From Merdibacter massiliensis (GTDB lineage Bacteria; Bacillota_I; Bacilli_A; Erysipelotrichales; Erysipelotrichaceae), in assembly GCF_900155395.1 (NCBI RefSeq), contig NZ_LT699728.1, forward strand, positions 124,001 to 188,000: a stretch of 64,000 nt of DNA, in the 5' to 3' direction. The translations under genes were made by a program, and so were the position numbers. The notes beneath the pieces were generated by a model. It had not been told where the DNA came from, ran no database searches, and worked only from the letters and a program-made list of their open reading frames with translations. Positions 1 to 64,000 of the stretch are shown here, piece by piece (the stretch's first letter is position 1; each line of letters starts with the position of its first letter).

Positions 1-2063
1 TAGTAGACGGCCGCATCCGTATAATAAGTGGAATCATCCGGTGCCGCAACGGCAAAGCGATCCATCTGAAAACTCTGATCCAGCTGGATCGTCAGTCCCC
101 ATCCTTCATTTCCGGTATGGTACGTGACCGCATCATCCCAGTCATTGATCTGATAATAAGAAGAAAAGTCATTGTCGGCGATACCGAGTGCACTGACATC
201 ATGATCAAGAGGGCTATTGTACATCATCGTGCCTGCACGGCGTGTAACGCTGACGATATGATCGCTTAATTCGCCTTCTTCCTTTGTGCCATTGATAATG
301 CGGTACTGAGAGAAGATCACCGGCTGATTTCCTTTGGTCTGGACCGTTGCTTCTAATGATGCAGGACCCTCTCCATGTTCATTGACGGCCGTTACATAAA
401 TGTGATACGTTGTTTGATCTTCCAAGTCATACAGCGTATGGTTGGTCTTTGTGATCCCGGTCACAGTTTGATACTGTGTATCTCCTTGTTTTTTATAATA
501 CAAGTTATAACTGTCCGCTGCCTGCCCTTTTGGTGCGCTCCATGTTGCCTGAATGATCTTGTAATCGCTGCTTAATTTTAAAGAATCTGGTGCATCCGGG
601 ATCGAATCATATCTTGGCGTGGCCTGATACGTTTTTTCATAGCCGCTTTTCCAGTTTCCATTGACCGACTGTACCGCGATCGTATATGTTTTCTTATTTT
701 CCAAAGAACGATTGCGGAAATTTTTGATTTCGATCTTCGTATTTTTTGTATCGATGACTTCTGTATAACCGTCCAAAGTGATCAATACCTGATATCCGGT
801 AATGTTCGTTGTTTTTTTCCAGGCGATTGCAATCGTTTGATTTCCGGCAGTCACTTCAATGACTTCCGGTATGTCCAGTGTCGGTGCAGGAATATAGTTT
901 TCCATCTTGTTGACAAACTCGACGCTGGTGATCTCCGCCAAAGTTGCATCTTTTTGCGCCATTGAGGTAATCGTAATGGTAACTTTTTTCACCGCCAGCT
1001 GGCCGTTTAATTTGATCGTCAACTGTCCATTGGCATCCGTCTGCGCGCTACCGATCACATTCGTCATGCGCAAACGTGATGCGCCGATGATGATCTGTCC
1101 GGTTTTTTCCACGCCGTTTTCCATATAGGTGATTTCAACCGTTCCCGTGTCGATCGGATTATTTGCCGGTGTCTGCAAAACCAGACCATCCATTTCGATT
1201 TGTTCCTGAGATGCAGGCAATGTAAACGAAATCGCTACTGGATTTTCTTCACTGATCACCGTTTGCTCTCCTGCCGGCCGCAGAGATACGGAACCGGTAC
1301 CAGATAACAGATCAGAAATACTGCCTTCCTGCACTGTATCTTGTCCTACTTCTCCTTGAATGATGCCCGGAGCGATCGTAGAAACGATATTTCCCTGCTT
1401 CACAGTATAAGAAAGATCATCTACGTACAGCATGCGTACCGCTTTTTCCAGATCCAGCAAATTGATGACCCCATTGCCATCTACATCGCAGTTAGCATCA
1501 TAGACGCCTGTTTCGATTGCATCCGTCACTGCGTTAACATCCTCTTTGTTCACTGTTCCATCCTGATTGAAGTCGCCATATGGCATGTTTCCGATTCCTT
1601 CCATCTCCATGGAACCGGCGGCAACCGTGATGCTGTAGTCATACCCCTTTTCAATTGTCACATTTTGTTCATAAGCTGCAAAACCAGCCGCTTCGATGCA
1701 CAAAACATAGACACCTGGAGCAAGTGCATCAAAGTTCGCCGATACCAGATCACTTTGCTGCTCATCAAAATTCAGGGTCTTTCTTTGATCCGTGTCTTTC
1801 AAGTACACTTGAAAAGATCGTGTTTGTTCCCCCATCCATGTATCTTGCAAAGTTACTTTCAAAGAACTCGTATAATCTACAGTTTCTGTAATAGCAATAT
1901 TGTCTTCCACATGTTCTGATTTATCGCTGTTTTCCTGCGAATCAACTGTTTCTGTTAATGTTTCCTCATTGCCGTTTTCGGCATGTAAGGTAAACATTCC
2001 ATTGCCCATGGCAATCTGTAAAGCCAACAATCCACACAGGATCCGTATAAAACGCTTCTTCAT
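1..2063 (-). CDS. Secreted surface protein with dockerin-like and fibronectin type III domains (C-terminus outside window)
   Basis: The reading frame is open from an ATG at 2061-2063, preceded by AGGGAGG, to the window edge, so at least 687 residues. It begins with MKKRF and a hydrophobic signal peptide. Around residues 160-215 there is a dockerin type I-like pair of calcium loops (GDFNQDGTVNKEDV, then CDVDGNGVINLLDLEKA). Around residues 390-575 there are two fibronectin type III-like domains, and the visible end (GEGWG..D.FA) looks like the start of a discoidin-type F5/8C carbohydrate-binding domain. An extracellular glycan-active enzyme or adhesin is likely; the catalytic part, if any, is not in the window. 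Family calls are by eye. Confidence 0.72.
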   Translation of the reverse strand, partial: MKKRFIRILCGLLALQIAMGNGMFTLHAENGNEETLTETVDSQENSDKSEHVEDNIAITETVDYTSSLKVTLQDTWMGEQTRSFQVYLKDTDQRKTLNFDEQQSDLVSANFDALAPGVYVLCIEAAGFAAYEQNVTIEKGYDYSITVAAGSMEMEGIGNMPYGDFNQDGTVNKEDVNAVTDAIETGVYDANCDVDGNGVINLLDLEKAVRMLYVDDLSYTVKQGNIVSTIAPGIIQGEVGQDTVQEGSISDLLSGTGSVSLRPAGEQTVISEENPVAISFTLPASQEQIEMDGLVLQTPANNPIDTGTVEITYMENGVEKTGQIIIGASRLRMTNVIGSAQTDANGQLTIKLNGQLAVKKVTITITSMAQKDATLAEITSVEFVNKMENYIPAPTLDIPEVIEVTAGNQTIAIAWKKTTNITGYQVLITLDGYTEVIDTKNTKIEIKNFRNRSLENKKTYTIAVQSVNGNWKSGYEKTYQATPRYDSIPDAPDSLKLSSDYKIIQATWSAPKGQAADSYNLYYKKQGDTQYQTVTGITKTNHTLYDLEDQTTYHIYVTAVNEHGEGPASLEATVQTKGNQPVIFSQYRIINGTKEEGELSDHIVSVTRRAGTMMYNSPLDHDVSALGIADNDFSSYYQINDWDDAVTYHTGNEGWGLTIQLDQSFQMDRFAVAAPDDSTYYTDAAVY

Positions 2064-2151
2064 CTTTCTATAGCCTCCCTTGCTTTCTATTTGACTAGAG
2101 AACATTCTATATAGAAAGAGAGTCATTGTCTAATACTTGTTTGGAACACAT

Positions 2152-3093
2152 CTATATACTTTTAGTTATAGGTGTATGCAAATACTCCAAGAAAAACAGC
2201 TCCTTGAATTTTTCTCCTTCTGCCGATAAAGGCTCATTACGTGAAAACAAGATCAAATGCATACGGATATCCGTATTCTGCAATACCTTGCTTTTGATAC
2301 CGTTGCGGCTCATCACTTCTTTCTGCCACTTATTTCCAAACATAAAACTGTCTGTTTCTTGCAACAGATAGACCATGAGATCATAATGATCGATTGCCAT
2401 CTCCTGTTTGAATTCTTTCATCTGATACCCATCGATGGCGATTTCCAAACGCGCTTTCGAATATTGATCAAAAGGAATATGCACATACGTACTGTAGATC
2501 AAATCTTTCATATAGACATCTTCTTTTTCATACGCACGTTGATGCGATCCTATATGAATATACAAAGGACTGCTGTCTAATACTTCATAGTTTAGATTTT
2601 TGGCGATTGCCCCGCTTTGTACTGCCGGAAACTCGATATCATTCACCACGGCAATTCCTAATTCGCTTTCTTTATTCAATAAACTATCAAATAACTTCCC
2701 GACATTGTTTTCTTTCATCGTAAGCGTGAGTGAATTCGCCAGCTGATCGGATAACAGACGTAAAATCAGATTCTTATCTAAGAAAAAAGAATACAAAGAA
2801 ACACCAAACTGCGATACTTTCTTTGTCAGATCCACCGTTTTGAACTCTTCGATCTTATGCAGATCACGCAAGATAGAACGTGCATAATCATAAATAAATT
2901 TGCCGTCGCGTGTAGGTGTGACTCCTTGTTTTCCTCTCTCTAAAAGAACTTTCCCCAGCTCCTCTTCCATTGATTTCAATACTTTGCTCAAATATGGCTG
3001 TGAAGTATGCAAGTACTCTGCAGCACGATTGAAAGTACCGCAATCCACAACAGCAACAAAGATCTCTAACTGTGATGTCTTTAACACGCTCAT
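2152..3093 (-). CDS. LysR-family transcriptional regulator
   Basis: The 313-residue protein has the classic LysR N-terminal winged helix-turn-helix at residues 1-65, with the signature TFNRAAEYLHTSQPYLSKVL and a following wing. The remainder has the length of a LysR effector-binding domain but is poorly conserved by eye, so no ligand can be suggested. It lies between the two surface-protein genes on the same strand, 88 bases upstream of the dockerin/FN3 gene, so that gene is a plausible target. A terminator-like hairpin sits directly upstream of its start. Confidence 0.85.
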   Translation of the reverse strand: MSVLKTSQLEIFVAVVDCGTFNRAAEYLHTSQPYLSKVLKSMEEELGKVLLERGKQGVTPTRDGKFIYDYARSILRDLHKIEEFKTVDLTKKVSQFGVSLYSFFLDKNLILRLLSDQLANSLTLTMKENNVGKLFDSLLNKESELGIAVVNDIEFPAVQSGAIAKNLNYEVLDSSPLYIHIGSHQRAYEKEDVYMKDLIYSTYVHIPFDQYSKARLEIAIDGYQMKEFKQEMAIDHYDLMVYLLQETDSFMFGNKWQKEVMSRNGIKSKVLQNTDIRMHLILFSRNEPLSAEGEKFKELFFLEYLHTPITKSI

Positions 3094-3103
3094 TCCCCCA
3101 ACT

Positions 3104-3143
3104 GTAAAAAAAGCTTCATGGATGTTTACATCTTGAAGCTTTC
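3104..3143 (-). terminator. Intrinsic terminator upstream of the LysR gene
   Basis: On the minus strand an 8-bp stem (AAGCTTCA / TGAAGCTT, 3111-3118 with 3134-3141) is followed by a run of seven T. It sits between the surface-protein gene and the LysR start and would insulate the regulator from upstream transcription, or attenuate it. Confidence 0.6.
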
Positions 3144-3222
3144 AACTGCTTATTAGAATAGCATACTTATTCCTTTCTTTCAATTTATACACCCTTTGCT
3201 GAAATAAATCATTATTTCAAAG

Positions 3223-3255
3223 AAAGGATGTTTCGTTTGATTCGAAACATCCTTT
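3223..3255 (-). terminator. Terminator of the beta-helix surface-protein gene
   Basis: A perfect 13-bp inverted repeat (AAAGGATGTTTCG / CGAAACATCCTTT) with a 7-base loop lies 7 bases beyond the stop codon of the gene at 3262-5172. Confidence 0.7.
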
Positions 3256-3261
3256 ACTTAC

Positions 3262-5172
3262 TTAATGTAGATGATTTTTTTTATGACTGTAAATGAAAAC
3301 AGCCCCCATTCCTATTCCAGCAACAACGAAAAGCACTCCCCACAACAGCATATTATTTTTACTTCCTGTATCTGTTCCTTGTGTATCTGCTGTCTCTTGC
3401 AATACTGAGTCTTTCCCTTCATCATTAACAGTCGGTGTCGTTTCTATTGGTTCTTTTGCCTTTTCCAAAATGATAAACTGCGTTTCTGCACTTCCATTTT
3501 TAGAAACGATCTGCAATTTATGTGTACCTGGTTTCAATGTAATTAAATAAGCAGGTTGCAAGTTGACGATCGTACTTCCTGAGACAACTGTATACTGCGT
3601 CGGATCTAAAATTTTATCATCGATCATCACTTGGATAAAATCAACATATTCTGCATTAGAAGTAAAGCTGAGTGTGTCATTGGATCCTTGTCTCCATGTG
3701 CGATTTGCTCCTGCTATGATCATCGGCAAACAAGGAATGATCGTTTCTTCTTTGGTGATTTCCTTCGTCAATGCCGCATCACTGAAATAGCGCTCACATG
3801 CTGCACAGTACCAATAAGTGATATTGCCTGTATTCATAGTTGTCGGATCTTTCCATTCTATCTTAACTGCATGATGAGTGAGTGGCTGCACTATCGTATC
3901 TTTCAAACTGATTTCCTCACTACCTTGTGCATCTTTAAAAAGCTTATTGCAGATCTTGCATGTCCAATACTCTATATATCCAGCTTGTGTACAAGTAGGA
4001 GCAATCGCCTGTACTTTTTCTAATGTATGCAGACAAGAAATAACAGCAATATCTTTCACAGATACTCCATTTACTTTTACATTTCCTTGTCCTTCATTTG
4101 TGACTTCGATACCACTTGGAACATTCTCCAGTACGATATCTCCAGATAGAATGCTCAACTGATTTCCCTTATTTGCTGTTGCCATCATGTTAGAAATAGC
4201 ATTTTCTCCTACTGCGAAAACCAGATCATTGTTTGAGTCTGTCAATCGAGCAATTGGTAATTGTGAAGAAACCCACGCAGATGGATCACTTACATAAGAG
4301 CCGCCAGTGATGCTGACATCTTTCTTTGTATCTGGTTTGTTAACACCACCAACGATACTTGGTGCATGATAATTACCTCCGGCCGCTATGATTTTTCCCT
4401 CTAATTCGCCATCTTTCTGAACGACAAAAGCAAATGAGCTTGCTTCAACAATGGCGCTCGATTCTTCTGGAATCGTAATCATTCCTTCTACACCATTGCT
4501 TGCTTTTGCATACATGCCATACGGAGCTTCAAAAGTACCGCCATATATGATCGTTTCACCTGAAGAAAGAACAGCACTGGAATCACTGATAAATGTACCT
4601 CCGTTAATCTGTGTCTTTCCTGAATATTGCGTACTAACAGCTGCTGTATATCCCGTAAATGCATAACCGCTCTCACAAATAAAAGTACCGCCTTCAATAA
4701 CTAGCAAACCACCTTGATGTGAAATAGCTACTAAACTGCTTGTATCCATGGTCGTTGAATATTTGATTCCGCCAGTCTTCGTCTGCGAGGTATCTCGTAT
4801 GATCAGATTTCCGTTATTGATCAACCCAATGCTTTGACTTGTAATCATGCATCCATTTAAATCTAAGATCATTTGTGGTAAAGCAGGTCCATTTTCCCTA
4901 TACTCTCCAATGCGTAAATCATTACCCTGCATCATATTGATATTCTTCAACAATTGGATCGTATAGATAGTTTCACCGTTCACTTCTTCCGAAGTATAGG
5001 AAATGACACCTTCACCAAATGCTGCATCAATATCTTCTTGTGACGTTTCCCCTCCAATAAAACTGAATGTTTTAATATTCTCCACCGTATCATTTGCTGC
5101 AAGAATCATTGTCGGTAAAATTGTCAGTATTAACAAAAAACTAAGAAATCCAGCTACAAATCTTTTTTTCAT
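3262..5172 (-). CDS. Membrane-anchored surface protein: beta-helix, CxxC repeats, X2-like domain
   Basis: The 636-residue protein starts at MKKRFVAG (ATG 5170-5172), with a signal peptide of about 25 residues. Residues about 60-340 are short GG/T-rich strands typical of a right-handed beta-helix (pectin-lyase-like). They are followed by two CxxC-containing modules (WTCKICNKLF and WYCAACERYF), then a C-terminal Ig-like module ending in a CBM_X2-like pattern (GSTIVNLQPAYLITLKPGTH). A single transmembrane helix and HKKNHLH tail close the protein; no canonical LPxTG is present. An upstream in-frame extension of 22 residues exists only because an IS110 copy is inserted exactly before the ATG, and it is not the native start. 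The same architecture recurs at 17034-18782. Confidence 0.75.
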   Translation of the reverse strand: MKKRFVAGFLSFLLILTILPTMILAANDTVENIKTFSFIGGETSQEDIDAAFGEGVISYTSEEVNGETIYTIQLLKNINMMQGNDLRIGEYRENGPALPQMILDLNGCMITSQSIGLINNGNLIIRDTSQTKTGGIKYSTTMDTSSLVAISHQGGLLVIEGGTFICESGYAFTGYTAAVSTQYSGKTQINGGTFISDSSAVLSSGETIIYGGTFEAPYGMYAKASNGVEGMITIPEESSAIVEASSFAFVVQKDGELEGKIIAAGGNYHAPSIVGGVNKPDTKKDVSITGGSYVSDPSAWVSSQLPIARLTDSNNDLVFAVGENAISNMMATANKGNQLSILSGDIVLENVPSGIEVTNEGQGNVKVNGVSVKDIAVISCLHTLEKVQAIAPTCTQAGYIEYWTCKICNKLFKDAQGSEEISLKDTIVQPLTHHAVKIEWKDPTTMNTGNITYWYCAACERYFSDAALTKEITKEETIIPCLPMIIAGANRTWRQGSNDTLSFTSNAEYVDFIQVMIDDKILDPTQYTVVSGSTIVNLQPAYLITLKPGTHKLQIVSKNGSAETQFIILEKAKEPIETTPTVNDEGKDSVLQETADTQGTDTGSKNNMLLWGVLFVVAGIGMGAVFIYSHKKNHLH

Positions 5173-5182
5173 CTTTTCCTCC
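5173..5182 (-). promoter_or_regulatory. IS-supplied Shine-Dalgarno for the adjacent gene
   Basis: Reading the minus strand, the terminal bases of the IS are GGAGGAAAAG and the next base is the A of the start codon of the gene at 3262-5172. The GGAGG to ATG spacing is 5 bases, so the element restores a ribosome-binding site after displacing the original. A GC-rich hairpin (CCGCGC / GCGCGG) lies just upstream of it in the same direction. Confidence 0.75.
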
Positions 5183-5263
5183 ATTTCCCCGCGCCTAAAG
5201 TCGCGCGGACACAAATATTTCATCAATAAATCCCACATGCTTTATTTTCGTGTTACCCTATAA

Positions 5264-5471
5264 GAGAGGTGGTATACTACAGAGCACGTGGAGGTGAGTA
5301 GGAATTCTACTCAATTGAATATCCTGTATTTTTATAAGTTGCCGTCATCATATCAAGCACAAATAAGTAGGACTTTGAGCCTGGACACTTATGATTGTTC
5401 AATCAACTGTTGTCGATTCGCTTTGATGACAGTCAATGCCACCTCTCCTTTTGTATGAAAGGAGCTTTTTT
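5264..5471 (+). ncRNA. Candidate IS110 bridge RNA (left-end non-coding RNA), copy 1
   Basis: The stretch between the left end and the transposase folds on paper into nested stems: a 9-bp closing stem GAGAGGTGG (5264-5272) with CCACCTCTC (5439-5447); a hairpin TGAGTAG/CTACTCA at 5295-5313; and a second domain closed by GTCATCA (5344-5350) with TGATGAC (5424-5430). It ends in a terminator (5445-5471). A -10-like TATACT lies at 5273-5278, so the 5' boundary is uncertain. IS110 elements are known to encode a bridge RNA with target-binding and donor-binding loops in this position. GGAGGTGAG at 5290-5298 lies in the first loop and can pair with the TCACCTC found at the target of copy 2. Confidence 0.6.
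5445..5471 (+). terminator. Terminator-like hairpin overlapping the transposase Shine-Dalgarno
   Basis: CTCCTTT (5445-5451) pairs with AAAGGAG (5458-5464) and is followed by six T, two bases before the transposase ATG. The right arm contains the GGAG that would serve as the transposase ribosome-binding site. The hairpin can therefore both end the upstream RNA and hide the transposase start. Confidence 0.7.
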
Positions 5472-5473
5472 AT

Positions 5474-6730
5474 ATGGCAATGAAAATCGTTCGTTTCAAC
5501 TGCTGTGGCATGGATGTTCACAAAGATCTGGTCGTCGCTACTATTGGTATCACCGATAGACAGTCGAACATCACAGAATATTTCCAACAATCTTTTTCCA
5601 CTTTAAACTCGGACCTATATCGTTTAAAGGATTGGCTGAATTCTTATCACTGTTGTGATGTCTGCATGGAATCTACCGGTAAATACTGGATCCCTATCTT
5701 CAACATTCTTGAAGGTGAGATCAATGTCCATTTAACTCATCCCAAGTATGTCAAAGCCATCAAAGGCAAAAAAACTGATAAGAAAGATTCCAAATGGATC
5801 TGTGATCTCTTCAAACATGATCTGATCAAATTCTCGTTTATCCCTCCAAAAGAAATCCGAGAACTGCGTGAGATCGCCCGTTACCGATACAAGCTGGTCT
5901 GCATGCGTTCTTCAGAACGGAATCGTTATCAGAACTGTATGACCGTTTCCAATATCGGATTAGCTTCTGTTGTCTCCGATCCTTTTGGCAAGACAGCTTC
6001 CAATATCATGAAAGAAGTCATGAAGCCAAACGTGATTGATGATGACAAGATCTTAAAACTCATTCACAAAAATTGTAAGAACAAAGATAAGATACTAGAC
6101 TCCCTTCACGGCTATCACATCGAAGCGGATCAACGATTCAAGATGGAAAAATCATTGAATCATATGGAGTACTTGGATCAACTCATCAATTCATGTGAAG
6201 CAGAATTGGTCAAGCGGGCTTATCCTTTACGCGAATCTTTCCAGCATATCACACAAATAAAAGGAATTAGTTCCTTATCGGCCATTCTGATCATCTCTGA
6301 AATAGGAATCGATATGTCTCAGTTTGAATCCGACAAACAACTTGTCAGTTGGGCTGGACTTTCTCCTGCCAACAACGAAAGTGCCGGCAAGAAAAAGTCA
6401 GTTCGTATCTCCAAAGCTGGACAATATCTCAAACCACTGCTTGTCCAATGTGCTTTATCGACCATCAAAGATAAGACATCTTATTTTGGAAGAAAGTATT
6501 CCAATATCAAGAAACGACGTGGTCACAAGAAAGCCATCATTGCGATCGCACGCATGATGTTGGTCAGTATCTATCACATGATCCTAACAGGCGAAGTATT
6601 TCAACCAACGGATTATGAATCCTTCATGAATCCACGATCCGATACCAAACAATCACTAACAGTTGAAGAAGCATTAAACTTTTTGAAACAATCCGGCATT
6701 GATATATCTTCTATTCAAATCAACTTATAA
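5474..6730 (+). CDS. IS110-family transposase (DEDD/RuvC-like plus serine C-terminal domain)
   Basis: The 418-residue protein has the full IS110 length. The N-terminal RuvC-like DEDD domain shows GMDVHKD (first Asp), CMESTGKYW (Glu) and KTDKKDSKWICDL (Asp pair). The C-terminal Transposase_20-like domain shows the conserved run WAGLSPANNESAGKKK with its serine. It catalyses RNA-guided recombination in families where the mechanism is known. An ATG at 5474 or 5480 could start it; the only SD-like GGAG is in the terminator hairpin. It differs from copy 2 by one residue (Thr versus Ile in ESFQHI(T/I)QIKG). Confidence 0.93.
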   Translation: MAMKIVRFNCCGMDVHKDLVVATIGITDRQSNITEYFQQSFSTLNSDLYRLKDWLNSYHCCDVCMESTGKYWIPIFNILEGEINVHLTHPKYVKAIKGKKTDKKDSKWICDLFKHDLIKFSFIPPKEIRELREIARYRYKLVCMRSSERNRYQNCMTVSNIGLASVVSDPFGKTASNIMKEVMKPNVIDDDKILKLIHKNCKNKDKILDSLHGYHIEADQRFKMEKSLNHMEYLDQLINSCEAELVKRAYPLRESFQHITQIKGISSLSAILIISEIGIDMSQFESDKQLVSWAGLSPANNESAGKKKSVRISKAGQYLKPLLVQCALSTIKDKTSYFGRKYSNIKKRRGHKKAIIAIARMMLVSIYHMILTGEVFQPTDYESFMNPRSDTKQSLTVEEALNFLKQSGIDISSIQINL

Positions 6731-6797
6731 ATTTTTTCGATATTTTTACTACTTATTTTTAAGTCGGCTTTTTTTTTACAGTTTTATTCACACTTAT

Positions 6798-6806
6798 TCC
6801 CTCCCT
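6798..6806 (-). promoter_or_regulatory. Orphaned Shine-Dalgarno beside IS110 copy 1
   Basis: On the minus strand AAGGGAGGGAATAAG runs into the right end of the IS. Removing the IS (keeping one CT core) would place GGGAGGG 6 bases before the ATG of the gene at 3262-5172, which strongly suggests this was its native ribosome-binding site. Confidence 0.7.
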
Positions 6807-6949
6807 TTATAAAAAGATTCATATCTTTGTTTTTTTATGTTCATCGCATATAAAATATCCGTTCTCTGTTGATTTACTAACCCGTCATTATTTTTACACC
6901 TCTAGCATATCACAGCAATCTCTGTAACACAATTCATAAAGAATAAAAA
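6807..6949. other. Intergenic AT-rich stretch
   Basis: No gene is seen. It presumably contains the original promoter of the gene at 3262-5172, now 1.6 kb away because of the IS110 insertion; I could not single out a convincing -35/-10 pair. Confidence 0.4.
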
Positions 6950-6975
6950 GAAAAAGATCGCACATTTGTGATCAA
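6950..6975 (-). terminator. Terminator of the coiled-coil surface-protein gene
   Basis: On the minus strand GATCACA..TGTGCGATC is followed by TTTTTC, about 35 bases beyond the stop codon of the gene at 7009-10122. Confidence 0.65.
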
Positions 6976-7008
6976 GCTGTACGACCCTTTTTCTTTATCG
7001 ATATTACT

Positions 7009-10000
7009 TTATTTTACTGCTTTTCTCTTTCTATCGATCACTGCCCACGCACCTGCAGCTGAAGCAAAGGATAAAGCCCAGACTGCACTATCATTTGCTG
7101 CTGCTGTTTGCACGCCAGAAGGATCTTTTTGCATCTCTTTTTTGTTTTCTTGTTCTACTTCGCTGTTCAATTCTTTATTCATTCGATCTAATAAAGCATT
7201 CAACTTCATATCTGCATCTTGATATGCCTTTTTTGCCATCGCATAGGCTTCCTGATCTGAAGCAGACTCTTTCTCCAGCATGGCTAATGCTTTTTGTGCT
7301 TGCTCATATTCATTGATTGCTATCCATAACTTCGGGTAATTTGCTTGGAAAGCATTCACAAAAGCATCATCGCTATTCAATAATAATCCGCTCATGCCTG
7401 CTTTGATATCTGCAAATTCTTTATTCAAATGATCCAATAGATCCTTGCGTCCTTGTTTAGTAGCCAGCTCTTTTTCAACATCTTGTACTGCAGCAGCATT
7501 CATCCGGATTCTCTTGTCAGTCTCTGTCAGTTTTCCATTGATGGAAGCCAGCTTATTGTTTTGTAGATGGATCGCTTCTTCTGATTTAGAAAGTGTGTCT
7601 AACAATTCATTATAATGCTCGATCACGGCAAAAGCAGCTTCTTGTTCTTTTTCTTTCTTATCCAAAGTATCTGCTTTTTCCTTCACCATCATTTCTTTCT
7701 CTTGCATTGTTTTTTTCGTATCTTGAATCTGGCTGTCGATCTTTCCTTTTTCTGCTTTTTTCGAATCCAATGCATTGACTGCCGCTTTGACTAATTGCTC
7801 TTTTTCCGTCTTTGCCTGTTTGGCCGCATCTAACATTCGCTGTGATTCTTTTTTGGCAGCTTCTAGATCTTTCAGTTTTGTTTCTGCCTGTTCTTTGGCA
7901 GCGAGCTGTGCGGCTTTTGCTGCTTCTTTTGATTCTAACAGCTCTTTTGCATCAAACAATGTTTTGTATACGCCATCTATTTTCAATGTTTTTGCACGAA
8001 TTTCGCTCTGTAATTGCTCTTTTTTTGTTTTGGCGTCCGTTAGTACCTTATTAGCATCACTGACTTTTGTTTTTAGATCTGTCAACTTTTGTTTTGCATC
8101 TGCAATTGTCGCTTTGCTTGTATTGTATGTCTCCAGATTCGTTTGCAGAGCAGTATTTTTCTGATCAAAAATAGCTTTATTTGTATCGTACTGTTTTCTT
8201 AACGCAGCCGTTTCTTTCACTAATTGATCATATCTTGCTTTGGCAGCGGCATGTTTCTTTTTCAGATCCTCAGTAACATCTTTTTTTGCCATTGCTTTTT
8301 TGTATTCTTCCATTTTGGTACGATATTCTGATACAGTCATTGTATCTTTTAATTCGTCTTCTTGCCAGAATGTCTGACTGCTCGTACCTTCTGTTGTAGC
8401 AAAACCGGTAACCTTATGCGATGGGCGTACCAGATTTAAATAATGACCGATGGATGGATAAATATTACTGTATTTCGTACTGACTTCATATGCATCCATC
8501 GTTGCCAATCCTGGATACTTTCCTTCTTTTACATAGCCATCAAACAATTCTTTCTCTTTATCATACCAGCCTTTGAACATGTCTGTGGTTGCTGTTGTTA
8601 AGTTTTCTGCTGCATTTGTATGATTGATCTTTACTTCTTTGCTGTGATCGAAGTGATCATATTTTGCATAATGTGAATTGAACCAAGAAGTAAGCATCAA
8701 CATGGAGCTGACTTTAAATTCAGGCAGTTTTAAATCACGGCGGATGGCATTGGATTCTTCGATATGTGTCAATGCTTGTTCCAGTTCAGTCAACGTCATA
8801 CCATTGTTTTCCAAATGAATCCTGTCTTTCCATTTTTCTCCAGATGACTGTTTCAATTCAAGAAGCTCATCTAAAAATTTGACGGAATCTGTATGTTTGG
8901 CAAATTGTAAGAAACTGCGCATATATGATTTGTTCTGCATTGTTTCTTCCGCTTTCTTTATTTTTTTATCTAACTGATTGAAAGCTGCTCTCGCACGTAC
9001 AATCTCCAACTGTCTTGTATTGATATTGCTGAGTGCTTGTTCATATATTTTTCTAGCATCAGCTGCTTCTTTTTTCAATTGCTCTCTTTCATTATTGGTG
9101 CGTTCAACGGCACGTTCTGCCTCTTCTTTGGCTTTGGCCGTTTTTGTCAGTTCATCTGATAATGTCTCATAATTTTTCTGACTGTCTTTTACTTTTTCTT
9201 CTGCCGCTACAAGGGAAGCACGTTTAGCATCCAATTCTGATTTTGCTTTTTGGTAAGCAGATTGTGCTTCAGCAACCGTTTTCTCTTGATCCATCACCAT
9301 TTTTGATGCAGCTTCATATTCCTTGTTTGCCGTTTCTAATTCAGCTGTAACAGCAGTCATGGCATCTGCCGCGTGTAATTGATCATGATTACGCTGAGCT
9401 GTTTCTAGATCCATAACCGCTTGGTTTTGTGCTTCTTTTGCTGCAGTTAATTGTTGTGTTGCTGTTTCAACTTCTTTTTCCAGGTTTGCCGCATTCTTTT
9501 CCAACTGCATCAGCTGTTCTTTTATCTGATCTTGCTGCGTAACTGCTTGGTTATAATCCGTTTGTGCTGCTTCCACAGCATGCTTTGCAGCATCTACTGC
9601 AGCATGTGCCTGCATGGTCTTTTCTTCCGTTGCTTCTTTTGCCGCTTCCTCTGCAGCTTTTAATGCAGTTTGTTTTTCTTTTAATGCCTCCTGCGCCTGA
9701 TTGAGTGCCTCCTGTGCCGTTTTCAGCTGTTCACTCAATTCTTCTTTATTTTTGTTTAGCTGTTCCAACTGTGCATTGCTTTCATCGATTGCATTTTGTT
9801 GTTTTGCCATCTCTGTTTCTAAATCTCGCTGCAGTTGTTCGTTTAATGCATCCAAAGCTGCTTTCTTATCATCTGCTTCCGTTTTTGCCTCTTCTAACAT
9901 CGGCATTTTTTCATCTGCTGTTTTTTTAGCAGCATCCATTGCTTCTTTTGCTTCATCGCGGTGAGCAGTCGCCTCCATCACTTGATCATGCAAGGCATCT

Positions 10001-10122
10001 GCATTTTTATTTGTATTTTCTTCTTTCTCTACTTTCGTATTTGCAAGAACTGAAGTTGGGACAACACTGGTCGCCAACATGGTCGTAACAGCTGTCGCTG
10101 CAAGTAATCTCTTTGATTTCAT
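7009..10122 (-). CDS. SEC10/PgrA-like surface protein with long coiled coils and a CAP-like domain
   Basis: The 1037-residue protein has a signal peptide (MKSKRLLAATAVTTMLATSV), then about 330 residues of Ala/Glu/Lys-rich heptads. A globular part follows at about 400-580 (HIEESNAIRRDLKL, TSWFNSHYAKYDHFDHSKE, NAAENLTT) that resembles a CAP/SCP-like domain, then another long coiled coil. The tail GVQTAAANDSAVWAL plus a hydrophobic helix and DRKRKAVK looks like a wall- or membrane-anchor signal without LPxTG. The order coiled coil, CAP domain, coiled coil, anchor is that of Enterococcus PrgA/Sec10 surface-exclusion proteins. The gene is preceded by a small XRE regulator on the same strand. Confidence 0.75.
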   Translation of the reverse strand: MKSKRLLAATAVTTMLATSVVPTSVLANTKVEKEENTNKNADALHDQVMEATAHRDEAKEAMDAAKKTADEKMPMLEEAKTEADDKKAALDALNEQLQRDLETEMAKQQNAIDESNAQLEQLNKNKEELSEQLKTAQEALNQAQEALKEKQTALKAAEEAAKEATEEKTMQAHAAVDAAKHAVEAAQTDYNQAVTQQDQIKEQLMQLEKNAANLEKEVETATQQLTAAKEAQNQAVMDLETAQRNHDQLHAADAMTAVTAELETANKEYEAASKMVMDQEKTVAEAQSAYQKAKSELDAKRASLVAAEEKVKDSQKNYETLSDELTKTAKAKEEAERAVERTNNEREQLKKEAADARKIYEQALSNINTRQLEIVRARAAFNQLDKKIKKAEETMQNKSYMRSFLQFAKHTDSVKFLDELLELKQSSGEKWKDRIHLENNGMTLTELEQALTHIEESNAIRRDLKLPEFKVSSMLMLTSWFNSHYAKYDHFDHSKEVKINHTNAAENLTTATTDMFKGWYDKEKELFDGYVKEGKYPGLATMDAYEVSTKYSNIYPSIGHYLNLVRPSHKVTGFATTEGTSSQTFWQEDELKDTMTVSEYRTKMEEYKKAMAKKDVTEDLKKKHAAAKARYDQLVKETAALRKQYDTNKAIFDQKNTALQTNLETYNTSKATIADAKQKLTDLKTKVSDANKVLTDAKTKKEQLQSEIRAKTLKIDGVYKTLFDAKELLESKEAAKAAQLAAKEQAETKLKDLEAAKKESQRMLDAAKQAKTEKEQLVKAAVNALDSKKAEKGKIDSQIQDTKKTMQEKEMMVKEKADTLDKKEKEQEAAFAVIEHYNELLDTLSKSEEAIHLQNNKLASINGKLTETDKRIRMNAAAVQDVEKELATKQGRKDLLDHLNKEFADIKAGMSGLLLNSDDAFVNAFQANYPKLWIAINEYEQAQKALAMLEKESASDQEAYAMAKKAYQDADMKLNALLDRMNKELNSEVEQENKKEMQKDPSGVQTAAANDSAVWALSFASAAGAWAVIDRKRKAVK

Positions 10123-10230
10123 CTGTCGATAGGCTGGAAAGATCTCTCAAATATTGGAATAGCCTCTATCTCCTCTCTTTTTCATCACTCTTTCCCACTT
10201 AAAACGTACTCGTTTCTAAGCAATTCCCTT

Positions 10231-10258
10231 CTATATAAATCCCATTATTGGGATATAG
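10231..10258. promoter_or_regulatory. Candidate operator or hairpin between the XRE gene and the SEC10-like gene
   Basis: TCCCA-TTAT-TGGGA (10240-10253) is flanked by CTATAT and TATAG, giving an extended imperfect palindrome over the stop codon of the XRE gene and 110 bases upstream of the SEC10-like start. Confidence 0.4.
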
Positions 10259-10460
10259 AAGATAAAAAAATTTCAGCTTTTTCATTGTTATCATGAATAT
10301 TCAATATCTCGCAGATTTTGATCACGTCTGAAACAGTCACGCTCGATCTCCCGTTGACCTTATTGCTTAACGCATTTTTTGATATTCCCAATTCCTTTGC
10401 TAATCGGGTTTGTGTATAACCGGAGCGAACGATGGCCATCTTAAATAAAGCCTTATTCAT
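10245..10460 (-). CDS. Small XRE-family DNA-binding protein
   Basis: The 71-residue product (start MNKALFKMAIVRSG at 10460; AAAGG lies 9 bases upstream, better placed than for the alternative ATG at 10469) is a single XRE helix-turn-helix: TRLAKELGISKNALSNKVNG followed by VTVSDVIKICEIL. It resembles Cro-like or short phage regulators. It is divergent from the CI-like repressor at 10627 across 166 bases containing an inverted repeat, and co-oriented with the SEC10-like surface gene. Confidence 0.85.
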   Translation of the reverse strand: MNKALFKMAIVRSGYTQTRLAKELGISKNALSNKVNGRSSVTVSDVIKICEILNIHDNNEKAEIFLSSISQ

Positions 10461-10545
10461 AACGATCATCCTTTCCCATCATCTCATCTTTAATCGTATT
10501 CATAGTACCATTGCTCTTGCATGCTGTCAACCCAATATTGAGTCA

Positions 10546-10562
10546 ATGAATAATATATTCAT
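10546..10562. promoter_or_regulatory. Candidate operator in the divergent repressor region
   Basis: A perfect 7-3-7 inverted repeat (ATGAATA, ATA, TATTCAT) lies between the two divergent XRE genes. A related palindrome TGAATATTCA lies within the small XRE gene near 10292. Both are typical of XRE operator geometry. Confidence 0.5.
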
Positions 10563-10571
10563 GCACCTCGT

Positions 10572-10599
10572 TTGCAAAATTGGGATTTTGATTTATAAT
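10572..10599 (+). promoter_or_regulatory. Promoter of the CI-like repressor gene
   Basis: TTGCAA (10572-10577), a 16-base spacer and TATAAT (10594-10599) lie 28 bases upstream of the start codon at 10627. The inverted repeat at 10546-10562 is just upstream. Confidence 0.65.
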
Positions 10600-10626
10600 T
10601 TTAGATGTACTCTGGGGGAATTAATT

Positions 10627-11283
10627 ATGAAAAATGAAATATCGAAACGTTTGAAGGAAGTCATCGCCTATAAGAAGATTTCCTATAATACGCTTCAACA
10701 ATTAACCGGTATTCCAAAATCTGCCATTCAGCGTTATGCGGCCGGCGACACAGAAAAACTGCCTATCGATCGTGTGATCATTTTAGCAAAAGTTCTAAAT
10801 GTTTCGCCGAAATATTTACTTGGCTGGGAACCATACAAGGAAATGAAAGATGATGCTGCTTTAACTGATTTTTTCCCTATCGCTTATTATGAGATCCAAA
10901 ATTATGAAATCGGGGAGTTTTCTACAAGCTGTGTTTTTGTGCCGAAAAAATTTATTGATAAAAGAGAGAATCTGCTGGCATTAAAAATCATGGATGACAG
11001 TATGAATCATATCTTTTTACCGAACTCGATCGTCATCGTTGAGAAGATTCCTTTAGAAGAACCAATTGCCGATGGAACCATTGTAAGCGTATTGATAGAA
11101 GATCAATGTTATATCCGCCGTGTTTACTTTGATAAGGATTCCTGTACTTTCTTAGCAGACAGCTCTAATAGAAAGTATGTGCCTGTTACTGAGAAGACTT
11201 CCCATGTAACGATCTTTGGAAAAGTAATCTGGCATATGAATCCGGATAATATTTCAGACTATTATGATGAGATGTCCAAGTAA
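10627..11283 (+). CDS. CI-like repressor: XRE domain plus S24 peptidase-like domain
   Basis: The 218-residue product starts at MKNEISKRLKEV after GGGGG. Residues 1-70 form an XRE domain (LQQLTGIPKSAIQRYAAG). Residues 95-218 resemble the LexA/CI S24 domain, with MDDSMNHIFLP as the serine motif and GTIVSVLIEDQCYIRRVYF where the catalytic lysine normally sits. The lysine position reads Arg-Arg, so self-cleavage may be lost. It is followed by a terminator. Together with the divergent small XRE gene it looks like a lysogeny-type switch left without a phage. Confidence 0.85.
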   Translation: MKNEISKRLKEVIAYKKISYNTLQQLTGIPKSAIQRYAAGDTEKLPIDRVIILAKVLNVSPKYLLGWEPYKEMKDDAALTDFFPIAYYEIQNYEIGEFSTSCVFVPKKFIDKRENLLALKIMDDSMNHIFLPNSIVIVEKIPLEEPIADGTIVSVLIEDQCYIRRVYFDKDSCTFLADSSNRKYVPVTEKTSHVTIFGKVIWHMNPDNISDYYDEMSK

Positions 11284-11300
11284 AACGATTCTGTAAAGTA

Positions 11301-11347
11301 AAGTGAGTACCTGTTACTTGATTATCAAGTTTAGATACTCACTTTTC
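11301..11347 (+). terminator. Terminator of the CI-like repressor gene
   Basis: AAGTGAGTA (11301-11309) pairs with TACTCACTT (11336-11344), followed by TTCT; the loop itself contains a small ACTTGA/TCAAGT hairpin. Confidence 0.7.
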
Positions 11348-11826
11348 TAATGAAGAAATTTTCTATTATTTATTTCATATATAGATCAATACAACATGAG
11401 ACTATCCTTTTCTACTTACAGTTGTACTCTTATTTGCATGCACAATTTTACCTTGCTCTTCAAGTAAAATTTTTTTGGTTATGTGACAACTAATATAAAA
11501 AATATATAAGGAAAGAATATTTTAGTAAACATGTAAACTCAAACGAAAAAAGTTCAAAATATATGGTAAATAGAAGACCAAATCGATCAGTATTTAAAAT
11601 TATTTTGTGATTATCAATGAACAAATGTATTTATCCAAATCAACTAGCAAAGAGTATAACATACAATTAAAAAAGTTTTAGAACATAAAAAATTTAGAAA
11701 GCATACAACTGTAAAACACATTTTTTATCTACAATGTTCTAAAACAAGAACGAATGAAATCTAATCTAGATTTTTTAAATAACAGATTTCCCAAAAATCA
11801 GAAAAAATTTGAGAATGTAGAAAAAG
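11348..11826. other. AT-rich intergenic region without a recognisable gene
   Basis: About 480 bases, much more AT-rich than the neighbours. I see no open reading frame with a ribosome-binding site and no structured RNA that I recognise. Confidence 0.5.
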
Positions 11827-11892
11827 ATGTGTAAATAGTTGAAAACAGGTAAGAATGAAGATGAATAACGATCTTATCAGGAGGAATTCGAC

Positions 11893-13107
11893 ATGAACAC
11901 ATCTTTTATTTCGACACAACAGATCAAGGATCTGATCAATGAACAAAAGTTTACATCTACCAAGGATATCATGGACTGCATGAAGAGCATGTTCGCCGAT
12001 GTCCTCGAACAAACATTACAAGCCGAAATGGATCAGCATCTCGGTTATGAACATGCGGAAAGAAGAAATGATGATGCTAAAAAGAATTATCGCAACGGTT
12101 CCGTTAAAAGGACGATGAAAACACAGCTGGGTGAAGTGGAGGTCAATGTCCCCAGAGACCGCAACGGAGAATTCGAACCAAAGATCATCTCAAAGTATCA
12201 GCGCAATGCAGATGGTATCGAGGAACGTATCCTGTCCCTTTATGCTGCTGGCATGTCTACCCGTGATATCAAGGAGCAGATCAAAGGTCTATATGACGTG
12301 GAGATATCGGAAGGACTTGTAAGCAAGATCAGTGAGCGTATCCTTCCTGAGGTGAAACAATGGCAGGATCGCCCTTTAGAAGCCTGTTATCCCTTCGTAT
12401 TCATGGATGCCATCCATTACAAGATCCGTGAAGATCATCATGTGGTGACAAAGGCTGCCTATGTAATCCTGGGAATCAATGAGGACGGGATCAAAGAGGT
12501 CCTTGGCTTATGGGTAGGTGCCAGCGAATCGGCCAAATACTGGATGGGCGTATTGAATGAGCTGAAAAGCAGAGGGGTACAGAACGTTTCTTTGTTCTGC
12601 GTAGACGGCCTTACCGGCTTCAAAGAAGCAATCACGGCTGTTTATCCCAAAGCAAGGATACAGAGATGCATCATTCACCAGATCCGCAGCAGCACACGTT
12701 TTGTGAGCTATAAACACATCAAGGAATTTATGAAAGATCTCAAGCAGGTATATCAGGCAAATACAGAAGAACAGGCCATGAGCCAGCTGGCGGCATTCAG
12801 TGAAAAATGGGAGAAACAATATCCAACAGCGGTGCATAGCTGGGAAGAAAATTGGGACATACTAAGCACGTATTTCGATTATCCCGTGGAAATCCGAAAG
12901 ATCATCTATACGACAAATGCGATCGAAGGACTAAACCGACAATTCAGAAAAGTGACAAAGACAAAGAATGTATTCCCTAATGATGACAGCTTGAGGAAGA
13001 TGCTGTATCTGGCTATTCAGAATTTGAGCAGCAGATGGACACAGCGGTGCAGGAACTGGGACCTGATCATCAATCAGCTCAGGATCATGGACAGCAGTGA
13101 AGAATGA
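11893..13107 (+). CDS. IS256-family (Mutator-like) transposase
   Basis: The 404-residue protein is of full family length, with GGAGG 8 bases before the ATG. The DDE triad is visible: FMDAIHYKIRE (Asp), FCVDGLTGFKEA (Asp) and TNAIEGLNRQFRK (Glu). The family signature RIQRCIIHQIR is also present. It appears intact. The codon-rich, less AT-rich sequence contrasts with the flanking intergenic DNA, as expected of a recent insertion. Confidence 0.93.
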   Translation: MNTSFISTQQIKDLINEQKFTSTKDIMDCMKSMFADVLEQTLQAEMDQHLGYEHAERRNDDAKKNYRNGSVKRTMKTQLGEVEVNVPRDRNGEFEPKIISKYQRNADGIEERILSLYAAGMSTRDIKEQIKGLYDVEISEGLVSKISERILPEVKQWQDRPLEACYPFVFMDAIHYKIREDHHVVTKAAYVILGINEDGIKEVLGLWVGASESAKYWMGVLNELKSRGVQNVSLFCVDGLTGFKEAITAVYPKARIQRCIIHQIRSSTRFVSYKHIKEFMKDLKQVYQANTEEQAMSQLAAFSEKWEKQYPTAVHSWEENWDILSTYFDYPVEIRKIIYTTNAIEGLNRQFRKVTKTKNVFPNDDSLRKMLYLAIQNLSSRWTQRCRNWDLIINQLRIMDSSEE

Positions 13108-13123
13108 TATGTAATAAAAAACG

Positions 13124-13166
13124 AAAAAAAGCCGGCATGAAATCAACTCAATGATCATACCGGCTT
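13124..13166 (-). terminator. Strong terminator inside the right end of the IS256 element
   Basis: On the minus strand GCCGG-TATGA and TCATG-CCGGC pair, followed by seven T. It faces incoming transcription from the defence genes to the right and would protect the transposase from antisense read-through. Confidence 0.7.
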
Positions 13167-13261
13167 AAGGGACGAGGACAAAGGTCAGGTGACATCATTC
13201 GACTTTCACGGGTCAAAACCTGTCGAATATTACTTACACATGATTGGTCACATTCCCCATA

Positions 13262-13300
13262 AAATAAAAAAAACCATCGTATATGGTTTTTTTTATTTTA
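13262..13300. terminator. Bidirectional terminator after the AbiL-like genes
   Basis: AAACCAT (13271-13277) pairs with ATGGTTT (13283-13289), with long A and T runs on either side, so it works as a terminator in both directions. It lies 16 bases beyond the stop codon at 13316. Confidence 0.7.
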
Positions 13301-13315
13301 TCTACAAGCAATATA

Positions 13316-13909
13316 TTATTTACTATTGTCTAAACAAAAACTGATAAATACGTCCATATTTGTATCAGAAATCTTCGATAATTTATTTGAAAATTCAGTC
13401 AATTCAACAGATTCATCATTTCTATATCTCTCTTCTGTTGGAAATATAGAAATATACTCTGACTTCATATTTATACCCCTTTTTTTAAATTTGATGCCTG
13501 CTTTTTGCATAACATTTTCCAGATTATTAGAGTTATAAATAGGAACAATATATTCATAAGCCCAATGTCCCCTAAATAATTCTTTACTAATAAATTTTTG
13601 TTTCATTTGTTCTGAACAATCATCTGTATCCATAATAATAAATATTTTAAAAGATGATGTTATTTGCTTTTTTGAAACAATTTCTACGGATGGGTATTGA
13701 TTACAAAAGTTTTTAAAAGATTTTAATCTCCAATCACTAAACAAAAAATTCTGTAACCCATTAATTTGAATTGATGAATTTCCTTTGTTATTAGAAATTA
13801 CCTCCATATGAAATCTAAGTTCTCTTTTTATAAAATCAGCTATTTGTTTCTCTGACTTTCCATGTACTATAACAATACACTTTAGATAGTTTAATTCTCT
13901 TTTCCCCAT
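13316..13909 (-). CDS. RloB-domain protein, AbiLii-like
   Basis: The 197-residue protein has an N-terminal strand-turn-helix IVIVHGKSEKQIADFIKREL and a later FIIMDTDDCSEQMK, the pattern of the RloB/TOPRIM-like fold, with an Asp pair but a His where many TOPRIM proteins have Glu. It follows an AAA ATPase gene by 19 bases on the same strand. In lactococcal AbiL an ATPase (AbiLi) is paired with an RloB-type partner (AbiLii) and blocks phage, so an abortive-infection role is inferred. The AT-rich codon use differs from the surface-protein genes and suggests transfer. Confidence 0.65.
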   Translation of the reverse strand: MGKRELNYLKCIVIVHGKSEKQIADFIKRELRFHMEVISNNKGNSSIQINGLQNFLFSDWRLKSFKNFCNQYPSVEIVSKKQITSSFKIFIIMDTDDCSEQMKQKFISKELFRGHWAYEYIVPIYNSNNLENVMQKAGIKFKKRGINMKSEYISIFPTEERYRNDESVELTEFSNKLSKISDTNMDVFISFCLDNSK

Positions 13910-13928
13910 ATTACATCACCGAAACAAT

Positions 13929-15251
13929 CTATTCTTCAAAAATATTATGCAACTCATCAAAATCAATATCTTCAATATGTGGTATACCTCCATACATGCC
14001 TTCAAGATATCTTTTTCGATAATTTAAATATGGATGTGTCCTATTTTCAAAATCTGCAATATTCACTAATTCCTTATTAGCATTTCTATCTACTACAAAA
14101 GTATATATATTTTCAGGGCTTATTTTAGAATCTAATAACATGGTATTATGAGTAGTTACTATTAATTGTCCATTTATAGAATCAATAATACTATTCAAAA
14201 TAGTATTAATCAATAAATCATGAATACCTGCATCTATTTCATCTATTACTACTACAGAACCTTCAATGCACATTAGCAAAAACGGTAAAATAGTGATCAA
14301 GTGCTGAGTTCCGGTTGACTCCAATTCATAATTAACATCTATTATCTGATTGTAAATTTTTTTTCTAAAAAATAATTCATACTTAATCTGATTATCTTCT
14401 CTGTATCTTTTGTAGAAAACTTCTTTAATATCGCTATACATATATGTGAAAAATAAATTCAAAAATCTCTCTGCTTTATCAAGTTCAGATTCTTCCTCAA
14501 TATTTATTTTACCATCTGTTAAGTTTCCTAATATAAGATGAGATAATCCCATTTTACCTCTTTCTGCAACTTCTCCACTTTTTTCTTTTATTGACATTCT
14601 CATGAAAAAGGAGATAACTTCTATTAATGAACGGTGAATTTTTGCTTTTAAATAACCTTTATCTTTTTCTTCTAGCTCATTAACAATAATTGATAATAAA
14701 CTATGTTTCCCTTGATACATTTTTATTAAGTCTTTTATCTCATTTTCATATTCCTGATCAAGAAATAGATTTTTATTTATATTTTTCGTTTCATCAGATA
14801 AATCAAATAATATGGTTTTATTCTTATTTAAAACAAATGATAATTTTTCATGAATTAATCTACTATCATCATATACCAATAGATAAGATCCTTTTTTTCC
14901 ATCAATAATAAAATTAAATTCTAACTCCATATTACCTTTTGAATTTATTGTTTTACAATTACTAATAATAGATTCAGTATCTCTCAAATTTCTAGAAAGA
15001 TGCTTCATAAAGTTTTCATTTATTTTGCTGTTTTCTTCCCTTTTTTCTATAAAAACCTGAATAACTTTTCTTATAGACAAAGTTTTCATAGAGTCAATCA
15101 GTGTATAAAATGATGAAGCAAGATTTGATTTTCCTATACCGTTCTCACCATAAATTATTATTATTTTTTTTGCTTGATTCTTCCTATGTGTAAAATCTGC
15201 AGAAAAGTTTACTAATGACTTATAATTTCTTAATCTAATTCCCGTAAACAT
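13929..15251 (-). CDS. AAA family ATPase, AbiLi-like
   Basis: The 440-residue protein has a Walker A motif near the N-terminus (YGENGIGKSNLASSFY), a late Walker B (VVVIDEIDAGIHD) and a following switch histidine (LIVTTHNTMLLD). This is the ABC/SMC-like layout of OLD, RloA and AbiLi ATPases, in which a long insert separates the nucleotide motifs. It is cotranscribed with the RloB-like gene (19-base gap) and flanked by an integrase, fitting a mobile anti-phage module. The target recognised is unknown. Confidence 0.75.
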   Translation of the reverse strand: MFTGIRLRNYKSLVNFSADFTHRKNQAKKIIIIYGENGIGKSNLASSFYTLIDSMKTLSIRKVIQVFIEKREENSKINENFMKHLSRNLRDTESIISNCKTINSKGNMELEFNFIIDGKKGSYLLVYDDSRLIHEKLSFVLNKNKTILFDLSDETKNINKNLFLDQEYENEIKDLIKMYQGKHSLLSIIVNELEEKDKGYLKAKIHRSLIEVISFFMRMSIKEKSGEVAERGKMGLSHLILGNLTDGKINIEEESELDKAERFLNLFFTYMYSDIKEVFYKRYREDNQIKYELFFRKKIYNQIIDVNYELESTGTQHLITILPFLLMCIEGSVVVIDEIDAGIHDLLINTILNSIIDSINGQLIVTTHNTMLLDSKISPENIYTFVVDRNANKELVNIADFENRTHPYLNYRKRYLEGMYGGIPHIEDIDFDELHNIFEE

Positions 15252-15374
15252 AATTTAACCTCTTTCTTTTTATATTTTCATTGATACAGTTATATTATAT
15301 AACACATTTAACAAAAATATTCAATTTTAAACACACTTATTTAAATAAATGCAATCTAATTATTATGCCTTTAC

Positions 15375-16619
15375 TTATATATCTAATAATTGTTTTTTCT
15401 TAACAATAAATTCATCCTCAGTTAGCATGCCAAGATCCAGGAGCTCTTTTAACTGTTTTAGTTCGTCATATGGAGATATTTGAGGCTGTTGATGCAAGGT
15501 TTCATTCGACAAATAATCACTTTGTATCTGATCAACAATCCGTTTATCCATCCCCTTAAATTGATGTGCATAGGTTTGATGGAGCATATCAACTGTATGT
15601 CCTAAACGCTTAGCGATATCAAAATCCGTAAAATCATACTTTCCCATATTATTGATAAGATACGAAGCATGGCTATGGCGAAAATCATGAATTCTTATAT
15701 TTTTTAAATTTGATCCCTTTTCATTTGCTAATTTAACGTACTTATCTTTCCAGCGCCTTGGTGTATTGTCTGCAAGAGGCCGATAGAAGCCCCATACAAA
15801 GCAATCATCACAGAAGCCATACATTTTACTACATTCATTTTTCCAATCGTGTAACACATCTCTGACAACATCAAACATGGTTATATTACGAACGCTGTTT
15901 ATAGTTTTGGGAGTCGTAATTTCCCAAGATACTCCTTTAGATTTATATGTTACGCTTTTATAAATATGTACTGTGTTGGTATCGAAATCAATATCTTTCC
16001 ATTGCAAAGCACATGCCTCTCCTTTACGAACACCCATCCAATACAAAAAAAGGAAAAACGATCTTTGTTCTTGATCATCAACAAGGTCAATAAACATTTG
16101 AAATTCATCTGGTTCCCAAAAAACAATATCTTTTTTTATTTCTTCAACTTTTAGATCCTGCTTAACATTATTCATTGGATTCACAGATATATAATCATTT
16201 TGCACACAGTGTTCAAATGTTCTTTTTAAAAAATAATAGTATTTTGAAACAGTTTCTTTTGAATACTTTTTTTCAAGAGATTTTATATACTTTTGCAAAA
16301 TATCCTTATTAATCAAATTTATTCGTTTATTACCAAACACATCACATATTCTTTTCTTTTTCTCTGTATAAGAGATAATAGTCGATTTTTTTACTCCATT
16401 TAGGCTGCCGATAAATTCGTCAGCAGCCTCAGCAAATGTTAAAAAATTTTTTGAGATTTGAATATCCTGGTATTGTTTTTTAAACTTACGATCATACTCT
16501 TCTGCTTCTTTTTTTCCAGTACAACCACGAGCTAGCCTGTGATATTCATAATACGTGCCATCATCCTTTTTTATTTTACCTCGAATATACCACTTACGTC
16601 CTTTCTTTTCTACAGACAT
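15375..16619 (-). CDS. Tyrosine recombinase (phage/ICE-type integrase) with C-terminal SHOCT-like tail
   Basis: The start MSVEKKGRKWYIRGKI at 16619 is preceded by GAGGTG; two in-frame ATGs further upstream (16667, 16625) are less well placed. The product has about 414 residues. The N-terminal AP2-like arm-binding region is followed by a SAM-like core-binding domain (FLTFAEAADEFI). The catalytic domain carries RKGEACALQW (Arg), HDFRHSHASYL (HxxR) and LGHTVDMLHQTYAH (His, Tyr). The last 35 residues (LKELLDLGMLTEDEFIVKKK) match a SHOCT-like short helical hairpin. The gene abuts tRNA-Ser(CGA), a typical attachment site. Confidence 0.88.
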   Translation of the reverse strand: MSVEKKGRKWYIRGKIKKDDGTYYEYHRLARGCTGKKEAEEYDRKFKKQYQDIQISKNFLTFAEAADEFIGSLNGVKKSTIISYTEKKKRICDVFGNKRINLINKDILQKYIKSLEKKYSKETVSKYYYFLKRTFEHCVQNDYISVNPMNNVKQDLKVEEIKKDIVFWEPDEFQMFIDLVDDQEQRSFFLFLYWMGVRKGEACALQWKDIDFDTNTVHIYKSVTYKSKGVSWEITTPKTINSVRNITMFDVVRDVLHDWKNECSKMYGFCDDCFVWGFYRPLADNTPRRWKDKYVKLANEKGSNLKNIRIHDFRHSHASYLINNMGKYDFTDFDIAKRLGHTVDMLHQTYAHQFKGMDKRIVDQIQSDYLSNETLHQQPQISPYDELKQLKELLDLGMLTEDEFIVKKKQLLDI

Positions 16620-16708
16620 CCCCATCACCTCTACCTTTATAAAGACATAAAAGTCATGATTTTTCAATATTTTTTCGTCATATTTTTCGGCATATGCATT
16701 TACAAAAA

Positions 16709-16738
16709 TAAAAAAAGCCTATAAATAAAGGCTTTTTG
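16709..16738 (-). terminator. Terminator of tRNA-Ser(CGA)
   Basis: On the minus strand AAGCCT..AGGCTT is followed by a long T run, 10 bases downstream of the tRNA 3' end and before the integrase. Confidence 0.7.
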
Positions 16739-16748
16739 TACTATATGG

Positions 16749-16834
16749 CGGAGATGGTGGGAGTCGAACCCACGCGCCCTTGCGGACCTATCGCATTTCG
16801 AGTGCGACCTCTTCAGCCTCTTGAGTACATCTCC
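16749..16834 (-). tRNA. tRNA-Ser(CGA)
   Basis: Acceptor arms GGAGATG/CATCTCC with G discriminator, a long variable arm, T-arm GGTTCGACTCC and anticodon loop CTCGAAA give anticodon CGA. CCA is not encoded. The integrase gene lies on the 3' side, so the tRNA 3' end is the likely attachment site of the element carrying the AbiL-like genes. Confidence 0.93.
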
Positions 16835-16960
16835 AAATTTTATTTGAACAGAAATATCGTACTACAATGAACAAAGAATAGCAAGCAACTTCAACAAAAG
16901 ATTATAAAATAGAAAAGTAAAATTTTTTCATATTAAAAAAAATATAAGTGGATCATATAA
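16835..16960. other. Short AT-rich intergenic region upstream of tRNA-Ser
   Basis: Expected to hold the tRNA promoter on the minus strand; no clear consensus promoter was picked out. Confidence 0.3.
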
Positions 16961-17004
16961 AAAAAGGTGAATTTTACTGCACCAGCAATGAAATTCACCT
17001 TTTT
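16961..17004 (-). terminator. Terminator of the surface-protein gene at 17034
   Basis: AAAAAGGTGAATTT (16961-16974) pairs with AAATTCACCTTTTT (16991-17004), a 14-bp stem rich in A/T at its base. Confidence 0.7.
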
Positions 17005-17033
17005 ATAGTCTTTAATTACTTACGATTATTTTA

Positions 17034-18782
17034 TCAGTTGCTTTCCTTTTTCAATGCAAATGCAGCTGTACATCCAAGAGCCAGCAATGCAGCAAAAGCA
17101 AAGATACCTGCTGGATCATTGACACCCGTATCTACTGTGTTTTCTTCCTTCGAATTTTCCGTCGCAGTATCCGGTTGTTCTCCAGGCTGTACAGTTGATG
17201 CTTTTACAATTGTAAACTGTGTTTCTGCACTACCTGTCGTAGATACAATTGCCAATTTATATGTACCTTCTTTTAAAGTACCTAAGAAGGACGGCTGCAA
17301 TGTCACGATCGTACTGCCTTCTTTTACTGTGTAATATTTGCTTTCTACTTCTTTGTCATTTACCAATACTTTTACAAAGTCATTATATTCAGCATTGGAA
17401 GTAAAGCTCAGTCCATCTTTGCTTCCCTGTTGCCATACTCCGTCTTTACCTTTTATTATTTCTGGAACAAATACTACGTAATTTGGATCTTTTTCGCCGC
17501 AAATCGTACATACGCCATTTTCATAATTATGACCTAATTTTGCAATGACTTGTCCTTTTTCAAGGATCTTGCCGCATTGTGTACAAATCTTATCTCCTGT
17601 ATAACCTTCCGTTGTACAAGTTGCTTCTTTTGCATTTGCAATTTCGGTCACATCATGATTATCGACGATGAAATGTTGGTCTTTGTCCATCGTAGTAAAT
17701 CCATCTTTTTCAACAGTGGAAACCACAGCTTTTTCCTTATTGATCAGTTCTTCAGTTCCAGCACTATCTGTATAATAGCCTGCTTGCTGTACCATCACTT
17801 CAGCTGCTGTTCCAGACATTTCTAATGTTGTAATTCCTTGAGAAGCGGCTGCATCGTATCTTCCATCACCTAATAAGATATCACCGTTGCCGCAATTCGT
17901 TTTACCCTCACTATAAATGAAAGAGACATCTCTCACTGTTAAATTCGTTTCTGCCGTATCTTTTGCAACGATTCTGATTGGTGCGGCATACGTCTTTGTG
18001 CTAGCTGCCTGCGGAGAATCTGAAAGAGCACAGTCAGTAAACGTACAGTTTTGAAGCAGGATATTTTGTACGCCGGATGACTTATGATTAATGTTCATAC
18101 CTACTGAAATATGATTGAAATGTGTATCAATTAATGAGATTTCTCCAGGTGCATTTGTATAAAATGCAGTATTTGGATTGCTGCCTTTTGTCGCATCAAA
18201 GCTGCAGCCAACTAGTGAAATATTCAAAATACCTTTTTGATTAACCGTATTCGTAAAATAGATGCGGTTCATATTTTGGCAGTTTTCAAAATTCAAATGA
18301 ACTGTATAATCTGTATTTCTTTGTCCCCATGCTGCAATGCCGTCTAAATCCTTTACAGTAACTGTAATTTCTTTATCTAAAAAAGTCCCATTTTGATCTT
18401 GTTTCCCTGTTGAACGATCATATGCATACGTATCGATTTCTATATCATATTCCCCGCCGGAAACATAAGCACCGTTACCATAAATGATCAGATCATCTGC
18501 AACATGTCCATGGGTCATGCTGCCAACATCTGCTCCTGGCTTGCAATACAATACGGCAACTTCTGATGGCGTGCTCATATATACTGCCGTCAATGCATTA
18601 GCCAGAGTGTCATAATAATTTCCATCATAATAAACCGTCTTTCCTTCACCAAAGCTTTTACTATTTACCCCCTCTGGTAAAGTAACAATTTCTGCTGTCT
18701 CTTGTCCTTTTGTTACGATTGGTGTCATTACCATGATCATCATAAAGCTCAACAGCAATGCTAAAAAAGATCTCTTCTTCAT
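17034..18782 (-). CDS. Membrane- or wall-anchored surface protein with beta-helix, CxxCG repeats and X2-like domain
   Basis: The 582-residue product starts after GGAGGT with a signal peptide (MKKRSFLALLLSFMMIMVM). A beta-helix-like region (residues about 60-330) is followed by two short CxxCG modules (CTQCGKILEKG; NGVCTICGEKDPN) and a module nearly identical in pattern to the C-terminus of the protein at 3262-5172 (LSFTSNAEYNDFVKV, GSTIVTLQPSFLGTLKEG). It ends in NTVDTGVNDP, a hydrophobic helix and KKESN. It is a second member of a local surface-protein family; the ligand is unknown. Confidence 0.75.
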   Translation of the reverse strand: MKKRSFLALLLSFMMIMVMTPIVTKGQETAEIVTLPEGVNSKSFGEGKTVYYDGNYYDTLANALTAVYMSTPSEVAVLYCKPGADVGSMTHGHVADDLIIYGNGAYVSGGEYDIEIDTYAYDRSTGKQDQNGTFLDKEITVTVKDLDGIAAWGQRNTDYTVHLNFENCQNMNRIYFTNTVNQKGILNISLVGCSFDATKGSNPNTAFYTNAPGEISLIDTHFNHISVGMNINHKSSGVQNILLQNCTFTDCALSDSPQAASTKTYAAPIRIVAKDTAETNLTVRDVSFIYSEGKTNCGNGDILLGDGRYDAAASQGITTLEMSGTAAEVMVQQAGYYTDSAGTEELINKEKAVVSTVEKDGFTTMDKDQHFIVDNHDVTEIANAKEATCTTEGYTGDKICTQCGKILEKGQVIAKLGHNYENGVCTICGEKDPNYVVFVPEIIKGKDGVWQQGSKDGLSFTSNAEYNDFVKVLVNDKEVESKYYTVKEGSTIVTLQPSFLGTLKEGTYKLAIVSTTGSAETQFTIVKASTVQPGEQPDTATENSKEENTVDTGVNDPAGIFAFAALLALGCTAAFALKKESN

Positions 18783-18959
18783 AATAACCTCCTTCTCTAG
18801 TTGCTTTCAGACATGTCTGCCTTTCTAACTTAAATATAGCATTATTTACACCCTGTCACAAGATAAGAAACCAAATCAATAAAGTTCATATTTTCCTCAT
18901 ATGCAAGAGATTTATCCTGCTTAACGAGGAAGATAGAACTTTTCATCTGCATCAATCGT

Positions 18960-21110
18960 TTAATTTTCTTTCACATATTGCTGTAAGGTGAATGCAGCCA
19001 ATGTAAAGCTGTCTTCAATTTCTTTGCTTGCGATTGCTTTCAATAATTGTTCTTTGGTATAGAGCAGTATTTCTTCAATGCCTTCTTTCATTTCGCCATG
19101 ATCAAACGTATCAATCTCTGCCTGATACACAGATACTTTTGTTCCTAAGATTCCACTATCTCCTGTGATCTCTCCTAAATATGCGGGTATGCCTATTACC
19201 TTTCCGCCAATTTCTTCCATTATCTCTTTCTTGACATTTTCTATGGCTGTTATATCCATTTCCCCAAATCCACGGATAAATCCCATCTGATAATCACGGA
19301 TAGCATGCCTAAATTGTCTTAATAATAAATAGCTGCCTTGATAGATGGCAACGACAACAACAGCTCCTGATGGAACCGTTGGTATAAATCGCTCATAAGT
19401 GAAATATTGATTTACGCCTTGATGAATTAAATCGACGATATGTAAATAATACGGGCTTTCATGTATGACTCCCACCTGTGTATGATGAGCAAGTTCATAT
19501 TGCAACAAGATATCATATTCTTTTTTCGGGTCAACAAGAGGCAGCAAATGATTATCCGCAAACATCTCTTTTCGCTTTTCCCACAATTGTTGATACTTTA
19601 TTAGATTGCTTTGTTTCGCATCTGTTTGCTCTTTTCTTTTATGCTTTTTCTCAAAACGAAAATGATGAATCTCATTCCAATTCACATACGATGCAACCTG
19701 TATTTTTGATAATTGCCAAAAATCTTTCCATGCTTTTTTGCATTCTTTGCCAATCTCCCATAAATTAGAAACTGTTGCAATCTGTTCCATGATCACTGTC
19801 ATTAAATTTGCCGCAACAAAGACAAAGATTACTTTCAATATATCATTGGAAAAGAGCTGTGAAATAAATTGACTGGAAAAATCAGATGCCGAATCCTCTA
19901 TCCATGTATAGATAATAATTGGAATTAAAGACAATAATGATGCTGTTAGAATCTTCCCCAGTTTACGATAGTTTTGTTTCTTTTGATAATCTCTTCGCTT
20001 TACATAATCATTCTCATACAATTCGATATCATTCTCCTGCTTTTGTTGCTTTTCTTCTTTCTGAATCATTCGTAAAGCTAAATCCCAATCCGGGCATAAT
20101 TTTTCTGCGTCAAACCATTGAAATTGATTGCTTTCTTCATATAGATATTCTTGATCATAATCAATATCTTGTTTCCATTCATATTGCAGTCGAGCAAAGA
20201 AATCATTTTGAAAAGAAGTGTGATCTGACTCAAAAAGTGAGCAGATCTCATAATGTTTGGATACATTATAAATACTATATTCGACAGTATAGTTATAGCA
20301 GAGATGAATGATGCATTCAGCAAATGCAAATAATTGTTTTGAATATTCTCTTTTTTTATTTAACAGGCATAAGAGCCATTCTGAACGACTATTGTTATTT
20401 TTATGATGATGGGATAACTGTTGTCCTATTTCTTTCAATATGGACTTTGTTTCTGTAAACAAAGCATTCTCAGATTCAAAAGAAAGAATCTGTTCCATAA
20501 ATGTTGCAAATGGTACCTGTGGATACTCTGTCGTATATTCCGTAATCGGCAAAGCATATGCATCATACATACTGATCTTCAGGATAACTTCAATAAAGCG
20601 TTTAAGATAAGACAATGTTTCTAGAGCTTCTTCTTTTCCTAAGATCGAAGATATGAAATGACCATCGATGTACTCATCAAATACGGGGAGTGCATGGTCA
20701 TTTTTATTTTGTTTTTCTATCAGATCACTAAATTTTGATAAATCTGCATATTTTAATGCCTCTAATACCTCTTTTTGCAAATAGTATTGATTGCTTTTCA
20801 TTGGCAATGAAGAATATATAAAATTTCGTTTTTCTTCTATTGATTTCTGAATGTAATAAGAAGGTGTACGGCAATCCCCAAAACGTGCATATTTTAAATG
20901 TCCTTTTTGAAACAGCTGCAATAATGTGTTCATTTGTTGTTTCGTACGCAGCATAGACAGGATTGCTCTAGAATCTGTCAATTGGTTGAGTGACAATACA
21001 ACACAATTCCCATTACAGACAATTTCATCAAACAATGCCTGTTGTCCTTTGATTACTTGTTGATCACTTTTTCTTACAGAATCTAATTCATATAAATATA
21101 CATAACGCAT
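18960..21110 (-). CDS. Large two-transmembrane protein with C-terminal NUDIX hydrolase domain
   Basis: The 716-residue protein has three parts. Residues 1-360 are soluble and unrecognised (MRYVYLYELDSVRKSDQQVI, with a conserved-looking RFGDCRTPSYYIQ). Residues about 395-460 contain two hydrophobic segments (LTASLLSLIPIIIYTW; ILKVIFVFVAANLMTVI). Residues about 570-716 form a NUDIX domain whose box reads GFGEMDITAIENVKKEIMEE, with Lys in place of the usual Arg before Glu. NUDIX enzymes cleave nucleoside diphosphates linked to another group. It is divergent from, and adjacent to, the left loaP block. A nucleotide-sugar or ADP-ribose substrate is possible but unproven. Confidence 0.65.
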   Translation of the reverse strand: MRYVYLYELDSVRKSDQQVIKGQQALFDEIVCNGNCVVLSLNQLTDSRAILSMLRTKQQMNTLLQLFQKGHLKYARFGDCRTPSYYIQKSIEEKRNFIYSSLPMKSNQYYLQKEVLEALKYADLSKFSDLIEKQNKNDHALPVFDEYIDGHFISSILGKEEALETLSYLKRFIEVILKISMYDAYALPITEYTTEYPQVPFATFMEQILSFESENALFTETKSILKEIGQQLSHHHKNNNSRSEWLLCLLNKKREYSKQLFAFAECIIHLCYNYTVEYSIYNVSKHYEICSLFESDHTSFQNDFFARLQYEWKQDIDYDQEYLYEESNQFQWFDAEKLCPDWDLALRMIQKEEKQQKQENDIELYENDYVKRRDYQKKQNYRKLGKILTASLLSLIPIIIYTWIEDSASDFSSQFISQLFSNDILKVIFVFVAANLMTVIMEQIATVSNLWEIGKECKKAWKDFWQLSKIQVASYVNWNEIHHFRFEKKHKRKEQTDAKQSNLIKYQQLWEKRKEMFADNHLLPLVDPKKEYDILLQYELAHHTQVGVIHESPYYLHIVDLIHQGVNQYFTYERFIPTVPSGAVVVVAIYQGSYLLLRQFRHAIRDYQMGFIRGFGEMDITAIENVKKEIMEEIGGKVIGIPAYLGEITGDSGILGTKVSVYQAEIDTFDHGEMKEGIEEILLYTKEQLLKAIASKEIEDSFTLAAFTLQQYVKEN

Positions 21111-21170
21111 GCCATCATCCCCTTGTTCCCTTTCATTTTATCATTTCTTTTTCTACTTTTGATCTGTTTC

Positions 21171-21211
21171 TTCTTTTTCATGGATAATTCCGGATTATCC
21201 ATGAAAAAGAA
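21171..21211. repeat. Palindrome at the outer edge of the left loaP repeat
   Basis: Two perfect 17-base arms (TTCTTTTTCATGGATAA, 21171-21187; complement 21195-21211) surround TTCCGGA. The right-hand repeat keeps only the inner GGATAA/TTATCC arms (48722-48740). The repeated block begins within this palindrome. No T run follows on either strand, so it does not look like a terminator. Confidence 0.7.
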
Positions 21212-21240
21212 TATCAAAGAAGCAATCGTCGCAGTGTCGC

Positions 21241-21270
21241 GTTGTTTCGATGATAGGATCATCACACAAC
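21241..21270 (+). promoter_or_regulatory. Leader hairpin, candidate LoaP recognition element (copy A)
   Basis: The 30 bases form an outer stem GTTGT/ACAAC, an internal loop and an inner stem GATGAT/ATCATC closed by AGG. LoaP proteins are known to bind a small RNA hairpin in the 5' leader of their target operon; position and size fit, but the exact LoaP consensus cannot be verified here. Confidence 0.5.
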
Positions 21271-21330
21271 TGTCTACCATGTATGAAACATGATGGATGG
21301 GCGAAGCATATTCTTATGGAGGTGCAGCGT

Positions 21331-21849
21331 ATGGAACAGTGGTACGTCATACAAGTACGTACAGGGAAAGAACAATGGGTCATCAAAGCGTGCGATCTTT
21401 TGATCGATGAACCATGCCTGAGCAAAAGCTTCATCCCCTTCAGCAAACGGCTTCGCAAATACAGAGGAGAATGGGTCGAGAGAACCGAGATCTTATTTCC
21501 AGGCTATGTATTCATGATCAGTGATGATCCGACACGACTGTATCAGGCATTAAAGAAGATACCTGATCTGACAAAGATGCTTGGAAAGAACAAACAAGAG
21601 ATCTATCCCCTGCCAGAAGATGAAGTAACTTTTCTAAAATCGTTTGGTGAAGAAGAACAGATCGTTGACATGTCAACGGGCTATATCGAGGGAGATAAAA
21701 TCATCGTGGAATGCGGACCTTTGAAAGGAAAAGAAGGATTGATCAAACGGATCGACCGGCATAAACGAATTGCAGAGATCGAGATCGAATTCTTAGGAGA
21801 ACAAAGGAAAGCAAAAGTCGGCTTAGAGATCGTAAGGAAGAACATATAG
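21331..21849 (+). CDS. loaP: LoaP-type NusG paralogue, processive antiterminator (copy A)
   Basis: The product is 172 residues from MEQWYVIQVRTGKEQW, with GGAGGT 7 bases upstream. An in-frame ATG at 21250 lies inside the leader hairpin and lacks a ribosome-binding site. Residues 1-110 form the NGN domain (LFPGYVFMISDDP); residues about 120-172 are a KOW motif (YIEGDKIIVECGPLKGKEG). LoaP acts with RNA polymerase to read through terminators in long polysaccharide or secondary-metabolite operons. An intrinsic terminator directly follows this gene and precedes the first biosynthetic gene, as expected of an operon it controls. The protein is identical to that of copy B. Confidence 0.9.
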   Translation: MEQWYVIQVRTGKEQWVIKACDLLIDEPCLSKSFIPFSKRLRKYRGEWVERTEILFPGYVFMISDDPTRLYQALKKIPDLTKMLGKNKQEIYPLPEDEVTFLKSFGEEEQIVDMSTGYIEGDKIIVECGPLKGKEGLIKRIDRHKRIAEIEIEFLGEQRKAKVGLEIVRKNI

Positions 21850-21867
21850 CAATGTATGTTCTTTTTC
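21838..21867 (+). terminator. Intrinsic terminator between loaP and cassette A
   Basis: AAGAACATA (21838-21846) pairs with TATGTTCTT (21855-21863) and runs into TTTTTC. The T run exists only in the cassette direction. It overlaps the loaP stop codon and would stop transcription before the cassette unless antitermination acts. Confidence 0.75.
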
Positions 21868-21890
21868 TATGGGATGAGGGAGGATTCAAA

Positions 21891-23099
21891 ATGACAAAAA
21901 TGAATATACCATTTTCTCCACCAGATTTAACAGACAAAGAAATTCAATCTGTTGGTGAAGCCTTAAAATCAGGGTGGATTACGACTGGACCAAAAACAAA
22001 AGAATTTGAAAGAAGAATATCTGCATATATTGGTACAGATAAAACAGTATGTTTAAATAGTGCTACAGCATGTATGGAATTAACGTTACGCATTCTTGGA
22101 GTGGGTCCTGGAGATGAAGTTATTGTTCCTGCATATACCTATACTTCATCATGTTCAGTCATTTGTCATGTAGGGGCAACTCCAATCATAATCGATTCCC
22201 AATCAAATTGTGTGGAAATGGATTATGATCAAATGGAGGCAGCAATTACAGATAAAACGAAGGTCATTATTCCTGTAGATATTGCAGGTGTTATCTGTGA
22301 TTATGAGCGTATCTATCAAGCAGTTGAAAAAAAGAAAGACTTATTTAAAGCAAATAATGCCATACAAAAAGCATATAACCGCATAATTGTATTAGCAGAT
22401 GCTGCTCATGCTTTTGGTGCTATGAAAAATGGAAAACGTTGCGGTCAATTTGCTGATTTTACTTCCTTTAGCTTTCATGCAGTAAAAAATTTAACTACTG
22501 CAGAAGGTGGAGCCATTACATGGAGAAATCATGAAGGAATTGATAATGAATATATTTATAAACAATTTCAATTATTATCTTTGCATGGCCAGACAAAAGA
22601 TGCATTGCATAAAAATCAATTAGGAGCTTGGGAATATGATATTGTTTCTCCAGCTTATAAATGCAATATGACTGATATTATGGCAGCTATTGGTTTGGTG
22701 CAATTAGATCGTTATGAAGAAATGTTAAATTGGAGACATGAAATTATTAAAATGTATAATGAGGCTTTTTCATCTCTTCCAGTTACTTTATTGAATCATT
22801 GCGATGAAAATCACAGATCTAGCGGACATTTATATTTGGTAAGAATACAAGGTGCAACAGAAGAAAAAAGAAATGAAATTATTATTAAGATGGCAGAAAG
22901 AGGTATTGCTTGTAACGTACATTATAAGCCACTGCCAATGATGACTGCCTATAAAGATATGGGGTTCAATATCAAAGACTATCCAAATGCACATCAATTA
23001 TATGTAAACGAAATCACTTTGCCCTTATATAGTAAATTAAAAAAATCAGAAATTGACTATATAATTAGTAATTTTTGTGAGGTAGTTGAGAGGTTATGA
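21891..23099 (+). CDS. DegT/DnrJ/EryC1-family sugar aminotransferase (cassette A, first gene)
   Basis: The start MTKMNIPFSPPDLTD is 8 bases after GGGAGG, which lies inside the 705-bp repeat. The 402-residue protein has the PLP fold of sugar aminotransferases: LNSATACMELTLR, VIVPAYTYTSS, LADAAHAFGAM (PLP-binding Asp) and the Schiff-base lysine in SFHAVKNLTTAEGG. It would convert a 4-keto sugar nucleotide to the 4-amino form; the only 4,6-dehydratase in the locus is at 48807-50684, outside the cassette. It overlaps the next gene by 4 bases. Confidence 0.88.
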   Translation: MTKMNIPFSPPDLTDKEIQSVGEALKSGWITTGPKTKEFERRISAYIGTDKTVCLNSATACMELTLRILGVGPGDEVIVPAYTYTSSCSVICHVGATPIIIDSQSNCVEMDYDQMEAAITDKTKVIIPVDIAGVICDYERIYQAVEKKKDLFKANNAIQKAYNRIIVLADAAHAFGAMKNGKRCGQFADFTSFSFHAVKNLTTAEGGAITWRNHEGIDNEYIYKQFQLLSLHGQTKDALHKNQLGAWEYDIVSPAYKCNMTDIMAAIGLVQLDRYEEMLNWRHEIIKMYNEAFSSLPVTLLNHCDENHRSSGHLYLVRIQGATEEKRNEIIIKMAERGIACNVHYKPLPMMTAYKDMGFNIKDYPNAHQLYVNEITLPLYSKLKKSEIDYIISNFCEVVERL

Positions 23100-23782
23100 G
23101 ATTAATTCCATTTGAAGAATTACCAGCAGAAATTAAAAATGATTCTGTTAAAAAGTATTATGATTCTCTTAAGAAAAAACAACTTCAACTTTCCTTTAAA
23201 AGAATATTTGATATTAGTGCTTCTATTATTTTATGTGTTATTTTATCACCTATTATAGTTATTCTTGCTATTTGGATTAAATTAGATTCAAAGGGTCCCA
23301 TTTTTTATCGTCAGGAACGTATTACACAATATGGAAAAAAATTTAAAATATTCAAATTTAGGACAATGGTCATTGATGCTGATAAAAATGGTTCATTAGT
23401 AACTACACAAAATGATACAAGAATAACTAAAGTTGGAAATAAAATACGAAAATGTCGTTTAGATGAAATTCCTCAGTTATTTAATGTCTTAAAAGGTGAG
23501 ATGAGCTTTGTAGGAACAAGACCAGAGGTAAAGAGATACGTAGAAAAATATACAGATGAAATGAAAGCAACTTTATTATTACCTGCTGGCATAACTTCTT
23601 TAGCAAGCATCAAATTTAAAAATGAAGATGAAATAATTTCAAACTATTTAAAGGACAAGTACAATATAGACGAAATTTATATAAAAAAAATATTGCCTGA
23701 AAAGATGAAATGGAACATAGAATACCTTTCATCTTTTAATTTTGGAAAGGATTTTTGGATATGTCTGAGAACTGTAATCTAA
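23096..23782 (+). CDS. Initiating sugar-phosphate transferase (cassette A)
   Basis: The 228-residue protein of the bacterial sugar transferase family has an N-terminal hydrophobic re-entrant helix (SIILCVILSPIIVILAIWIK), then KFRTMVIDAD, a catalytic RLDEIPQLFNVLKGEMSFVG and TRPEVKRY. It has the size of the small monotopic PglC/EpsL type rather than the long WbaP type. It transfers a sugar-1-phosphate from a UDP-sugar to undecaprenyl phosphate, starting a repeat unit. It is translationally coupled to the aminotransferase (ATGA overlap). Confidence 0.9.
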   Translation: MRLIPFEELPAEIKNDSVKKYYDSLKKKQLQLSFKRIFDISASIILCVILSPIIVILAIWIKLDSKGPIFYRQERITQYGKKFKIFKFRTMVIDADKNGSLVTTQNDTRITKVGNKIRKCRLDEIPQLFNVLKGEMSFVGTRPEVKRYVEKYTDEMKATLLLPAGITSLASIKFKNEDEIISNYLKDKYNIDEIYIKKILPEKMKWNIEYLSSFNFGKDFWICLRTVI

Positions 23783-24612
23783 TGCACAGTACAAAAATAA
23801 GTGTTTTAATGTCTATATATAATAAAGAAACTGCAAGCAATCTAGAACAATGTTTTGAAAGTTTACTTAATCAAACAATACCTGCCAATGAATGGGTAAT
23901 TGTTAAAGATGGTCCACTAACTTCAGAACTAGAATTTGTTTTGCATAAATATGAGAAATTATATCCTACTCTAATAAAATATGTAATATTTGAAAAAAAT
24001 AAAGGTTTAGGCATTGCTTTAAGAGAAGGAGTAATCGCATGTAGTAATGAAATTATAGCTAGAATGGATACAGATGATATTTGTCGTCAAGATAGATTTG
24101 AATTAGAACTAAAAGAATTTATAAATGATCCTAGTTTAGATATTGTAGGAAGCCACATAAAAGAGTTTGATCAGAATATTAACAATATTATTTCAGTACG
24201 TAAAGTTCCTTTGGAAAATAATGAAATAATCAAATATCAAAAAAGGAGAAGCGCTTATAATCACATGACAGTGATGTTTAAACGAAGGTCAATTTTAAAA
24301 GCTGGAAATTATGAACATGCTCCACTTATGGAAGATGATATGTTATGGACTAGATTGATTCTTGCAGGTTGTAAAGGAAAAAATATTGACGACTATTTGG
24401 TGTTTGCAAGAACAGGTAAAGCTATGATATCTAGAAGAGGAAGTTTTTCATATTTTCTAAAATATAAGAAGAGTAGAAGAAAAGTTTATAAATTAGGACT
24501 AGCAAGTTACTCCGATTATCTTTATACTGTTTTAATTCAATTTTTTATCTCTTTAATGCCATTAAAATTAAGACAAGTTGTATTTATCAAAATATTACGG
24601 AGGAATAAATAA
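23761..24612 (+). CDS. Glycosyltransferase family 2 (cassette A)
   Basis: The 284-residue start MSENCNLMHSTKISVL follows AAGGA by 9 bases; it overlaps the end of the sugar transferase gene by 22 bases. GT-A features are visible: ISVLMSIYNKET, EWVIVKDGP, NKGLGIALREG and the metal-binding ARMDTDD. Later, MEDDMLWTRLILAG marks the acceptor side. It adds a sugar to the lipid-linked intermediate at the inner face of the membrane; the specificity is not deducible. Confidence 0.85.
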   Translation: MSENCNLMHSTKISVLMSIYNKETASNLEQCFESLLNQTIPANEWVIVKDGPLTSELEFVLHKYEKLYPTLIKYVIFEKNKGLGIALREGVIACSNEIIARMDTDDICRQDRFELELKEFINDPSLDIVGSHIKEFDQNINNIISVRKVPLENNEIIKYQKRRSAYNHMTVMFKRRSILKAGNYEHAPLMEDDMLWTRLILAGCKGKNIDDYLVFARTGKAMISRRGSFSYFLKYKKSRRKVYKLGLASYSDYLYTVLIQFFISLMPLKLRQVVFIKILRRNK

Positions 24613-24613
24613 A

Positions 24614-25621
24614 ATGAATAAAACTAGTCCATTAATTTCAATTATTGTTCCTATATATAACGTTGAACAATTTTTAACTAGATGTTTAAAATCCATATGC
24701 AATCAAAGTTACCAAAATATAGAAATAATCTTAGTAAATGATGGTTCTACTGACAATAGTGAAAACATTGCTTTAGAATTTCAAAATAAAGACGATCGAA
24801 TTAAATATTATTATAAAGAAAATGGAGGTTTGAGTTCAGCAAGAAATTTTGGTATTAAAGTATCACATGGTGAATTTATTGGTTTTGTTGATAGTGACGA
24901 TTGGATTTCGAAAGATATGTTTTATTATCTTTTAAATCTTATTTTTTCATATAATGCTGATATTTCATGCATTAATTATTTAGTCACTAATAAAGAAACT
25001 GATTTAATTAATAAGAATATAAAGATTTATGAATATAATAATGAAGTTGATATATATAAACATATTATATCTAAAGAGGACTATTCCTTTTGTACAAAAT
25101 TATTTAAGAGACAGCTTATTAGTCATAATATGTTTAAAGAAGGTAAATGTAATGAAGATATTTTAGCATGGTGTAAGTTAATTAAACCGAATATGAAAAT
25201 AGTTTATAGTACAAAAATACAATACTTTTATTTTAATAATACAAATCATGTTTCAATTTCAAATCCAATTTATGGTGTACGAAAACGTGACTTTGACTTA
25301 TTATATGCAACGAATTGTTTGTATAAAAAAACCATTAGGTATCATAATTCTAGTTTGACATACTTATCAGAATTAAAAAATGCAAGAAGCTATTTTTCAT
25401 TATTAGCTAAAATTGCATTTTATGGATATTTGGATGTAGAACTGAAAAATAATGAAAAAAAAATTGAATCAGAGTTATTGTATAATTTAAAAAATAATTT
25501 AATCGTTTTAATGAAAAGTAATATAGGTATCAAAAGAAAGATTCCTTGTTTAATGTTTTGTTGTAATTATACTATTTCAAAAAAAATATTTAGATTAATT
25601 AAAAAAATATATAGGAGGTAA
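24614..25621 (+). CDS. Glycosyltransferase family 2 (cassette A)
   Basis: The 335-residue product starts at MNKTSPLISIIVPIYN after GGAGGA, one base beyond the previous stop codon; a longer in-frame start inside the previous gene is unlikely. GT-A motifs are IILVNDGSTDNS, ENGGLSSARNFG and GFVDSDDWI (DxD). The C-terminal third is Lys/Asn-rich and less conserved. It is part of the tightly packed cassette. Confidence 0.88.
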   Translation: MNKTSPLISIIVPIYNVEQFLTRCLKSICNQSYQNIEIILVNDGSTDNSENIALEFQNKDDRIKYYYKENGGLSSARNFGIKVSHGEFIGFVDSDDWISKDMFYYLLNLIFSYNADISCINYLVTNKETDLINKNIKIYEYNNEVDIYKHIISKEDYSFCTKLFKRQLISHNMFKEGKCNEDILAWCKLIKPNMKIVYSTKIQYFYFNNTNHVSISNPIYGVRKRDFDLLYATNCLYKKTIRYHNSSLTYLSELKNARSYFSLLAKIAFYGYLDVELKNNEKKIESELLYNLKNNLIVLMKSNIGIKRKIPCLMFCCNYTISKKIFRLIKKIYRR

Positions 25622-25623
25622 AA

Positions 25624-26928
25624 ATGATTTATAATCAATTGATAAATAAGAAAACAAAATTAAGCTTAGTAGGCTTAGGGTATGTTGGAATGCCAATTGC
25701 TGTAGCATTTTCCAAAAAAATTAAAGTAGTTGGTTATGATTTAAACCAACATAAGATTGAAATGTATAAAAACGGCATAGATTCGACCAATGAAGTAGGA
25801 AATGATGCCATTAAGAGTTGTACTGTAGAATTTACTTCAGATGAAACAAAATTAAAAGAATGTTTATTTCACATTGTTGCGGTGCCTACACCTGTTCGTG
25901 ATGATCATACACCTGACCTTACGCCAGTAGAAAGTGCAAGTAGAACAGTTGGTAGAAACTTGCAAAAAGGGTCTATTGTTGTATATGAAAGCACAGTTTA
26001 TCCGGGTGTAACTGAAGATATATGTATCCCTATTCTCGAAAAAGAATCTGGATTGAAATGTGGTATTGATTTTAAAGTTGGTTATTCTCCTGAACGAATT
26101 AATCCTGGAGATAAAGTTCATCGACTAGAGACAATAACGAAAATTGTATCAGGGATGGACAAAGAGACATTAGATCAAGTCGCAAAAGTATACGAACTTG
26201 TTGTAGCTGCTGGCGTATATAGGGCGGAATCAATCAAGGTTGCGGAAGCGGCAAAAGTAATCGAAAATTCGCAACGTGATATTAATATCGCATTCATGAA
26301 TGAACTTTCGATTATTTTCAATAAAATGGGAATTGATACGCAGTCTGTATTAAAAGCAGCAGGAACGAAATGGAATTTTTTAAAATTCACACCTGGTCTT
26401 GTAGGTGGTCATTGTATTGGTGTAGATCCATACTACTTAACATATAAGGCAGAACAAGAAGGATATCATTCACAAATCATATTATCAGGACGTAGAATTA
26501 ATGACGATATGGGAAAATATGTTGCAGAGAATGTAGTTAAAAATATGATTCGTAATGATAAAAATGTTAAAAATGCAAGAGTTGGTATTTTAGGATTCAC
26601 TTTTAAAGAAAATTGCCCAGATACGCGTAATACGAAGATTATTGATATTGTTAAAGAACTAAATGAATATGGTATTTATCCAATTATAGTTGACCCTGTT
26701 GCGGATGCAGAAGAGGCTAAACATCTTTATGGCTTAGAATTTGAAGAGATGTCCGATTTAGTAAATTTAGATGCATTGGTGATTGCAACTAGTCATGATG
26801 AATTTAAAGATTTAACTATTGATCAATTTAATGCGATGTTTGTTGATAAGAAGATTGTTATTGATGTTAAAGGGATTCTTAATAGAAAAGAATATATTGA
26901 AGCAGGTTATGATTACTGGAGATTATAA
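25624..26928 (+). CDS. UDP-N-acetylhexosamine 6-dehydrogenase, TviB/WbpO-like
   Basis: The 434-residue UDP-glucose/GDP-mannose dehydrogenase-family protein shows the N-terminal NAD fold LSLVGLGYVGMPIAVAFSKK, a central EAAKVIENSQRDINIAFMNE and the catalytic cysteine in GLVGGHCIGVDPYYL. The tandem TGDTRNTK-like motif near the end reads NCPDTRNTKI. Family knowledge: it oxidises UDP-GlcNAc or UDP-GalNAc at C6 to the uronic acid. The next gene encodes the matching 4-epimerase, so UDP-GalNAcA is the likely product, giving an acidic polysaccharide. Confidence 0.9.
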   Translation: MIYNQLINKKTKLSLVGLGYVGMPIAVAFSKKIKVVGYDLNQHKIEMYKNGIDSTNEVGNDAIKSCTVEFTSDETKLKECLFHIVAVPTPVRDDHTPDLTPVESASRTVGRNLQKGSIVVYESTVYPGVTEDICIPILEKESGLKCGIDFKVGYSPERINPGDKVHRLETITKIVSGMDKETLDQVAKVYELVVAAGVYRAESIKVAEAAKVIENSQRDINIAFMNELSIIFNKMGIDTQSVLKAAGTKWNFLKFTPGLVGGHCIGVDPYYLTYKAEQEGYHSQIILSGRRINDDMGKYVAENVVKNMIRNDKNVKNARVGILGFTFKENCPDTRNTKIIDIVKELNEYGIYPIIVDPVADAEEAKHLYGLEFEEMSDLVNLDALVIATSHDEFKDLTIDQFNAMFVDKKIVIDVKGILNRKEYIEAGYDYWRL

Positions 26929-26945
26929 AAAAGGAGAGAGTGGTT

Positions 26946-27920
26946 ATGGGATACAAAAATATATCTTTTCCAGAAAATAGTATTTTTTTAGTAACTGGCG
27001 GAGCAGGTTTCATTGGATCTAATCTCTGCGAAGCAATTTTAAATCTTGGGTATAAAGTAAGATGTTTAGATAATCTATCTACAGGAAAGCAAGAAAATGT
27101 AGACTTGTTCATAAATCATCCAAATTATACATTTATTAAAGGAGACATTACTGATTTAGATACTTGCCTTTCTGTATGTGAAGGTGTTGATTATGTGTTA
27201 AATCAAGCAGCATGGGGATCAGTTCCAAGAAGTATTGAAATGCCCTTATACTATGAAAAAGTGAATATAGGCGGAACCCTCAATATGATGGAAGCCGCTA
27301 GACAAAAAGGTGTCAAAAAATTTGTATATGCTTCTAGTTCTTCTGTGTATGGAGATCATCCTGTATTACCAAAAGTAGAAGGACAAGAAGGAAACTTATT
27401 GTCACCCTATGCTTTAACAAAACGTGTAGATGAAGAATATGGAAAACTTTATAAGAAATTATATAACTTGGATACATATGGAATGCGCTACTTTAATGTC
27501 TTTGGTAGAAGACAAGATCCTAATGGAGCTTATGCGGCAGTAATCCCAAAGTTTATTAAACAGTTATTAAATGATGAAGCACCTACAATTAACGGAGATG
27601 GTAAGCAGTCAAGAGATTTTACGTATATAGATAATGTAATAGAAGCAAACTTGAAGGCTTGTTTAGCACCTAGTGAGTATGCTGGTGAAGCATTTAATAT
27701 AGCTTATGGTGGAAGAGAATATCTTATTGATATCTATCATCATCTTTGTAAAGCATTAGATAAAAATGTTGAACCAATATTTGGACCAGATCGTGCAGGA
27801 GATATTAAACATTCAAATGCTTGCATAGATAAAGCAAAGAAAATGTTAAACTACAATCCAACATATAGTTTTGAAGAAGGAATAGCTTTGGCTATTGATT
27901 GGTATAAAGAGAATCTATAA
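26946..27920 (+). CDS. UDP-sugar 4-epimerase, TviC/WbpP-like
   Basis: The 324-residue extended short-chain dehydrogenase starts with MGYKNISFPENSIFLV; GGAGAG lies upstream of the ATG at 26946 (a GTG at 26940 is less likely). The Rossmann motif GGAGFIGSNLCEAIL, the Ser in ASSSSVYGDHP and the catalytic pair in YALTKRVDE (YxxxK) are all present. The N-terminal extension before the Rossmann fold is typical of WbpP/TviC group-3 epimerases acting on N-acetylated UDP-sugars or their uronic acids. Confidence 0.9.
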   Translation: MGYKNISFPENSIFLVTGGAGFIGSNLCEAILNLGYKVRCLDNLSTGKQENVDLFINHPNYTFIKGDITDLDTCLSVCEGVDYVLNQAAWGSVPRSIEMPLYYEKVNIGGTLNMMEAARQKGVKKFVYASSSSVYGDHPVLPKVEGQEGNLLSPYALTKRVDEEYGKLYKKLYNLDTYGMRYFNVFGRRQDPNGAYAAVIPKFIKQLLNDEAPTINGDGKQSRDFTYIDNVIEANLKACLAPSEYAGEAFNIAYGGREYLIDIYHHLCKALDKNVEPIFGPDRAGDIKHSNACIDKAKKMLNYNPTYSFEEGIALAIDWYKENL

Positions 27921-27961
27921 TAAAAGAAAGGAGAGCCTTATTTATTGTGTAGTATGTTATT

Positions 27962-29443
27962 ATGATTAGATTAAAAAAGATTAATAAATATATTTTAATA
28001 AATATTGTTCACTGTGTATTACTGTTAGTGGGATCAATACTATTTTTTTTCTTTATGAGTAAGGATGATTTAAATTATTCCGTATTAAGTATTTTACTCA
28101 TATTTATTTCTCAAGTTATTTTTTGTTTGATAAAATATGAACAAAGAATAGCATATTTGCTATTTCTTGCATCTTTTTTTATTTTTCTTTTAGGTAGAAT
28201 GTGCGTTGAGTATTTTTACTATGGTTCAATTGGTTTTTATTTTACACTTAGTATTTCAAAACATATGCTTTTATCAATTTTTATATCACTAATATTTTTA
28301 GAAGTAGGATATTGTTGCATTTTAATAGTTAAAAATAAATATAAGCATTTGAATATTAGTTTTAATGATCATAAAAGAGAAACAGAAAAATATTCTTTCT
28401 TGATGAGAATTTCATTTATCCTATTTTCTATAACTTTCATATGTGTTATATTAATGAATTTTGAACAAGTTATATACGTTAATAAATATGATTATATTGC
28501 ACTTTTCAAAGATTTTCATAGCCAATTACCTCGTTTACTACAGGTAGTTGGTAATATGTACATTGTTTCTTTTTTGATTTTTTTAGGGACTTGTCCAAAA
28601 AGAAGATATTGTATTATTTCGTTTATAATGTTTTTCATAATATCGTTAACAGACTTACTTATTGGAGATAGAGGAACTTTTATCATAAATTTAGCAATAA
28701 TAATTGTGTATATTTTTTGGAGAGAGTGTGTTGATAATAAAATATGGATTAATAGAAAAATAATTCTCTTAACAATTGTCATCTTACCTCTATTTTTAGC
28801 ATTTTTAAATTACTTTGTTAGCATTAGAGAAGATGTGAATATGGGAGAAAATAAAATATCAGCACAACTACGAAACTTTTTTATTTCTACAGGTTCATCA
28901 GTGGATATATTAGGTTATGGCGAAGTGTATAAAGATGATTTGCCACAATCATTTTATTCTTTTGGAGAATTAATTGATTACCCTAAATATAATCCAATTT
29001 CGGAATATCTATTTAATATAGCTGAGCCAATGCCGCATACAAAAGAATATGTTTATACAATGCATTCTTACGCGCATGCAATATCATATTTTATTGATTC
29101 TAATCTGTATTTAGAAGGACATGGAAAAGGTTCATCTTATATCGCAGAGGTATATAATGATTTTGGATATATTGGAATAATTGTTTGTAATCTTCTTTAT
29201 GGTTCTTTATTAGCATCAGTTAACTTAGTAAAAAAAGGAAAACCATTTCTTCTAGCATGTCTTTTAATTTCCATTCGAATAATGTTTTATGTTCCAAGAG
29301 GAGCAATGATTCAACCAATTAGTTATGTTTTAAATATTACTACATTAAGTGCATTATTCTTTTTTTTCATTGCCATGAAAAATGAAATTAGATTAAAGAC
29401 TGCTTTCCAAACTTTTTTAAATAAGGTACGAAAGGTAATTTAA
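27962..29443 (+). CDS. Wzy-type polysaccharide polymerase (cassette A)
   Basis: The 493-residue very hydrophobic protein has about 12 predicted membrane helices and a large extracytoplasmic loop near residues 290-390 (GSSVDILGYGEVY, MHSYAHAISYF). This is the layout of O-antigen/oligosaccharide repeat polymerases. It has no sequence signature beyond that; its place between sugar-nucleotide genes and a flippase supports the call. It would link repeat units at the outer face of the membrane. Confidence 0.75.
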   Translation: MIRLKKINKYILINIVHCVLLLVGSILFFFFMSKDDLNYSVLSILLIFISQVIFCLIKYEQRIAYLLFLASFFIFLLGRMCVEYFYYGSIGFYFTLSISKHMLLSIFISLIFLEVGYCCILIVKNKYKHLNISFNDHKRETEKYSFLMRISFILFSITFICVILMNFEQVIYVNKYDYIALFKDFHSQLPRLLQVVGNMYIVSFLIFLGTCPKRRYCIISFIMFFIISLTDLLIGDRGTFIINLAIIIVYIFWRECVDNKIWINRKIILLTIVILPLFLAFLNYFVSIREDVNMGENKISAQLRNFFISTGSSVDILGYGEVYKDDLPQSFYSFGELIDYPKYNPISEYLFNIAEPMPHTKEYVYTMHSYAHAISYFIDSNLYLEGHGKGSSYIAEVYNDFGYIGIIVCNLLYGSLLASVNLVKKGKPFLLACLLISIRIMFYVPRGAMIQPISYVLNITTLSALFFFFIAMKNEIRLKTAFQTFLNKVRKVI

Positions 29444-29444
29444 C

Positions 29445-30668
29445 ATGAAAAAATTATTAATTGTTATAGACAGCTTGGGGTGTGGTGGAGCTGAAAAAGC
29501 TTTGATTTCATTGTTAAAACATATTGATTATAATACTTATCAAATTGATTTATTATATTTTTCTAAAAATGATGCATATTACAAAACAAAGGTTCCCAAG
29601 TGGGTTAACATATTAGACATAGACATAAATACAGAAATTGCACTTTCACCATTAAAAACTACTTTAAAGTATATTTATATAATAAAAAAATGGCCATTGA
29701 TTTTTATTAGAGTAAAAAATTTTATAGAAAAAAAAATGAAAAAAGAAAGTTATTATTACTGCCAAATGAAGAATTGGAAAATATTGAATAAATATATACC
29801 AAAGCAACAAAATCAATATGATTCGGTAATAGCATTTTTAGAAAGTACTCCAACATATTATATTGTAGATAAAGTAATTGCAAAAAAATATATATCCTTT
29901 TTAAGAACAGATTATAAATTAATGGAATCTGATTCTGGATTTGACTACAACTATTATAAAAAAATAGATTATATTTGTGTTCTATCAGAAGAAATGAAAG
30001 ACAATTTTAATCAATCATTTGTTAATTTTAAGAATAAGGTTGTAATTTTACCAAATATAATTGATGTTAATGAAATATTATTAAAAAGTAATATTGAAAT
30101 TGATTTTGATATAGATTTTTCTGGTATAAAAATAATATCTGTTGGTACACTTCGAAAAGTTAAAGGATATGATATTGCTATTGAAGCATGTAAATTGTTA
30201 GTAGACATGGGTTACGAATTTAAATGGTATATATTAGGTGAAGGTGAAGAACGAAGAAATTTATTAAAAGAAATAAAAAAATATGGGATAGAAAATAATT
30301 TCATATTATGTGGAAGAAAAGAAAATCCATATGCATACATTAGAAAAGCGGATATATTTGTACAATGTTCTTATAGAGAAGGATTTTCTAATTCTGTATT
30401 TGAAGCAAAATGTTTAAAAAAGCCTATAGTAATCACAAGCTCTCCTGGAATGAAGAATCAAATTAGGCATTGTATTAATGGGTTTATAGCAGAATGCGGA
30501 AATTATAAAGAGGTTGCATATTATATTTCCAAACTTATTGACTCAGAAGAAATTCGAGAAAAATTCATAAAATCATTATGTAATTTTTCTGAATCACAAG
30601 ACCAAAGAAATCATAAAACACTTAAAAAATTCTATGATTTAATTAAATATGAAAAATTAGAGGATTAA
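29445..30668 (+). CDS. Glycosyltransferase family 4 (cassette A)
   Basis: The 407-residue GT-B protein has N-terminal LLIVIDSLGCGGAEKALISL. Its C-terminal nucleotide-binding half has IISVGTLRKVKGYDIAIEA, YILGEGEERRNLL, and FVQCSYREGFSNSVFEAK, the EX7E motif that positions the donor. It starts one base after the polymerase stop. The donor and linkage are unknown. Confidence 0.88.
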   Translation: MKKLLIVIDSLGCGGAEKALISLLKHIDYNTYQIDLLYFSKNDAYYKTKVPKWVNILDIDINTEIALSPLKTTLKYIYIIKKWPLIFIRVKNFIEKKMKKESYYYCQMKNWKILNKYIPKQQNQYDSVIAFLESTPTYYIVDKVIAKKYISFLRTDYKLMESDSGFDYNYYKKIDYICVLSEEMKDNFNQSFVNFKNKVVILPNIIDVNEILLKSNIEIDFDIDFSGIKIISVGTLRKVKGYDIAIEACKLLVDMGYEFKWYILGEGEERRNLLKEIKKYGIENNFILCGRKENPYAYIRKADIFVQCSYREGFSNSVFEAKCLKKPIVITSSPGMKNQIRHCINGFIAECGNYKEVAYYISKLIDSEEIREKFIKSLCNFSESQDQRNHKTLKKFYDLIKYEKLED

Positions 30669-30671
30669 ATA

Positions 30672-31185
30672 ATGAGACATATTATAAGAAAAATTATGTT
30701 GTTCTAATAAAACTTACATAAAAATTCTTAGGGATGAGGGAATCAAAATAGGAGAAAATTGTGAAATATACAAAGGAGTTGATTTTGGTAGTGAACCTTA
30801 CCTTATTGAATTAGGAAATCATGTACGAATAACCAATAACTGTAAGTTTATAACACATGATGGAGGGGTTTGGGTATTAAGGAAAATATATAAAAATGAA
30901 CATATCGATTTATTTGGAAAAATTACAATAGGAGATAATGTACATATTGGCATAAACTCAGTTATTATGCCAAATGTTCATATAGGTAGTAATGTAATCA
31001 TTGGCTGTGGAGCTGTGATAACTAAAGATATTCCCGATGGAGAAATATGGGGAGGGGTTCCTGCTAGATTTATAAAAAAAATAGACGAGTATTACTTACA
31101 ACACAAAAAAGAGTTTGATTACACTAAGGGATATTCATATACAGAAAAAAAGGAATATTTATTAACTAAGAAGAAATGGGAATAA
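30672..31185 (+). pseudogene. Hexapeptide-repeat acetyltransferase, frameshifted near the start
   Basis: An ATG at 30672 encodes MRHIIRKIMLF and then a stop. The rest of a left-handed beta-helix acetyltransferase (GIKIGENCEIYKG ... IGDNVHIGINSVIMPN ... VITKDIPDGEIWGGVPARF) continues in the +1 frame with no good in-frame start until 30967. The expected intact protein would run from 30672, so a small indel around 30700-30710 has probably inactivated it. It would have O-acetylated a sugar of cassette A. Confidence 0.65.
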
Positions 31186-31216
31186 TATACTTTAATCTTA
31201 GGTAAGGAGGAAAGTT

Positions 31217-32737
31217 TTGAAAAAAAAATTATACGCAAATAATATATTTTCATTAGCATATCAAATATTATCTATTATTGTTGGGTTAATATTACCTCGA
31301 ATGATTTTAAAAACGTATGGGTCTGAAGCAAACGGCCTAATATCTTCAATTACACAAATGCTTGGTTTTATTTCGATTCTTGATTTAGGAGTTGGTGCTG
31401 TTGTTCAAGCTGCTTTATATAAACCTTTAAGTCTTAAAAACGATCTTCAAATTTCTTTAATATATAGCAGTGCTAAAAAGTATTTTCAAATAATAGCTAA
31501 AGCATTAATGATATATATTTTTTTATTATGTATATATTATTGTATGAATGAATCAAATAAGTTCTCTTCACTTTATACGATTACATTAATTTTATCAATT
31601 TCTATTAGCTCATTTGCTCAATATTATTTTGGAATTTGTAATACACTTCTTTTAAATGCAGATCAGAAAATTTATATTAATGTAATATTTAATCTTATAA
31701 CATTAATAATAAATGCATTATTTTCAATTTTATTAATGTATTTAAATTTATCAATTCAGATTGTTAAATTAGTATCATCCATGATTTTTTTAATGAGACC
31801 ATTTTTTTTATCTATCTATGTGAAAAAAAAGTATTCTATTCATATTATAAAAAATCCTCCTGCAAATGTTATAAAGCAAAAGTGGAATGGTTTAGCTCAG
31901 CATATTTCTACAGTATTAACATCTCAGATTGATTATGCGGTTCTAACAGTTTTTTCTACTTATAAATCAATTTCCATCTATAATATATATATTCTTCCCT
32001 TAATGGGAATTAGAACATTAGTAGATTCAGTTAGTTCTAGTTATAAAAGTTTTTTTGGTAAATTAATCGCAGAGAATAATCTAAAACAGTTAGAGAAAGA
32101 ATTCACTAATTACGAAATTATGATGCATTTATTTGTAGTAATTGTATTTTGTTGTACTGCTAAAGTTATTATTCCTTTTGTTCTTATTTATACTAATGGT
32201 GTAAATGATACTAATTATGATCAGCCTTTTTTTTCTTTAATTATTACACTATCTTATGCTTTATATACACTAAGGATTCCTTATACTACAATAATTTTCT
32301 CTGCAGGTCATTTCAAACAAACTCAGATTTATTCAATAATTGAATGTATACTAAATGTAGTATTATCTATTCTATTTGTAAAATATTTTGATATATCAGG
32401 TGCAGCCTTAGGTACTTGCATAGCAGTCTTATATCGTTTATTAGTTTCATCTTATTATCTAAAAAATAATATACTCAAAAGATCATTTATCGCCTTTTTA
32501 AAATTACTTTTCAAAGATACTTTATCAATTATTCTTATTATATTATTAACTGCCAAAATGCAGATTACTGAAATAACAATATTTAACTGGGTTATTTTTT
32601 CATTAAAGATTTTTTCTTTATGTAGTGTGGTAACAGTACTAGTATTCTTAAATTTTAATGTCTTGAGATTAAAAAAAATATTAATTGCTCAGTTTAATAA
32701 AATATTAAATAATGTTAGATATAGAGTAAAAAAATAG
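31217..32737 (+). CDS. Wzx-type flippase (cassette A)
   Basis: The 506-residue polytopic protein of the polysaccharide transport (MATE/MOP) family has about 12-14 helices and an N-terminus (KLYANNIFSLAYQILSIIVG) typical of the family, with PRMILKTYGSEANGL. It moves lipid-linked repeats across the membrane. AAGGAGG precedes the start; an ATG is absent and TTG at 31217 is used. It is the last gene of cassette A and shares fold but little sequence with the flippase of cassette B. Confidence 0.88.
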   Translation: MKKKLYANNIFSLAYQILSIIVGLILPRMILKTYGSEANGLISSITQMLGFISILDLGVGAVVQAALYKPLSLKNDLQISLIYSSAKKYFQIIAKALMIYIFLLCIYYCMNESNKFSSLYTITLILSISISSFAQYYFGICNTLLLNADQKIYINVIFNLITLIINALFSILLMYLNLSIQIVKLVSSMIFLMRPFFLSIYVKKKYSIHIIKNPPANVIKQKWNGLAQHISTVLTSQIDYAVLTVFSTYKSISIYNIYILPLMGIRTLVDSVSSSYKSFFGKLIAENNLKQLEKEFTNYEIMMHLFVVIVFCCTAKVIIPFVLIYTNGVNDTNYDQPFFSLIITLSYALYTLRIPYTTIIFSAGHFKQTQIYSIIECILNVVLSILFVKYFDISGAALGTCIAVLYRLLVSSYYLKNNILKRSFIAFLKLLFKDTLSIILIILLTAKMQITEITIFNWVIFSLKIFSLCSVVTVLVFLNFNVLRLKKILIAQFNKILNNVRYRVKK

Positions 32738-33329
32738 CTTATCTTATACATGATTTTTGAATTAGATATAATAAATAATACAAGTAACAACTTCAGTTAG
32801 CATCATAAATTTTGTAAACTTTTAAAATATGAAATTCAGTGAATCCTAATTCACCATTAATTCAATTTTTCTACTACGAATAATTTTCTTCTTTTGGGCT
32901 AAAATTCTAGTAAATATTCGTTTGATCTTTCATCTATTTCCTTTTGCCAATAATATGAATTATAGAAATATATCTTGAGATTTTATGCTTTGTCATTCCC
33001 TTAATAGTTTTTCTCAAGCGAAAAAATATTATCTTTATCATTTTGTTGGGACAATTTTTTAACACATCAATATGTGTAAGAGTAACTTCTAGCGATGTTC
33101 TATTTAACATTTTGATTTCTATATATTCTCTGGATTTTTAAGCAATATTTATAAAATAAAATTTTTTTATTTTTAGTCAAATCCATATATCCTACTCTAC
33201 AGTATGATCTTTTTAGTGTCTAAAGGGGCTGTAACGAGAAATGATTAGCATATCATTTGTCAAACAGCTTCATAAATAAAAACCACGCCAAAATTATAAA
33301 GCTGAAGTGAACCCCAAAGTTTGGTGACA
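32738..33329. other. AT-rich non-coding stretch at the junction of the two cassettes
   Basis: About 590 bases with no credible gene. Short fragments resembling IS ends (for example GAACCCCAAAGTTTGGTGAC at 33309-33328) suggest layers of decayed insertions where the two convergent cassettes meet. No clear transcription terminator was seen for cassette A. Confidence 0.4.
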
Positions 33330-33394
33330 TGTACCCAATTTCCTAGACATATATGAATATCTTTTAAATTGGTTATATTTGTATATTTTAAAAT

Positions 33395-34170
33395 TCAATA
33401 TGTACATATGGATGTTTCTCTGTATTTTACAGGTGACATCCATTTTGTTTTGGATTGACTCCTATTTCAAAGTACCAAAGAATGATTCCATTATTGAATT
33501 ATCATAACAGTTTCCTTTACGGGACATAGATTGAGTAATTCCTTTTTCATTAAGTTTATCAATAAATGTTTGATGTTGATATTGCCAACCTTGATCAGAA
33601 TGGAATATTAAGTCGTCAAGACTATCATATTTATTAAATGCTTTGTTTAACATATTTATTATTTGTTCAAGATTGGGATGAAGTGATAAATCGTAAGATA
33701 TTATTTCATCATTATACATATCTAATATTGGCGATAAGTAACATTTACCCCAAGAAAAATTAAACTGCGATACATCAGTGGTCCATTTTTGATTTGGTTT
33801 AGTAGCTTTAAAATCACGGTGAATAATATTATCTGCTTTCTTACCAATATCACCTTTATATGAATGATACTTCTCTTTTGGTCTTTTACCTTTCAAACCT
33901 AAGTTAAACATTAATCTTTGAACTTTCTTATGATTAATTATATGACCTCTATTATGAAGCTCTGCTGTAACACGTCTAACACCGTATCTTTGCTTGTTAT
34001 CATAAAATATAGTTTTTATCTCATTAATGATTTCTTTATTTTTATCATCGATATTTGATTTATTGCTTTCAAAATAATAGGTTGATCTAGGCAGTTTTGA
34101 AGCTTTTAATAAATCGCTTAATCTATATCCTTCTTTGTTGACCAGTTCTTTGATGACTTTGGCTTTTTCG
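33395..34170 (-). pseudogene. IS3-family orfB (rve transposase), truncated and frameshifted
   Basis: The DDE integrase core is recognisable: KWTTDVSQFNFSWGKCYLS (Asp), LIFHSDQGWQYQH (Asp) and SRKGNCYDNSIMESFFGTLK (Glu). Normal orfB continues some 45-50 residues. Here a stop follows FFGTLK at 33462, and the expected terminal motif (SPVKYRETS) reappears in another frame close by, pointing to an internal deletion. The element therefore cannot transpose by itself. Confidence 0.7.
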
Positions 34171-34699
34171 CCTTGGCTGATGATGCCAACTTCTCTATCA
34201 CCAAGGCTCTTGCTTTTTTTAAGTAGACATTCTCGGCTTCAAGATATTCATTTCTTCTTCTTAGAAATTTTAGTTCTTCTAATTCACTTTTTGTAAGTTT
34301 AATTTCTTTATCATTACTTGGTTTGGTCATAATTAAATTTTCCTTTGGAGGTCTTCCTCTTCTTTTTAATTCTAAACCATTATAACCTTCTTGTTTATAC
34401 TTTTTAACCCATTTATGGAGTAATCCGGGATGGATTCCTGCTTCAATGGCTATACTTTTAATCGAATTACCTGCTAATACCTTAGATACTAAATCAAATT
34501 TTTCTTCTTTTGTCCAATCTTTGTTTGATGGTTTGTGTTTTAAACCATCTATTCCATACAACTCATATATCCTGACCCATTCTCTTACTTTATGAGAAAA
34601 TTCTCTCTGGTTACATTTCGCATATTTTGGTTTAACGTTACTTTTACCTATCTTATAATTCTCAACACACTCTAATTTAAATTCCCATGAATATTTCAT
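34118..34699 (-). CDS. IS3-family orfA (helix-turn-helix protein)
   Basis: The 193-residue protein has two helix-turn-helix segments (SNVKPKYAKCNQREFSHKV; IKSIAIEAGIHPGLLHKWVK) and a C-terminal leucine-zipper-like helix (LTKSELEELKFLRRRNEYLE), as in IS150/IS3 orfA. It would join orfB by programmed frameshifting, but orfB is broken. Confidence 0.85.
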   Translation of the reverse strand: MKYSWEFKLECVENYKIGKSNVKPKYAKCNQREFSHKVREWVRIYELYGIDGLKHKPSNKDWTKEEKFDLVSKVLAGNSIKSIAIEAGIHPGLLHKWVKKYKQEGYNGLELKRRGRPPKENLIMTKPSNDKEIKLTKSELEELKFLRRRNEYLEAENVYLKKARALVIEKLASSAKAKKPKSSKNWSTKKDID

Positions 34700-34827
34700 A
34701 TAAGAATACCCCTCCTCCTAGTTGTCTAGGATTTGGGGTACATATCAAAACAGATACACTTTTTTTGAATGTCATTTTTAGATGATGCTGTTGGAAAGTG
34801 TATATATGGAGTTTAATATAAGGTACA

Positions 34828-36327
34828 TTATTGAAAAAAGGATCTTAATATATTAATACTTTTTTTTATTGACTGCTTATCAAAAATGAAAGTAATAAAT
34901 AAAAAATATATACTAACTGCAAATGTTATACAAATAGCCCAAGCAAACCATGCGTAATAACTCTGTGTTTTAACTACAAATATTTTATTAAAACATAATA
35001 TAAATAGAATTCCAAACAAAACATATATAATTACCCTTTTAAAAGAATTAAATGAACTTATTTTTACTATATACTTGTTAGAATAAATTACAAAATCAAT
35101 AGTTCTATAAGAATAGGACATGAGACATCCTAATAAAACACCATTTATACCAAAAGTAAAAGAAAATATAATCTGTCCTACTATACATAAAACCATCTCA
35201 ATTATAGCTCTATTTTGAGTCTGCTTAAAATGTCCTGCAGCATTAACTAATGTCCGTGCCGGAACTCTAATATTATTTGCTATTCCTACTAAAACAAACA
35301 AAAACGCTAAAATTGGTAAATGATAATTGGTATCTGTCATACCACTTGTATAAACATCTATAAATGGCATTATCATTAAAAAAGTAACAACATAAATAAT
35401 AGCAGTAAAGCAAAAATAAATACATTCAAATAAATTAAAATTTGTTATTAAAAGTTTTTGTTCTCTTTGTGATATAATTTCCCCAAAAGATGCATAAACT
35501 GCTGTCGAAATCATAGAGCAAATTGTATCTAGTCCATTAAATACTAGCGCATATACAGTATATACACTCGCGGATTTTAAACCACAAATCAAACTAACGA
35601 TGATTGTTGAACTGCTATAAACGATTAATCCAGCTAATTGATGTATAATTGCGTTATTTCTTTGTGTAATTTTATTAAACATTGGTTTAACACTATTATT
35701 TAAATAAGGATAGTGAATGTCTACATACCACTTTAATATTATTATTCTCATTAAATATATAATACTTGCACCTAATTGAACAATTATGATATTTGCATTT
35801 AACGCTATTAATATTATTGTTATTATGATATTTGCAATATTTCCAATTGCTTGTGTTAAAGCAATTATGTAATTATTCTGATTTGCATTCACTATTGTTT
35901 GATATTTCCCATAAACGTAAAACTCTGAAATTCCACTAATTCCAATAATAATTACTAGGAAGATAACAGTCATTCGGTCAATATCTTTTACAAAAAAAGG
36001 GTAAACTAGTGAAAGCAATAATACTATTAAGGAAAAATAATTTCCTGCTTTAACAAACATTTTATTTGTCGCATTATATATACCACTAATAGTTATATAA
36101 TCTTTTTTATATAGAGGTTCATATAATGCATATGTACTACTCTGGCTAATTCCTGCTCCGGTTAGTTGAGCATATGTCATCATTTGTCTAATTGTTGATA
36201 TCAAACCATTAAATGATGAACCAAAATTTGAAATTAGTAATGGGGGAAGTATAAAATTAGTAATAATACCTACCAATTGCTGTATGAAATTAAAAAAAAG
36301 ATTTATAAGTGTTTTTCTAGTTCTCAT
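34828..36327 (-). CDS. Wzx-type flippase (cassette B)
   Basis: The 499-residue polytopic MOP-family exporter begins TLINLFFNFIQQLVGIITNF and has PPLLISNFGSSFNGLIS, with 12-14 predicted helices. AGGAG lies upstream. It is the last gene of cassette B and therefore mirrors the position of the flippase in cassette A. It exports undecaprenyl-linked repeats of the cassette B polymer. Confidence 0.88.
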   Translation of the reverse strand: MRTRKTLINLFFNFIQQLVGIITNFILPPLLISNFGSSFNGLISTIRQMMTYAQLTGAGISQSSTYALYEPLYKKDYITISGIYNATNKMFVKAGNYFSLIVLLLSLVYPFFVKDIDRMTVIFLVIIIGISGISEFYVYGKYQTIVNANQNNYIIALTQAIGNIANIIITIILIALNANIIIVQLGASIIYLMRIIILKWYVDIHYPYLNNSVKPMFNKITQRNNAIIHQLAGLIVYSSSTIIVSLICGLKSASVYTVYALVFNGLDTICSMISTAVYASFGEIISQREQKLLITNFNLFECIYFCFTAIIYVVTFLMIMPFIDVYTSGMTDTNYHLPILAFLFVLVGIANNIRVPARTLVNAAGHFKQTQNRAIIEMVLCIVGQIIFSFTFGINGVLLGCLMSYSYRTIDFVIYSNKYIVKISSFNSFKRVIIYVLFGILFILCFNKIFVVKTQSYYAWFAWAICITFAVSIYFLFITFIFDKQSIKKSINILRSFFQ

Positions 36328-36353
36328 ATATTAAGTCTCCTTAAAATTATATG

Positions 36354-37313
36354 TTATTTTAAACTATAAACTATTTTAAATATAAATTTAGAATTTTTTA
36401 TTGTCCACAATTTCATATAACCTATTATAGATAATCTCCAATATTTTTCTTCTTTAGCTAAGTCTAAAATCTTTTTAGATATGTTAGAAGAAATTTCAGA
36501 ATAAAAATATTCAGAATTAATTCCATTTATATAATAAGAGACTACTGCATTTGCAAGTTGATGAAAAGATAGTCTTGATAGATTAGGAAAATGCTGTTTT
36601 ATATATAAATATTTATCTAAATTTGCATTAATTAAATCAAAATTTTTAAAATCACTTTGGTATGAACCAGTTGTACTAAAGTTATTAAGCATATAGCAAT
36701 AATAAGTTTTGTTAGTAAATGAAATTTTTTTTACATCCTTAACAATCTGGTACATTAAATATACATCTTCAAATTTTTTATATTTTGAAAAAGGTAGATT
36801 TTCTAATAGTCTTTTTTTAAATAATTTATGGCAAAAAAAATTAGAAATTCCTCCTTTGATTGATACCAGATTTCTCATAATATCTTCCGTTCCCTCTATA
36901 ACACCACATTCTGACAAGCCTATCAAATAATCATAATTATCATTATTTCGATAACATTTAATCTCACATAGAGACAACTCAGATTTCGAGTTCATTATAG
37001 AATTATAGAGTTCTTCAATATAATTATTTGGTACATAATCATCAGAGTCAATAAATGCTATATATGATCCTAAAGAATTTTTTATTCCAACATGTCTTGC
37101 AACATCTTGTCCTTGATTTATTTGGTTAAAAACCCTAATACGATTATCTTTTTCACTATATTTTAAACATATCTGTAAAGAATGATCTTTAGATCCGTCA
37201 TTGATAAGTATAATATCTAAGTCATTATAAGATTGATTTAAAATCGATTTAATACAACGATCTAGATATTTTTCAGTATTATATATAGGAATAATAATTG
37301 ATATTATTTCCAT
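36354..37313 (-). CDS. Glycosyltransferase family 2 (cassette B)
   Basis: The 319-residue product starts MEIISIIIPIYNTEKYLD at 37313, with GGAGG 7 bases upstream. GT-A features are DIILINDGSKDHS, NQGQDVARHVGIKN and AFIDSDDYVPNNY (DxD). The C-terminal part is variable. It is separated from the polymerase gene by a 200-base AT-rich gap, the largest inside cassette B apart from the one at its end. Confidence 0.87.
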   Translation of the reverse strand: MEIISIIIPIYNTEKYLDRCIKSILNQSYNDLDIILINDGSKDHSLQICLKYSEKDNRIRVFNQINQGQDVARHVGIKNSLGSYIAFIDSDDYVPNNYIEELYNSIMNSKSELSLCEIKCYRNNDNYDYLIGLSECGVIEGTEDIMRNLVSIKGGISNFFCHKLFKKRLLENLPFSKYKKFEDVYLMYQIVKDVKKISFTNKTYYCYMLNNFSTTGSYQSDFKNFDLINANLDKYLYIKQHFPNLSRLSFHQLANAVVSYYINGINSEYFYSEISSNISKKILDLAKEEKYWRLSIIGYMKLWTIKNSKFIFKIVYSLK

Positions 37314-37514
37314 AATCAATCCTCCTTATTTTTATGTTTAATTGATATAGTAATTATAAAATCAGTTTTCACAGTATTAATTTAACTTTTATATTGCTTC
37401 GTGTACTGACGTAGACCTATTAATATAATGAAATTTTGAAATCTAATCAATTTAGTAAATAGATAATTTCACAAAAAAATAAATTTTTTTATTTGTAAAA
37501 TTTAGTTCACTGTG

Positions 37515-38756
37515 TTAAATGATAGTAAGTATTGGAAAGAAAAATTCTAGATAATGTATATCCAAATACCACGGATATGCAATAATACTTCTATAATTAA
37601 ACAACAGTAAAATTATATTTAAAAAAATAATTACTGAGATTACAAAGATAAACAAATTATTTTTTTTAATAATTGAAAAAAATTGATGAAATATAGGAAT
37701 GCTTAATATACTTATTATATAAGTTAATCTCATTAGATAAGTCATATTTGGAATAAAAGCAAGATAAAATAAGAAAAATGCACTATAAAAATCATTATAC
37801 AAGAAAAATAGATTATTATTTGCTTTTCTTTTCACAATAAGTAATATAACAAAATTAAAAATTAATAATACAATTAACAGTGTATAATGATTAAAATTTG
37901 TTATATTTATTAACTCACTTGAATAAATGACAAATTTATTTATGATAACGTTACTAAGAAATTTTGGAAAAAAAGTACCTATTATTTTGGCAAACAAATT
38001 TAAAATGGGAAACAAACAAAGAAGAAGCAAAGTTATCAAAATTTTTATCTTACCGTGTAATCTCTTATATATGAAATTGTAAAATAAAAAGAAAGTGATG
38101 ATTAATATAGACCCTGAATGGATGAATAAGCAACAAAAAAAAGATAAAAATAGCCTTAGTTTTCTAAATTTAGTATTAGAGTTATTTATATAGTAAAAAA
38201 TAATTGTATACGCAAGAACAATAAAAGCAAAATGATTTCTCAATCCGCTAATATAGTACCTAGGAAAAATTTCTAATAAAATAAAAAGAAAAAAAATGAA
38301 ATTAATAAAAAATCGCTTAAATCTACTAGTATTAATACTATCTAACGGAAAACATTTTAATATATCCATAATTAAGAAAACACCAAAGCCTACATAGAAA
38401 GCCGGATACATATGAGGACATCTAATAACTGCAAACATATACATTATTAGTGTATTTAATGGAACACCTAAGTAACCAAAATTAAAAATTTCAGTTATCC
38501 CCACGTGGCTTAGATTTTCCATTATTTGATAATGTCTATATAGATCATCAGATTCTAAAGGCACTGTATGATACGCTATATATCCGAACGAAAAACTTAA
38601 TAGCATTGCCAAATACATTTTTTTTATTCTTTTTTGATTTGAAAAAAATAAAAATAAATTTATTACTATAGATATCAATGGACTCAAAATTGTAAGAAAA
38701 GTTAAAAGGACATAAAAGAAATAGTTACTAATTTGATTATTTATATATTGCACCAT
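37515..38756 (-). CDS. EpsG-family polysaccharide polymerase (cassette B)
   Basis: The 413-residue protein has about 10-12 hydrophobic segments. The N-terminal region AYHTVPLESDDLYRHYQIM matches the EpsG/Wzy-like signature (DxDLxRHY), and the YYISGLRNHFAFIV stretch fits the same family. It polymerises repeat units at the outer membrane face. It overlaps the preceding glycosyltransferase by 20 bases. Confidence 0.82.
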   Translation of the reverse strand: MVQYINNQISNYFFYVLLTFLTILSPLISIVINLFLFFSNQKRIKKMYLAMLLSFSFGYIAYHTVPLESDDLYRHYQIMENLSHVGITEIFNFGYLGVPLNTLIMYMFAVIRCPHMYPAFYVGFGVFLIMDILKCFPLDSINTSRFKRFFINFIFFLFILLEIFPRYYISGLRNHFAFIVLAYTIIFYYINNSNTKFRKLRLFLSFFCCLFIHSGSILIITFFLFYNFIYKRLHGKIKILITLLLLCLFPILNLFAKIIGTFFPKFLSNVIINKFVIYSSELINITNFNHYTLLIVLLIFNFVILLIVKRKANNNLFFLYNDFYSAFFLFYLAFIPNMTYLMRLTYIISILSIPIFHQFFSIIKKNNLFIFVISVIIFLNIILLLFNYRSIIAYPWYLDIHYLEFFFPILTII

Positions 38757-39855
38757 TATAAATACACTCCAGTAATTTTAATGATTGTTCTATAGTATAT
38801 TTCTTATCATGTAGCTTACAATTTATTAATTTTATATCCTTTTCTAATAATTTATTACCTTTCAAATTCATTATTGCTTCATACCATTCTTTAAAGTTTC
38901 CGTTAATATCTAAAAACGTAACTAAATTTAAGCCCAAATCAACTTGTGATGATACATTTTTTGAAACTAAGCAAGGAATACCACATGCTTGTGCTTCAAT
39001 CAATGTAACAGGAATTCCTTCATATAATGACGGCATAACTAAAACATCGAAAATATTCATCAAACAATCAATGTCATTTCTAGTACCTAAAAAGCAAAAA
39101 TAATTTGATAAATCAAGTTCCTTTATCTTATTTTCCAATTCTATTCTAAGATTTCCTTTACCCACAAGATAAAATTTAATATTTGTGATTTTCTGTTGTT
39201 TCATCCAAAAAGCAAGTTCAATTAAAAAAGAATGATTTTTTACCTTATAAAAAGAACCAATGCAACCTATTTTCACTTTGGAATCTTGAATTAAATCAAA
39301 ATATTTTAGGGCATCGATTTTTTTGGGTTTAAAAATATTAATATCTATTGCATTATTTAAAATTATTACATTTTCTCCATGTTTACCAAACAAATAGCTT
39401 GCTGCATCATTACCACAAGCGACCAACTTTGTTGAAAAGCTTAAAATAATTTTTTTTGAAATAGACATATACATCTTCATTAATAAATTTTCTCTTTTCA
39501 TTTGTCCTGTACTATGAGAATGGGTTATACGAATAGGGACGTTTGCCATTTTTGCTGCAAGAATACTGATTGAAGAGTTAAATAAAGTATGTGCATGCAC
39601 AATATCAATTTTTTCTTTTAACATTATTTTTTTTAATTTGAAAATATCATAAATCAGAAATTTTTGTTTAAAGTGAATTACCTTTCCCCCCATATTTAAT
39701 ACTTCCTCTTCATAATCTTGAGTAACACCTTGAGGATAATAGACTAAAAAGTAAAAAAGATATTTAGATCTATCAATGTTTCTGAATATATTCATAATCA
39801 TGGTTTCTGCTCCTCCACGATTTAATCCACCTATTACTTGTAATACTTTTACCAC
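38737..39855 (-). CDS. Glycosyltransferase family 4, GT-B fold (cassette B)
   Basis: The 372-residue protein has VLQVIGGLNRGGAETMIMN at the N-terminus, DIVHAHTLFNSSISILAAK, IGCIGSFYKVKNHSFLIELA, and the EX7E donor motif in MPSLYEGIPVTLIEAQACG. It is typical of EpsF-like GT4 enzymes. The substrates are unknown. Confidence 0.9.
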   Translation of the reverse strand: MVKVLQVIGGLNRGGAETMIMNIFRNIDRSKYLFYFLVYYPQGVTQDYEEEVLNMGGKVIHFKQKFLIYDIFKLKKIMLKEKIDIVHAHTLFNSSISILAAKMANVPIRITHSHSTGQMKRENLLMKMYMSISKKIILSFSTKLVACGNDAASYLFGKHGENVIILNNAIDINIFKPKKIDALKYFDLIQDSKVKIGCIGSFYKVKNHSFLIELAFWMKQQKITNIKFYLVGKGNLRIELENKIKELDLSNYFCFLGTRNDIDCLMNIFDVLVMPSLYEGIPVTLIEAQACGIPCLVSKNVSSQVDLGLNLVTFLDINGNFKEWYEAIMNLKGNKLLEKDIKLINCKLHDKKYTIEQSLKLLECIYNGAIYK

Positions 39856-39873
39856 AGGTATCCTCCTAACGTT

Positions 39874-40665
39874 TTACCTTCTTGTTCGATGAAGAAATTC
39901 ATAAACTGATGTTGGCAATAATCCTATAATAATTGGCTTTAATACATAAATATAATTATATTTGGGTAAGAAAAAATCTTTAACTATTAATTTTTTTACA
40001 TATGCTTCATTAAGTCTATATTTGAACTTTCTTCTCTTAGTTGCAGCCCTATCATCCCTCATTTTATACAAAGGTTCTTCTAAATTATATCCTATATAAC
40101 CATTTAAATACATTTTAAACCATAAATGATAGTCTTCTACTCGTAGTAGCTTTTTATTTACCGTATATCCTTTTACTTTTCTATATGCAATTGTTCTTAC
40201 CATGCACGGAGCATGACAAAATGGTGTCCCTTTTACAAAATCACTCTTTTCTGGTTTTGCAATACTATTACTTTTCCCCCAATCTCCTGATTCGTCGAAA
40301 TATATCATATTTGTACTGACAATTGAATATTGTCTATTTAATTTTAAAAAACTAATTTCTTTCTCAAATCGTGTTGGCAATGATATATCATCTGCGTCCA
40401 TCCTTGCAACAAATTCAGTATCAACATATTCCAAACACTTATTTAATGTATAATTTAATCCTCTATTCTTATCATTTTTTAGTAAAATAACATTGTCATT
40501 ATTTTCTGCAATTTTTTTTGCTATTTCATATGTGTTATCTGTAGATCCATCATCACACATGATTAATTTCCAATTTTTATACGTTTGTTCTTTTAATGAA
40601 TTAAATGCTTCATCTAAAGTTAAAGAACAATTATAAATTCCCATAATAACAGATACTTCAGTCAT
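39874..40665 (-). CDS. Glycosyltransferase family 2 (cassette B)
   Basis: The 263-residue product starts MTEVSVIMGIYNCSLTL at 40665, after GAGGA. GT-A motifs are LIMCDDGSTDNT, NRGLNYTLNKCLEY and ARMDADDISLPTRF (DxD). HAPCMVRTIAYRKV and VEDYHLWFKMYLNG are also typical of EpsE/WcaA-like enzymes. It is followed by a C-terminal hydrophobic stretch. Confidence 0.87.
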   Translation of the reverse strand: MTEVSVIMGIYNCSLTLDEAFNSLKEQTYKNWKLIMCDDGSTDNTYEIAKKIAENNDNVILLKNDKNRGLNYTLNKCLEYVDTEFVARMDADDISLPTRFEKEISFLKLNRQYSIVSTNMIYFDESGDWGKSNSIAKPEKSDFVKGTPFCHAPCMVRTIAYRKVKGYTVNKKLLRVEDYHLWFKMYLNGYIGYNLEEPLYKMRDDRAATKRRKFKYRLNEAYVKKLIVKDFFLPKYNYIYVLKPIIIGLLPTSVYEFLHRTRR

Positions 40666-40808
40666 ATAAATCCTCAAATCATCAATCTTATTTTTTGATT
40701 AATGTCTCTTTCTAAGTCATAAATGTAAATTATATTTTTTGGTTATGCAATATACTCATAAACTTCATTATTTCAGCATATAAAATTTCAAGTTTGCATG
40801 TGTTGCAT

Positions 40809-41948
40809 TTAGGAGATATCTCTTAATAGTTTTTTTTTCCTTTTTAATATTTCTTTACATAAAATTTCATTATCAAAATTTTTCTTTACATAATTTACAC
40901 ATTGCAATCCATAATCATAATTAAAGTATGTCTTATATAGATGTTCCATGCATAATCTTAATTCATCTACATCTTTTGGTTCAACTAACATTCCAGTTAT
41001 TCCATTAAGCATAGCATCTTTAGGGCCGGGAATATTTGATACAATGACTGGTGTACCCATAGCTTCTGATTCGATAATCACATTACCAAATCCTTCTCTA
41101 TAACTTGGTAAGACTAGAACATCCATACTAGCATAATATTTTTCAATATTATTGACACTACCAACAAAAATAATATCACTATTTTCATATGCACTATTCA
41201 AGACATATTTATCTATATTATGATCTTTTTCTAAATTTCCAACTATTAATAATTTTGAGGGGATTCCCAATGATTCAAAGGAATTAATTAATTCTTCCAC
41301 TCCTTTATCTTTTGTTATTCTACCCACAAAGCCAAATACAAATTCTTTGTTATCAATATTTAATATAGATCTGATTTCGTTTCTCCATAATTCCCTATAT
41401 AAATAATTAAATCGATGTAAATCTACTCCGCCACTACTTCCGTTAAACACGACAGTAACTTTTTCTTTTTTAAATAGCTTTTCACTGATACCAAGTTCCA
41501 TGTTAGAATTACTTACGCATTCAACATAACTAGATAAACTACAAGTAATACGTTCCAATAGTTTAAAAAATTTCTTCTTCATTCCTTCAAATCCTAAATA
41601 TCTAAATCCCATGCAGTGATAATTTCTAATTTTACATCCAACTAATTTTGCCGCAATTGCACTACAAAAAGCTGCATTAGGAGTTGAATATTGTATAAAA
41701 TCAAAATTATTTTTTTTTAAGAAAATTATTAGCTGATACAAACTTTTTGCCATTTTGATGAATGCTACTCCTCTTGGAATTTCAATACATTTATAATGAA
41801 TTTCTTTTCCCAAAAGAGTAACTAAGGTCTCGTCTTCAGAACAAACAACCGTAACATCAAATCCATTTTTTGCTAAGAATTGTAATTGAGGGACAAAAAA
41901 AGCTTTAATTGTATCTGAGATAGTACAAATATAGCATATTTTTTTCAT
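40809..41948 (-). CDS. Glycosyltransferase family 4 (cassette B)
   Basis: The 379-residue product starts MKKICYICTISDTIKAF after GGGAG. PglA-like N-terminal features are FIQYSTPNAAFCSAIAAKLV and NYHCMGFRYLGFEGMKK. The C-terminal GT-B half shows FGFVGRITKDKGVEELI and LPSYREGFGNVIIESEAMG (EX7E). PglA-type enzymes often add the second sugar to a bacillosamine-primed lipid, which would fit the other genes here. Confidence 0.87.
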   Translation of the reverse strand: MKKICYICTISDTIKAFFVPQLQFLAKNGFDVTVVCSEDETLVTLLGKEIHYKCIEIPRGVAFIKMAKSLYQLIIFLKKNNFDFIQYSTPNAAFCSAIAAKLVGCKIRNYHCMGFRYLGFEGMKKKFFKLLERITCSLSSYVECVSNSNMELGISEKLFKKEKVTVVFNGSSGGVDLHRFNYLYRELWRNEIRSILNIDNKEFVFGFVGRITKDKGVEELINSFESLGIPSKLLIVGNLEKDHNIDKYVLNSAYENSDIIFVGSVNNIEKYYASMDVLVLPSYREGFGNVIIESEAMGTPVIVSNIPGPKDAMLNGITGMLVEPKDVDELRLCMEHLYKTYFNYDYGLQCVNYVKKNFDNEILCKEILKRKKKLLRDIS

Positions 41949-41959
41949 AGAATATAATC

Positions 41960-42056
41960 TCCCTTTCAATTTTTGGTATATGTAGATTTTAGTTTCGTAG
42001 GAACACCTACGTAAGTTCCTTTATTAATTAAACAGTTGCTGTCATTAGTGCTCTCA
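41960..42056 (-). pseudogene. Remnant of a hexapeptide acetyltransferase C-terminus
   Basis: In one minus-strand frame the stretch reads SNCLINKGTYVGVPTKLKS, the usual end of a left-handed beta-helix acetyltransferase (GTYVGVPAK). Nothing upstream of it in that frame belongs to the same gene, so it is a fragment. Confidence 0.4.
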
Positions 42057-42983
42057 TTATCTTACTCTCTTTACAGGAGTTCCCACATATTTACCAGATT
42101 CTTTAATATCGGCAATAATTGTTGCCCCTCCACCAACTGTTACTTCATTACAAATAGTTATATTGTTAATTGCTGAACTTCCAATACCTATCCATGTCTT
42201 ATTTCCAATATGTACTGTACCAGCAATATGCACACCAGGTGAAATATGTATAAAATCTTTATAAACACAATCATGATCTATAGTTGCTGCTGTGTTAATG
42301 ATTCAGCTCTTGCCAATAATTGTATCGGTATTAATAACTACGTTTGCCATAATAACTATACCTTCTCCTATATTAACTGTTGGATTAATTATTGCAGAAG
42401 GGTGAATCAAAATAGGTTGAGTAATGTTATTTTGATTTATCATATAGTAATAATCAGTATTTACACCTGCTCCATGTAATACACAACATTTATCATTTTT
42501 AACAATATCAAATTCTAAAAATTCTTTTTTATTTCCTACATTTTCAAAGAAAAGCACTTTAGCTCTCTTACTAGCGTATCTATACCATAAAATAACAATT
42601 TTTTTTAATAAGCCATCATATTGAAAAATTGTTCCTAATCCTGTAACGTTTATAACATAAGCAAAATTTAAAATTCTAGCTATAGTTGCTCCATATAAGT
42701 TTGGTTTGATTGTATAAGTAATGATTAGGGAAGGTTTAATTTTTCTCATAATTCTAAAATATGTTAATATTAGTTTTAAATCTTCTATTGGATTCATGCC
42801 TCTTCTATCTATTTTGGTTTCAATTAAATATACTCCTAATTTTTTTAAATCATCTATATGATCATCAAATGGAGTTGAAGCATATACAAAAAAACCTTGT
42901 GAAATTAACTTTTTAATTAATTCTTTTCTAAACCCATATAAACCACCTGAGTTATTTGCTAAAATTAAAATTTTTTTACTCAT
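42057..42983 (-). pseudogene. Deletion fusion of a PglA-like glycosyltransferase with a PglD-like acetyltransferase, then interrupted by a stop
   Basis: Residues 1-175 are the N-terminal half of a GT4 enzyme (ILILANNSGGLYGFRKELI; INVTGLGTIFQYDG), ending at VLHGAGVNTDYY where such proteins enter the donor half. The frame continues directly into LIHPSAIINPTVNIGEGIVI, the C-terminal beta-helix of a PglD/NeuD acetyltransferase. A TGA at 42303-42305 stands where Cys or Trp is expected (IGKS-stop-IINTAATIDHDC), and the same frame continues in register to GGGATIIADI and a stop at 42057. It is non-functional as either enzyme. Confidence 0.8.
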
Positions 42984-43956
42984 TTGACAGTTCCTCTTGT
43001 TTTTTTATAACAACAGAATCATACATCATCATGACAATCCCTTCATCATAGTTACCAATATCTTCTCCGTTTTCAACATTCTCTATATTATTTTTAATGA
43101 GTTTAACAAAATCTACTCCAGCTCCATATGCATGCAAATACGCTCCACCAAACCTAGGATTAATTTCAGAAAGATAATAATTTCCATTCTTATAAAAAAA
43201 ATCGATATCTATTGGTCCATTAAATTGAAAACATGTGACAATTTTTTTTATAAAATCAAATAATACAGGATCTTTGAATGAAATAGTTTTATTAGCACCA
43301 CCAATTTTAGTTTCAATTTTCTTTTTTGTAAAGATACTAATTGGCTTGTGACTTATCATATCGACATAAACATCTGCATCTAAATCCAAACCATCCATAT
43401 ATTCTTGGATAATTAGAAAACTGTTCTTTTCACAAATTGCTTTTAATTCTTCAATACTATTTATTTTCTTTGCTCCTACACTTCCACTACCAGTTCTTGG
43501 TTTGACAAAAACAGGTAAGCGAATTTCGCCTTTATCATAATTAATTTTAAAATCTTGAAAGCTAGAATATGTTTTAATAGTAGTAATATTTTGTTTTAAT
43601 AAATATTCATACATTTTATATTTATCAAAACATAGTTCAGCAGTTTTTAAAGATGGTGCTAATACTTTTACATTAATGCTCTCAAATAAATCGCGATTCT
43701 TTGCTAGAATTTGAATTTCCGGATCGATAAAAGTAGTAATTGCATCAACCTTTTCTTCTTTACAAATTTCAATAATTTTTGATAAATATGACTCATCATC
43801 AATACGTGGAACAATATAATATTTATCTGCTAGATATAAAGCAGGAGCATATTTACTATGATCTGTAGCAATAATTTGAACAGAGTTTTTCATAGATTTC
43901 TTGAAATCTTTTATTAACTCACCACGACGACCAACACTACAAAATAATATATTCAT
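42976..43956 (-). CDS. ATP-grasp family ligase (cassette B)
   Basis: The 326-residue product starts MNILFCSVGRRGELIKD after AAGGAG. The ATP-grasp fold is shown by RLPVFVKPRTGSGSVGAKK (ATP-binding loop), FLIIQEYMDGLDLDADVYVD and FYLSEINPRFGGAYLHAYG (Mg-binding Glu/Asn). It resembles CarB-like ATP-grasp proteins in polysaccharide loci, which form amide or peptide-like bonds. With the neighbouring PLP decarboxylase-like and epimerase genes it may make or attach an amino-acid-like substituent; this is inference. Confidence 0.82.
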   Translation of the reverse strand: MNILFCSVGRRGELIKDFKKSMKNSVQIIATDHSKYAPALYLADKYYIVPRIDDESYLSKIIEICKEEKVDAITTFIDPEIQILAKNRDLFESINVKVLAPSLKTAELCFDKYKMYEYLLKQNITTIKTYSSFQDFKINYDKGEIRLPVFVKPRTGSGSVGAKKINSIEELKAICEKNSFLIIQEYMDGLDLDADVYVDMISHKPISIFTKKKIETKIGGANKTISFKDPVLFDFIKKIVTCFQFNGPIDIDFFYKNGNYYLSEINPRFGGAYLHAYGAGVDFVKLIKNNIENVENGEDIGNYDEGIVMMMYDSVVIKKQEELSNE

Positions 43957-43982
43957 TTTAAAAATCACTCCTTAAAAACTTC

Positions 43983-45008
43983 TTATTGGTAATTTAAATA
44001 CTTCTTTTCATACTCTTCTCTTGTTCCCCAAAGTTTAGAAAATGGTTCAGTTATCATTTCATGCTTAAAATCTTTTAACATTTTTATATAGGTATATTCT
44101 GGATAATAATGTAAATCTCTAGTTGTTTTTGAATAATCTAACATTGACTGTAAAGTATCTGGTTTAGTTTTATCATATTGAATTAATGATTGATTTCCTC
44201 CTTCAGAGAATACTTCAACGATACCATGAATCATTTCATCCAAAGAAACTCGTGTTGGTGAACCTATATTATAAAAGCCACCAGCTAAATCAGATTTCAC
44301 TGCATTAACAATTACTTTTGTAAAATCTTTAATATATACCATTTCTTTTACTCTATTCGGATTTCCATATATACTAATTGTTTCTCCTTTGCTAGCTTTA
44401 TCCATTAACATACGATATGGCATCATTCGCATCTTTCCATCAGCGTAATGGTAAGCATTAGGATGATATTGATAAATAGTAAAAAAACGTAAAATAAATC
44501 TAGATATTCCATATTCATTATGATAGTTTTCAATTAAATCAACTGCAGCATTCTTTGCAATGGTATATATACTATGGTCTCCAGTTGGTGGAAAAGATCT
44601 TGGGGAGTCAGGATCAATTGGTTTTCCCGTTTCATGTAAATATGATAAATCATATGGAGTTGTTGGGAAAATAATTTTTTTTATACCTTCTTTACGCATA
44701 AATTCAAGAACATTCATTGTTGCTTCAGTGATTGTTTGAATTAATTTTTGTGGATTAAAAGCACAACGTGAGGGTAATTCACCAGCTAAATCCACAACTG
44801 ACACAATATTTTTATTTGAAAGAATATTGAACGATTGATTATTTGTAATATCAATAGAATAGTACTCAATCCCTTTTTCAGCAAAAAAGCCATTATCACT
44901 CTCTCTTTTTCCTGCTGCAATCACGTCATAACCAGCTTCTTTTAAGGCTATAGCACTATATGCCCCTAAATTACCAGTAGCTCCCAAAACCAAAACTCGA
45001 CTATTCAT
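43983..45008 (-). CDS. NAD-dependent epimerase/dehydratase (cassette B)
   Basis: The 341-residue extended SDR starts MNSRVLVLGATGNLGAY, with GAGGAGG upstream, and overlaps the decarboxylase-like gene by 8 bases. The glycine motif GATGNLGAYSAIAL and a Tyr-Lys pair in YTIAKNAAVDLIENY are seen, with PTTPYDLSYL before it. The substrate is unknown; it is coupled to the ATP-grasp gene downstream and the fold-type III PLP gene upstream. Confidence 0.83.
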   Translation of the reverse strand: MNSRVLVLGATGNLGAYSAIALKEAGYDVIAAGKRESDNGFFAEKGIEYYSIDITNNQSFNILSNKNIVSVVDLAGELPSRCAFNPQKLIQTITEATMNVLEFMRKEGIKKIIFPTTPYDLSYLHETGKPIDPDSPRSFPPTGDHSIYTIAKNAAVDLIENYHNEYGISRFILRFFTIYQYHPNAYHYADGKMRMMPYRMLMDKASKGETISIYGNPNRVKEMVYIKDFTKVIVNAVKSDLAGGFYNIGSPTRVSLDEMIHGIVEVFSEGGNQSLIQYDKTKPDTLQSMLDYSKTTRDLHYYPEYTYIKMLKDFKHEMITEPFSKLWGTREEYEKKYLNYQ

Positions 45009-46194
45009 TGACTTTTTCCTCCTCATTTGAATATATATCGTAATATTCTTTTGTATTCATTCTTCTTCTTACCTTAAAAATACTATTTTTAGATTGTACA
45101 TAGACTTCTGGAAAATATCGAATAAAAGGACCTCCAAAAGTCATAGTATATGACCCAACTTTGTGATATATTATCTTATCTCCTTTTTTTAATGGAAAAT
45201 AATTAAATATATTCATTATCCTATCATGATCCATGCACGTATAACCACATATAATCTGTTTATCTAAAATTTCTTTCTTTGTTTCTGATATAACCGAATA
45301 AAGATACTTTGTTTTTTTCCAAAGAGGATCTATTAGTATTCTGCTCCCATCCGTAGTAATGATATTTGCATTATTTGTGTGTTTTGAATCTATAACAGTT
45401 GTACATAGATCTACAGTTGATCCAATTATGGCAGAACCTGGTTCAACAATTAATTGTACACGCATTAAATCAACTACATCACGTAATTCATTTGTAATAC
45501 ATTTGATATAATCGTTTGCATTTGGTTTTCCTTCTACTCCACCAAAAAAACCACCACCAATATCGATATAAGACAATTTAATATTATATTTTTTAATTAT
45601 TGTCTTACAATATCTAGCTATTGCGCAATAAACTTTAATACTTCTTGTGATACTATTACAATGAAGATGTAAGCCAATAGGAATCTTACCATAAATTGAA
45701 TAGACTTGGTTAATTACTTTTTCAAGTTCTCCATTTTCTACTGAAAAACCAAAACGAAACCCATCTTCTTGATACCCAATATCTTCTTGCAAAAAAATTT
45801 GTGGATCAATATTTACTCTTATACCTAAATTCCCTTTAATTTCTGGCTTAAAATTACATAAATATTCCAATTCATTTTCTGAATCAATATTAACAAAAGA
45901 GTGATTTTCAAAGGCATTTTTTAATCCAGCTTCCGTTTTGATTGGACCATTAAAAATAATTTGATTATCGGTAAAACCACATAATTTCGCTAATTGATAT
46001 TCTTCATCAGATACAGCTTCAACTGCAATATTTTGCGCTTTTAAATATTTTAGAATCCACGGTAATGAATTAGTCTTTATTGAATATGCAATCAAAGAAT
46101 TTGGCCAATATTTATTTAAAGCTCTTTTAAAACAAGATATATTATTATTCAATTCCTCTTCATAAATAAGATAGTAAGGAGTTTTCACTTTCAT
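45001..46194 (-). CDS. Fold-type III PLP enzyme, DAP/Orn decarboxylase family (cassette B)
   Basis: The 397-residue protein has an alanine-racemase-like barrel followed by a beta domain. The PLP lysine is in LIAYSIKTNSLPWILKYL. The phosphate-binding glycines appear in YIDIGGGFFGGVEGK, and the substrate-side Cys in IICGYTCMDHDRI. YEEELNNNISCFKRAL at the N-terminus is as in LysA. The length fits diaminopimelate or related decarboxylases, but its location in a polysaccharide cassette suggests a dedicated amine or amino-acid modification. Confidence 0.83.
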   Translation of the reverse strand: MKVKTPYYLIYEEELNNNISCFKRALNKYWPNSLIAYSIKTNSLPWILKYLKAQNIAVEAVSDEEYQLAKLCGFTDNQIIFNGPIKTEAGLKNAFENHSFVNIDSENELEYLCNFKPEIKGNLGIRVNIDPQIFLQEDIGYQEDGFRFGFSVENGELEKVINQVYSIYGKIPIGLHLHCNSITRSIKVYCAIARYCKTIIKKYNIKLSYIDIGGGFFGGVEGKPNANDYIKCITNELRDVVDLMRVQLIVEPGSAIIGSTVDLCTTVIDSKHTNNANIITTDGSRILIDPLWKKTKYLYSVISETKKEILDKQIICGYTCMDHDRIMNIFNYFPLKKGDKIIYHKVGSYTMTFGGPFIRYFPEVYVQSKNSIFKVRRRMNTKEYYDIYSNEEEKVNE

Positions 46195-46820
46195 TCACCA
46201 TCCTCTCCAGTAAATTCCATCATAGTATATTGTTTAGTACTGCTCGAATCAATTCCTTCTCTTTTAAATACCAAACAAATAGTGCTGACAATGATTTTTA
46301 AATCTAACAAAAAAGTTAAATTATTAACATATTCTATATCATATTCAAATCTGCGTGACCATGTAGTCTCATTTCTTCCATTTGTTTGCGCCAAACCTGT
46401 TAATCCTGGTCTAACATCGTGACGATGTTTTTGAAAATCATTATAGAGAGGAAGATATTTTGTTAAAAGTGGTCGCGGTCCAACAATACTCATATCTCCC
46501 TTTAATATATTGAATAATTCAGGTAATTCATCTAGAGAAGAATTTCTTAAAAATTTTCCAACTTTAGTTAACCTCTTTATATCCGGTAATAAATTTCCAT
46601 TTTCGTCTCTCTCATCTGTCATACTGCGAAATTTATACATCTTAAATATTTTTTCATTTTTACCTGGACGTTCTTGACAAAAGATTATTGGGCTTCCTAA
46701 TTTGATTCGAACCAATATAGCCACGATCAAAATAACGGGACTTAATGCAATAAGTGCAATCAGTGACAATATAAAATCAAAGAATCTTTTAAAGAATAAA
46801 CGATACATTATTGGAAACAT
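46191..46820 (-). CDS. Initiating sugar-phosphate transferase, PglC/EpsL-like (cassette B)
   Basis: The 209-residue protein has MYRLFFKRFFDFILSLIALI as N-terminal membrane element (ATG 46808 is an alternative start), then MYKFRSMTDERDENG, SSLDELPELFNILKGDMSIVG and PRPLLTKYLPLYN. This is the minimal PglC size. In PglC systems the donor is UDP-diNAc-bacillosamine; the dehydratase (48807) and aminotransferase (46808) upstream match that pathway. It overlaps the aminotransferase by 13 bases. Confidence 0.9.
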   Translation of the reverse strand: MFPIMYRLFFKRFFDFILSLIALIALSPVILIVAILVRIKLGSPIIFCQERPGKNEKIFKMYKFRSMTDERDENGNLLPDIKRLTKVGKFLRNSSLDELPELFNILKGDMSIVGPRPLLTKYLPLYNDFQKHRHDVRPGLTGLAQTNGRNETTWSRRFEYDIEYVNNLTFLLDLKIIVSTICLVFKREGIDSSSTKQYTMMEFTGEDGE

Positions 46821-48034
46821 CCTTTCACGATTTCAATAATTTGTTCTTGTTCTTCCTTAGTCATCTTATTATCGCTTGGTAAGCACAAACCTCTTTCAAA
46901 GATATCTGCTCCAACATCTAATGCTTTTCCTTCGATATAAGCGTTTGTTCTTGCTCTCCCGTTTCCATCTTTTGTAATGAAAGGATTCATACGATAAATC
47001 GGCTGCATGTGCATTGGCTTCCAGATTGGTCTTCCTTCTGCATTATACTTTGCTAAAGTTTCTAGTATTTCAGTAGGGCATGATTTGCCTGGCTCGCTTA
47101 TATATAATGCTTCATTTTCTCCACGTACTTGTTTACACATTGCTTCTTTGTCAATCAATAAACAAGATAACCAATAGTTTGGTACACTGTTTATTTCATC
47201 ATATGGATTCATAATAACCGGAAGATCTTTGAATCCTTCTTTATACCGTTCATAAATTGCTTTTTTCTGTGCAATATGTTCTTCTAGATATGGAATCTGT
47301 CCGCGTACGACACCCGCAATGACATTCGACATGCGATAGTTGTATCCAACTTCTTCGTGTTGGTACCAAGGTGCATTTTCTCTTGCCTGCGTTGACCATT
47401 TTCTAGCTTTGTTTGCTTCTTCCAGATCATCAGTAAGCAACATACCACCACTTGATCCGGTAATGATTTTATTTCCATTGAATGAAATAGCTCGAATATC
47501 ACCGAAATTTCCAGTTTGGATTCCTTTGTATGTAGCGCCTAAAGATTCAGCTGCATCTTCAATGATGATAGCACCATGTTTTTTGCACACGCTTTGTAAT
47601 TCTTCAATCTTTCCAGGTACTCCATACAAATGAGCAATCACGACAACTTTAACATCTGGATATATCTCAAATGCTTTCTCTAAAGCAATTGGATCCATAT
47701 TCCATGTATCATATTCCGTATCAATAAAAATAGGAATACCACCTTCATACACCACAGGATTTAATGTTGCCGCAAAGGTCATGTCCGAACAAAAAACATG
47801 ATCACCAGGTTTGACTCCTGCCAGCTTGACAGCTAGATGAAGTGCTGCAGTCCCACTGGATAATGCCACCGCATATTTGCATCCAACTTTTTCTGCAATC
47901 AATCTTTCCACTTCATCGATGTTTTTACCCACTGTAGACATCCAATTGGATTCATAAGCCTGCGTGATGTATTTCAGTTCATCTCCATGCATGGTTGGAC
48001 TGGATAACCAGATCTTATGTTTAAATTTTTCCAT
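46808..48034 (-). CDS. DegT-family sugar aminotransferase, PglE/EpsN-like (cassette B, first gene)
   Basis: The start MEKFKHKIWLSSPTMHGDE at 48034 has GGGAGG 7 bases upstream, inside the 705-bp repeat. The 408-residue PLP enzyme shows ALSSGTAALHLAVKLAGV, SDMTFAATLNPVVYEGG, IIEDAAESLGATYKG and the lysine in SFNGNKIITGSSGG. Family members aminate UDP-4-keto-6-deoxy-GlcNAc. The required dehydratase is two genes upstream, on the other side of loaP. Confidence 0.9.
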   Translation of the reverse strand: MEKFKHKIWLSSPTMHGDELKYITQAYESNWMSTVGKNIDEVERLIAEKVGCKYAVALSSGTAALHLAVKLAGVKPGDHVFCSDMTFAATLNPVVYEGGIPIFIDTEYDTWNMDPIALEKAFEIYPDVKVVVIAHLYGVPGKIEELQSVCKKHGAIIIEDAAESLGATYKGIQTGNFGDIRAISFNGNKIITGSSGGMLLTDDLEEANKARKWSTQARENAPWYQHEEVGYNYRMSNVIAGVVRGQIPYLEEHIAQKKAIYERYKEGFKDLPVIMNPYDEINSVPNYWLSCLLIDKEAMCKQVRGENEALYISEPGKSCPTEILETLAKYNAEGRPIWKPMHMQPIYRMNPFITKDGNGRARTNAYIEGKALDVGADIFERGLCLPSDNKMTKEEQEQIIEIVKGCFQ

Positions 48035-48054
48035 AAATCCTCCCTCATCCCATA

Positions 48055-48084
48055 GAAAAAGAACATACATTGCTATATGTTCTT
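48055..48084 (-). terminator. Intrinsic terminator between loaP and cassette B
   Basis: Same 9-bp stem (AAGAACATA/TATGTTCTT) and five-T run as in the left copy, directed into cassette B. Confidence 0.75.
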
Positions 48085-48591
48085 CCTTACGATCTCTAAG
48101 CCGACTTTTGCTTTCCTTTGTTCTCCTAAGAATTCAATCTCGATCTCTGCAATTCGTTTATGCCGGTCGATCCGTTTGATCAATCCTTCTTTTCCTTTCA
48201 AAGGTCCGCATTCCACGATGATCTTGTCTCCCTCGATATAGCCCGTTGACATGTCAACGATCTGTTCTTCTTCACCAAACGATTTTAGAAAAGTTACTTC
48301 ATCTTCTGGCAGGGGATAGATCTCTTGCTTGTTCTTTCCAAGCATCTTTGTCAGATCAGGTATCTTCTTTAATGCCTGATACAGTCGTGTCGGATCATCA
48401 CTGATCATGAATACATAGCCTGGAAATAAGATCTCGGTTCTCTCGACCCATTCTCCTCTGTATTTGCGAAGCCGTTTGCTGAAGGGGATGAAGCTTTTGC
48501 TCAGGCATGGTTCATCGATCAAAAGATCGCACGCTTTGATGACCCATTGTTCTTTCCCTGTACGTACTTGTATGACGTACCACTGTTCCAT
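48073..48591 (-). CDS. loaP: LoaP-type NusG paralogue, processive antiterminator (copy B)
   Basis: The 172-residue protein is identical to copy A; the gene has three silent differences from it. NGN domain plus C-terminal KOW motif (YIEGDKIIVECGPLKGKEG). The start at 48591 follows GGAGGT. This copy lies 190 bases downstream of a strong promoter and between the dehydratase gene and the cassette B aminotransferase, so it is the copy most likely to be expressed in the present orientation. Confidence 0.92.
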   Translation of the reverse strand: MEQWYVIQVRTGKEQWVIKACDLLIDEPCLSKSFIPFSKRLRKYRGEWVERTEILFPGYVFMISDDPTRLYQALKKIPDLTKMLGKNKQEIYPLPEDEVTFLKSFGEEEQIVDMSTGYIEGDKIIVECGPLKGKEGLIKRIDRHKRIAEIEIEFLGEQRKAKVGLEIVRKNI

Positions 48592-48651
48592 ACGCTGCAC
48601 CTCCATAAGAATATGCTTCGCCCATCCATCATGTTTCATACATGGTAGACA

Positions 48652-48681
48652 GTTGTGTGATGATCCTATCATCGAAACAAC
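48652..48681 (-). promoter_or_regulatory. Leader hairpin, candidate LoaP recognition element (copy B)
   Basis: Same two-part hairpin as at 21241-21270 (GTTGT/ACAAC and GATGAT/ATCATC), about 93 bases downstream of the inferred transcription start and 61 bases before loaP. Confidence 0.5.
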
Positions 48682-48780
48682 GCGACACTGCGACGATTGC
48701 TTCTTTGATATTCTTTTTCATGGATAATCCGGAATTATCCTTTATTTATAAAAGCGGTGTAACCGTTTTTACCACGTGAC

Positions 48781-48809
48781 ATTATAGCACAAAATGTAAT
48801 GAATGTTTA
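48781..48809 (-). promoter_or_regulatory. Extended -10 promoter driving loaP copy B and the attached cassette
   Basis: On the minus strand TAAACA, a 17-base spacer and TATAAT with a TGC extension directly before it. It overlaps the stop codon of the dehydratase gene and lies 40 bases outside the repeat, so it is not duplicated on the left. Confidence 0.75.
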
Positions 48810-50684
48810 TGCTATTTCCTTATCTTTAATAATTTTTAACATTGTATTTCTGAAAATTTCACGGGAAGCGTTTTCAGATAAGAGTTTTGATAACACTGTT
48901 AATTTCTCTTCAATTTCTTCTTTTGTAATGCCCATGACATGGTTTACAAAGATCAGATCGTTCTTCGTTTTCGATGTATCTTCTCCATCCAGGCGCAATT
49001 CTTCAAACATCTTTTCACCAGGACGAAGCCCGATTTCTACGATATCAATATCTTTATACGGTTCTAAACCGGATAAGCGGATCATCTTTTCCGCAAGATC
49101 CAAGATCTTGACAGGTTCCCCCATATCCAGTACAAAGATTTCTCCTTTGTCTGCATAATAACCAGCCTGCAGTACTAACTGCGCAGCTTCCGGTATCGTC
49201 ATAAAATAACGAATGATATTTTTATCTGTGATGGTCACAGGACCACCTTCTTTGATCTGATTCTTAAAGATAGGAATGACAGAACCATTGGAACCTAATA
49301 CATTGCCAAAACGAACCGCTGCCATTTTGGTAACTCCATTATTCCCGTTTGCCTGCAAGATCATTTCCGTCATACGTTTTGTGGCACCCATGACATTGGT
49401 TGGATTGACTGCTTTATCTGTTGAAATCATGATGAAGCGGGATACTTTATTCTTGATACAGCATTGAATGACATTGTTTGTTCCAAATACATTATTCTTC
49501 ACTGCTTCCATCGGTCTTGTTTCCATAAGCGGTACATGTTTGTGTGCCGCTGCATGATACACTACCTCCGGCTGTTTTTCCTTGAAAATCGAATCAATGG
49601 CAACCCGGTCACGAATAGATGCAATAAAAGAATCAATGATGATACTTTTATCCATTCTGCCATGTACACGATCCCGATTAAATTCTTGTTCCAGCATATA
49701 TAAGCTGTTTTCATTGATATCGATCATGACCAGTTCTTTTGGCTTGAATTTCACGATCTGACGGCACAATTCCGAACCAATTGATCCTCCGGCACCCGTT
49801 ACTGCAACCACTTTTCCAGAGATATAGGAACGGATCTCTTGTTGATCCAAATGAATTTCTCCTCGTCCCAGCAGGTCCTCGATGCTGATATCTTCTACTG
49901 GATAGTGTTTCGGAGCATCTGGGTTCTCTAAGATTTCATCGCCTTGTTTCATGATCTTTGTTTCTAAATGCAAATTCTTGCAAATATCATAAATCCGGCG
50001 AATATCTTTTTTCGATGCACTTGGTATCGCAATAAATGCTAAGGTAATCTGATATTTTTCTACAACATCCTGCATATGTTGCGTATCTGCCAAGACTTTT
50101 TTGCCATAAACGATCTTGCCGGCTCTGGCATCATCGATAAATCCAATGACATTGGCATCAAACGTATGATTTTGAATGATCTCTTTACATAAAATATAAC
50201 CAGCATCTCCTGCACCAATGATTACCGCATTGGTTGTCTTCTTTCCTTCTGATTCATGACGTCGCAATAAACGATAACCCAATCGCACATTGCACATCAA
50301 TAAAATTACGAACACACCGGTAACGACTACAGTACGCATTTCCATGCCGCGAATCGGCATCCAAGGCATTAACAGCAAGGAACATATAACCGCAACGATC
50401 ACTGCCATAACGATTCGAAGAACTTCGGAAGGTCCTGTATATTTCCATAAGCTCTTATAAATACGGAATAATAAGAAACTTACTAAATATACTCCCATCG
50501 TCAATAAAAAGCCTTCCGCGATCGAACCGCTTTTTACATCTTGAATTTCTTTAAAGCGAAAATTTAAGCTGGCGATATAAAAAGCAAAGAAATAAGATAC
50601 TGCCACTACTGCCATGTCCACCAGACAGATGATCACAGATCGATACTTCTTATAAATTGGATTCTTTAAAAACTTACTAATCAT
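48807..50684 (-). CDS. Membrane UDP-GlcNAc 4,6-dehydratase, PglF/CapD/EpsC family
   Basis: The 625-residue protein has four N-terminal membrane helices (residues 15-125), a CoA-binding-like Rossmann segment (AVIIGAGDAGYILCKEI), then the catalytic SDR domain with VAVTGAGGSIGSELCRQI and STDKAVNPTNVMGATKRM. Met replaces the usual Tyr of YxxxK, as is typical of this dehydratase group. It makes UDP-4-keto-6-deoxy-GlcNAc, the substrate of the DegT aminotransferases that open both cassettes. It lies outside the loaP repeats and so stays put if the cassettes invert. Confidence 0.92.
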   Translation of the reverse strand: MISKFLKNPIYKKYRSVIICLVDMAVVAVSYFFAFYIASLNFRFKEIQDVKSGSIAEGFLLTMGVYLVSFLLFRIYKSLWKYTGPSEVLRIVMAVIVAVICSLLLMPWMPIRGMEMRTVVVTGVFVILLMCNVRLGYRLLRRHESEGKKTTNAVIIGAGDAGYILCKEIIQNHTFDANVIGFIDDARAGKIVYGKKVLADTQHMQDVVEKYQITLAFIAIPSASKKDIRRIYDICKNLHLETKIMKQGDEILENPDAPKHYPVEDISIEDLLGRGEIHLDQQEIRSYISGKVVAVTGAGGSIGSELCRQIVKFKPKELVMIDINENSLYMLEQEFNRDRVHGRMDKSIIIDSFIASIRDRVAIDSIFKEKQPEVVYHAAAHKHVPLMETRPMEAVKNNVFGTNNVIQCCIKNKVSRFIMISTDKAVNPTNVMGATKRMTEMILQANGNNGVTKMAAVRFGNVLGSNGSVIPIFKNQIKEGGPVTITDKNIIRYFMTIPEAAQLVLQAGYYADKGEIFVLDMGEPVKILDLAEKMIRLSGLEPYKDIDIVEIGLRPGEKMFEELRLDGEDTSKTKNDLIFVNHVMGITKEEIEEKLTVLSKLLSENASREIFRNTMLKIIKDKEIA

Positions 50685-50720
50685 CTTTCTATCATCCTTA
50701 TCCCTAATAATAACAAGACT

Positions 50721-50749
50721 ATTTTAAACATCTCTATCAAAATAGTCAA
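50721..50749 (-). promoter_or_regulatory. Promoter of the dehydratase gene
   Basis: On the minus strand TTGACT (50744-50749), a 17-base spacer and TAAAAT (50721-50726), 36 bases upstream of the start codon. Confidence 0.75.
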
Positions 50750-50883
50750 AGGGTAACCAAATATTACATGTAAAGAAACTGTATAATCTTTCACTGCCCT
50801 CTTTTACAATATTGTGAGGGTGTTGGTATTTCCCCATTCTATTTTACTATATTTGCTGTAAAATGCAAATTCCCTTACAAAAT

Positions 50884-50925
50884 GCAAAAAAGCAACAAGT
50901 TTTGCAGTCATTGCTTGTTGCTTTT
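50884..50925 (-). terminator. Terminator of the LCP gene
   Basis: A 10-bp stem AAGCAACAAG/CTTGTTGCTT (50890-50899 with 50914-50923) is followed on the minus strand by six T. It separates the LCP gene transcriptionally from the dehydratase gene. Confidence 0.8.
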
Positions 50926-50932
50926 CATTCTG

Positions 50933-52399
50933 TTATTGATTCGTTGGCTGTCCGCCATTTTCTACTGTTTTTATTGCCTGTACAGCAGCATCCACTGTAT
51001 CCATGTCCGGATACATGACATAAGCATAGTTGCCAAGCTCATAACAGTAATCTGTGCCTCCTGTACCATTCACACTGACAGTACCCATCGTCCAGCTGCC
51101 GCCTTGGGACAACTGCATATTGACTAATGCACGAATATCAGAAGAACTCATATCTGTTTCAAAAGAGTCCCCGACAGCATCCAAGAAGCTCATATATCCA
51201 GTTAAGATAGCTGGAGAAGTTGCTTTATCGATCATTCCTTGAATGACACGCATCTGGTTGCGTCCACGCTCACGGTCACCTTCTACGAAAGAATGACGCT
51301 CTCTGGAGAACATCAATGCCTGATCGCCATTCAGTTCCATCACGCTTTGCGTAAAGCTGTATCCACCGATACTGAAAGCATAACCATCTGTGTTGTCCAC
51401 TGTGATACCGCCTAAGGCATCAACAATGTTTTGTACACTGGAGAAATTGACACGCAAAGTATAGTTGATATCAATACCAAACAGTTTTTCTAACGTTGCA
51501 CGTGTCGTATCAGCGCCATGCAGACCAGTATGCGTCAGTTTATCCATTTGACCGATACCGCAGCCTAAACTTGGATCACAGTCTGTTTCCACATAATAAT
51601 CACGCGGGATGCTGACTAACTGAATACATTTGGTCGTTGGATTCACTGTAACCAACATATTGACATCGCTGCGGGATACCGTACTAATGCTGCCATATGT
51701 ATCGATGCCTGTTACCAGTACCGTAAACGGCTGTTTTGTCACATCGACTGCAGAAGTATCTGCACTCATCTCTGTATAATATACATAAGTATAAATAACC
51801 TTGGTTTCATCACTGAAATTGGCATAATCGCTTTGATCTGTAACGATCGAACGATAAGATTCATCTAATAAGATTGCTTTGCTGTCATCTTTATACAATG
51901 CATCTACCATCTCTAACAAAGCGCCATCATCTTCTGTCTGTACCGTGACATTCTCTTTTGTCTTCACATCATCTTTAAAATCATTAACGACATCATCATC
52001 CATAGAAGTAGAAGTACCAATCGTAGCATGCAGATCTTTGATGGAATCAATGCCAGAATCTGCTTTAACGACAACCGAAATCTCATGTTTCTGCTGACCG
52101 TCATGTGTGATTGCATCAAATAAGGAATTTGTTTTGAACAAATACATATTTCCGATGATCAATGCAACACAGACGATCACAGTAAGAATCGATCCTAATA
52201 CACGATTGACTTTATTGACACGTTTGCTCAATAACATAAAATAAAGCAATAAGACGATCAACAATAAAGCGACAATTCCAATCACTAAATATAGCGTTGG
52301 CAGGACACCTAACATCAATACCTGTACTACTGCAGCAATAGAAACGATCAATAACAATAAGAACAAATACCAAGCAGGTTTCTTCCAAAGTTTTTTCAT
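50933..52399 (-). CDS. LytR-CpsA-Psr (LCP) family glycopolymer ligase
   Basis: The 488-residue product starts MKKLWKKPAWYLFLLLL (ATG 52397-52399). It has three N-terminal membrane helices, then an accessory domain and the LCP domain: VLVTGIDTYGSISTVSRSDV, SIPRDYYVETDC, ALMFSRERHSFVEGDRERG and RNQMRVIQGMI, carrying the conserved Arg and Asp residues. LCP enzymes transfer lipid-linked glycopolymers to peptidoglycan. An IS110 copy is inserted directly before its ATG, displacing its native Shine-Dalgarno and promoter. It may attach whichever polymer the adjacent cassettes make. Confidence 0.92.
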   Translation of the reverse strand: MKKLWKKPAWYLFLLLLIVSIAAVVQVLMLGVLPTLYLVIGIVALLLIVLLLYFMLLSKRVNKVNRVLGSILTVIVCVALIIGNMYLFKTNSLFDAITHDGQQKHEISVVVKADSGIDSIKDLHATIGTSTSMDDDVVNDFKDDVKTKENVTVQTEDDGALLEMVDALYKDDSKAILLDESYRSIVTDQSDYANFSDETKVIYTYVYYTEMSADTSAVDVTKQPFTVLVTGIDTYGSISTVSRSDVNMLVTVNPTTKCIQLVSIPRDYYVETDCDPSLGCGIGQMDKLTHTGLHGADTTRATLEKLFGIDINYTLRVNFSSVQNIVDALGGITVDNTDGYAFSIGGYSFTQSVMELNGDQALMFSRERHSFVEGDRERGRNQMRVIQGMIDKATSPAILTGYMSFLDAVGDSFETDMSSSDIRALVNMQLSQGGSWTMGTVSVNGTGGTDYCYELGNYAYVMYPDMDTVDAAVQAIKTVENGGQPTNQ

Positions 52400-52409
52400 C
52401 TTTTCCTCC
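52400..52409 (-). promoter_or_regulatory. IS-supplied Shine-Dalgarno for the LCP gene
   Basis: The minus-strand terminal bases GGAGGAAAAG of the IS are directly followed by the LCP start codon, replacing the native AGAGGTGAAAAG now at 54020-54031. Confidence 0.75.
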
Positions 52410-52490
52410 ATTTCCCCGCGCCTAAAGTCGCGCGGACACAAATATTTCATCAATAAATCCCACATGCTTTATTTTCGTGTTACCCTATAA

Positions 52491-52698
52491 GAGAGGTGGT
52501 ATACTACAGAGCACGTGGAGGTGAGTAGGAATTCTACTCAATTGAATATCCTGTATTTTTATAAGTTGCCGTCATCATATCAAGCACAAATAAGTAGGAC
52601 TTTGAGCCTGGACACTTATGATTGTTCAATCAACTGTTGTCGATTCGCTTTGATGACAGTCAATGCCACCTCTCCTTTTGTATGAAAGGAGCTTTTTT
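52491..52698 (+). ncRNA. Candidate IS110 bridge RNA, copy 2
   Basis: Same sequence and pairing as the RNA of copy 1: closing stem GAGAGGTGG/CCACCTCTC, guide-like GGAGGTGAG at 52517-52525 and terminal hairpin with six T before the transposase start. Confidence 0.6.
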
Positions 52699-52700
52699 AT

Positions 52701-53957
52701 ATGGCAATGAAAATCGTTCGTTTCAACTGCTGTGGCATGGATGTTCACAAAGATCTGGTCGTCGCTACTATTGGTATCACCGATAGACAGTCGAACATCA
52801 CAGAATATTTCCAACAATCTTTTTCCACTTTAAACTCGGACCTATATCGTTTAAAGGATTGGCTGAATTCTTATCACTGTTGTGATGTCTGCATGGAATC
52901 TACCGGTAAATACTGGATCCCTATCTTCAACATTCTTGAAGGTGAGATCAATGTCCATTTAACTCATCCCAAGTATGTCAAAGCCATCAAAGGCAAAAAA
53001 ACTGATAAGAAAGATTCCAAATGGATCTGTGATCTCTTCAAACATGATCTGATCAAATTCTCGTTTATCCCTCCAAAAGAAATCCGAGAACTGCGTGAGA
53101 TCGCCCGTTACCGATACAAGCTGGTCTGCATGCGTTCTTCAGAACGGAATCGTTATCAGAACTGTATGACCGTTTCCAATATCGGATTAGCTTCTGTTGT
53201 CTCCGATCCTTTTGGCAAGACAGCTTCCAATATCATGAAAGAAGTCATGAAGCCAAACGTGATTGATGATGACAAGATCTTAAAACTCATTCACAAAAAT
53301 TGTAAGAACAAAGATAAGATACTAGACTCCCTTCACGGCTATCACATCGAAGCGGATCAACGATTCAAGATGGAAAAATCATTGAATCATATGGAGTACT
53401 TGGATCAACTCATCAATTCATGTGAAGCAGAATTGGTCAAGCGGGCTTATCCTTTACGCGAATCTTTCCAGCATATCATACAAATAAAAGGAATCAGTTC
53501 CTTATCGGCCATTCTGATCATCTCTGAAATAGGAATCGATATGTCTCAGTTTGAATCCGACAAACAACTTGTCAGTTGGGCTGGACTTTCTCCTGCCAAC
53601 AACGAAAGTGCCGGCAAGAAAAAGTCAGTTCGTATCTCCAAAGCTGGACAATATCTCAAACCACTGCTTGTCCAATGTGCTTTATCGACCATCAAAGATA
53701 AGACATCTTATTTTGGAAGAAAGTATTCCAATATCAAGAAACGACGTGGTCACAAGAAAGCCATCATTGCGATCGCACGCATGATGTTGGTCAGTATCTA
53801 TCACATGATCCTAACAGGCGAAGTATTTCAACCAACGGATTATGAATCCTTCATGAATCCACGATCCGATACCAAACAATCACTAACAGTTGAAGAAGCA
53901 TTAAACTTTTTGAAACAATCCGGCATTGATATATCTTCTATTCAAATCAACTTATAA
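52701..53957 (+). CDS. IS110-family transposase, copy 2
   Basis: A full-length 418-residue DEDD transposase, one residue different from copy 1 (Ile for Thr in ESFQHI-IQIKG). Motifs GMDVHKD, CMESTGKYW, KTDKKDSKW and WAGLSPANNESAGKKK are intact, so it is probably active. Confidence 0.93.
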   Translation: MAMKIVRFNCCGMDVHKDLVVATIGITDRQSNITEYFQQSFSTLNSDLYRLKDWLNSYHCCDVCMESTGKYWIPIFNILEGEINVHLTHPKYVKAIKGKKTDKKDSKWICDLFKHDLIKFSFIPPKEIRELREIARYRYKLVCMRSSERNRYQNCMTVSNIGLASVVSDPFGKTASNIMKEVMKPNVIDDDKILKLIHKNCKNKDKILDSLHGYHIEADQRFKMEKSLNHMEYLDQLINSCEAELVKRAYPLRESFQHIIQIKGISSLSAILIISEIGIDMSQFESDKQLVSWAGLSPANNESAGKKKSVRISKAGQYLKPLLVQCALSTIKDKTSYFGRKYSNIKKRRGHKKAIIAIARMMLVSIYHMILTGEVFQPTDYESFMNPRSDTKQSLTVEEALNFLKQSGIDISSIQINL

Positions 53958-54024
53958 ATTTTTTCGATATTTTTACTACTTATTTTTAAGTCGGCTTTTT
54001 TTTTACAGTTTTATTCACACTTTT

Positions 54025-54031
54025 CACCTCT
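54025..54031 (-). promoter_or_regulatory. Orphaned Shine-Dalgarno beside IS110 copy 2
   Basis: AGAGGTG on the minus strand, followed by AAAAG and the IS right end. Joined to the LCP start codon it would give a standard 5-base spacing. Confidence 0.7.
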
Positions 54032-54136
54032 GAATTTTTTACATACTTTTAAAGGATAGCATAAAAATCCGTATTTGTTAACAAGTGCAGCTATTTTCAC
54101 AGAAAATTTATAGATTATGTAACAAAAACGATCGAT

Positions 54137-55174
54137 TTAATCTACCCAAAGCCTTGCTTCTACTCCTAAACGAAGATAGCGCATGATGCCTTGATCCTGT
54201 ACACAAAGCTGTAAGACACTTTCTTTTTGTTCCTCATTGAAATCAAATAATGATTGCTGCATCGTCGGCCGAACACCCAACAGCTGCGCATCTTCTAAAA
54301 AAGAAGGACGTGTAAAATAAAAACGCTTGCTGCTGTCATTGACCGTAAAGTAATGATATTTTCTTCTATTTTTCTTTTCCAAATGTATTTGACAGATACC
54401 TTCATCCGTATGCATGAAAGAATCAATCGGGAATGCATCTCTGCTGAGGGCATGTAAGTATACACCATGATTATTCGTAATGAACAAAGAAGATTGGATC
54501 ATCTGCAGCTCATTGGTAATTTCATCCACCAACATCATCCATTCATCGCCATACTGTTCCTGTAAAGCATGTGCATCGCTTTCTGCATCTGCAACGATCA
54601 CATTGCGAAGCTGTTGGTAAAAACAAGCAACTTCATCCGGATCATCAAAGGTGATCTTATCCTGGATCCATCTTGCACTATCCACAATGGCCCGATAAAT
54701 CGGTTCCATCAACGGCTGGACACCATAAGAAATCGTTTGGATGCCATGTGCCGCTGCCAGATCTTCCGCCTCCTGCGTAAAGCCATTCATCGAAAAGAAT
54801 ACACCTTGGTCATGATATTGTTTTCTTGAAGAGAGACAGCCGTCACTCTCTCGCAGATACACTTGCGAGATATCCTGCATTTTCCCCATAAATTCACGGA
54901 TATGCGCCTTTCCGATCTTTCGATCATAAAAACGTGCTTCTACACATAAACGAAGCGGCTGCATAAACGGCGTGGCAGCATGAAACACATAGACACCATC
55001 CACATCATGCCATTGTGCTCTTCCTTTTACCTCTCTGCCATATTCCCGATACGTACGCAGTCCATCTTCTTCCTTTACTTTTGCTGACGCAAAGCCGCCT
55101 TTTTGCAACAAATGTTCACAAACACAAAAAAACAAAAAACTGCGTAACTGATATAATTCTAAACTAATCGCCAC
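54137..55174 (-). CDS. Protein with Mrr-like restriction-endonuclease fold, catalytic lysine replaced
   Basis: The 345-residue product probably starts at GTG 55174 (MAISLELYQL), preceded by GAGGG. Residues about 30-140 resemble the Mrr_cat PD-(D/E)xK core: DVDGVYVFHAA, LRLCVEARFYDRKIGKAHIREFMGK, then GVFFSMNGFTQEAEDLAAAHGI. The motif that is normally ExK reads EAR, so nuclease activity may be reduced or the lysine of YDRK may substitute. The C-terminal half is unrecognised. The gene stands alone, next to IS110 copy 2. A role in DNA or RNA processing or defence is possible. Confidence 0.55.
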   Translation of the reverse strand: MAISLELYQLRSFLFFCVCEHLLQKGGFASAKVKEEDGLRTYREYGREVKGRAQWHDVDGVYVFHAATPFMQPLRLCVEARFYDRKIGKAHIREFMGKMQDISQVYLRESDGCLSSRKQYHDQGVFFSMNGFTQEAEDLAAAHGIQTISYGVQPLMEPIYRAIVDSARWIQDKITFDDPDEVACFYQQLRNVIVADAESDAHALQEQYGDEWMMLVDEITNELQMIQSSLFITNNHGVYLHALSRDAFPIDSFMHTDEGICQIHLEKKNRRKYHYFTVNDSSKRFYFTRPSFLEDAQLLGVRPTMQQSLFDFNEEQKESVLQLCVQDQGIMRYLRLGVEARLWVD

Positions 55175-55474
55175 AATGATCCCTCAATTCTTTGTTTTTA
55201 TTATACCATAGCATTTCTTCTATAAAAAAGAGAAACTAGTCTCATTCAACTATGCGATAACCTGCACAAAAAAGAACAGATTCTGCTTTTTCCACATTTT
55301 CTTTCTTATCATCACATTCGCTGGTACCTGCTGGACAGGACATACCAGCAATTTTTCTTTATCCGTATTTCCAATAAAGCAAGTTCAAATCTACCAGTGT
55401 ATCATCTGTCATTTGCTACAGAAAAATCTCCTTTCATTTTTAAATATCTATTTTTAGCAATAAATGCTTAATAT
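55175..55474. other. Intergenic region with a GCTGGTA hairpin
   Basis: No gene. A 7-bp stem GCTGGTA/TACCAGC (55320-55326 with 55343-55349) is followed by AATTTTT on the plus strand and looks like a terminator, although no plus-strand gene precedes it. A small unrecognised RNA is possible. Confidence 0.35.
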
Positions 55475-55514
55475 AAAAATGACTGTTTCTTTTTAAATAC
55501 ATAAAGAAACAGTC
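55475..55514 (-). terminator. Terminator of the 1219-residue surface-protein gene
   Basis: GACTGTTTCTTT (55481-55492) pairs with AAAGAAACAGTC (55503-55514); on the minus strand ATTTTTAT follows. Confidence 0.7.
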
Positions 55515-55572
55515 ATAACTACATATAAATTCAAAATTTAAATATCTTATATCGGATCTTTTTTACAATTAT

Positions 55573-58500
55573 CTAATGCGAGTTCTTTTTGCGATAGACG
55601 ATCAATGCAATCACTGCTCCTGCACAAACGACTGCAAATACTGCCCATGGCAAAATCGTATTTGCTGCACTTGTTTGCGAATTCTCTGTTGGATTCTCAT
55701 TTTCTTGTTGTGCTGGGGCAACGATCGTAAAGTTTACCTTTGTTTCTCCATTCACATATACAAAGGTCAATGTATGTTCTCCTGCTGCTAATTTATCTAA
55801 ATAACTAGCTTTTAAAGTAACGATCGTACTTCCCTTTTGCACTGTATATGCTTCTTTTGCCAGTGTCTTGCCGTCTAACAACAAAGAATCCAACCGCTCT
55901 GGTGCTCCGTTTGCCGTAATCGTTAAATCCTGATTGCTGCCTTTGTACCAAACACTGTCCTTTCCTGCCAGTATTTGATAATTCTTGCTGTCTGCCAACA
56001 GCTGGTTCAGTTTATCTATGGATGTGCTTAACTGCTGTTTTTCATTGCCGCTCAGCTGATCATACTGTTCTGCTATAGTTTCGATTTGTTCGATCGCTGC
56101 AAGATCATCCGGTTCCAGACTTACAGGTAATTTATCGATTGCTTCCTGCATGGACGTAATCTTTTCTATTGATTCTAGTGCTGCATTCACTTTATCTAGC
56201 ACTGCTTGTAACTGTTCTTTTTCCTGATTAGTTAAATTTTCATTGTTCAACAGTTCTGTAAGTGAATCTTTCTTCTCTTCCAACTGTTGTTTATCCGCTG
56301 TCGTGATTGCATCTGATGGAGTCAAAGAAGAGATGTTCTTCATATATACCGTAATGCTAGCACTATTTCCTGCTTTGTCTTTTGCAGCGATTGTATACGT
56401 CATATCCGTATTTCCTGCTAGAGTAAAGCTTGTGCCTTCCACTTTTTTTCCATTTACTGTTACACTGTCTAAATTCGTATCATTTACGGTTACTTTCTGT
56501 GTTGTATAGTATGTGGCATCCGGCGTGATTCCGGTAAAGGTTGGTGCAATACCGTCAACAACACCCTCAACATTGATTTCTGTTTCACCATTGACAGTTA
56601 CTGTATAAACACCTTCTTCATCTGGTGTTAAAACATTGCCATTCGCCTTTACTGCAAAATGATCTGCTTTTTTATATCCATTCTCAATATTGACAGTAAA
56701 TTGAAATGTTTTGCCATATTCCACCGTTGTGCTGTCCTCTGTACCAATCTGGTATCCCAAAGGATTTGTTGGCAACGTAACTGTATATGTATTGGGAATT
56801 TCTTCAAACTGTGCAGTATAAAGCTTCGATTCGGTTACAGTGGTTACTTCTGGTAACCAGCCGATAAACGCATAGGAAGAATGATCTGTGCCTTCCTTGG
56901 ATGGCATTGTCTTATCATAATTCGGCATATCCCCAAATGTGTAATAGCTCACATACTCTGCCTTGTTGTCTTCATTCGTATCCCAGCCGATTTGATAATT
57001 AACTTTATGATTCGCAGGCTGCTCACCAGTGTATGTACCGCCAATATTTACATTTATGGTCCCATCATTCGCAATACTTCCATTATTGGAGAAAGATACA
57101 CCTTCCGGTATGATGAGAGAGCTCGTAGCAGGCACGTTGAAGGCAACAGTTTCATCAATCGCCAAATCATCCATCAACGTAACATTCCCACAGACACTAC
57201 CCGTATGTTCAGACGGTTTGAACAAGATGCAGTTCCAACTATTTTTATTGTCAGTCTTTCCTATAGAATCTGCATAAATTACTGCATGTCCTTCTTTACT
57301 GGTTGATAGGTTATAGAGGCTTGTTCCCGACTTATTTTCAATAGTAACAATTCCTCCTGATATAACTGTTTGTGGGTTATTAAAAGGTTTGTTGGGATCA
57401 TAGTATATTCCATCATAACCACTGCTGATATCGATTCTGCCACCATTTATGGAAACAGTTCCAGTATTGGTGCAAATACCTCTTCCATCTGATGCAGAAT
57501 TCTTTATATTAATCTTTCCACCATTAATAGTAAGAATTTCTCTACTACTTGCTGCTTCTTCATTTGATGAATAATTAATAGCTCCATCTGATGAAACACT
57601 GCGTGTAACATTCAATATGCCCATCGTATTTATATCATCAGATTGTGAATACACAGCAAGACTGCCGCCCTGATTGATATCGATTCCACTTACATTACAA
57701 ACAGCATCATCTGCCAGGATCAGATGAACACTGCCCGAAACAGTAATTTTTTGTGAAACATCATTCGTACCGCTGACAAGATACCAACCATCAGTTAATG
57801 ATGTCTCTGCAGCAAATTCTTTTGCTGCAACAGACTTTGTTTCATTTGTTTTTGGATCAAAATAAGTTGTCACATACTCAACAGGATTCCCTAAAGGTGC
57901 ATTGCCGGTATAGCTGCCATTTGGCTCAATTTGAATTTTTCCTAAGTTATTAATAGTTCCTTTATTTTCAAGACTACCCTGATCTGCGACGGTAAGAATC
58001 GAACCATTTGGAATTTCGAGGGTTTCATTAGACTGAATGGTCACACTGCTGTCAATCTGTATCTCACCATACGCTGTACCATTTGTGCCTTTGAACCAGA
58101 TGCAGCTCCAATCATCAGTATTTTCACTACCTACTATGCTGTTAGCATAAATCACTACATCGCTTCCTGGTTCGGTATAAAAACTTGCAGAGCTTTTATA
58201 GTCTGAACCATTGCCAATGTCATCGGCACCCGATCCGCCTGTTGCAGTTATGATACCGCCCTTCAGTGTAATATTACCTGAAGTTCCTTTATATCCACCG
58301 CCACCGATTCCGGCGCCCCCGCTGCCGCCAGTTGCAAAGACAATACCTCCTGAAATTTCGATGTCTCCAACACCGCCATACCAATAACCGCCACCGATTC
58401 CTGCAGCACCGTCTTTTCCTCCATTAGCAGTAATCGTACCGCCAGTGATGACAATATTGCTGCAATCACTTACATATCCGCTGCCAATACCAGCACCCTT

Positions 58501-59232
58501 TTCTCCTCCTTCTGCAGTTACGGATCCTCCAGTGATAAGGATGCTACCAACATTCCCATAAGCAGTACTACCAATACCAGCGCCGCCTTCAGTATTGCTG
58601 ACTGCTGATATTATTCCGCCATTAATCGTAATACTATTAACATCCCCATGGTTACCACTACCGATTCCTGCTGTATTTTTTATACCTGTTGCAGTAATTT
58701 TGCCACCATTGATTGTAATGCTGTTGACAATTGACTCTGTCCAAGCATCACCATTCCAACCGCCAATGCCGGCACCGCCGTTAGTCCCTCCGATTGCACT
58801 GATATTGCCACCGTTAATTACAATATTGCCGCCATCGCCACCTCCGATACCAGCATTTTTGTCTCCGCCATTTGCAATTAAATGGCCCATTAAATCATCA
58901 ACAGACTGTGCTGTAATAGTTACCTGATGCTCTTTATTAACTATAATCCCCTGTTTTGCATCCAGTGTTGCACCATTTCCTAGCACCAGCACCACATCAC
59001 CAGTAACTGTAATTTGATCTTCTATGGTGACATCACCTGTTACCAGATACCAGCCATCACTCATGCTAGAGGTATCTTCTGTAACCGTAGTATATTCTCC
59101 TACATACGATTGTAGTTCACCATTTTCATCTATGTATTGAATTCCGGTTTGATCTGCTGCATGAACAGCAGCAGGCATCATACTAAAAATCATTGCCAGT
59201 GTCAAAAGCATACGAAATACTTTCTTTTTCAT
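55573..59232 (-). CDS. Giant secreted beta-helix surface protein with X2-like domain and C-terminal membrane anchor
   Basis: The 1219-residue product starts MKKKVFRMLLTLAMIFSMMP after AGGAG. Residues about 120-350 hold about eight 28-33-residue repeats of the form (I)TINGG(x)I-A-GG--GAGIG-G, a glycine-rich beta-helix. A second beta-helix block follows at about 470-700. Then comes a bacterial repeat (GWDTNEDNKAEYVSYY, AFIGWLPEV), an Ig-like domain (DTNLDSVTVNGKKVEG), a helical segment (about 990-1090) and the X2-like module (GSTIVTLKASYLDKLAAGEH). The end ILPWAVFAVVCAGAVIALIV plus YRKKNSH is a membrane anchor. It is probably an adhesin or glycan-binding protein. Confidence 0.75.
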   Translation of the reverse strand: MKKKVFRMLLTLAMIFSMMPAAVHAADQTGIQYIDENGELQSYVGEYTTVTEDTSSMSDGWYLVTGDVTIEDQITVTGDVVLVLGNGATLDAKQGIIVNKEHQVTITAQSVDDLMGHLIANGGDKNAGIGGGDGGNIVINGGNISAIGGTNGGAGIGGWNGDAWTESIVNSITINGGKITATGIKNTAGIGSGNHGDVNSITINGGIISAVSNTEGGAGIGSTAYGNVGSILITGGSVTAEGGEKGAGIGSGYVSDCSNIVITGGTITANGGKDGAAGIGGGYWYGGVGDIEISGGIVFATGGSGGAGIGGGGYKGTSGNITLKGGIITATGGSGADDIGNGSDYKSSASFYTEPGSDVVIYANSIVGSENTDDWSCIWFKGTNGTAYGEIQIDSSVTIQSNETLEIPNGSILTVADQGSLENKGTINNLGKIQIEPNGSYTGNAPLGNPVEYVTTYFDPKTNETKSVAAKEFAAETSLTDGWYLVSGTNDVSQKITVSGSVHLILADDAVCNVSGIDINQGGSLAVYSQSDDINTMGILNVTRSVSSDGAINYSSNEEAASSREILTINGGKINIKNSASDGRGICTNTGTVSINGGRIDISSGYDGIYYDPNKPFNNPQTVISGGIVTIENKSGTSLYNLSTSKEGHAVIYADSIGKTDNKNSWNCILFKPSEHTGSVCGNVTLMDDLAIDETVAFNVPATSSLIIPEGVSFSNNGSIANDGTINVNIGGTYTGEQPANHKVNYQIGWDTNEDNKAEYVSYYTFGDMPNYDKTMPSKEGTDHSSYAFIGWLPEVTTVTESKLYTAQFEEIPNTYTVTLPTNPLGYQIGTEDSTTVEYGKTFQFTVNIENGYKKADHFAVKANGNVLTPDEEGVYTVTVNGETEINVEGVVDGIAPTFTGITPDATYYTTQKVTVNDTNLDSVTVNGKKVEGTSFTLAGNTDMTYTIAAKDKAGNSASITVYMKNISSLTPSDAITTADKQQLEEKKDSLTELLNNENLTNQEKEQLQAVLDKVNAALESIEKITSMQEAIDKLPVSLEPDDLAAIEQIETIAEQYDQLSGNEKQQLSTSIDKLNQLLADSKNYQILAGKDSVWYKGSNQDLTITANGAPERLDSLLLDGKTLAKEAYTVQKGSTIVTLKASYLDKLAAGEHTLTFVYVNGETKVNFTIVAPAQQENENPTENSQTSAANTILPWAVFAVVCAGAVIALIVYRKKNSH

Positions 59233-59347
59233 GTTCTCTCTCCTTGTCTTTTTTAAAGAAAATTATAACACTTTTCTTATTCTTCAGGGTGCAATTTATT
59301 TGCAAAATTCATATAATTTTCAGTTTCCCCCTCCATTTTCTAAACAT

Positions 59348-59376
59348 AAAAAATGATGAATAGCATCTATTCATCA
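59348..59376 (-). terminator. Terminator of the tRNA operon
   Basis: On the minus strand TGATGAATAG/CTATTCATCA (10 bp, 3-base loop) is followed by TTTTTT, 15 bases after the tRNA-Phe 3' end. Confidence 0.85.
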
Positions 59377-59390
59377 CTTTCTTTTCTTCA

Positions 59391-59466
59391 TGGTGGTCTC
59401 GGTCGGAATCGAACCAACGACACAAGGATTTTCAGTCCTTTGCTCTACCGACTGAGCTACGAGACC
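59391..59466 (-). tRNA. tRNA-Phe(GAA)
   Basis: Acceptor GGTCTCG/CGAGACC, anticodon loop CTGAAAA, encoded CCA. Last gene of a seven-tRNA minus-strand cluster. Confidence 0.95.
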
Positions 59467-59470
59467 ATCT

Positions 59471-59547
<77 letters not shown>

Positions 59548-59563
59548 ATGTCTTTTTCCTTAC

Positions 59564-59654
59564 TGGCGGAGGAACTGGGATTCGAACCCAGGCGCCGCTT
59601 TCACGACCTACCGGTTTTCAAGACCGGACCCTTCAACCACTTGGGTATTCCTCC
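59564..59654 (-). tRNA. tRNA-Ser(TGA)
   Basis: Acceptor GGAGGAA, anticodon loop CTTGAAA, long variable arm, encoded CCA. Confidence 0.94.
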
Positions 59655-59666
59655 ATCTCTTTTTTT

Positions 59667-59743
59667 TGGTGGACCCTGTAGGACTCGAACCTACGACCCA
59701 CCGGTTATGAGCCGGATGCTCTGACCAACTGAGCTAAGGGTCC
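59667..59743 (-). tRNA. tRNA with CAT anticodon, probably tRNA-Ile2 (lysidine-modified)
   Basis: Acceptor GGACCCT/AGGGTCC, anticodon loop CTCATAA, encoded CCA. Of the three CAT tRNAs here, this resembles the Bacillus-type tRNA-Ile2 (GGACC acceptor); an elongator Met identity is the alternative. Confidence 0.8.
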
Positions 59744-59758
59744 TTTTCTTATCTCATT

Positions 59759-59835
59759 TGGTGGCTGGAGTGAGACTCGAACTCACGACCTTCCGGGTAT
59801 GAACCGGATGCTCTAGCCAACTAAGCTATCCAGCC
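59759..59835 (-). tRNA. tRNA-Met(CAT), elongator
   Basis: Acceptor GGCTGGA/TCCAGCC, anticodon loop TTCATAC as in typical Firmicute elongator Met tRNAs, encoded CCA. Confidence 0.85.
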
Positions 59836-59845
59836 ATTTTTTTCA

Positions 59846-59922
59846 TGGTCGGGATGACAGGATTTGAACCTGCGACCCCTTGATCCCAAATCAAGTGCAC
59901 TACCAAGCTGTGCTACATCCCG
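59846..59922 (-). tRNA. tRNA-Pro(TGG)
   Basis: Acceptor CGGGATG/CATCCCG, anticodon loop TTTGGGA, encoded CCA. Confidence 0.95.
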
Positions 59923-59938
59923 TTCTCTTACAAAAAAA

Positions 59939-60015
59939 TGGCGCGCCCAGCAGGAATCGAACCCACAACCTTTTGATCCGTAGTCAAACGCTCTATCCAG
60001 TTGAGCTATGGGCGC
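59939..60015 (-). tRNA. tRNA-Arg(ACG)
   Basis: Acceptor GCGCCCA/TGGGCGC, anticodon loop CTACGGA, encoded CCA. First gene of the cluster. Confidence 0.95.
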
Positions 60016-60048
60016 ATATCTCTGATGTCTTCACATCAGTGCTCGTAT

Positions 60049-60077
60049 ATAATAGCAAACTATTTCCTTTTTTGCAA
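60049..60077 (-). promoter_or_regulatory. Promoter of the tRNA operon
   Basis: On the minus strand TTGCAA (60072-60077), a 17-base spacer and TATTAT (60049-60054), 34 bases before tRNA-Arg. Confidence 0.8.
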
Positions 60078-60094
60078 GTATTTTCTTGCTTTTA

Positions 60095-60125
60095 TTAAAA
60101 AAGATGCTCAAATGAGCACCTTTTC
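60095..60125 (-). terminator. Terminator of the GH25/surface-protein operon
   Basis: AAAAGGTGCTCA/TGAGCATCTTTTTT on the minus strand, directly after the stop codon at 60129. Confidence 0.8.
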
Positions 60126-60128
60126 AAA

Positions 60129-61481
60129 CTATTCTATCGTTTTTGCTTTTTTCTGTTTGATCAACATCCAGACACCAAGTCCGATCAAAGCAACAACAGC
60201 CACGCCGGCGATTGCAAAGCCAACCATTTCCATTTGTTTTACGCTTTGATAAGCTTCATTATCAATCGTTAAACCATTAAACAACTGTAAAGTTTCTTCC
60301 GTGCTGTCATATTGGTAATAACAGCGTTCTCCCTTTTCATTCATGACATAGATCACTAAGAAATTGTTGAGATCTTTATTGTTAAACGTCCATCCTGGCA
60401 ATTCAAGATCTTTGATTTTTACCGTTGTAAATGTCATCTCTGTCAATGACTGTTTTGCTTTGGGAATATCGATCTGATACAATGTACGTCCTGCTACGCT
60501 GATTGGTTTAAATGAAGAAGTCACTTTTCCATCTTCCAACAGATAGAATCCCTTTTCATCATTTTCATCAATCAGGTACACGATGGTTTGGTTCATCTTT
60601 TCATTGGTCCAAGCAGTGATCTCACCATCATCTGTTTTCACTTTGCTCTCTTTAAATCCTTCCGGTGCTTTCACATCTGTTGTATTTCGAACGACACCTA
60701 GTTTCGCACCATCTAAATCAAAATAGACCAATGGCTCTTCATCCACATATACATTGATCGTATAAACCTGTTTGGTGCCATATTCAGAAGTACAGGTAAC
60801 TTCAATCTTATTATCTCCCGCTTTTAATTCTTTCTTTCCTGTACCAGAAACAGTTGCTTTTGAATCCTCTGCTTTGGCAGATACAGTAATTTCTGTTGCA
60901 TCATTTGGCAAACTCACTTTATAAGTAGTCGTATCTGGATCAAATTTTGGAGATAATGTTCCTTTATCTACAGTTAGTGAACTCAAATCATAATTTTTAG
61001 AACGCGAATCATCTGCAGGCTCTTGCGCCGGCTTGGATGAACTAGAACTCTGCGAAGAACTACTGGATGAACTGCTAGATGAGCCGCTAGAAGAACTGCC
61101 GCTGGATGAACTATGAGAAGAACTTGTAGTAGGTTTTTTTATAACATTGACAGAAGCACTTGTATTAATTGTATAGTCAGTCGATCCATCTGAATATTGC
61201 CCATACACAGATACTGTATAAGTGCCTGCACTCGATGCTTTAAAGCTATAAGTATTTGTCGTTGATTCACCCTCAAATCCCATAGGTTCTGCCGAAACAG
61301 CTCCACTAACTGAATATGCCCATGACTTTGAATTGCTTGGAACGGAAATAGAAACGGTAACCGTATCTCCAACATAAGCAGTACCTGGCATACTGATAGA
61401 TGCATTTGCACGTACAGATATTGGCATTACAAATAATAAAGACATACAGAAGCAAAGAATAGATTTTGTGATTTTTTTCAT
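60129..61481 (-). CDS. Membrane-anchored surface protein with serine-rich linker and cadherin-like domain
   Basis: The 450-residue product starts MKKITKSILCFCMSLLFVM after GGGGG. A beta-sandwich domain (residues 30-110; ISMPGTAYVGDTVTVSISV) is followed by a serine-rich linker of about 35 residues. A Cadherin-like beta-sandwich domain (about 160-255; LSSLTVDKGTLSPKFDPDTT) comes next, then an unrecognised domain. A C-terminal helix (MVGFAIAGVAVVALIGLGVW) with KQKKAK tail anchors it. It starts 12 bases after the GH25 gene and shares its operon. A scaffold- or adhesin-like partner of the wall hydrolase is possible. Confidence 0.75.
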   Translation of the reverse strand: MKKITKSILCFCMSLLFVMPISVRANASISMPGTAYVGDTVTVSISVPSNSKSWAYSVSGAVSAEPMGFEGESTTNTYSFKASSAGTYTVSVYGQYSDGSTDYTINTSASVNVIKKPTTSSSHSSSSGSSSSGSSSSSSSSSSQSSSSSKPAQEPADDSRSKNYDLSSLTVDKGTLSPKFDPDTTTYKVSLPNDATEITVSAKAEDSKATVSGTGKKELKAGDNKIEVTCTSEYGTKQVYTINVYVDEEPLVYFDLDGAKLGVVRNTTDVKAPEGFKESKVKTDDGEITAWTNEKMNQTIVYLIDENDEKGFYLLEDGKVTSSFKPISVAGRTLYQIDIPKAKQSLTEMTFTTVKIKDLELPGWTFNNKDLNNFLVIYVMNEKGERCYYQYDSTEETLQLFNGLTIDNEAYQSVKQMEMVGFAIAGVAVVALIGLGVWMLIKQKKAKTIE

Positions 61482-61493
61482 ACGAATTCCCCC

Positions 61494-62912
61494 TTATTGC
61501 TTGATTTTTTCTTTTCCGATAATATCATTTTTTATTTTTAATAAAGAAGTTGCTCCTGCAGAATTATTTGCTAATTTTGCTGCTTCTAAGTTTGCACCGC
61601 TTAATTTTCCTTTATTTATAATATGCATTTTCAGTTTATATAAATCAGTTGCACCAATATTTCCATCGCCATTCAGATCACCACGTATGACGACTTGCAT
61701 TGCATAACTGCTGGTGCCTGTCGTCTGATCTTGTATGGTAACGGTAATGGTTTGACCGGTGGCAACTTTTCCACTGGTAATGACATTGCCGGATGCATTG
61801 GTAATGGTAACTGCGCCAACGCTGGATAATGCTGCAGACAAAGTAGAGATGTCACTACCTAAAGCAAATCCGCTGACATAGCCATTGGAGAATGTCAATT
61901 TCTGTGCATTTAGTTTCTCCTGGATACTGCTTGGAAGAGTATCCGTCAACGCTTTATTATAGAATTGATCTGAGAAACAGTTCATGTCCACTCTGCCTGA
62001 TATACCGGAAACAGAACCACTGGAAGAATACTGCCAGCCTTGTGGACCGCTGTAATTGTTGTTGGTGAATTTCAAATCTGGTCCGTATTCTGCTGCCCAT
62101 GACACATAAGGATAGATAATGTTAGGGCTATTTAATACTCCGGTCAAATAACTGCGGTAACTATATACATGAATTTTCCTGCTCAAACGGCTGTCCTTTT
62201 TTGCTAGTGTCGTGATGAAAGTGGAGATGATGCTTTCGTATGCTTTGATCGTGGTAGGCGGTCTGCGTGTCGTTCCATCATCATCCCATGCATCAAATTT
62301 TTCGATGTCATAGTAGAATGGATAAGATAGATTGAGGTCGACCCCTTCTAACATCTCTGCAGCTCCGTTCGCTTCTGAATAAGCAAAGTTGGCATCATAT
62401 GCATAACTGTATAAATATAATCCATAAGGAATACCCAATCGGTTACATTCAGAGATATTATAATCAAAATAGTTATCTTTTCCTAAATATCCCCAACCAA
62501 GACGAATAATGACGCCATCCACCCCGCTGGCTTTGACTTTCTCCCAATTGATCTTTCCGTTATGTTCCGATACATCGATGACTTTTTTTGAACCTTTGCT
62601 GTAAACTAAGTTTCCATACCCATCGTAAAATGATTTGATTCCATTATCTTCCTGCCAGTAAGGTTCCCCGCTTGACATCAGCATCGGTTGAGAAGCCATG
62701 GATGAACCCATCGCTACATTTTCCATCAGCTGAGAAACTTCTGGATCTACTGGAACATATGTATCTTCTGTGACGATTTCAACTTCTTCAATGCTGTCGC
62801 TTGCTTCTCCATATCCATTTTCTGTTGCTGTATCTTTGGCTTCCAACAAAAAATTGCCGCCAAGCGAAATGATCATGAAAAAAGCAAGCAAACTGACACC
62901 TATTTTTTTCAA
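61494..62912 (-). CDS. GH25 muramidase with C-terminal dockerin-like domain
   Basis: The start is TTG at 62912 (LKKIGVSLLAFFMIISLGG as signal peptide), with GGGAGG 7 bases upstream; an in-frame ATG at 63026 would put the promoter inside the gene. The 472-residue product has a GH25 domain at about 115-345: VIDVSEHNGKINWEKVK, VIIRLGWGYLGKDNYFDYN, FYYDIEKFDAWDDD (catalytic DxE) and VDMNCFSD. A region at about 345-405 precedes a dockerin type I-like pair (GDLNGDGNIGATDLYKLKMH, then AKLANNSAGATSLLKIKNDI). It cleaves the glycan chain of peptidoglycan outside the cell. Confidence 0.87.
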   Translation of the reverse strand: MKKIGVSLLAFFMIISLGGNFLLEAKDTATENGYGEASDSIEEVEIVTEDTYVPVDPEVSQLMENVAMGSSMASQPMLMSSGEPYWQEDNGIKSFYDGYGNLVYSKGSKKVIDVSEHNGKINWEKVKASGVDGVIIRLGWGYLGKDNYFDYNISECNRLGIPYGLYLYSYAYDANFAYSEANGAAEMLEGVDLNLSYPFYYDIEKFDAWDDDGTTRRPPTTIKAYESIISTFITTLAKKDSRLSRKIHVYSYRSYLTGVLNSPNIIYPYVSWAAEYGPDLKFTNNNYSGPQGWQYSSSGSVSGISGRVDMNCFSDQFYNKALTDTLPSSIQEKLNAQKLTFSNGYVSGFALGSDISTLSAALSSVGAVTITNASGNVITSGKVATGQTITVTIQDQTTGTSSYAMQVVIRGDLNGDGNIGATDLYKLKMHIINKGKLSGANLEAAKLANNSAGATSLLKIKNDIIGKEKIKQ

Positions 62913-62945
62913 ATCGTACACCTCCCTATCTTTTAGACATTCAAA

Positions 62946-62974
62946 ATGATACCATAATTCCCTTCTCTCATCAA
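62946..62974 (-). promoter_or_regulatory. Promoter of the GH25 operon
   Basis: On the minus strand TTGATG (62969-62974), a 17-base spacer and TATCAT (62946-62951), 34 bases before the TTG start codon; this supports the short start of the GH25 gene. Confidence 0.7.
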
Positions 62975-63051
62975 CAAAGGCGATGTTTCCTTTTTCTGTG
63001 AAAACATTGCTTTTTTTATATTCCATGATAAAAAAGAACTACACCGACATT

Positions 63052-63065
63052 GAGAGGAGGAAAAG
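63052..63065 (+). promoter_or_regulatory. Orphaned Shine-Dalgarno beside IS110 copy 3
   Basis: GAGAGGAGGAAAAG on the plus strand ends at the right border of the IS. The gene it should serve would lie beyond the IS, outside the window, so this is the third insertion at a ribosome-binding site. Confidence 0.65.
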
Positions 63066-64000
63066 TGTGAATAAAAATGCGCAAAAAGGGCCGACTTAAA
63101 AACAGGAGGTAAAAGATATCGAAAAAATTTATAAGTTGACTGGAATAGAAGAAATATCAATGCCAGATTGTTTTAAAAAGTTCAATGCTTTTTCAACTGT
63201 AAGTGAAGGATTGGCGTTTGGTTTTGGATCCATAAAGGATTCATGGTCACATGGATTAAATTCTTCTCCTGTAAGGATCATGCGGTAGATGCTGACCATC
63301 ATCATGCGTGCGATCGCAATGATTGCTTTCTTATGACCTCGTCGTTTCTTGATATTGGAATACTTTCTTCCAAAATAAGATGTCTTATCTTTGATGGCCG
63401 ATAAAGCACATTGGACAAGCAGAGGTTTGAGATACTGTCCAGCTTTTGAGATGCGGACTGACTTTTTCTTGCCGGCACTCTCGTTGTTGGCAGGAGAAAG
63501 TCCGGCCCAACTGACAAGCTGTTTGTCGGATTCGAACTGAGACATATCAATTCCTATTTCAGAGATGATAAGAATAGCAGATAAAGCACTGATTCCTTTT
63601 ATTTGTGTGATGTGCTGAAAAGATCTGCGAAAAGGATACGCACGCTTAATCAATTCCACTTCGCATGAATCAATGAGCTGATCTAAATATTCCATATGAT
63701 CCAAAGATTTTTCCATCTTGAATCGTTGATCCGATTCAATGTGATAGCCATGAAGAGAGTCCAGTATCTTATCTTTGTTCTTACAGTTTTTGTGAACGAG
63801 CTTTAGGATCTTGTCATCATCGATCACATTGGATTTCATGACTTCTTTCATAATGTTGGAAGCCGTCTTGCCAAAAGGATCTGAAACAACAGAAGCCAGA
63901 CCGACATTAGAAACGGTCATACAGTTTTGATAACGATTCCGTTCTGAAGAACGCATGCAGACCAGTTTGTATCTGTAACGTGCGATCTCACGCATCTCCC
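63064..64000 (-). mobile_element. IS110-family insertion sequence, copy 3 (runs off the window)
   Basis: The right end (minus strand ATTCACACT) matches copies 1 and 2, as does the GTCGGC-containing segment beyond the transposase, but with more divergence. The left end is beyond base 64000. Confidence 0.8.
63129..64000 (-). CDS. IS110-family transposase, copy 3 (N-terminus outside window)
   Basis: About 290 C-terminal residues are visible, beginning in the region equivalent to residue 129 of copy 1. They include the full serine domain (WAGLSPANNESAGKKK) and end SSIPVNL where copies 1 and 2 end SSIQINL. Roughly one residue in fifteen to twenty differs, so this is an older or separately acquired relative of the other two. 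Confidence 0.88.
   Translation of the reverse strand, partial: EMREIARYRYKLVCMRSSERNRYQNCMTVSNVGLASVVSDPFGKTASNIMKEVMKSNVIDDDKILKLVHKNCKNKDKILDSLHGYHIESDQRFKMEKSLDHMEYLDQLIDSCEVELIKRAYPFRRSFQHITQIKGISALSAILIISEIGIDMSQFESDKQLVSWAGLSPANNESAGKKKSVRISKAGQYLKPLLVQCALSAIKDKTSYFGRKYSNIKKRRGHKKAIIAIARMMMVSIYRMILTGEEFNPCDHESFMDPKPNANPSLTVEKALNFLKQSGIDISSIPVNL

Follow-up and report, generated by a model that had tools for sequence, protein, structure and literature searches.

We analysed a stretch of 64,000 nucleotides from Merdibacter massiliensis (here called the window), in which two convergent polysaccharide cassettes lie between inverted copies of a block carrying the antiterminator gene loaP, and where each copy starts at a short palindrome at its outer edge. 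We read this arrangement as a probable site-specific inversion switch, in which whole operons would be exchanged while the promoter stays in place.

A repeat search of the window returned the inverted pair at 21182-21886 (plus strand) and 48036-48740 (minus strand), 705 nt each and 26,149 nt apart, which confirmed the preliminary description of inverted 705-bp loaP blocks flanking two convergent polysaccharide cassettes. The features of the region are:

21171..21211, no strand: 41-bp palindrome on the outer side of block A, with proposed crossover site A as its core (21182-21200)
21182..21886, plus: block A, with site, LoaP leader, loaP, putative terminator and Shine-Dalgarno
21225..21243, plus: conserved leader motif, ATCGTYGCnnnGTCRCGT-like (11 leaders aligned)
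21331..21849, plus: loaP copy A, NF033641 match; ATG start at 21331 probable, by eye
21840..21866, plus: putative intrinsic terminator downstream of loaP and ahead of cassette A, by eye, with stem GAACATA/TATGTTC and a T run
21891..32737, plus: cassette A, with DegT aminotransferase, initiating transferase, two GT2, sugar dehydrogenase, epimerase, Wzy, GT4 and a 506-aa membrane protein
33462..34699, minus: transposase-like genes or gene fragments separating the two cassettes
34828..48034, minus: cassette B, with DegT aminotransferase, initiating transferase, PLP decarboxylase-like protein, epimerase, ATP-grasp protein, GT4 and GT2 genes, and 413-aa and 499-aa membrane proteins
48036..48740, minus: block B, the second copy of site, leader, loaP, terminator and Shine-Dalgarno
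48073-48591, minus: loaP copy B, inside block B
48722..48740, minus: proposed crossover site B, spacer TTCCGGA as in site A, in inverted orientation
48781..48792, minus: promoter motif TTGTGCTATAAT, outside the proposed invertible segment and facing block B
48807..50684, minus: presumably a CapD/PglF-like sugar dehydratase
50933..52465, minus: LytR-CpsA-Psr family protein

The two blocks differ by four substitutions (block positions 413, 515, 518 and 605), all inside loaP and all silent, and the translations of both ORFs are identical; the differences had earlier been described, correctly, as silent and, incorrectly, as three. Both blocks finish ...GGGAGGATT, with the Shine-Dalgarno within the block and the start codons outside (21891 for cassette A, 48034 for cassette B), in agreement with the earlier statement that they end between these two elements. 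Only these two blocks are present in the window genome, and with one genome per species no opposite orientation was seen. The assembly consists of 23 contigs, which could speak for an artefact in the form of a false inverted duplication. However, the copies differ at four bases, their flanks are unrelated and the layout is also found in other assemblies, including one in a single contig (G272), and we consider such an artefact extremely unlikely.

Each cassette has its own DegT aminotransferase, initiating sugar transferase and glycosyltransferases, as proposed before. The accompanying claim of one polymerase and one flippase per cassette is only partly shown: the Wzy polymerase of cassette A was identified by profile (TIGR04370, 61.9 bits with a cut-off of 40), whereas polymerase and flippase of cassette B were assigned only from a crude count of membrane segments (9 in the 413-aa and 11 in the 499-aa protein), as was the 506-aa protein of cassette A (10 segments). 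A profile search gave no meaningful match for the two cassette B proteins or for the 506-aa protein. The sugar dehydratase gene is found upstream of loaP in many relatives too.

The LoaP encoded by the blocks passes the NCBIfam LoaP model NF033641 (190.8 bits, cut-off 125). The longest loaP ORF (21250-21849, 199 aa) includes leader sequence if ATG 21331 is the true start. The conserved leader motif is possibly a LoaP recruitment element, and hairpins resembling the putative terminator were seen by eye in relatives. No other genome found has a LoaP more than 57% identical to the window LoaP; a scan of genome contigs with the latter as query gave one locus, and neither of the other two genomes from the genus (completeness 86% and 85%) had a LoaP match. 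A class-wide draw searched with the LoaP of the related genome G277 at 1e-35 gave 11 of 395 genomes, all in the order of the window genome, and a 30-base block sequence had 0 matches in viral contigs.

Unnoticed in the preliminary description, both blocks start at the palindrome GGATAA-TTCCGGA-TTATCC, and short inverted crossover-type sites with an identical spacer are thereby found at both ends of the segment. The palindrome core is present at two places in the genome, the blocks, even with three mismatches tolerated, and two further RGATAA-N7-TTATCY matches are unpaired. On the promoter side the palindrome lies between the promoter and the loaP leader. Along the blocks, mismatches are in excess at inner ends (p 0.003 for the 5% cut of the inner end, 0.06 for the 10% cut), a weak gradient that is only suggestive.

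Being in or beside the transcribed leader in the window, the palindrome could alternatively act as RNA, either as a hairpin that recruits LoaP or as a terminator, repeated because it is needed by both operons, and this would be compatible with a switch. According to the available passages, LoaP of Bacillus velezensis does require a leader hairpin of UNCG type (PMC12691694). A role as RNA is nevertheless very unlikely, as the 7-nt middle varies between species, the position of the site relative to loaP (before or after) differs among genomes, the leader has a conserved motif of its own, and the same site family flanks segments without loaP, e.g. a Thoeris-like pair in G011.

Comparison of the blocks in related genomes, suggested earlier as a check, showed that the layout recurs in other genera. 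Block pairs on one contig were found in G277 (C6, 687 bp, 99.85% identity) and in the single-contig G272 (C1, 690 bp, 98.3% identity), and G289 has two near-identical loaP blocks on two contigs. These three pairs also start at GATAA-N7-TTATC, with a spacer that varies between species. G235 (C8) carries a same-contig pair of ~1 kb and 91% identity with one loaP. In five of five pairs the GATAA arm is found 0 to 8 bp inside the block edge. Among 21 groups a loaP-anchored inverted repeat was found in G277 and G272 only, among 12 groups in G235 only, and no other was present in 40 further regions around family loaP genes (23 groups). When spacers of 5-9 bp were admitted, 15 of 65 loaP rows (one genome counted twice) had a GATAA-N-TTATC site, and the spacer was 7 bp in all 15; the site counts leave out four loaP-bearing genomes (G209, G301, G309 and G310). 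In two further pairs homology is essentially confined to the site: a second pair in G272 (1753244/1756617) has 17 bp in common and flanks without contiguous identity, and in the G274 pair (C43/C34) 18 of 19 bases match, together with a further 4 and 3 bp (85% over 41 bp in all).

Homologous recombination between the loaP blocks had been put forward as the mechanism. The 705 bp at 99.4% identity are an ample substrate for it, and blocks of 98-99.9% identity are also present in G277 and G272 while the window LoaP does not exceed 57% identity with that of any other genome found, which implies that the copies were homogenised or recently duplicated in each genome. However, RecA-dependent recombination that inverts the segment, with the palindromes being incidental, leaves unexplained why the edges are at the GATAA-N7-TTATC site in all five pairs, why same-spacer pairs occur without long homology and why there is an association with one recombinase clade. 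We therefore find it rather unlikely, and the claim is unsupported as written; homologous recombination via loaP is possible and not required. We prefer site-specific recombination as the explanation, since the palindrome is enriched beside the recombinase clade and also occurs in pairs that share no other homology.

The window genome encodes an intact Xer-like tyrosine recombinase of 305 aa (G000:C23:188675-189589, window coordinate ~64675, just beyond the window), 16 kb from block B. Residues R155, K179, H247, R250, H273 and Y282, which we take to be catalytic-type residues, are invariant in 13 clade members. The protein scores below the cut-offs of both NCBIfam equivalogs (XerC 228.4 of 335.15, XerD 207.7 of 329.6), and two other recombinase groups, widespread in relatives, presumably represent XerC and XerD. 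The clade is present in 8 of 10 site genomes compared to 5 of 41 other loaP genomes (Fisher p 7e-5, kinship ignored); the latter five carry it without a site at loaP, and it is absent from the two site genomes G239 and G191 (79% and 82% complete). One of 27 recombinase places, the second in G304, is excluded from these counts.

This association was also visible at the recombinase genes themselves. At 26 genome loci of the clade there were 16 perfect sites, with three inverted and no direct same-spacer pairs; 19 permuted arms of equal base composition averaged 1.05 sites at these loci, never more than 3, and gave no pair. Among spacer lengths of 3-12, length 7 was the peak (16 sites, next 6). 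Nine viral or phage clade loci, i.e. the best 3 of 1227 phage records and 6 of 63 viral loci, had 7 sites compared to a mean of 0.21, and one perfect inverted pair. The six viral loci are near-complete matches of at least 39% identity, the next being at 31%; a few lower-ranked viral matches have higher identity and span <65 residues. With one arm mismatch allowed, inverted pairs numbered five at the genome loci and three at the viral or phage loci, direct pairs zero, and 57 other recombinase loci had 0 pairs; 22 of the 26 genome and 6 of the 9 viral or phage clade loci, often with short flanks, had none. Around the window genome's own recombinase gene no site was present in C23:188001-208000, and the nearest one found is unpaired (C23:184951, window 60951). 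An island integrase at 15375-16667 was also considered as invertase and is not favoured; it resembles the phage-type integrase of an island adjoining tRNA-Ser.

The promoter motif facing block B has no such counterpart within 450 bases on the cassette A side. It was chosen after viewing the sequences and has 31 matches in 3,816,852 strand-bases of loci, including these. The motif is on one side only in three of four same-contig pairs (window, G277 and G272), and together with the recurrent layout this supports the earlier idea of a whole-operon exchange behind one fixed promoter.

In the proposed mechanism the promoter beside the dehydratase gene (~48781) would fire leftward into crossover site B. 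The ~27.5-kb segment between the sites contains two convergent polysaccharide operons, and each of them starts with a LoaP leader, loaP, terminator and ribosome-binding site of its own. The enzyme, probably the 305-aa Xer-like tyrosine recombinase (G000:C23:188675-189589), would cut GGATAA-TTCCGGA-TTATCC at both sites and thereby invert the segment, so that the other operon is placed behind the promoter and the first one is silenced. By analogy with the B. velezensis work, LoaP from the connected copy would then allow the polymerase to pass the terminator into the long operon. Cassette B would be connected and cassette A disconnected in the present assembly. The occurrence of inversion, the role of this recombinase and the expression state are inferred, as distinct from the blocks, the sites, the recurrent layout and the recombinase-site association, which were observed.

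The duplication of loaP could be explained by the position of the site: here it is upstream of loaP and each payload needs its own copy, and with the site downstream one copy would suffice. Genomes with the site before loaP have two loaP copies (window, G277, G272 and G289), and both genomes with a found pair and the site after loaP have a single one (G235 and G274); G273 has two loaP genes and a site at one only. This would provide a simple rule for finding such switches in sequence, with site position relative to loaP predicting loaP copy number.

Possibly, the arrangement is static, with two polysaccharide clusters, one captured beside a duplicated loaP block, and no present-day inversion. 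Only one orientation is present in the assembly and the clade recombinases are disrupted in three relatives, by an in-frame stop in G277 and G235 and by disruption of the G272 copy; the switches there may be frozen, unless a different enzyme serves them. However, convergent cassettes with edge-matched sites recur in several genera, the block copies are highly identical and the recombinase of the window genome is intact, and we hold a static arrangement to be unlikely.

In Bacteroides, Mpi drives phase variation of capsular polysaccharides by flipping small promoters, and NusG-like UpxY antiterminators are known there; in the window the promoter stays and the operons would flip. Capsule inversions of B. 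fragilis appear in abstracts. In the vpma locus of Mycoplasma agalactiae, according to the passages available, the Xer-like tyrosine recombinase Xer1 brings silent units behind one unique promoter by inversion at 5' untranslated-region sites (PMC2268961). That 9.6-kb locus holds single lipoprotein genes, in contrast to multi-gene operons with an antiterminator (PMC2268961). Clostridioides difficile RecV and pneumococcal PsrA/hsdS are likewise recombinase-driven inversion systems for phase variation in Firmicutes, which according to the partial sources concern regulatory switches or hsdS gene exchange and not whole biosynthetic operons. The B. velezensis LoaP, by profile of the same family as the window LoaP, acts on the difficidin and macrolactin operons, and the available passages describe no inversion (PMC12691694).

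A close precedent is a preprint of May 2026 on Eggerthella lenta, whose reversible inversions change where capsule clusters stand with respect to loaP (PMC13174815). As far as its available passages go, the large inversions are flanked by a short repeat, GATAAGCGCGGTTATG, the authors propose recombination at the repeats by machinery acting in trans, a recombinase beside the breakpoints was not found and a simple promoter swap was not favoured (PMC13174815). The differences are that E. lenta belongs to Actinomycetota and the window genome to Bacillota, that those inversions are ~2 Mb, plus one of 32.5 kb ascribed to a transposon, compared to 27 kb here, that by eye its repeat reads GATAA-N6-TTATG and the window site GATAA-N7-TTATC, and that duplicated loaP blocks are not mentioned in those passages (PMC13174815). 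Besides this preprint we found no description of whole-operon capsule inversion in the literature searched, which covered few subscription journals and some sources in part. The view that a whole-operon swap is a different principle is thus weakened; the principle is not wholly new, and what appears to be new is the site, the clade of recombinases and the duplicated antiterminator.

If the inversion switch is true, these bacteria would inherit their capsule identity as a choice between entire biosynthetic operons, and not through promoters flipped on or off. A compact crossover site with a candidate enzyme makes the switch testable, and it is a possible recombinase-based counterpart to the unexplained E. 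lenta machinery. More tentatively, and somewhat short of an even chance in our view, one recombinase-site family (the Xer-like clade with GATAA-N7-TTATC) may be a general payload-swapping platform in the order of the window genome and in some viral records, with fixed promoters and, as payloads, whole polysaccharide operons with their antiterminator and also defence genes in convergent orientation (a SIR2/TIR pair of Thoeris type). One enzyme could then switch both phage receptor and phage defence.

The inverted repeat lies exactly where the preliminary description had placed it, and its differences are silent as stated there, although our comparison gives four positions instead of three; the encoded proteins are identical and were assigned to LoaP by a curated model.

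Inverted loaP blocks of the window
21182-21886, + strand: block A
48036-48740, - strand: block B

Each block begins with GGATAATTCCGGATTATCC, which was found nowhere else in the genome with up to three mismatches allowed. On the A side the palindrome GATAA-N7-TTATC (the site, our proposed crossover point) extends outward by 11 further bases and a promoter motif is absent within 450 bases; on the B side the motif lies ~40 bases outside the site. The same scan showed a one-sided motif also in two relatives (genomes G277 and G272), none on either side in G289 and none before the loaP of G235. The motif was picked after inspection of these same sequences and has 31 matches in 3,816,852 strand-bases of collected loci, those discussed here included. 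Judging from sequence, the likelier mechanism is an inversion that is site-specific and leaves the promoter outside the segment, where homologous recombination between the blocks had been proposed earlier, and which cassette is on we infer from the promoter motif. A second orientation was not seen, our assembly showing one and one genome per species being compared. The LoaP step would be as published for B. velezensis LoaP (PMC12691694).

The G+C content of the blocks (42-43%) is near that of the dehydratase and LCP genes (39-41%), against ~28% in the cassettes, which suggests a native antiterminator module with foreign payloads. The genome holds no third LoaP (next match 21% identical). Two other genomes of the genus (86% and 85% complete) gave no LoaP match, and close comparison is therefore impossible. 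The disconnected side is adjoined by a 716-aa gene (18960-21110) without clear family and with a weak NUDIX-like match.

LoaP was found in 33 of 272 genomes in a family search (1e-15) and in 33 of 315 in an order search (1e-30), two overlapping sets. Both G277 and G272 carry, on a single contig each, convergent polysaccharide cassettes between two inverted LoaP blocks; G289 has two near-identical blocks, but on two contigs. In G235 a single loaP is followed by the site and a cassette, and a second, facing cassette has that site again at its start, now inverted and part of a ~1-kb repeat of 91% identity, of which a contig end in G237 carries a second copy. In G274 one loaP is followed by the site, and the same site precedes a second cassette on another contig; these two sites agree at 18 of 19 bases, with 4 and 3 more shared on the flanks, and the overall similarity covers 41 bp at 85%. 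When aligned, the sites have the arms RGATAA/TTATCY, and the spacers are the same inside each pair and differ among the six species.

Site spacers, with block length and identity
Window: TTCCGGA
G277: TTGACAG; 687 bp, 99.85%
G272: TAGAGAG; 690 bp, 98.3%
G289: TTAGTTA
G235: TTGCGAA
G274: TCCGCTA

The number of loaP copies follows the position of the site: two where it lies upstream of loaP (window, G277, G272, G289) and one where it lies downstream, in both genomes with a pair found (G235, G274), as would be needed for swapping payloads behind a promoter that stays in place. G273 is the exception: only one of its two loaP genes has a site. Scanning 65 loaP rows (up to 400 bases upstream or 120 downstream) gave a site in 15, always with a 7-base spacer; 14 of these are distinct, as locus L007, from an uncultured Erysipelotrichaceae bacterium, and G191, of the window's family, are apparently one contig. 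A second G272 pair (1753244/1756617), in which only the site is common, encloses convergent gene units and has a TATAAT-like box outside one end.

A phage-integrase family search (1e-8) gave nine matches in the window's genome. Three were compared: two fall in groups widespread among relatives, presumably XerC and XerD, and the third (C23:188675-189589, on the window's contig, ~16 kb from block B) forms a separate clade. It scores under the XerC and XerD equivalog cut-offs, and its nearest solved relative by sequence is XerD. Across 13 clade members R, K, H, R, H and Y residues, presumably catalytic, are invariant. The clade occurs in 25 of 315 genomes of the order (1e-45) and, among 51 loaP genomes, in 8 of the 10 whose loaP has a linked site vs. 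5 of the remaining 41 (p 7e-5 by Fisher test, kinship ignored).

The 26 clade genome loci (258,160 bases) hold 16 perfect sites and three inverted same-spacer pairs, none direct, vs. 14 sites and no pair in 1,665,989 bases of other collected DNA, some loci overlapping. As an internal control, 19 permuted arms of equal base composition averaged 1.05 sites across these 26 loci (maximum 3) and gave no pairs; spacer lengths of 3-12 peaked at 7 (16 sites, the next highest count being 6). With one arm mismatch allowed, five inverted and no direct pairs were found, and the lone match in other DNA (L276) is G087 again, already among the five. Nine viral/phage clade loci played no part in defining the site, and none is a near copy of another; six of them contain 7 perfect sites between them (permuted-arm mean 0.21), and the nine show one perfect inverted pair (L281), or three when one mismatch is allowed (L278, L281, L286). 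At 57 loci of other recombinases there was one site and no pair. No pair was seen at 22 of 26 genome and 6 of 9 viral/phage clade loci, many with short flanks. The window's own recombinase has no pair nearby: C23:188001-208000 holds no site, and one unpaired site lies at C23:184951 (RGATAA-N7-TTATCY match, window 60951-60969, spacer TGTTCCT on the + strand, ~3.7 kb from the gene), for which no same-spacer partner was seen.

Clade members with in-frame stops or a disrupted N-terminus occur also where the genome's blocks are nearly identical. Because the recombinase is disrupted in the following three genomes, some switches may be locked in one state.

Disrupted clade recombinases
G277, C6:472290-473180
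G235, C6:66317-67168
G272, C1:213833-214606

The nearest precedent is E. lenta, where, according to a preprint (PMC13174815), reversible inversions shift capsule clusters relative to loaP, GATAAGCGCGGTTATG flanks the large ones and no recombinase was found adjoining the breakpoints. For the fixed promoter the nearest precedent is vpma/Xer1. As far as literature searches show, the new elements are the site family with its recombinase clade, the duplication of the antiterminator module, the rule that ties loaP copy number to site position, and the repeated occurrence within a single bacterial order.

Other cargo also lies between inverted sites. Clade-adjacent sites enclose convergent SIR2-type and TIR genes at L272:3161-5354 (G011, C4), where the SIR2 gene matches ThsA (PADLOC, 346.6 bits) and its partner is a TIR protein, and at L278:12525-14668, assigned by eye and with an arm mismatch in one site; these segments are possibly invertible Thoeris-type defence. 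At L273:6211-9640 (G141), L181:3244-6635 and L264:6808-10143 (G272) an ATP-grasp-type gene (by Pfam in the first two, by eye in the third) faces one or two genes without profile match.

The window also contains mobile elements, and an identical 300-bp stretch (5164-5463 and 52391-52690) precedes the first two IS110-family-like copies.

Mobile elements
10432-16834: island-like region beside tRNA-Ser, with phage-type integrase, repressor-like gene, IS256 transposase and AbiLi-like AAA ATPase
5474-6730: IS110-family-like copy, Pfam profile
52701-53957: IS110-family-like copy, Pfam profile
63129-63995: IS110-family-like copy, repeat match

Follow-up and report, generated by a model that had tools for sequence, protein, structure and literature searches.

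The 64,000-nucleotide stretch of DNA analysed here (the window) contains two complete, differing capsule clusters that face each other, and each is headed by one copy of an inverted repeat carrying loaP. Its architecture points to what is probably a two-layer capsule switch, in which DNA inversion would select the cassette and a LoaP gate would act at the cassette head. The source genome (2.47 Mb) belongs to the Erysipelotrichales, and the window was compared with 47 distinct loaP loci of that order. The original prediction had proposed a LoaP-controlled terminator ahead of each cassette; judging by the sequence, it overlooked that the two blocks form inverted arms, each beginning at a recombination-like site, and that a recognisable promoter stands at only one of them. 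Coordinates of the features are collected in Table 1.

Table 1. Features of the loaP units and capsule cassettes in the window (sites, promoter and RNA target are predictions).
Feature	Position	Strand	Basis
Arm 1: site, leader, loaP, terminator, to cassette ribosome-binding site	21182..21886	+	701/705 identical to arm 2
Putative recombination site A, GGATAATTCCGGATTATCC (GGATAA-N7-TTATCC), exact left boundary of arm 1	21182..21200	+	whole-genome site search
Conserved leader hairpin AAUCGUYGC-nnn-GUCRCGUU, candidate LoaP RNA target	21214..21252	+	covariation, 38.8 bits
loaP copy 1, 172 aa from ATG behind GGAGG (longer ORF starts 21250)	21331..21849	+	NCBIfam NF033641
Terminator hairpin and U5 tract over loaP stop codon	21835..21866	+	fold, comparison of loci
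Capsule cassette 1: PseC-like aminotransferase, sugar-phosphate transferase, glycosyltransferases, UDP-sugar dehydrogenase, epimerase, Wzy, 10-TM protein	21891..32737	+	
Capsule cassette 2: LegC-type aminotransferase, sugar-phosphate transferase, PLP decarboxylase-like, epimerase, ATP-grasp, glycosyltransferases, multi-TM proteins	34828..48032	-	
Arm 2 of inverted repeat	48036..48740	-	alignment with arm 1
Terminator hairpin, copy 2	48056..48087	-	fold, comparison of loci
loaP copy 2, protein identical to copy 1	48073..48591	-	NCBIfam NF033641
Conserved leader hairpin, copy 2	48670..48708	-	38.8 bits
Putative recombination site B, inverted, spacer TTCCGGA as at site A	48722..48740	-	whole-genome site search
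Promoter-like TAAACA-17-TATAAT with TG extension, outside arm 2	48781..48809	-	consensus match only
CapD/PseB-like nucleotide-sugar enzyme, fixed gene adjoining arm 2	48807..50684	-	

Inverted arms and the palindromic site

The two arms form a single 705-bp inverted repeat with 99.4% identity; its four differences are all synonymous and lie in loaP, and by its sequence the repeat is recent or homogenised. Both loaP products score 190.8 bits against NF033641 (cutoff 125) and so belong to the LoaP family; an assignment to the UpxY antiterminators was rejected at 55 bits, under the cutoff of 100. The arm had no match among plasmids, and neither LoaP relatives nor a site with the window's spacer were found in viral contigs. 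At arm 1 the palindrome extends to a nearly perfect 41-bp inverted repeat (window positions 21171-21211), which is not so at arm 2.

Exact copies of the site occur twice in the whole genome, both in the window at the arm ends. In three relatives the loaP arms likewise begin at a palindrome of this type: GGATAATTGACAGTTATCT in G277 (arms of 687 bp, 99.9% identical), GGATAATAGAGAGTTATCC in G273 (690 bp, 98.3%) and GATAATTAGTTATTATCC in G287 (665 bp, 99.5%, on separate contigs, one arm being without the 3' half of the terminator). G236 has a single loaP with a site 3' of its stop codon, and an inverted partner site 27 kb off heads another cassette; both cassettes have a terminator just inside the site, though loaP is present at one end only. 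On a further contig of G287 (G287:C155), two inverted sites 2.6 kb apart have a common sequence of only 22 bp, with a spacer that differs from that of the loaP arms of the same genome. The segment at 1760-4349 of this locus (L178) looks invertible and carries a capD-like gene, a LoaP leader and a terminator, but no loaP; it has a spacer of its own and is probably acted on by LoaP in trans.

Inverted short-site copies with a matching core are thus found in the window, G236 (27 kb), G277 (37 kb), G273 (67 kb) and G287:C155 (2.6 kb), and the N7 spacer is the same within each pair and different between pairs. Tyrosine recombinases need identical overlap regions, and spacers that match within pairs only are as expected for such an enzyme. 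The GGATAA-N7-TTATCC motif was derived from five cases, G274, G275 and G287:C155 having been added by a later pattern search. Allowing one mismatch, the 51 kb near loaP contain 12 sites and the other 412 kb of these loci contain 3; the cases from which the motif was derived are among those counted.

Alternatively, the 700-bp arms could invert the segment through ordinary homologous recombination, with the palindrome as a passive boundary. The length and identity of the arms would suffice for RecA, and no recombinase gene lies between or beside the sites. However, the palindrome is conserved across genera, its spacer is matched only within a pair, and the 22-bp identity at G287:C155 is too short, so that we consider this route possible but unlikely. 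We find it slightly less probable still that the gate alone is real, with no inversion, and that loaP was simply duplicated in inverted arms whose likeness gene conversion maintains. Arms of 705 bp at such high identity would fit a recent duplication, as would the G287 arms with their separate contigs and incomplete terminator, but arms in four lineages begin exactly at the same type of palindrome, pairs are inverted wherever their orientation is readable, the G287:C155 pair has just 22 bp in common, and the G236 sites are paired around a single loaP. The architecture, judged from one assembly per species in which a single orientation is seen, argues for a probable inversion by site-specific recombination at the palindromes.

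Terminator and leader hairpins of loaP

The claim that a 9-bp hairpin with a T run overlaps the loaP stop and faces the cassette was confirmed in both blocks. The hairpin, GGAAGAACATATA-GCAA-TGTATGTTCTTTTTC, folds with a minimum free energy of -13.6 kcal/mol (z -5.4), which none of 200 shuffles equalled or beat. Its 9-bp core stem is AAGAACATA/TATGTTCTT, and in the RNA A-U pairing with the U tract lengthens the stem. The U5 tract lies at 21862-21866 and the loaP stop codon (21847-21849) falls inside the hairpin span; the opposite strand is without a T run, so the hairpin is directional and points into the cassette. It falls in the cassette 5' leader, with the likely cassette starts (21891 and 48032) just downstream. 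A stable hairpin followed by a U tract is what is expected of an intrinsic terminator; the core stem has two G-C pairs only and is not G+C-rich. A generic terminator scan, which requires three G-C pairs, missed the hairpin for this reason. The weak stem perhaps marks a NusA-dependent terminator, which would suit LoaP targets. An Rfam search returned tRNAs only.

The original prediction had also taken the intactness of both copies as a sign of function. The copies are parts of one inverted repeat and are not independent, and an unchanged 30-base stretch is expected at the divergence of that repeat, so their intactness is uninformative and function must be argued from relatives. We called a terminator where, from -10 to +60 of the loaP stop, a hairpin folded at -6 kcal/mol or lower and was accompanied by a U tract. 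By this definition a terminator is present near the stop in 35 of the 47 distinct loaP loci, with differing sequences. Where a co-directional gene follows closely, 26 of 37 loci have it, compared with 17 of 159 control junctions, taken from other co-directional gene pairs of the same loci (odds ratio 19.7; the p-value of 6.6e-13 overstates independence, the loci being related); among control junctions with gaps of at least 25 nt the figure was 7/30. Terminator sequences vary among genera and the position recurs, and in several loci the conserved end of loaP forms the 5' arm. The terminator copies of G273 have two base differences, and both still fold. Several loaP loci are without a terminator (e.g., L012 and L014) or without a recombination-like site.

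These loci bear on whether the hairpin is a mere terminator of a loaP monocistron, with the cassettes transcribed from promoters of their own. Of loaP loci without a close co-directional gene, 9/10 also have the terminator, which speaks for a monocistron. Against this, only about 20 nt separate the hairpin from the cassette ribosome-binding site in the window, as in many relatives, leaving no room for a promoter, and the leader hairpin is confined to the region upstream of loaP. We therefore regard a monocistron as very unlikely.

Upstream of loaP, the leader hairpin motif (Table 1) recurs in nearly all closer relatives. Across 26 sequences, 91.6% of the cells of this bulged hairpin are paired, compared with 76.0 in shuffles, and 52 cells are changed on both sides, compared with 18.7; the covariation score is 0.441 against 0.152 in shuffles, and slid versions drop off. 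In the window's whole genome the hairpin is found only at the two loaP copies, and in the whole genomes searched it occurs almost exclusively at loaP. With a covarying structured RNA hairpin upstream of loaP in most loci, as in the leaders of LoaP targets, this element is likely to be the LoaP target. The leader pattern had 10 matches without loaP in viral contigs, and the five with context examined resemble chance. In L043, L055 and L121 the leader hairpin lies 3' of the loaP stop rather than 5' of loaP. L180 (G010:C1:2252715-2252753) is a second hairpin of this type, located 21 kb 3' of loaP within a polysaccharide cluster.

A terminator of differing sequence recurring at the same place in relatives, together with the covarying leader hairpin, makes a gate between loaP and cassette that LoaP would override a well supported prediction. 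The gate as originally proposed is thus retained on the evidence of relatives, and the two-copy conservation argument is dropped.

Promoter side and recombinase candidates

By consensus match, TAAACA-17-TGTGCTATAAT lies outside arm 2 and nothing comparable lies outside arm 1. Consensus matches of the form TTGCAn..TGTAGTATTAT occur at one arm per pair in G277 and G273, and also 5' of several single loaP loci. Three loaP-arm pairs (window, G277 and G273) thus have a recognisable promoter outside one arm only, which would suit a single active promoter per pair. A capD-like gene adjoins loaP also in G236, G273, G274 and others, and its place upstream of loaP in several of the relatives makes arm 2 the probable original position. 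G273 and G277 have LegC-type cassettes with about 80% identity to cassette 2; in G273 this cassette lies on the promoter side, as it does in the window, and in G277 on the opposite side. Fragments of an IS3-type transposase lie between the converging cassettes (window 33462-34699).

That the palindrome is the operator of a regulator rather than a recombination site is highly improbable: a protein that binds DNA as a dimer would match its 7+5+7 symmetry, but among loci it lies variously 5' of the leader or 3' of the loaP stop or terminator, it marks homology boundaries, and it is paired with an identical spacer. For recombination at these sites, a XerC-like gene with tyrosine-recombinase residues just beyond the window end, approximately 16 kb from arm 2, is a candidate only; its close relatives are present in 8 of 9 site-bearing genomes compared with 5 of 16 site-less genomes tested. 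The integrase at 15375-16667 was rejected as the invertase, as it adjoins a tRNA gene, is of a separate integrase type and has no relative near the sites elsewhere. This tyrosine integrase, together with an AAA ATPase (13929-15251) weakly like the MADS defence protein MAD3, lies in a possible small integrative element at 13316-16834. The window also contains two copies of an IS110-family transposon (5164-6803 and 52391-54030, 99.8% identical) and a third, partial related stretch (63049-63994); directly next to each of the two copies is a 21-aa piece that resembles the XerC-like recombinase.

Proposed switch and known systems

In the switch we propose, site-specific recombination at the inverted GGATAA-N7-TTATCC sites would flip the 27-kb segment, and its orientation would set which cassette joins the single promoter at the capD end. 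A transcript from this promoter would contain leader hairpin, loaP and terminator in that order, and in the absence of LoaP most transcripts would stop just past loaP. Once accumulated, LoaP would load on the leader hairpin and RNA polymerase would then pass the terminator into the cassette; the terminator may also guard the unconnected cassette against stray transcription. We see the chances as evenly balanced that these loci represent a widespread Erysipelotrichales switch family, in which a dedicated tyrosine recombinase would invert whole cassettes at GGATAA-N7-TTATCC, the spacer would set the partners, the LoaP gate would silence the unconnected cassette, and several site pairs with different spacers could coexist in one genome.

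In Bacteroides, small promoters invert and UpxY proteins are locus-specific. The likeness is a NusG paralogue combined with DNA inversion to choose a capsule; here, in contrast, inversion would involve entire cassettes, and the NusG paralogue is LoaP rather than UpxY. LoaP of Bacillus velezensis, whose mechanism is established, depends on a leader hairpin, and the leader terminator on which it acts is enhanced by NusA (PMC12691694). Because a leader RNA hairpin and a terminator are required there, the covarying leader hairpin would fit the known mechanism. The dfn and mln operons share with the window a LoaP-family NusG paralogue, a leader RNA hairpin, an intrinsic terminator before the first biosynthetic gene and a long operon (PMC12691694). 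In the window, by contrast, loaP itself is flanked by the leader hairpin and by the terminator, which spans its stop codon; a capsule cassette is the target, and inverted arms carry the unit in two copies. The dfn hairpin is UNCG-type, and the comparison with the window's covers the presence of a leader hairpin.

The nearest published precedent, as far as the available text of the preprint goes, is Eggerthella lenta, in which large inversions move capsule clusters relative to loaP at a 16-bp inverted repeat, GATAAGCGCGGTTATG, without an adjacent recombinase (PMC13174815). The short inverted repeat and the missing adjacent recombinase are shared with the window, whereas E. lenta belongs to another phylum, its inversions are of megabase scale, and its site has a 6-nt centre between ATAA and TTAT compared with 7 nt here; the resemblance between the sites may serve as a lead only. 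A leader hairpin, a terminator gate and a spacer rule are not described in that available text. Within the open-access papers searched we found no LoaP-linked inversion in Firmicutes.

The covarying leader hairpin, the terminator at a fixed place and the defined inversion site are three directly testable parts, and they bear on LoaP's natural capsule targets in gut Firmicutes and on the role of the position of the loaP gene. If inversion is shown, the E. lenta inversions would gain a possible relative with a defined site rule, and a two-step DNA/RNA switch would set the choice of capsule in these gut bacteria and hence their sensitivity to phages and their interaction with the host.
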